From Chitinophagaceae bacterium (GTDB lineage Bacteria; Bacteroidota; Bacteroidia; Chitinophagales; Chitinophagaceae): a stretch of 16,123 bases of DNA. The notes beneath the pieces were generated by a model. It was not told the origin of the DNA. It did not search any database and saw only the letters and a program-made list of their open reading frames with translations. Below are positions 1 to 16,123 of the stretch, in pieces. The stretch is taken from the NCBI GenBank assembly GCA_003456175.1, contig DMPB01000028.1, positions 1 to 16,123 on the forward strand, given 5' to 3'. Numbering within the stretch: the first letter of the stretch is position 1; each line of letters begins with the position of its first letter. The translations under genes and the position numbers were made by a program.

Positions 1-2666
1 TTACACATAACGGTGCTACGAATAGCCGGGTCGGTAATTGCTTCGAACGGAAATGCCATGTACACTACCCGATGGTTGCCTCTAAAGCCTACAGCAGCCC
101 CATCGCCTGTGCCACCACTGTAATTAAGTAATAGTTCGGCACCTGTTACAGCACTGATACGATCTGGAAAATCAACATCAAAAATGCCGGCCGAACCGTT
201 ATCGAAAGTGCCAGACTGATTGGCAAAAAATTGCGATGTTCCAGTGAAGTTATAGGTACCTGCATCATCATCAATATAATTGGCTTTCAAATAATTGTTA
301 TAGAAGTTGAGGTTAGCATTGGCCGATGCTGCTCTACCAATATCCCAACCAAGTTCGGCACCAGAAATTAAAAGGTTGCCACCGGCATCTAAATAAGCAG
401 TTAGTTTAGCAGCCTCGGTAGCATCGAGTGTACGGTCGGCAGTACTTTCCTCGCCTAGTATCCAATCTACTGCTGCATAGCCGTTAAGGCTAATCATATC
501 AGCAATAACTGCTTCGTTTTGTGCACCATCGAACGCGGCACCGCAATTACTTAGCGCTGCTGCATGATCTACCATATAATCGTAGCGATTCATGCGTTCT
601 AAAAACATTCTACGAACATTTCCTAATATGCTACCCTCATTACGCAATACCATCGGCGAAAGTCTGTCGAAGCCATCTACAATTAAATAGCTGGCATTAC
701 TAGTAGGGCTAGCTGGTGTACGTGCAGCTACAACGCTAGTAGTAAATGATTCGCCACCAGCGTTCACGGCCGAAATTTTGAAATAATAAGTGGTATTGGC
801 AGCACCAGTGAAGGTGTAAGTAGTATCATTTACCGTAAGGCCATCGCCAAAACCCTTTCCATTATTACTTATGTATACCCGATAGCTTGTGGCCGGATGA
901 CCAAAAATGCCACCTGTTACAGGCCTGCGCCATGTTAATTGTATTTGATTGTTCCCTGCATTTTTAGCTATAAAATGCGTTGGCTCTTCGGGTAAGTATA
1001 CAATGGGGGTGCCATCTTTATAATTGAAATACTTAACGATGCCCTTATAAATGGCTCTTGCTGCTAGCCTGCGAAATTCTGCATTCTTCAAATCAGTAGC
1101 ATCGGCTGGTGTATCGTGAAAAGCCAACTCAATGAGTGTTCCCGGAATAGAATCGAGATTACGTAATTCTCCAAAGTTGGCTTCTTTAACGCCACGATCG
1201 GTCCAACTTGGGTTGTACCCTGCCCGAATATCGCTAACGATCTGACGATGAATGCTATCGCGAAGTTGTGTACTACCAGGCGATATATTGGGGCGGCCGC
1301 TTCCCAAACCATTATAGCGGTAAGTTTCTGTGCCACGAGCCGTTGCATTCGCAGCATTGGTATGAAACGACACAAACACGCTGTTGCGTACCTCTTCTAC
1401 CCCGCCTTTATTGGCTTCCCATTCGGCATAGAGTGGCCGCATGTTAACATCGCCAACGCAAGTAGGATACCCTTGGTAACGAGCATACATATTGGCTGCT
1501 TCTTCGAAACGGGCTTTGTTACTTCCATTCGGTGATACACTCGGAAAGTTACAATCGGCCTGCTGACCGATGCCGCCGCCAAAACGAACTGCATCGGCTA
1601 TAATAGCTTGCGCATCTTGCGTACTTTGGTTGCTTAATACCACTTTATTATCGCCACCGGCTGCGAAATAAAAACGACCTATATACACCCAAGTACTGCC
1701 GTGTACCTCTTGATTCACTGTATAAGTGGTTGTACCTCCAGCATGATGCACGGTGTATTTAACATCGGTAGGTCTGTTGAGACCGCTTACAAACTGCACA
1801 CTTACCCAATAATAACCACTTACGGTAATCGTAGGCGTGAAAGTAGCTGTGGCAGTAGCGGTAGCACTACTATTGGCTACACGGTATGTACCATTATAAC
1901 CGGGCACTCCACCATCGGTCCAACTACCAGTTTCAGTGTATTGGGGTGCACCGGCATCGTTGTTAACAATGATTTCATTGGTATTTACATCGCGTTCACG
2001 AACACTCCAAACATTCGCACCAGCATTGTACAAGTAGTTCAGTAAATAGTAATTGATGGTTTCAATGGTTCCAAAATCTTCTACCACCTCGTTAGTAGTG
2101 CCACGCTGTGTTGAAAATGCCGAGGCAGAACTATTAGCAACATTCCAACCATGGCCAGGACTCAGCCAAACTGTTTTACCTAATAAACCTCCTGTGAATG
2201 CAGACTGGCTTGGTGTTGGAAATAACCGTGCAGCAACATTGCTGTTAACCGCACCTTTTATATCTGGAAAAGGATCGTTATTCGGCTGTTGCTGGTACCG
2301 CACCTTAGTGGCTACCGGCGTAAAATAATCAAGTGTTTTCCACGTATTGGTGGCAGCATCTTTCGCTAGCAACACAATATTATCGGCACCGGCTTCGTAT
2401 GCCATGTGTGCTAAAGCCTCGTTCAGTTCTTCTACCAAAGCATCGGGTAATTGCCTTACGGTAAATGATTGACGCACATTGAAGTACACTTGTAAAAGAT
2501 TGCCGTTTTGTGCAACACTATCGGGCTGTAATGCTAGTTGCGGATAATGTTCGGCGGCTTTGTTAACAGTGTTGCGAATAGGTTGTAAAAGCGAGTGTTG
2601 CTGTGCTTGTACCATAGATACACCAACAGCAGCCAATGCGGTTAGCAGGCATTGTTTGAAGCGCAT
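1..2666 (-). CDS. Secreted N-acetylmuramoyl-L-alanine amidase-like protein with golvesin-like, Fn3 and C-terminal modules (C-terminus cut by window edge)
   Basis: The frame is open from ATG at 2666 to the left edge (888 codons visible); I checked the phase at several points along its length. Residues 1-22 form a signal peptide ending VQA before QQHS. The amidase part shows SPGHGW with zinc-ligand candidate His172, an acidic NEVVED stretch (Glu193/Glu196), SFHTNA with His435, and LIELAFHD with Glu513, which matches the Amidase_3 pattern of cleaving the lactyl-peptide amide of peptidoglycan. Between the first and second halves of that fold, at about residues 240-367, sits a golvesin/xanthan-lyase-like carbohydrate-binding module (VKYTVHHAGG, then WVYIGRFYF, then DAVRFGGG). 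An Fn3 domain (about 555-650) and an uncharacterised C-terminal module starting SYLIVDGFDRL (about 657) follow. It lies downstream of polA on the same strand, 129 bases away, with its own candidate promoter. Envelope function is inferred; the substrate could be another glycan or peptide. Confidence 0.85.
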   Translation of the reverse strand, partial: MRFKQCLLTALAAVGVSMVQAQQHSLLQPIRNTVNKAAEHYPQLALQPDSVAQNGNLLQVYFNVRQSFTVRQLPDALVEELNEALAHMAYEAGADNIVLLAKDAATNTWKTLDYFTPVATKVRYQQQPNNDPFPDIKGAVNSNVAARLFPTPSQSAFTGGLLGKTVWLSPGHGWNVANSSASAFSTQRGTTNEVVEDFGTIETINYYLLNYLYNAGANVWSVRERDVNTNEIIVNNDAGAPQYTETGSWTDGGVPGYNGTYRVANSSATATATATFTPTITVSGYYWVSVQFVSGLNRPTDVKYTVHHAGGTTTYTVNQEVHGSTWVYIGRFYFAAGGDNKVVLSNQSTQDAQAIIADAVRFGGGIGQQADCNFPSVSPNGSNKARFEEAANMYARYQGYPTCVGDVNMRPLYAEWEANKGGVEEVRNSVFVSFHTNAANATARGTETYRYNGLGSGRPNISPGSTQLRDSIHRQIVSDIRAGYNPSWTDRGVKEANFGELRNLDSIPGTLIELAFHDTPADATDLKNAEFRRLAARAIYKGIVKYFNYKDGTPIVYLPEEPTHFIAKNAGNNQIQLTWRRPVTGGIFGHPATSYRVYISNNGKGFGDGLTVNDTTYTFTGAANTTYYFKISAVNAGGESFTTSVVAARTPASPTSNASYLIVDGFDRLSPMVLRNEGSILGNVRRMFLERMNRYDYMVDHAAALSNCGAAFDGAQNEAVIADMISLNGYAAVDWILGEESTADRTLDATEAAKLTAYLDAGGNLLISGAELGWDIGRAASANANLNFYNNYLKANYIDDDAGTYNFTGTSQFFANQSGTFDNGSAGIFDVDFPDRISAVTGAELLLNYSGGTGDGAAVGFRGNHRVVYMAFPFEAITDPAIRSTVMC
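828..840 (+). repeat. Interspersed repeat ATTTRCCGYAAGG, copy 1
   Basis: ATTTACCGTAAGG inside the amidase gene, opposite to its sense strand (encodes LTVN). Consensus of all 12 copies: (C)ATTTRCCGYAAGG(TA), with the near-palindromic core TTRC-C-GYAA. Confidence 0.8.
2454..2466 (-). repeat. Interspersed repeat, copy 2
   Basis: A perfect ATTTACCGTAAGG on the minus strand, in the amidase gene in the sense direction, encoding FTVR near the protein's N-terminus. Confidence 0.8.
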
Positions 2667-2697
2667 AAGCAGTCGTTATTTTTCGGTTTTTGCACCT

Positions 2698-2730
2698 TGA
2701 AGATAGCTAAAAACCGCTAAATACTGCAAA
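2698..2730 (-). promoter_or_regulatory. Candidate Bacteroidota-type promoter for the amidase
   Basis: Read on the minus strand, TTTG (2730-2727) is followed after 21 bases by TATCTTCA (2705-2698), a four-of-six match to TAnnTTTG. The predicted start would leave a leader of about 25 bases before the ATG at 2666. The match is imperfect, so transcription from polA cannot be excluded. Confidence 0.3.
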
Positions 2731-2780
2731 TACAGCTTTTTTTGTGCAGCTACATGTGCCTAATAGGCTCCCGCTACCTC

Positions 2781-2793
2781 ATTTACCGTAAGG
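2781..2793 (+). repeat. Interspersed repeat, copy 3, at the polA stop codon
   Basis: The extended 16-base form (2780-2795) ends at the base next to the polA stop codon (2796-2798). It is the most notable element in the polA-amidase gap. Confidence 0.85.
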
Positions 2794-2795
2794 TA

Positions 2796-5678
2796 CTAGT
2801 GTGCTTCTAACCAATTATCGCCAATACCTACCTCGGCCTCTACTGGCACACCATGTGGTAGCACCAATGCGGTACGCATATTCTCGAGAATAAGGTTTTT
2901 GAGTGACTCTACTTCATCGCGGTGGGCATCGAACACCAATTCATCGTGTACTTGCAGCAACATTTTGCTACGTAGTTGTGCGGCTTGCATGGCTGCATGA
3001 ATTTTAATCATCGCCAACTTAATCATATCAGCTGCGGTACCTTGAATCGGACTGTTAATTGCGTTGCGTTCGGCGTAGCCCCTAACGGTAAAATTACTGC
3101 TGTTGATATCGCGAAGCCAACGCTTGCGGCCCATTAACGTTTGTACGTAACCATGCTCTCTACAGAAATTGATGGTTTCATCCATATAACGTGTGATGCC
3201 TGAAAACTCACGTTTGTAGTTATCAATAATTTCTTTCGCTTCAGATCTGCTGATGCCTAAGTTATCGGCCAAACCAAATGCACCTTGCCCGTATATGATA
3301 CCAAAATTCACGCTCTTGGCTTTGTATCGTTGTTCTTTGGTAACGGCAGCTTCATCAATGCCATACACTTTAGCAGCTGTAGCGGTGTGAATGTCTTTGC
3401 CGGCAATAAAAGCTTTCACCATATTTTCATCGCCACTAATTGCTGCAACAATGCGTAATTCAATTTGCGAGTAGTCGGCGCTGAGCAATATATAATCGCT
3501 GCTACGTGGTACAAACGCTTTGCGTATTTCGCGGCCCCGTTCGGTACGTATCGGAATATTTTGAAGGTTCGGATTATTACTACTTAACCTACCTGTTACG
3601 GCTACAGCTTGTGCATAATTGGTATGCACCCGGCCTGTTTTGCTGTTCAGCAATTTGGGTAAAGCATCTACATAGGTACTTTTTAGCTTGGTAAGTTGGC
3701 GATAGGCTAAAATATTGGTAACCACATCGTGCCCTTTTGCAGCTAATTTCAACAACACATCTTCACCCGTTTGATATTGACCTGTTTTAGTTTTTTTCGC
3801 AGATGGATCTAACTTCAAATGATCAAACAATACCTCGCCCAGTTGCTTGGGACTTGCTAGGTTAAATTTGAGCCCTGCGGTAGCATATACTTGTTGTTCG
3901 GCTTCGGCAGCTTCTTGCTCTAATTGTACACTATAAGCTTGTAAGAAATCTGTATCTACACGAATGCCTTCATACTCCATATCGGTAAGTACACGTACCA
4001 ATGGATTTTCAACTTCGTAAAACACACGTTCTACTTCACGCTCTTTCAATTGTGGATGTAAGGCATGTTTTAATTGTAAGGTAATATCGGCATCTTCAGC
4101 AGCATAGTCTTTCACTGCCTCAATAGGTGCATCACGCATATTGCCTTGTTCTTTCCCTTTTTTTCCTATGAGGGTTTCAATAGCAATAGGTTCGTAACCG
4201 AGGTATTGTGTACTTAGCCAATCCATACTACGCTTACCTTCTGGCTCAATTACATAATGTGCTAGCATGGTATCGTATAATTTACCCGTAAGGGTGTACC
4301 CATACCATTTTAACACCAATAAATCGTATTTAATATTTTGACCAATCCAAAGAATATCAGGATGAGCAAATAAAGGCGCAAGTAATGCAAGTATGGCTGA
4401 GGTAGCCTCTTTTTCGGGCGGACAAGGTATGTAATAAGCTTCCCTTGCGGTAAATGCAAAACTCATACCCACCAATTCTGCTTCATTCGCATCGATATGG
4501 GTAGTTTCAGTATCGAAACAAATTTCTAGTTGCTGCAATGCTTTGGCAACAAAAGCTTCGATAGCTGCAGGAGTATTGAGCAAATGATACGTATGAGGCA
4601 CATCGTTAATGGTTTTTAAAGCACTTGTTTCGGTAGATGTAGTTGCATCAGTTGATACGCTTACGGCCATTTGCAACAAAGGCGAATCAAAAGCAATGGC
4701 ATGGCCACCAGCTTTTTCTTTTTTGTTACTTGCCGTTGGAGGTGTAGGGCTACCAAATAAATCTATCTGACTACCCGTTGGTGCTTGTTGAAACACATCG
4801 AAATCGTTGCCTAAAATTCGCTTGCCTAATGTTTTAAATTCTAGTTCGGCGAAAATGCTTTTAAGCGCTTCTGTGTTCCATGCTTTTAACTGATAATCTT
4901 CTTCGTGAAATGTTACCGGTACATTGGTGATAATGGTAGCCAGTTTTTTACTCATTAACGCATCTTCTTTACCCTTGCGTACCTTCTCGCCCAAGGCACC
5001 TTTAATGGCATCGGCATTGGCCAATACATTTTCAAGGGTATCATATTCTTTCAGCAGTTTAGCAGCCGTTTTTTCTCCTACGCCTGCAATACCGGGGATA
5101 TTATCTACTGCATCGCCCATTAAACCGAGCATATCAATTACTTGTTCTACACGGGCAATATCCCATTTGGTACAAATTTTTTGTGCATCTAAAATTTCTT
5201 CTTTGTTACCCATGTACGGCGGCTTATAAATGTATACACCTGGGTGTATGAGTAACTGTCCATAATCTTTATCAGGTGTTACCATATACACCTCGTAGCC
5301 TTTATCGGCTGCTTGCCATGCTAGGGTACCAATAACATCATCGGCTTCATAGCCATCGAGTTCTACCACCGGAATATTAAACCCTCTGATAATATCTTTA
5401 ATCATCGGAATACTCACCAATAAATCTTCTGGAGCTTCTTGCCTATTGGCTTTGTAGGCCGCAAAATCAGTATGTCTTTCTGTAGCAGCCTCTGTATCAA
5501 AACACACCGCTAAATGGGTTGGTTTTTCTTTTTGAATGAGATCGTACAAAGTATTGGTGAACCCAAACTGTGCATTGGTGTTCAAACCTTTACTCGTAAT
5601 ACGCGGACTACGAATTAACGCATAATAAGCTCTGTAAATGAGCGCCATTGCATCGAGCAAAAAGAGTTTTTTAGCCAT
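2796..5678 (-). CDS. polA: DNA polymerase I, with intact 5' nuclease, 3'-5' exonuclease and polymerase domains
   Basis: 960 residues, slightly longer than E. coli Pol I. The N-terminal 5' nuclease (about 1-290) has GYEADDVIGTLA, DKDYGQLL and the helix-hairpin-helix stretch DAVDNIPGIAGVGEKTAAKLL. The proofreading domain keeps FDTETT (Asp389, Glu391), NIKYDLL and the YAAED motif, so 3'-5' exonuclease activity is expected, unlike in Taq-type enzymes. The polymerase domain keeps motif A (ADYSQIELR, Asp735), motif B (RYKAKSVNFGIIYGQG) and motif C (QVHDELVF, Asp912). A low-complexity linker between the nuclease and proofreading domains carries QIDLF at 304-308, resembling the sliding-clamp-binding consensus. 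The enzyme acts in Okazaki fragment processing and repair. It is transcribed divergently from the trehalase, and its stop codon directly abuts a copy of the 13-base interspersed repeat. MAKKLFLLDAMALIYRAYYA is a typical start for the family. Confidence 0.98.
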   Translation of the reverse strand: MAKKLFLLDAMALIYRAYYALIRSPRITSKGLNTNAQFGFTNTLYDLIQKEKPTHLAVCFDTEAATERHTDFAAYKANRQEAPEDLLVSIPMIKDIIRGFNIPVVELDGYEADDVIGTLAWQAADKGYEVYMVTPDKDYGQLLIHPGVYIYKPPYMGNKEEILDAQKICTKWDIARVEQVIDMLGLMGDAVDNIPGIAGVGEKTAAKLLKEYDTLENVLANADAIKGALGEKVRKGKEDALMSKKLATIITNVPVTFHEEDYQLKAWNTEALKSIFAELEFKTLGKRILGNDFDVFQQAPTGSQIDLFGSPTPPTASNKKEKAGGHAIAFDSPLLQMAVSVSTDATTSTETSALKTINDVPHTYHLLNTPAAIEAFVAKALQQLEICFDTETTHIDANEAELVGMSFAFTAREAYYIPCPPEKEATSAILALLAPLFAHPDILWIGQNIKYDLLVLKWYGYTLTGKLYDTMLAHYVIEPEGKRSMDWLSTQYLGYEPIAIETLIGKKGKEQGNMRDAPIEAVKDYAAEDADITLQLKHALHPQLKEREVERVFYEVENPLVRVLTDMEYEGIRVDTDFLQAYSVQLEQEAAEAEQQVYATAGLKFNLASPKQLGEVLFDHLKLDPSAKKTKTGQYQTGEDVLLKLAAKGHDVVTNILAYRQLTKLKSTYVDALPKLLNSKTGRVHTNYAQAVAVTGRLSSNNPNLQNIPIRTERGREIRKAFVPRSSDYILLSADYSQIELRIVAAISGDENMVKAFIAGKDIHTATAAKVYGIDEAAVTKEQRYKAKSVNFGIIYGQGAFGLADNLGISRSEAKEIIDNYKREFSGITRYMDETINFCREHGYVQTLMGRKRWLRDINSSNFTVRGYAERNAINSPIQGTAADMIKLAMIKIHAAMQAAQLRSKMLLQVHDELVFDAHRDEVESLKNLILENMRTALVLPHGVPVEAEVGIGDNWLEAH
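4443..4455 (-). repeat. Interspersed repeat, copy 4 (GCAA variant)
   Basis: ATTTACCGCAAGG on the minus strand inside polA, encoding AFTARE in the proofreading domain. A more degenerate copy, with one change in the 12-base core, lies at 3081-3092. Confidence 0.7.
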
Positions 5679-5792
5679 GCAACGAATGTACAGTTTATGC
5701 GGTTGTTGCTACATAAGAAGCGGTGTATTTGACAACTTTCAATGCAATTTTTTGCTTGCAACTCGTACCTTACACATCAAATTTTTACCTAC

Positions 5793-7388
5793 ATGCGTTG
5801 TTGTAACTACCGCACACTATTTTCTGCAGCTGCTATTGTTAGTAGTATGTACCTTACGGTAAATGCTCAACCGGTTAGTACACCCGATAGTATTTATCAG
5901 CGATTATTTACCGATGTACAGTTGAACCGCATTTTTCCAGACAACAAAACCTTTGTGGATATGGTTCCTAAGCGTTCGCCACAAGCAATTGTAGCCGATT
6001 ATGAACGCATTCGCAACACACCTAATATTAAATTTTCTATCAAAGCATTTGTAGAGGAGAATTTTTATTTACCGCAAGGTAATACCAATACTTATACCAC
6101 CCAGCAAGCACCTGTAGCAACACATATTAAACAGCTTTGGCAAGTACTGAAACGCCAAGCCGATGTAGCCACGGCAGGCAGCTCATTACTACCATTACCT
6201 AACCCCTATATTGTACCGGGCGGACGATTTAGGGAAGTGTATTATTGGGATAGTTACTTTACCATGCTTGGATTAGCGGAAAGTGGCGAGTGGACTACCA
6301 TTGAACACATGATTGATAATTTTGCTTATTTAATCAACCAATACGGACATATACCTAACGGCAATCGCAGTTATTATTTAAGTCGTAGCCAACCACCATT
6401 TTTCGCTATGATGGTCGATTTATTAGCTACCCATAAAGGCAAAGCTACTTGGGCATTATACAAAAACGCATTACAAAAAGAATACGATTATTGGAACGAT
6501 AAAAATGGCATTACAAAACATCGGGTAACCATGCCCGATGGCAGCATTTTACAACGCTATTGGGATGCTAACAACACACCACGACAAGAAAGTTATTACG
6601 AAGATTACACCTTGGTATATGGCGAATACGATGGCATGAAAAAACCTGCCATTGCTAATGCAGCGAACACATTCAGACACTTGCGCAGTGGTGCCGAAAG
6701 TGGCTGGGATTTTAGCACACGTTGGTTTGCCGATGGCAAGCAATTAAAAACAATTGAAACAACCAATATTGTACCTGTTGATTTAAACGGATTGTTGTAT
6801 CAACTAGAACTAGCACTTGCCAAAGCGAATGAAGCATCGGGTAACCTTAATCGAAAACGTTACTTTGAGCAACTAGCACTACGGCGCAAAAAAGCAATAC
6901 AGAAGTACTGCTGGAATGCCAAGCAAGGCTATTTTTTCGATTATCATATTTTACGTAAGCGAACCACCAATGCCATTACCGCTGCAGGCATAACACCAGC
7001 ATTTTTTGGCATTGCAACTACACAACAAACAGCACAATGTGCCAAAACCATTGAGCAACAATTATTACAGCCCGGCGGACTTGTTACTACCACCATTGAT
7101 AGCAAACAACAATGGGATGCACCCAACGGTTGGGCACCATTACAATATATGGCTGTTGTTGGCTTGCGAAACAACGGCCAAACAGCACTGGCAAAAACCA
7201 TTGCCGAACGTTGGATTAACTTAAACATAAAAGTATACCAACAAACAGGCAAGCTCATGGAAAAATACAATGTTGTAGATATTACCAAAGAAGCTGGCGG
7301 CGGCGAATATCCTGGTCAGGATGGTTTCGGTTGGACCAACGGCGTATTACTCAAACTATTAGCTATGTATCCCGTTAATACACCATAA
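5793..7388 (+). CDS. treA: Secreted (periplasmic) trehalase, glycoside hydrolase family 37
   Basis: Hydrolyses alpha,alpha-trehalose to two glucose molecules. Both trehalase signatures are present: PGGRFREVYYWDSY (142-155) and QWDAPNGWAP (440-449). Asp306 in ESGWDF and Glu490 in LMEKYN match the positions of the catalytic acid and base in GH37 enzymes; the glycine-rich GGGEYPGQDGFGWTNG follows. An upstream in-frame ATG exists at 5742, but I prefer 5793. It gives a compact signal peptide (MRCCNYRTLF, a hydrophobic stretch, then LTVNA before QPV) and a 531-residue protein of usual family length. Its start is divergent from polA across about 114 bases. One repeat copy lies inside the signal peptide coding region, one within the gene, and one directly after the stop codon. 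No trehalose synthesis or transport genes are nearby, so it probably scavenges external trehalose. Confidence 0.95.
   Translation: MRCCNYRTLFSAAAIVSSMYLTVNAQPVSTPDSIYQRLFTDVQLNRIFPDNKTFVDMVPKRSPQAIVADYERIRNTPNIKFSIKAFVEENFYLPQGNTNTYTTQQAPVATHIKQLWQVLKRQADVATAGSSLLPLPNPYIVPGGRFREVYYWDSYFTMLGLAESGEWTTIEHMIDNFAYLINQYGHIPNGNRSYYLSRSQPPFFAMMVDLLATHKGKATWALYKNALQKEYDYWNDKNGITKHRVTMPDGSILQRYWDANNTPRQESYYEDYTLVYGEYDGMKKPAIANAANTFRHLRSGAESGWDFSTRWFADGKQLKTIETTNIVPVDLNGLLYQLELALAKANEASGNLNRKRYFEQLALRRKKAIQKYCWNAKQGYFFDYHILRKRTTNAITAAGITPAFFGIATTQQTAQCAKTIEQQLLQPGGLVTTTIDSKQQWDAPNGWAPLQYMAVVGLRNNGQTALAKTIAERWINLNIKVYQQTGKLMEKYNVVDITKEAGGGEYPGQDGFGWTNGVLLKLLAMYPVNTP
5852..5864 (-). repeat. Interspersed repeat, copy 5, in the trehalase signal peptide region
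   Basis: The extended form spans 5850-5865 and encodes YLTVNA across the predicted signal peptide cleavage region, opposite in strand to the gene. Confidence 0.8.
6067..6079 (+). repeat. Interspersed repeat, copy 6 (GCAA variant)
   Basis: ATTTACCGCAAGG followed by TA, inside the trehalase gene, here read as YLPQG, a different reading frame from the FTVR and LTVN copies. Confidence 0.65.
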
Positions 7389-7390
7389 TA

Positions 7391-7403
7391 CCTTACGGTA
7401 AAT
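7391..7403 (-). repeat. Interspersed repeat, copy 7, at the trehalase stop codon
   Basis: The extended 16-base form begins at 7389, the base directly after the trehalase stop (7386-7388), in the same orientation relative to the gene as the copy at the polA stop. Confidence 0.85.
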
Positions 7404-7451
7404 GAATCCTGCGAATGGCGGGTTGTTATCCATAATAATGCTACGCATTCA

Positions 7452-7494
7452 AACAAAAGAGATGGGGCGCCGAAGGCGCCCCATCTCTTTTGTT
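7452..7494. terminator. Strong bidirectional rho-independent terminator after the trehalase gene
   Basis: A perfect 20-base inverted repeat (7452-7471 and 7475-7494) surrounds a GAA loop. The stem has a GC-rich tip (GGGGCGCC/GGCGCCCC) and an A-rich left foot paired with a TCTTTTGTT right foot, so a U-rich tail exists on either strand. It separates the trehalase transcript from the ribosomal protein cluster. Confidence 0.92.
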
Positions 7495-7548
7495 ACTAGT
7501 TGGGCATTCTCGAAACAAGCAATAGTACCTGCAGCTAGTAGCAGTAGT

Positions 7549-7561
7549 ATTTGCCGCAAGG
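7549..7561 (+). repeat. Interspersed repeat, copy 8 (G and C variant)
   Basis: ATTTGCCGCAAGG in the non-coding trehalase-rplM gap, about 55 bases past the terminator. Both variable positions differ from the main form, and the flanking base changes so that GCC still pairs with GGC. Confidence 0.65.
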
Positions 7562-7677
7562 CCGTTCAATAACCCATTTTGAAGCAAAAATCATAAAGAG
7601 GCTAAAATATTTTTTCACTTTTTTTATTGATAATCAATTAGTTATAAAGATTCGATAAAAAATTAACCCAATAATTG

Positions 7678-7708
7678 TTGGTTATTTGGTAGCAGTAGCC
7701 CACCTTTG
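7678..7708 (+). promoter_or_regulatory. Probable promoter of the rplM-rpsI-rpsB-tsf cluster
   Basis: TTGG at 7678-7681 is followed after 19 bases by CACCTTTG at 7701-7708, close to the Bacteroidota -33 (TTTG/TTG) and -7 (TAnnTTTG) boxes at the usual spacing. It lies in a very AT-rich stretch (about 7590-7690) downstream of the trehalase terminator. Transcription would begin near 7713-7715, leaving a leader of about 65 bases. Confidence 0.55.
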
Positions 7709-7712
7709 CACT

Positions 7713-7766
7713 CCCAAAATCGGGTGCCTTGGGATAGCGAGGCAGATTGATCACTCGGCGAAAGCC
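7713..7766 (+). ncRNA. Structured 5' leader of rplM (candidate autoregulatory ribosomal-protein leader)
   Basis: CCCAA (7713-7717) can pair with TTGGG (7729-7733). TGCCT (7725-7729), mostly inside that loop, can pair with AGGCA (7740-7744). The two stems share only T7729, so they form either an H-type pseudoknot or two competing hairpins. A GGC-GAAA-GCC hairpin with a GNRA loop follows at 7757-7766, then an A-rich run into the ATG. Autoregulation by L13 or another product of the cluster is inferred from position, not shown. Confidence 0.45.
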
Positions 7767-7779
7767 AAAAAACAAAACA

Positions 7780-8223
7780 ATGAGCAAATTACATTTCACC
7801 ACCAAGCATGCGAATGCGGCTACCGTGCAGCGTAATTGGTACGTAGTAGACGGTACTAATCAAACCGTAGGTCGTATAGCTTCTCGTATTGCCGCCATCC
7901 TTCGCGGTAAAAACAAAACCTATTACACACCACACGTAGATTGTGGCGATTATGTTATCATTATCAACGCCGATAAGGTGGTTTATACAGGTAACAAAAG
8001 CGAACAGAAGGTATTCCAAAACTTTAGTGGTTACCCAGGCGGTTTAAAAGAAGAAACTGCGAAAGACCTACTAAAGCGTCGTCCTGAGTCTGTAATGGAG
8101 CGTACCATTAAAGGCATGTTGCCTAAGAACCGCTTAGGTCGTAAAATGTTTAAGAAGTTGTTTGTATATGCAGGTAGCAACCACCCACATACTGCACAAC
8201 AGCCTAAAGAATTAAAGTTCTAA
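7780..8223 (+). CDS. rplM: 50S ribosomal protein L13
   Basis: A 147-residue uL13 protein of the large ribosomal subunit. Recognisable stretches are WYVVDGTNQTVGRIASRIAAILRGKNK, HVDCGDYVIIINADKVVYTGNK and RTIKGMLPKNRLGRKMFKKLFVYAGSNHPH. An in-frame ATG at 7747 would add 11 residues (MITRRKPKNKT), but those codons overlap the GNRA hairpin of the leader. MSKLHFTTKHAN at 7780 gives the family's usual length and start, preceded by an A-rich run instead of a Shine-Dalgarno site. It is the first gene of the cluster, followed 69 bases later by rpsI, the classic L13-S9 pair. Confidence 0.97.
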   Translation: MSKLHFTTKHANAATVQRNWYVVDGTNQTVGRIASRIAAILRGKNKTYYTPHVDCGDYVIIINADKVVYTGNKSEQKVFQNFSGYPGGLKEETAKDLLKRRPESVMERTIKGMLPKNRLGRKMFKKLFVYAGSNHPHTAQQPKELKF

Positions 8224-8235
8224 AGCCCCTCCCGG

Positions 8236-8252
8236 CCTCCCCGAAGGGGAGG
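8236..8252. repeat. GC-rich hairpin between rplM and rpsI
   Basis: CCTCCCC-GAA-GGGGAGG forms a perfect 7-base-pair stem inside a CCCCTCCCGGCC context. The composition contrasts with the AT-rich surroundings. No T-tract follows and rpsI lies 40 bases downstream, so it probably does not end transcription. It may be a dispersed intergenic repeat or an mRNA processing or stability hairpin; only one copy is in this window. Confidence 0.5.
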
Positions 8253-8292
8253 TGATTGGAGAATTTCATAAACTCAATCACCAAAAAATTAC

Positions 8293-8682
8293 ATGGAAAA
8301 GCAAAAACAAGGTTTAGGTCGCCGTAAGGAAGCCGTAACACGAGTATACCTCGCTAAAGGTACCGGCACCATTACCGTTAACGACAAAGATTACAAGCAA
8401 TATTTTCCCTTGGTGTATCTACAAAATCAGGTAGAAGCTCCATTGAAAACTGCTGAAGTTGCCGACAAGTTTGATGTTAAAATCAACGCTACTGGCGGTG
8501 GTTTAAAAGGTCAGGCCGAGGCAGCGAAGTTGGGTATTGCCCGTGCTTTAATTGAAGTGAATCCAGAGTTTCGTCCTGCTTTAAAAGCTGCTGGTTACCT
8601 CAAGCGTGACCCACGTGGCGTAGAGCGTAAGAAATTTGGTAAGAAAAAGGCCCGCCGCAGCTACCAGTTCAGCAAGCGTTAA
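8293..8682 (+). CDS. rpsI: 30S ribosomal protein S9
   Basis: A 129-residue uS9 protein with the expected start GLGRRKEAVTRVYL, the central GGGLKGQAEAAKLGIARAL and the conserved basic tail KKARRSYQFSKR. In the assembled small subunit this tail reaches the P-site tRNA. The gene is second in the rplM-rpsI-rpsB-tsf cluster, 69 bases after rplM and 96 bases before rpsB. The start codon is preceded by CACCAAAAAATTAC, with no Shine-Dalgarno site. Nothing about the protein is unusual. Confidence 0.98.
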   Translation: MEKQKQGLGRRKEAVTRVYLAKGTGTITVNDKDYKQYFPLVYLQNQVEAPLKTAEVADKFDVKINATGGGLKGQAEAAKLGIARALIEVNPEFRPALKAAGYLKRDPRGVERKKFGKKKARRSYQFSKR

Positions 8683-8697
8683 TATCCTTTTTCGATT

Positions 8698-8727
8698 CCA
8701 TGGTCCAGTATTGTCGATGGTCCATGG
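8698..8727. repeat. Imperfect inverted repeat between rpsI and rpsB
   Basis: CCATGGTCCA (8698-8707) and TGGTCCATGG (8718-8727) pair with one mismatch around a 10-base loop. The same stretch also contains ATGGTCCA as a direct repeat. It lies in the 96-base rpsI-rpsB gap, with a T-run upstream rather than downstream, so I do not call it a terminator. Its function is unknown. Confidence 0.4.
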
Positions 8728-8778
8728 TTACATGAACGATCGACACATCATTATTATCACATTATTACAACATAAACA

Positions 8779-9675
8779 ATGGAAAATAATACTTCACTTC
8801 AACAGCAATTGCTCGAAGCCGGTGTACACTTTGGTCACCTCAAGAAGAAGTGGAATCCTAAAATGTTGCCATACATCTTCGCTGAGAAGAAGGGTATTCA
8901 CATCATCGACCTTAACAAAACAGTAGACGGCTTGCAAGAGGCTGCTGCTGCTATGAAACAAATTGCAAAGAGTGGCAAAAAAATCATGTTTGTTGCCACT
9001 AAAAAGCAAGCTAAAGAAATTGTTAGCGAGTGTGCTAAGCGTGTTAACATGCCTTTCGCTACAGAGCGTTGGTTAGGTGGTATGCTTACCAACTTCAACA
9101 CCGTTCGTAAGAGCGTGAAGAAAATGCAAAGCATCGAAAAAATGTTGAACGATGGTAGCGCCGAAAGCCTTACTAAGAAAGAACGTTTAACATTAAGCCG
9201 CGATAAAGAAAAGATGGAAAAAGTATTGGGTGGTATCGCTCAATTAACACGTCTTCCAGCTGCTTTATTCTTGGTAGATATTGGCCATGAGCATATTGCT
9301 TTAGCCGAAGCAAAGCGTTTAGGTATCACTACATTTGGTATGGTTGATACCAACTGCGATCCTAACAAAGTTGATTACGCTATTCCTGCGAACGACGATG
9401 CTACTAAGAGTATCGCTATCATTACTAACTACATTGTTGCTGCTATTGCTGAAGGCTTAGAAGAGCGCCAAGCTAGCAAAGACGATGAGGTTGAAGAAAG
9501 CGATAACGAAGCAGAACGTCGTGCTGCACGCTTACAAGCAGAAGCTGAAGCCGAAGCTGGTCGTGGTGGCCGTGGTGGCCGTGGCCGCGGTACAGCTGCT
9601 GCAACAGGCGGAGCTCCTAAGCGTCGCGTACCCAATAGCCGTCGCCCAGCAGGTGGTGGTACTGGTGCCCGTTAA
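8779..9675 (+). CDS. rpsB: 30S ribosomal protein S2 with an acidic then RGG-rich C-terminal extension
   Basis: 298 residues. The uS2 fold covers about 1-230: LLEAGVHFGHLKKKWNPKMLPYIF at the start, then ATKKQAKEIV, RWLGGMLTNF and DTNCDPNKVDYAIPANDDA. E. coli S2 has about 241 residues. Here a further stretch of about 65 residues follows, first acidic and Ala/Glu-rich (DDEVEESDNEAERR and AEAEAEA), then glycine/arginine-rich (GRGGRGGRGRG and later PKRRVPNSRRPAGGG). S2 is a late-assembling protein of the small subunit body that helps hold bS1 where that is present; a basic disordered tail could contact rRNA or mRNA, but that is inference. Upstream sequence is A-rich without a Shine-Dalgarno site. 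The gene is followed by a structured 284-base gap and then tsf. Confidence 0.97.
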   Translation: MENNTSLQQQLLEAGVHFGHLKKKWNPKMLPYIFAEKKGIHIIDLNKTVDGLQEAAAAMKQIAKSGKKIMFVATKKQAKEIVSECAKRVNMPFATERWLGGMLTNFNTVRKSVKKMQSIEKMLNDGSAESLTKKERLTLSRDKEKMEKVLGGIAQLTRLPAALFLVDIGHEHIALAEAKRLGITTFGMVDTNCDPNKVDYAIPANDDATKSIAIITNYIVAAIAEGLEERQASKDDEVEESDNEAERRAARLQAEAEAEAGRGGRGGRGRGTAAATGGAPKRRVPNSRRPAGGGTGAR

Positions 9676-9690
9676 TTGAAACGTTATCCA

Positions 9691-9835
9691 TCAACAATAT
9701 TGGGTCAATAATCGCTCCGGTGTATAGCAGGATGGATTGTTGACCCAACTTTTGTACAAGCATTGAGCTTAGGTTGCGTCGCACACTTGTACGCGAGTGC
9801 AAGCATGTACCAACCCCGCCGATACTAGTACCTAA
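9691..9835 (+). other. Structured RNA-like region between rpsB and tsf
   Basis: The 284-base gap (9676-9959) holds several complementary arms. TTGGGTCAA (9700-9708) pairs with TTGACCCAA (9740-9748). TCAACAAT (9691-9698) pairs with ATTGTTGA (9737-9744) as a competing alternative. CTTGTAC-GCGA-GTGCAAG (9786-9803) is a GNRA-capped hairpin with one wobble. TTAGGT (9769-9774) and ACCTAA (9830-9835) enclose that hairpin. No convincing reading frame is present. It could be an rpsB 3' UTR element, an attenuator or a small RNA. I recognise no known family. Confidence 0.4.
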
Positions 9836-9903
9836 AGTTGAAGTGAGTGACACAACGAAGTTGCCATAAGCACCATAGTTGGTTACCAAATAATAACACC
9901 GCA

Positions 9904-9930
9904 GGTGCAAGCGGTAACTAACTTTGCACC
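9904..9930 (+). promoter_or_regulatory. Candidate tsf promoter within an inverted repeat
   Basis: TAACTTTG (9919-9926) is a perfect match to the TAnnTTTG -7 box, 33 bases before the tsf ATG. It overlaps perfect 7-base inverted arms, GGTGCAA (9904-9910) and TTGCACC (9924-9930). GCGGT (9911-9915) can also pair with ACCGC on either side (9898-9902 or 9928-9932), and a palindrome TTGGTTACCAA lies at 9879-9889. There is no clear -33 box at normal spacing. An operator around an internal promoter is a reasonable reading; an attenuator hairpin is the alternative. Confidence 0.45.
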
Positions 9931-9959
9931 GCATTGAATCACAAAAAATACCTAATCAT

Positions 9960-10799
9960 ATGAGTACAGTTGCAATTACCGCTGCTGACATTAATAAGTT
10001 ACGCCAAGCTACTGGCGCCGGTATGATGGATTGCCGTAAAGCTTTAACTGAAACTAACGGCGATTTTGAAGCCGCTATTGATTGGTTACGTAAGCAAGGC
10101 CAAAAGGTTGCTGCAAAGCGTAGCGATCGTGAAGCGAAAGAAGGTGTAGTAGTAGCAAAAACGAGTACCGATAACAAAGTGGGTTATGTAGTTTGTATTA
10201 GCTGCGAAACTGACTTTGTATCTAAAAATGCCGATTTCGTTGCGTTCGCACAATCTATTGCCGATGCTGCTGTTGCCAACGATGCAAAAGATGTTGATGC
10301 TTTAAATGCTGCGGAAATTAATGGTGCTAAAGTGGCCGATTTAATCAATGATAAGGTTGCTGCTATCGGCGAAAAAATTGGTATTGCTAAATACGAACGT
10401 ATTGAAGCTCCATACGTGAGTGCTTACATACATGGTGCTTACCGTTTGGGTGTGTTGGTTGGCTTAACAAGCGAAGCTGCTGATGCAGGTAAAGATGTAG
10501 CAATGCAAATTGCTGCAATGAACCCGGTGGCTGTTGATGCTGCTAGTGTACCAGCCGATGCTGTTGAGCGTGAAAGAGCAGTAATTATTGAAACTATGAA
10601 AGCCGATCCTAAAATGGCCGGCAAGCCAGATGAAATGATTGGCAAAATTGCTGAAGGAAAATTAAATGCCTTCTTCAAAGAACAAACATTAATGGCACAA
10701 CCATTTGTAAAAGATGGTGGCTTAAGTGTTGAAGCTTACTTGCAAAGTGTGAGTAAAGATCTTAAGGTTACAGAATTTCGTCGTGTAGCTTTAGGTTAA
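9960..10799 (+). CDS. tsf: Translation elongation factor Ts
   Basis: 279 residues, the usual length. EF-Ts is the nucleotide exchange factor that regenerates EF-Tu-GTP. The N-terminal UBA-like domain reads ITAADINKLRQATGAGMMDCRKAL, followed by the classic signature CETDFVSKN and the core and coiled regions ending KVTEFRRVALG. An in-frame ATG at 9924 would add MHRIESQKIPNH, but that falls over the inverted repeat and -7-like box. MSTVAITAADINKL at 9960 is the conserved family start, preceded by A-rich sequence. It is last in the cluster and is followed 21 bases later by a terminator. It follows rpsB as in most bacteria, but the 284-base gap and internal promoter-like site suggest partly separate control. 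Confidence 0.97.
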   Translation: MSTVAITAADINKLRQATGAGMMDCRKALTETNGDFEAAIDWLRKQGQKVAAKRSDREAKEGVVVAKTSTDNKVGYVVCISCETDFVSKNADFVAFAQSIADAAVANDAKDVDALNAAEINGAKVADLINDKVAAIGEKIGIAKYERIEAPYVSAYIHGAYRLGVLVGLTSEAADAGKDVAMQIAAMNPVAVDAASVPADAVERERAVIIETMKADPKMAGKPDEMIGKIAEGKLNAFFKEQTLMAQPFVKDGGLSVEAYLQSVSKDLKVTEFRRVALG

Positions 10800-10820
10800 T
10801 AGCTTTTAGCATAAATTCAA

Positions 10821-10850
10821 TAAAACGCCGCCTCAAAGGGCGGCGTTTTA
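10821..10850 (+). terminator. Rho-independent terminator of the tsf transcript
   Basis: TAAAACGCCGCC (10821-10832) and GGCGGCGTTTTA (10839-10850) form a perfect 12-base-pair stem with a six-base loop and a T-run at the 3' foot. It starts 21 bases after the tsf stop codon. The rest of the gap before the next gene (10851-10980) shows nothing further that I can name. Confidence 0.92.
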
Positions 10851-10980
10851 TATTGGTAGATGTTAGATAAGCGCTAATATTTTTAATTGGTGGGGCAACG
10901 TGGATTCTTTATTTTGGCTCTCCCTAAAAGTGTATCTCTTTCCTTAACCGGCAACCCCATAACTGCGCAGTCTATCTATC

Positions 10981-13900
10981 ATGTTACATAGAAAAATACT
11001 TGTATTATTAGCACTTGTGTGCATTAGTATTAGCAGCCTTGCACAAAACTTATCGAACAGAGGCAGAGAGTTTTGGGTGGCTTGGGGGCACAATCAATTA
11101 GGAACTGGAGCGACCTTTAAAATTTATTTGAGTACAACCAATCAAGCTAATGTTGATATCAGTTTTGTTGGTGGTACTAGTATTTACAACAACTATATCC
11201 CTCCAAACTCAGTAGTTGAAGTGAATGTGCCATATAATGGCAGTGCCAGCATGCTTAGCTTTACTGATGGTATTAACGATAACAAAGCCATTAGGATTAC
11301 AGCTGACGAACCCATTGTTGCGTATACCCATATGATTGGGAGTGCAAGTTCTGGTGCAACCATGCTATTGCCTGTAGAAACTTGGGGGCAACGCTACTTT
11401 TCTATGAATAGTGCTCAAGACTGGGGAGCTGGTGCCCGTTCTTGGGTGTATGTTATTGCCAATCAAGATAGTACTTATGTTGAATTAACGCCAACTGTTC
11501 AATCTACTAACACAACGGCTAATACACCATTAACCGTAATGTTGATGCGTGGTCAGATATATAACATGCTTGCCAATAGCCTTTCTGATGACATGAGTGG
11601 AACTCAGGTACGCTCTGTTAATGGTCCTCAAGGGCAGCCTTGTAAGCCAATTGCAGTTTTTTCTGGCACTAGTAGAACTCGCTTGGGTAGTAGTGGTGAT
11701 TTTGCGATGCAACAAATTTTTCCAGCACAAGCATGGGGTACCAGATATTTAAGTGCACCTGCATCTTCTTTAAGCAGTACAGCTACACGTAATCCTACAC
11801 CTTATAGAATATTTGTAAGAGATCCATCAACCGTTGTTAGGGTTAATGGAGCACCGCTTGGTATTGGTGGACTTATTAGAAATACCTATTATGAAGTTGC
11901 TGCCATTTCTACCATCACACAACCTATTACGATTGAAGCGGATAAACCCATTTCAGTAGCACAATATTTTCCATCGCAAGGTAGTACTGGTTGGGTTGGT
12001 AATGGTGACCCGGAAACTATTATATTGAGTCCGATCGAGCAGGCGATTAACTCCGTTGGTTTTATGGCCACTGAAAACGAGTCTATGACAGGTAATTTCG
12101 TACAAGTAATTGCTCGTGTGCCCAATGCTACACTAACAGGTCAGGCTGCTGCGAATAGTATTAATTTACGATTTAGCCAACGTAGAGGAACTAACCCAAT
12201 AGAATTTCAAAATTGGGATGTGGTATATGATCATAATTTAACGGGCTATAAAGTGTTTGTAAAACGCTTTTCACCCAATTTATCTGGAGCCGAAAATAGA
12301 CAAGCTTTCATTACCTCTGATTCGGCTTTTACAGGTATCACTTATGGGCTTGGTAACGTAGAAAGTTATGGTTATAATGTAGGTACCTTGGTGAATAACC
12401 TAGATGCATTAGGTAATATCCAAAATACTGGTGGTAGTAACCAGCAGTTAACCACACGTACATGTAGAGATGTTCCATTTCGTTTTACATTGGCGCTACC
12501 TTATGTACCAACACAAATTCGTTGGTTATTTAGTCAAGTGCCGCGTTTAAGTAGTAACGTCGATTCTATTCAAAATAATCCTATTCCAATTGATTCTTTC
12601 ATTCAGAATAGTCGTAAATACTACAGATTTACCGTAAGGAGAGATTATACTTTCGATACCATTGGAAGCCTCACCATTCCATTGAAGATTGTTGCACCAG
12701 GTATCGATAATTGCCAAAATACAGCCGATGCCTCGTTGCAGGTTGTAATTGATCGTGGCCCATTTGCCAATTTTGTAACTAGCTACACTGGTTGTAAACT
12801 TGATACTGCCTTTTTCAATAGTAATGTAAATGCCAATGGATTTAATATTGAGCGTTACAAATGGTTTTATCCGAATGGTAGTATTGATAGCTTAGGTAAC
12901 ACTAGTTTTTTCAGGTTTGATGCACCTGGTACCTATCCGGTTCGCTTGCGTGCTATCGCCGATAATGGTTGTTATGGCGATACTACAATTAATGTAGTAA
13001 CAGCGCCAAACCCATACGCTGCATTTGCTGTAGCACCAGATAGTATTTGTATAGGTAGCAATTTTACATTTACCGATAGTGCATCTTTTTCGGGTACTGT
13101 TCCAGTATCACGTTTTTGGTGGAGCTATGGCGATGGTAGGGTAGATAGCTTTACAACGCGTGGGCCACGTCAGGTACGTTACGATACAGCGGGCGTATTT
13201 ACCGTAAGGTATGTAAATAGTGCTAGCAGATGTAATAGCGATACAGCCACTAGAACCATTCGTGTTTGGCAAAAGCCAGATGCTTGGTTCGGCTTTACAA
13301 CAGGTTGCTTGCAAGATAGTACCGTTCGTTTTTTTGATAGTACCCGTGTTACCGATGGGCAAACTTTCACCTATGCTTGGAATTTTGGCGACCCCAACCC
13401 AAGCCCTACAAGGCCCAATACAAGTACGGCACAAAACCCTAGTCATATTTATATTGGATTTCAAGTGAACGATGTTCAGTTGATTGTAACCACCAATAAT
13501 GGCTGTAGAGATACCGTAGTTCGCCAGTATCAGGTACAAGGGTTTTCATCGCCTATTACGTTCACAGTAGCGAATGAAAATAGGCTATGTAGTAACCTTG
13601 CGGTAAATGTTACCAATACAAGCAACATCGCTCAAGATAGTATTTATCGTATCGATCAATATTGGGATGTGGCTGCACAGCCAAACGTATTTGTAACTGA
13701 TAATACGCCAACACAGGGCGAGGTGTACACACATACTTATGCAACTTTCACAACGCCAGTTACGCAAAATAAAATCATCAAATGGGTAGTGTATAGCCGA
13801 GGCGGTTGTATCAGCGAAAAATTTGATACCATTACCTTACATGCTATGCCGGTGCTAACGGTTGGGTTTATTCCCGGTCGTTGCGTGAATGGTGGTATTA

Positions 13901-15375
13901 GTGGCATAGATAGTGCCCGTGTAACGAACGGCGTTACTGGTAATGGTTGGTATATTGGTAACGGTATAGATAGTGCGGGTCGTTTTAACCCTGCTACTGC
14001 AGGTGTAGGTGTTACGGCATTCAAGTATTACTTTAATACTAGTGGCGGCTGTATAGATAGTATCAACGCAAGTGTACGAGTGTTTCCGAAACCCAATGCA
14101 CAGTTCACCAGACCTGCTAACCGTTGCTTGGGCGATAGCACGTTGTTAACCAATACGAGCACCATTAGCAGTGGCAACATTGTAGGATGGAATTGGAATT
14201 TCGGTGACAACTCAACACCACAATCATTGGCCAATGGCAATCCATTCTATCACACTTATCGCAATTTCGGAAGCTTTGTAACGCAATTAACCGTTATTAG
14301 CGATAGTGGTTGTATAAGTGATGTGTATCGTGATACCGCCAAAATAGACCCATTGCCTGAACCTAATTTTAGCATTCCTCCATTTATTTGTATGCCTGCG
14401 GGTAAGGCAGCTTTCACCAACTTGAGTACCATTGCTAATGGCACCACCAGCCAGTTAACGTACACTTGGAATTTCGGCGATGGTGGTACAAGCACTGAAA
14501 CAGATCCTACGTATGTGTATAGCAATATTGGCCCATACAATGTGCGTTTAACGGCTCTGAGCGTATTAGGTTGTGTGAAAGATACGGTGCGTGTTTTAAA
14601 TACTTTCTACGAACAACCAAGAGCTGGCTTTACAGTAAATGATAGTATTTTCTGTCAGGGTAAAGAAACCATTTTCACCGATACCAGTACAGCTCCCAAT
14701 AGTACCATTACCGATTGGTTCTGGAGTTTCGGTGATGGTAGTGTAAGTACAGAGCGTAGCCCACGCAAAACATACACGCAGTATGGCCCTTATGTGGTTA
14801 CGCTGGTAACTAAAAACACACAAGGCTGCTTGAGTGATACCGCAACTAAGAATATTCGTGTGAACTTACAGCCACGTGTGAATGCAGGCCCCGATTTAGT
14901 AATCGATGAAGGTCGTTCAGGTATACTTCGTGGTGTTATTAATGATCCTGGTGTTCGTATTGTTTGGACACCAGCTACCTACCTAAGTAGCGATACTGTG
15001 GTTCGGCCTACTGTTACGCCTGTGTTCAATACCGTGTACATCATGTATGGTTATGGCGATGGTAACTGTATGGCTAGCGATACCGTACGTGTAACTGTAC
15101 TTAAACAATTACGCATACCTAACGCATTCAGCCCGAATGGCGATGGTATCAATGATAAATGGGTGATCCCGTATATAGAAGATTATCCGAACCTACGTAT
15201 GCAAGTATTTAACCGCTATGGACAGCCAGTATTTACAAGTAGTGGTTATGCGAAGCCTTGGGATGGTAACGGTCCTGGCAGTCAGCCATTGCCTGCAGGA
15301 ACTTATTACTACATTATAGAACCGAATGGTGGTGGTTACGATAAAGTGAGTGGTTATGTACTCATATTGCGTTAG
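10981..15375 (+). CDS. Secreted giant PKD-domain protein with IgGFc-binding-like N-terminus and gliding/T9SS C-terminal domain
   Basis: 1464 residues. A signal peptide (MLHRKILVLLALVCISISSLAQ) is followed by an IgGFc-binding-like domain at about 24-470 (NRGREFWVAWGHNQ, then ETWGQRYFSM). A series of PKD and Ig-like domains runs from about 605 to 1376, with the motifs WWSYGDG (~714), YAWNFGD (~798), WNWNFGD (~1070), YTWNFGDGG (~1161) and WFWSFGDGS (~1246). The end (1377-1464) is the gliding motility-associated C-terminal domain: IPNAFSPNGDGINDKW, VFNRYGQPVF, WDGNGPG and PAGTYYYII. Such domains typically direct type IX secretion and surface display in Bacteroidota; adhesion or gliding is the family-based inference. 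Three copies of the interspersed repeat lie within the gene and one directly at its stop. It stands alone between the tsf terminator and the convergent DHS-like gene. A weak TTTG (10913-10916) is the only promoter hint. Confidence 0.93.
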   Translation: MLHRKILVLLALVCISISSLAQNLSNRGREFWVAWGHNQLGTGATFKIYLSTTNQANVDISFVGGTSIYNNYIPPNSVVEVNVPYNGSASMLSFTDGINDNKAIRITADEPIVAYTHMIGSASSGATMLLPVETWGQRYFSMNSAQDWGAGARSWVYVIANQDSTYVELTPTVQSTNTTANTPLTVMLMRGQIYNMLANSLSDDMSGTQVRSVNGPQGQPCKPIAVFSGTSRTRLGSSGDFAMQQIFPAQAWGTRYLSAPASSLSSTATRNPTPYRIFVRDPSTVVRVNGAPLGIGGLIRNTYYEVAAISTITQPITIEADKPISVAQYFPSQGSTGWVGNGDPETIILSPIEQAINSVGFMATENESMTGNFVQVIARVPNATLTGQAAANSINLRFSQRRGTNPIEFQNWDVVYDHNLTGYKVFVKRFSPNLSGAENRQAFITSDSAFTGITYGLGNVESYGYNVGTLVNNLDALGNIQNTGGSNQQLTTRTCRDVPFRFTLALPYVPTQIRWLFSQVPRLSSNVDSIQNNPIPIDSFIQNSRKYYRFTVRRDYTFDTIGSLTIPLKIVAPGIDNCQNTADASLQVVIDRGPFANFVTSYTGCKLDTAFFNSNVNANGFNIERYKWFYPNGSIDSLGNTSFFRFDAPGTYPVRLRAIADNGCYGDTTINVVTAPNPYAAFAVAPDSICIGSNFTFTDSASFSGTVPVSRFWWSYGDGRVDSFTTRGPRQVRYDTAGVFTVRYVNSASRCNSDTATRTIRVWQKPDAWFGFTTGCLQDSTVRFFDSTRVTDGQTFTYAWNFGDPNPSPTRPNTSTAQNPSHIYIGFQVNDVQLIVTTNNGCRDTVVRQYQVQGFSSPITFTVANENRLCSNLAVNVTNTSNIAQDSIYRIDQYWDVAAQPNVFVTDNTPTQGEVYTHTYATFTTPVTQNKIIKWVVYSRGGCISEKFDTITLHAMPVLTVGFIPGRCVNGGISGIDSARVTNGVTGNGWYIGNGIDSAGRFNPATAGVGVTAFKYYFNTSGGCIDSINASVRVFPKPNAQFTRPANRCLGDSTLLTNTSTISSGNIVGWNWNFGDNSTPQSLANGNPFYHTYRNFGSFVTQLTVISDSGCISDVYRDTAKIDPLPEPNFSIPPFICMPAGKAAFTNLSTIANGTTSQLTYTWNFGDGGTSTETDPTYVYSNIGPYNVRLTALSVLGCVKDTVRVLNTFYEQPRAGFTVNDSIFCQGKETIFTDTSTAPNSTITDWFWSFGDGSVSTERSPRKTYTQYGPYVVTLVTKNTQGCLSDTATKNIRVNLQPRVNAGPDLVIDEGRSGILRGVINDPGVRIVWTPATYLSSDTVVRPTVTPVFNTVYIMYGYGDGNCMASDTVRVTVLKQLRIPNAFSPNGDGINDKWVIPYIEDYPNLRMQVFNRYGQPVFTSSGYAKPWDGNGPGSQPLPAGTYYYIIEPNGGGYDKVSGYVLILR
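12627..12639 (+). repeat. Interspersed repeat, copy 9
   Basis: A perfect ATTTACCGTAAGG inside the PKD protein gene, encoding FTVRR. It is the first copy after a 5-kb stretch with none that covers the ribosomal cluster. Confidence 0.75.
13197..13209 (+). repeat. Interspersed repeat, copy 10
   Basis: ATTTACCGTAAGG followed by TA inside the PKD protein gene, encoding VFTVRY at the end of a PKD domain. Confidence 0.75.
13596..13608 (-). repeat. Interspersed repeat, copy 11 (GCAA variant)
   Basis: The reverse-strand form, preceded by C so that it extends to CATTTACCGCAAGG, inside the PKD protein gene, encoding NLAVNV. Confidence 0.7.
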
Positions 15376-15376
15376 C

Positions 15377-15389
15377 ATTTGCCGTAAGG
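15377..15389 (+). repeat. Interspersed repeat, copy 12, between convergent stops
   Basis: CATTTGCCGTAAGG starts at 15376, the base directly after the PKD gene stop (15373-15375), and fills most of the 25-base gap to the convergent DHS-like gene. No ordinary terminator is present there; GCC-GTAA-GGC could form a short GNRA-capped hairpin. Confidence 0.8.
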
Positions 15390-15400
15390 CGTAATAGCAA

Positions 15401-16123
15401 TTAATGCCCCAAAATGTAGGCGAAAATGAGCGGTGCAACAATGGTAGCATCGCTTTCAACAATGTATTTAGGAGTATTAATATCGAGCTTGCCCCAAGTA
15501 ATTTTTTCGTTGGGTACAGCACCACTGTACGAACCGTAAGAGGTAGTACTATCGCTAATTTGGCAGAAGTAGCTCCAAAACGGAACATCGTGCCACTCTA
15601 AATCTTGATACATCATAGGTACTACACAAATCGGGAAATCGCCGGCAATACCACCACCAATTTGGAAGAAGCCAACGCCCTTGCCGCTACTGTTTTGGCG
15701 ATACCAATCGGCTAGCCACACCATATATTCAATACCGCTTTTAACCGTACTAGCTTGTAATTCGCCTTTAATAACGTAGCTCGCAAAAATGTTACCCGTG
15801 GTGCTATCTTCCCAACCTGGTACCACAATAGGAATGTTCTTTTGTGCCGCAGCTACAACCCAACTGTCTTTAGGGTCAATCTCATAATACTGTTCTAAAT
15901 CGCCGCTAAGAACCGTTTTGTACAAAAACTCGTGCGGGAAGTAGCGTTCGCCGGCCTGATCGGCGGCGACCCATTCCTCGGCGACGGCGGCCTCGATGCG
16001 GCGCATGGCCTCGCCCTCGGGGATGCAGGTATCGGTGACGCGGTTCATGTGCCGGTCCAGCAGGTCCTGCTCGTCGGCCGCCGTGAGGTGCCGGTAATGC
16101 GGCACGCGCTCGTAGTGGTCGTG
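15401..16123 (-). CDS. Deoxyhypusine synthase-like protein (N-terminus cut by window edge)
   Basis: 240 residues are visible and the frame runs off the right edge; the ATG at 16105 is internal (HDHYERV precedes it). Recognisable features are the conserved family stretch RHMNRVTDTCIPEGEAMRRIE, the nucleotide-binding-like region VVPGWEDSTTGNIFASYVI, FQIGGGIAGDFPICVVPMMYQD, and NEKITWGKLD, where the lysine corresponds to the catalytic Lys of eukaryotic DHS (WGK). Bacterial members probably act on polyamines, as homospermidine synthase-like enzymes, rather than on eIF5A, which bacteria lack; the substrate here is unknown. The gene converges on the giant PKD gene with only 25 bases between stops. 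Bases from about 15930 to the edge, encoding the visible N-terminal part, are about 70% GC, against about 40% for the rest, without a frame break. Confidence 0.88.
   Translation of the reverse strand, partial: HDHYERVPHYRHLTAADEQDLLDRHMNRVTDTCIPEGEAMRRIEAAVAEEWVAADQAGERYFPHEFLYKTVLSGDLEQYYEIDPKDSWVVAAAQKNIPIVVPGWEDSTTGNIFASYVIKGELQASTVKSGIEYMVWLADWYRQNSSGKGVGFFQIGGGIAGDFPICVVPMMYQDLEWHDVPFWSYFCQISDSTTSYGSYSGAVPNEKITWGKLDINTPKYIVESDATIVAPLIFAYILGH

Follow-up and report, generated by a model that had tools for sequence, protein, structure and literature searches.

In this work we have investigated a short repeated element in a Chitinophagaceae species and its relatives in other genomes. The element, TTTRCCGYAAGG, occurs 1,879 times in the host genome (G000, 81% complete, 3,122,328 bases), with 948 copies forward and 931 in reverse, and its bases can be drawn as a small hairpin whose pairs covary. 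Taking the analyses below together, we think it somewhat more probable than not that the element would be a DUS/USS-like marker of self DNA, spread by biased transformation or recombination and recognized as a folded single strand.

A preliminary description of the window, by which we mean the whole analysed stretch of 16,123 nucleotides, had left room for a chance cluster there. In a 698 kb sample of the host genome we counted 451 copies against 0.64 expected under an order-3 Markov model, and genome-wide there were 1,879 against none on either strand for the reversed control word, so the frequency lies far above the Markov expectation and not at or below it. Exact copies stand at 451 and one-mismatch copies at 53 in the same sample, and the excess over base composition falls from 1766 through 5.2, 0.94 and 0.42 to 0.32 as zero to four mismatches are allowed; for the reversed word the values with one to four mismatches were 0.39, 0.52, 0.35 and 0.18, and a shuffled word was negative. 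We rejected the idea that this ladder is steeper than those of known uptake sequences, since the DUS of N. gonorrhoeae gives 392, 4.8, 0.65, 0.34 and 0.19 (PMC1939737), which is about the same slope.

All 12 copies claimed for the window were located. As had been described, seven of them are TTTACCGTAAGG, the other five vary at R4 and/or Y8, seven lie on the plus and five on the minus strand, and both genes and gaps are occupied (eight copies in ORFs, four outside). The minus-strand starts stood as given, and the plus-strand starts were one base low relative to the 12-mer because they had included a leading A, which precedes the 12-mer in 12 of 12 copies. With one mismatch allowed, 200 dinucleotide shuffles of the window gave a mean of 0.41 and a maximum of 3, compared with 13 found. 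The individual sites are as follows.

829..840, plus strand: element TTTACCGTAAGG, within the minus-strand ORF 3-2666
2454..2465, minus strand: element TTTACCGTAAGG, within ORF 3-2666, coding FTVR
2782..2793, plus strand: element TTTACCGTAAGG (CATTTACCGTAAGGTA), intergenic, directly beyond the polA 3' end
3081..3092, minus strand: one-mismatch form TTTACCGTTAGG, in polA, excluded from the element count
4443..4454, minus strand: element TTTACCGCAAGG, in polA, coding FTAR, where the PolA alignment has a variable column without gaps
5852..5863, minus strand: element TTTACCGTAAGG, in the trehalase-family ORF 5742-7388, coding LTVN
6068..6079, plus strand: element TTTACCGCAAGG, in the trehalase-family ORF 5742-7388, coding LPQG
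7391..7402, minus strand: element TTTACCGTAAGG, intergenic, 2 bases beyond the end of ORF 5742-7388, on the opposite strand to the copy at 7550
7550..7561, plus strand: element TTTGCCGCAAGGC, intergenic, G4 together with C13
12628..12639, plus strand: element TTTACCGTAAGG, in ORF 10981-15375, coding FTVR
13198..13209, plus strand: element TTTACCGTAAGG, in ORF 10981-15375, coding FTVR
13596..13607, minus strand: element TTTACCGCAAGG, in ORF 10981-15375, coding NLAVN
15378..15389, plus strand: element TTTGCCGTAAGGC, intergenic, 2 bases beyond the end of ORF 10981-15375, G4 together with C13

The element had been called a 13-base near-palindrome, a reading that we replace, as the hairpin TTT-R-CC-[GYAA]-GG-Y, with its centre 2.5 bases further 3', fits better. 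In the fold that we propose, position 4 pairs with 13, 5 with 12 and 6 with 11, the loop is GNAA and the 5' TTT stays unpaired. Base-pair covariation is evident in the host genome, where G4 is accompanied by C13 at 62 of 76 sites and A4 by T13 at 246 of 374 (Fisher 5e-12 on the first 166 sites; sites with N or too close to a contig end are omitted from the flank tables). Pair 4-13 is Watson-Crick in 336 of 486 cases, compared with 241 expected, and pair 5-12 is almost invariant. When the intact stem CC..GG was counted against the broken class CC..GC in whole genomes, the ratios were 1389:19, 1204:6, 1162:20, 1091:26 and 467:11, with 2029:23 in the host, and from 0.4 to 1.3 in 12 motif-poor genomes; the other broken class, GC..GG, was counted in the samples alone. 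The core hairpin is weak (-0.3 kcal/mol for the 12-mer and -1.7 kcal/mol for the 15-mer), and its closing pair and loop match those of the c(GNNA)g tetraloops of DNA, a class known for unusual stability.

Along the host genome the copies are unevenly placed. Outside ORFs, which were picked greedily by length with no gene finder and span 89% of the sample, lie 184 of the 451 copies and inside them 267, so that density is 5-6 times higher outside. The view that it is the DNA and not the protein that is constrained is supported by this split together with the genome-wide counts, the strand pairs and the mismatch ladder. Pairs within 1 kb number 53 on the same strand and 149 on opposite strands, about 154 being expected for each, and a same-strand count this low was reached in 0 of 2000 permutations. 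In this genome, avoidance within about 1 kb is thus confined to copies on the same strand, and the element accordingly seems to be read on each strand separately. Neighbours more than 100 bp apart were on the same and opposite strands in 49 and 88 cases in G000, and in 15/14, 28/28, 29/27, 14/22 and 15/22 cases in five Saprospiraceae; no strand domains were seen along the contigs of these six genomes, none of which spans a whole replichore. The copies are also scarce where GC, used here as a proxy for recent acquisition, is low: among 3 kb windows of the sample (those with under 2,000 called bases being dropped), the 12 with GC below 0.36 held 7 sites and the 189 others 380 (p 8e-5), that is 0.197 versus 0.707 per kb. 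The two longest copy-free stretches are an island of GC 0.29 with a phage-type integrase and an O-antigen/Wzt locus of GC 0.34, and three of the five copy-free stretches over 6 kb have ordinary GC.

Could the element then be a Chi-like signal, at which a nuclease-helicase of the AddAB/RecBCD type, reading one unwound strand, switches from degradation to repair? Chi is strand-specific and frequent in self DNA. The directionality of such a signal would explain the same-strand avoidance, the spacing and its range of about 1 kb fit, and so does the scarcity in low-GC islands, as foreign DNA would lack the element. However, skew along the replichore is the usual pattern for Chi and the known Chi words are linear, whereas here neighbouring copies form no orientation domains along contigs and the element is structured, with a covariation of loop and stem that a Chi-like signal would not lead us to expect. 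The steep drop from exact to one-mismatch copies is, moreover, typical of drive and less so of weak selection at each site, and we regard this explanation as unlikely.

In several genera of Saprospiraceae the element is present in a degenerate form, TTTNSCGNAAGS, which varies at positions 4, 5, 12 and 13 with pairing retained; positions 5 and 12 are complementary at 272 of 275 sites in five Saprospiraceae samples. Its density is 0.5-0.8 per kb in four of the five and 0.22 in G052. Neither the intergenic preference (32 of 272 sites outside ORFs) nor the same-strand avoidance (in a correlogram pooled without G052, which was shown separately) was found in the Saprospiraceae form. We propose that the fold has been retained in Saprospiraceae and that in this species recognition has narrowed to nearly one sequence. 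Within the order of the host, no other genome in two samples of 58 and 395 genomes has more than 212 copies; the congener and the other sampled Chitinophagaceae are at background level, and k-mer surveys covering 20 kb from each of 14 further Chitinophagaceae and 110 kb of G001 found no copy and no comparable word.

This distribution bears on another explanation, in which a chromosome-organizing, replication or repair protein grips the extruded or single-stranded mini-hairpin, for example as a single-strand initiation or restart site, and ordinary selection maintains it. The densities in the host sample (0.68 per kb) and in four Saprospiraceae samples, the hairpin covariation and the resemblance to stable tetraloops would all suit such a site. 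Yet without drive, selection as weak as this would hardly be sustained at about 1,900 sites, of which many are coding, and the background level in the congener and the other sampled Chitinophagaceae argues against a conserved housekeeping function, so that we find this explanation rather improbable.

We return to the self-DNA marker. A DNA-handling machine, most likely an uptake or transformation apparatus, would prefer strands carrying 5'-CATTT-R-CC-GYAA-GG-Y-A, which it would recognize folded and single-stranded; element-bearing alleles would then be copied more often than element-free ones into the population, and single-base changes that approach the word would in time become fixed where protein and RNA constraints allow. 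The reader would be the transformation machinery, acting on single strands, and the element would have spread via biased uptake or recombination. A resemblance to uptake sequences in density had already been suggested from the window; this resemblance, which extends to the distribution of copies, is upheld by the counts, the ORF/gap split, the spacing and the ladder. More tentatively, with the balance tilting against so specific a version, it may be that a fold-reading single-strand uptake or self-recognition system exists in which a few thousand or fewer GNAA-loop mini-hairpins per genome mark each strand of self DNA separately in Saprospiraceae. A narrowed dialect, perhaps taken over from that family, would do the same in one species of Chitinophagaceae, whose same-strand copies tend to lie at least about 1 kb apart.

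The neisserial DUS resembles our element in having about 10^3 copies of a 10-12-mer on both strands, with intergenic inverted pairs, in the nearly identical shape of its steep mismatch ladder (PMC1939737) and in its dialects between lineages (PMC3630211). It differs in belonging to another phylum, in its unrelated word and in that no type IV pilus ATPase was found here among 26 genomes. The sequence of DUS is fixed; in Saprospiraceae it is the fold that is kept, and the form of our species is nearly fixed. The strand-specific spacing is a feature seen in our element, for which a role in uptake is putative. A single USS is not known to form a hairpin. The Pasteurellaceae USS shares the density, the presence in genes and gaps and a favoured orientation in ORFs (PMC2346458); its word is unrelated, and uptake has been shown for USS, whereas it is proposed for our element. 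A likeness to HIP1 had also been proposed, and it holds in that a very frequent short word occupies coding and non-coding DNA. It is weaker than the likeness to uptake sequences, in that HIP1 is a true duplex palindrome, linked to methyltransferases according to PMC4390886, whereas here complementarity spans a 4-base loop and the pairs covary across it. We hence consider it very unlikely that our element is an iterated word kept by an orphan methyltransferase and mismatch repair, in spite of its high frequency throughout genes and gaps.

How do the copies arise? The PolA element lies at an ungapped, variable column in an alignment of 19 genomes, which argues for substitution and not insertion; judging by this one gene, copies appear to arise in place. 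PolA was present in 24 of 24 genomes, and 19 loci were aligned, the locus of G001 spanning part of the gene and those of G232, G251, G124, G130 and G182 being omitted for their split matches. An insertion origin is disfavoured by the PolA copy, where codons are replaced without a gap. This also bears on the idea of a REP-like element or other miniature insertion that owes its spread to a Y1 transposase (IS200-like/RAYT), an enzyme recognizing hairpins with a 5' tetranucleotide. REP sequences are short hairpins with a conserved 5' flank, an anatomy that our element recalls, and are extragenic insertions, whereas most copies here lie in ORFs. A Y1_Tnp match was present in 27 of 36 genomes, many of them motif-poor, and the nine without one include the motif-rich G000 (81% complete), G052, G295 and G182. 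Such an origin seems to us hardly credible.

A structure at the RNA level, a terminator or an mRNA hairpin with a GNRA loop, is equally hard to believe. The loop is of GNRA type, 26 of the 33 close opposite-strand pairs are intergenic and 16 of those 26 lie within 100 bp of an ORF 3' end; but the hairpin strand is more often antisense in ORFs (168 of 267 copies in the host, and 138 of 240 in Saprospiraceae with the other 102 on the same strand, so that the element, found on both gene strands, is not an mRNA feature), and just 2 of the 21 -/+ pairs up to 60 bp apart have five or six consecutive T within 20 bases. In the host sample, pairs within 100 bp comprise 23 -/+, 10 +/- and 5 same-strand. 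An RNA function is disfavoured for the bulk of copies, and a secondary role of inverted pairs as terminators is possible.

Which proteins could read the element? The inner-membrane channel ComEC is encoded in the host genome (G000:C187, PF03772, E 5e-59) and in 26 of 26 genomes tested, motif-bearing or not. The host ComEC is nearest to those of the motif-free Chitinophagaceae G011 (41%) and G001 (40%), with 27-31% for motif-rich Saprospiraceae, and three other Chitinophagaceae ComECs score no better against it than some Saprospiraceae. Being ubiquitous and nearest to motif-free relatives, ComEC does not explain the motif distribution, and its transfer with the motif from Saprospiraceae is unsupported. 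The pilus/secretion ATPase profile PF00437 matched 24 of 26 genomes weakly, five matches being just above the cut-off, one of them in G000, and the four of these five that were examined are helicase or ClpB-type proteins. No PilB/PilT-like type IV pilus ATPase was recognized with this profile in the 26 genomes (G000 being 81% complete), and a Neisseria-like pilus receptor would therefore seem unlikely. Riemerella columbina, also of the Bacteroidota, favours its own DNA in transformation (PMC7965970).

The literature consulted describes uptake sequences in two proteobacterial families, Neisseriaceae and Pasteurellaceae, and the open-licence literature, with broader literature covered in part, yielded no description in Bacteroidota. 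If the fold-reading system sketched above is real, it would be the first uptake-sequence system in Bacteroidota, as far as the literature searched shows, and the first whose marker is recognized through its secondary structure, and it would work without type IV pili. It would point to a novel receptor in a phylum in which little is known of the machinery for DNA uptake, and the hairpin covariation leads to the prediction that DNA is sorted by the cells in single-stranded form. An independent case in Bacteroidota, graded in strength over many genera and, within one genus, common in a single species while its congener stays at background, would open the study of motif origin, spread and dialect drift. 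A scan of genome contigs, possibly without our own record, for close inverted pairs gave one match, a locus with three copies in 8 kb in a Gammaproteobacteria MAG, which we take to be unrelated to the element. Lastly, the 16-mer was present in 11 viral contigs, with one site in the DNA covered of each.

The twelve copies of a near-palindromic element that the preliminary description had placed in the window were recovered at the same places and on the same strands, each preceded by A (12/12), and the proposed Markov comparison turned out in favour of a real excess. In 61 stretches of the source genome, G000 (698 kb, the window among them), the 12-mer TTTRCCGYAAGG occurs 451 times against 0.64 expected from an order-3 model of the same sequence. 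The whole genome (3.12 Mb in 213 contigs, 81% complete) carries 948 + 931 copies and none of the reversed word. The logo from a 250 kb sample is CATTTACCGTAAGGTA, with A4 and T8 at 90% each among copies outside ORFs (positions count along TTT-R-CC-GYAA-GG-Y). One-mismatch words number only 53 in the 698 kb, 22 of them differing at position 8, and the excess over base composition falls from 1766 through 5.2, 0.94 and 0.42 to 0.32 at zero to four mismatches. The reversed control is also positive at one to four mismatches (0.39, 0.52, 0.35, 0.18; a shuffled word is negative there), so composition explains part of the excess beyond one mismatch. The ladder is much like that of the gonococcal uptake sequence, DUS, as presented in PMC1939737.

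Among 58 relatives (59 genomes with its own), the highest TTTRCCGYAAGG count outside G000 was 65, in G052, from a different family, and the sole congener, G001, had 5 copies. Across the order (395 genomes besides G000), the next-highest counts were 212 (G325), 159 (G145), 147 (G397), 112 (G295) and 65 (G052), all in that one other family. We take this family to be Saprospiraceae from protein sequence, as the G145 PolA matches at 100% that of a MAG named Saprospiraceae bacterium. The closest named relatives of the window PolA are from Filimonas, Foetidibacter and Sediminibacterium (73-76%), on which ground we assign G000 to Chitinophagaceae, and since both PolA and ComEC, the inner-membrane DNA channel, of G000 match best within its own family, its signal does not come from a misplaced genome. 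The degenerate form TTTNSCGNAAGS stands to its reversed control as 2101:29 in G000, 2773:61 in G145 and 2673:58 in G295; outside the order, in a phylum sample of 247 genomes including G000, it never exceeded 185 words or four times that control.

What appears to be conserved is a fold. In G000, positions 4 and 13 are coupled, A with T and G with C (Fisher 5e-12, 166 copies). In samples of five Saprospiraceae genomes (519 kb), where the motif takes the form TTTNSCGNAAGS, positions 5 and 12 are complementary in 272 of 275 words, and Watson-Crick pairs at 4-13 exceed the marginal expectation in all five (29/39, 34/76, 31/66, 41/48 and 35/43, against 18.2, 20.9, 17.9, 33.7 and 19.6 expected); the T4.G13 wobble is common in G325 (10), G145 (11) and G295 (8) and absent from G397. 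Loop positions 7, 9 and 10 are sharply G, A and A, and paired cores are flanked by TTT in 272 of 504 cases, the runner-up being ATT with 40. Control samples of G001 and 14 Chitinophagaceae (391 kb) held just 5 broad-form words altogether. Of the copies within ORFs in the five samples, 102 have the hairpin on the sense strand and 138 on the antisense strand, and the fold therefore matters at the DNA level. A dimer binding the duplex should tolerate mixed half-sites and should not require an asymmetric loop and flank; we therefore infer that the element would act as a single-strand hairpin. Loops of the type c(GNNA)g are unusually stable in DNA. Stem pairing was also counted in 34 whole genomes.

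Whole-genome counts of paired (CC..GG) to broken (CC..GC) stems
G000 2029:23
G295 1389:19
G325 1204:6
G145 1162:20
G397 1091:26
G052 467:11
G359 219:12
G182 143:8
G251 88:4
G337 85:2
G407 42:4
G282 200:35, weaker group
G283 193:40, weaker group
G232 193:37, weaker group
G222 156:44, weaker group
G209 132:34, weaker group
G199 129:41, weaker group
G210 111:22, weaker group
G260 109:49, weaker group
G188 97:64, weaker group
G391 68:22, weaker group
G203 (Saprospiraceae) 29:0, weak but clean signal

The ratio was 0.4 to 1.3 in G001, G005, G015, G032, G035, G065, G100, G110, G124, G130, G134 and G160. G203 perhaps has a young or decaying dialect. G160 and G134, both of family f12, show a slight excess of TTTRCCGYAAGG (38 and 22) and no pairing preference.

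Orientation also appears to be constrained in G000. Pairs less than 1 kb apart lie on the same strand in 53 cases and on opposite strands in 149 (about 154 expected for each), and none of 2000 permutations of orientation within ORF and non-ORF classes gave as few same-strand pairs. At 100-600 bp the deficit is strong (21 pairs, 46.8 expected); at 600-1000 bp it is weak (27 pairs, 36.6 expected; 31 of 2000 runs equally low). It seems that a nearby same-strand second copy is superfluous given the first, while an opposite-strand copy is unaffected, as would suit a function that is either directional or read on single strands. This avoidance was not seen in the Saprospiraceae samples. Within 100 bp, 23 pairs are -/+, 10 are +/- and 5 are on the same strand. 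Intergenic DNA holds 26 of the 33 opposite-strand pairs; for 16 of those 26 the 3' end of an ORF is no more than 100 bp away, and T-runs are seldom nearby. Copies outside ORFs make up 184 of the 451, while ORFs cover 89% of the 698 kb; inside ORFs, 168 run antiparallel and 99 parallel to the gene, and uptake sequences likewise favour one orientation, according to PMC2346458.

Copies are sparse in 3 kb windows with GC below 0.36 (0.197 per kb, against 0.707 in the remaining windows). The two longest copy-free stretches are:
L009 1-14683, an island of GC 0.29 that encodes a phage-type integrase, a zinc-ribbon protein and a histidine kinase/LytTR pair
L133 9898-18702, GC 0.34, O-antigen/Wzt locus
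Three more exceed 6 kb at normal GC, and 5 kb of the window (7550-12628) with the L13, S9, S2 and EF-Ts genes and the start of ORF 10981-15375 is copy-free; these show that constraint, too, produces gaps, and in the latter the element may be excluded by strong constraint on the proteins. The window ORF 15401-16105 matches deoxyhypusine synthase (PF01916), an enzyme most familiar from eukaryotes and archaea. Comparison of orthologous positions, as the preliminary description had suggested, indicated in a single gene that copies are gained and lost by substitution: in a PolA alignment of 19 genomes (of 24 with PolA found), the G000 element (FTAR) lies at a variable column without gaps, G145 carries one two codons away in a different register, and G145 and G325 have one site in common and differ at others.

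We are inclined to regard the element as uptake-like, its pattern being that of a motif that would spread through biased uptake and recombination. That an uptake system recognizes the single-strand fold itself is a more doubtful proposal, which we make tentatively. In the part of the literature covered, we found neither an uptake-type motif described for Bacteroidota nor an account of recognition through a fold. Among competence genes, for which the preliminary description had proposed a search, ComEC is present in all 26 genomes examined, with the motif or without it, and that of G000 is closest to those of motif-free genomes of its family. PF00437 matched weakly in 24 of the 26 and above cut-off in 5; given this weakness, and since four of the matching proteins, including that of G000, are helicases or ClpB-type, no pilus ATPase was recognized in these genomes. 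Nor does the presence of a Y1 transposase follow the motif. PMC7965970 describes preferential uptake of own DNA by Riemerella columbina, also of the Bacteroidota, with a k-mer count giving A/T-rich words and nothing else, and TerminatorNet (PMC13020248) places uptake motifs within terminators in Neisseriaceae and Pasteurellaceae. In a gammaproteobacterial MAG contig (JAHEKJ010000020.1; L048 3468-3587), three TTTGCCGTAAGG lie within about 120 bp, two forming an inverted pair, and AGCCCGTCG and CCTTCGGCGTTC are among further words that recur conspicuously in 23 kb of G325 (L063-L064).
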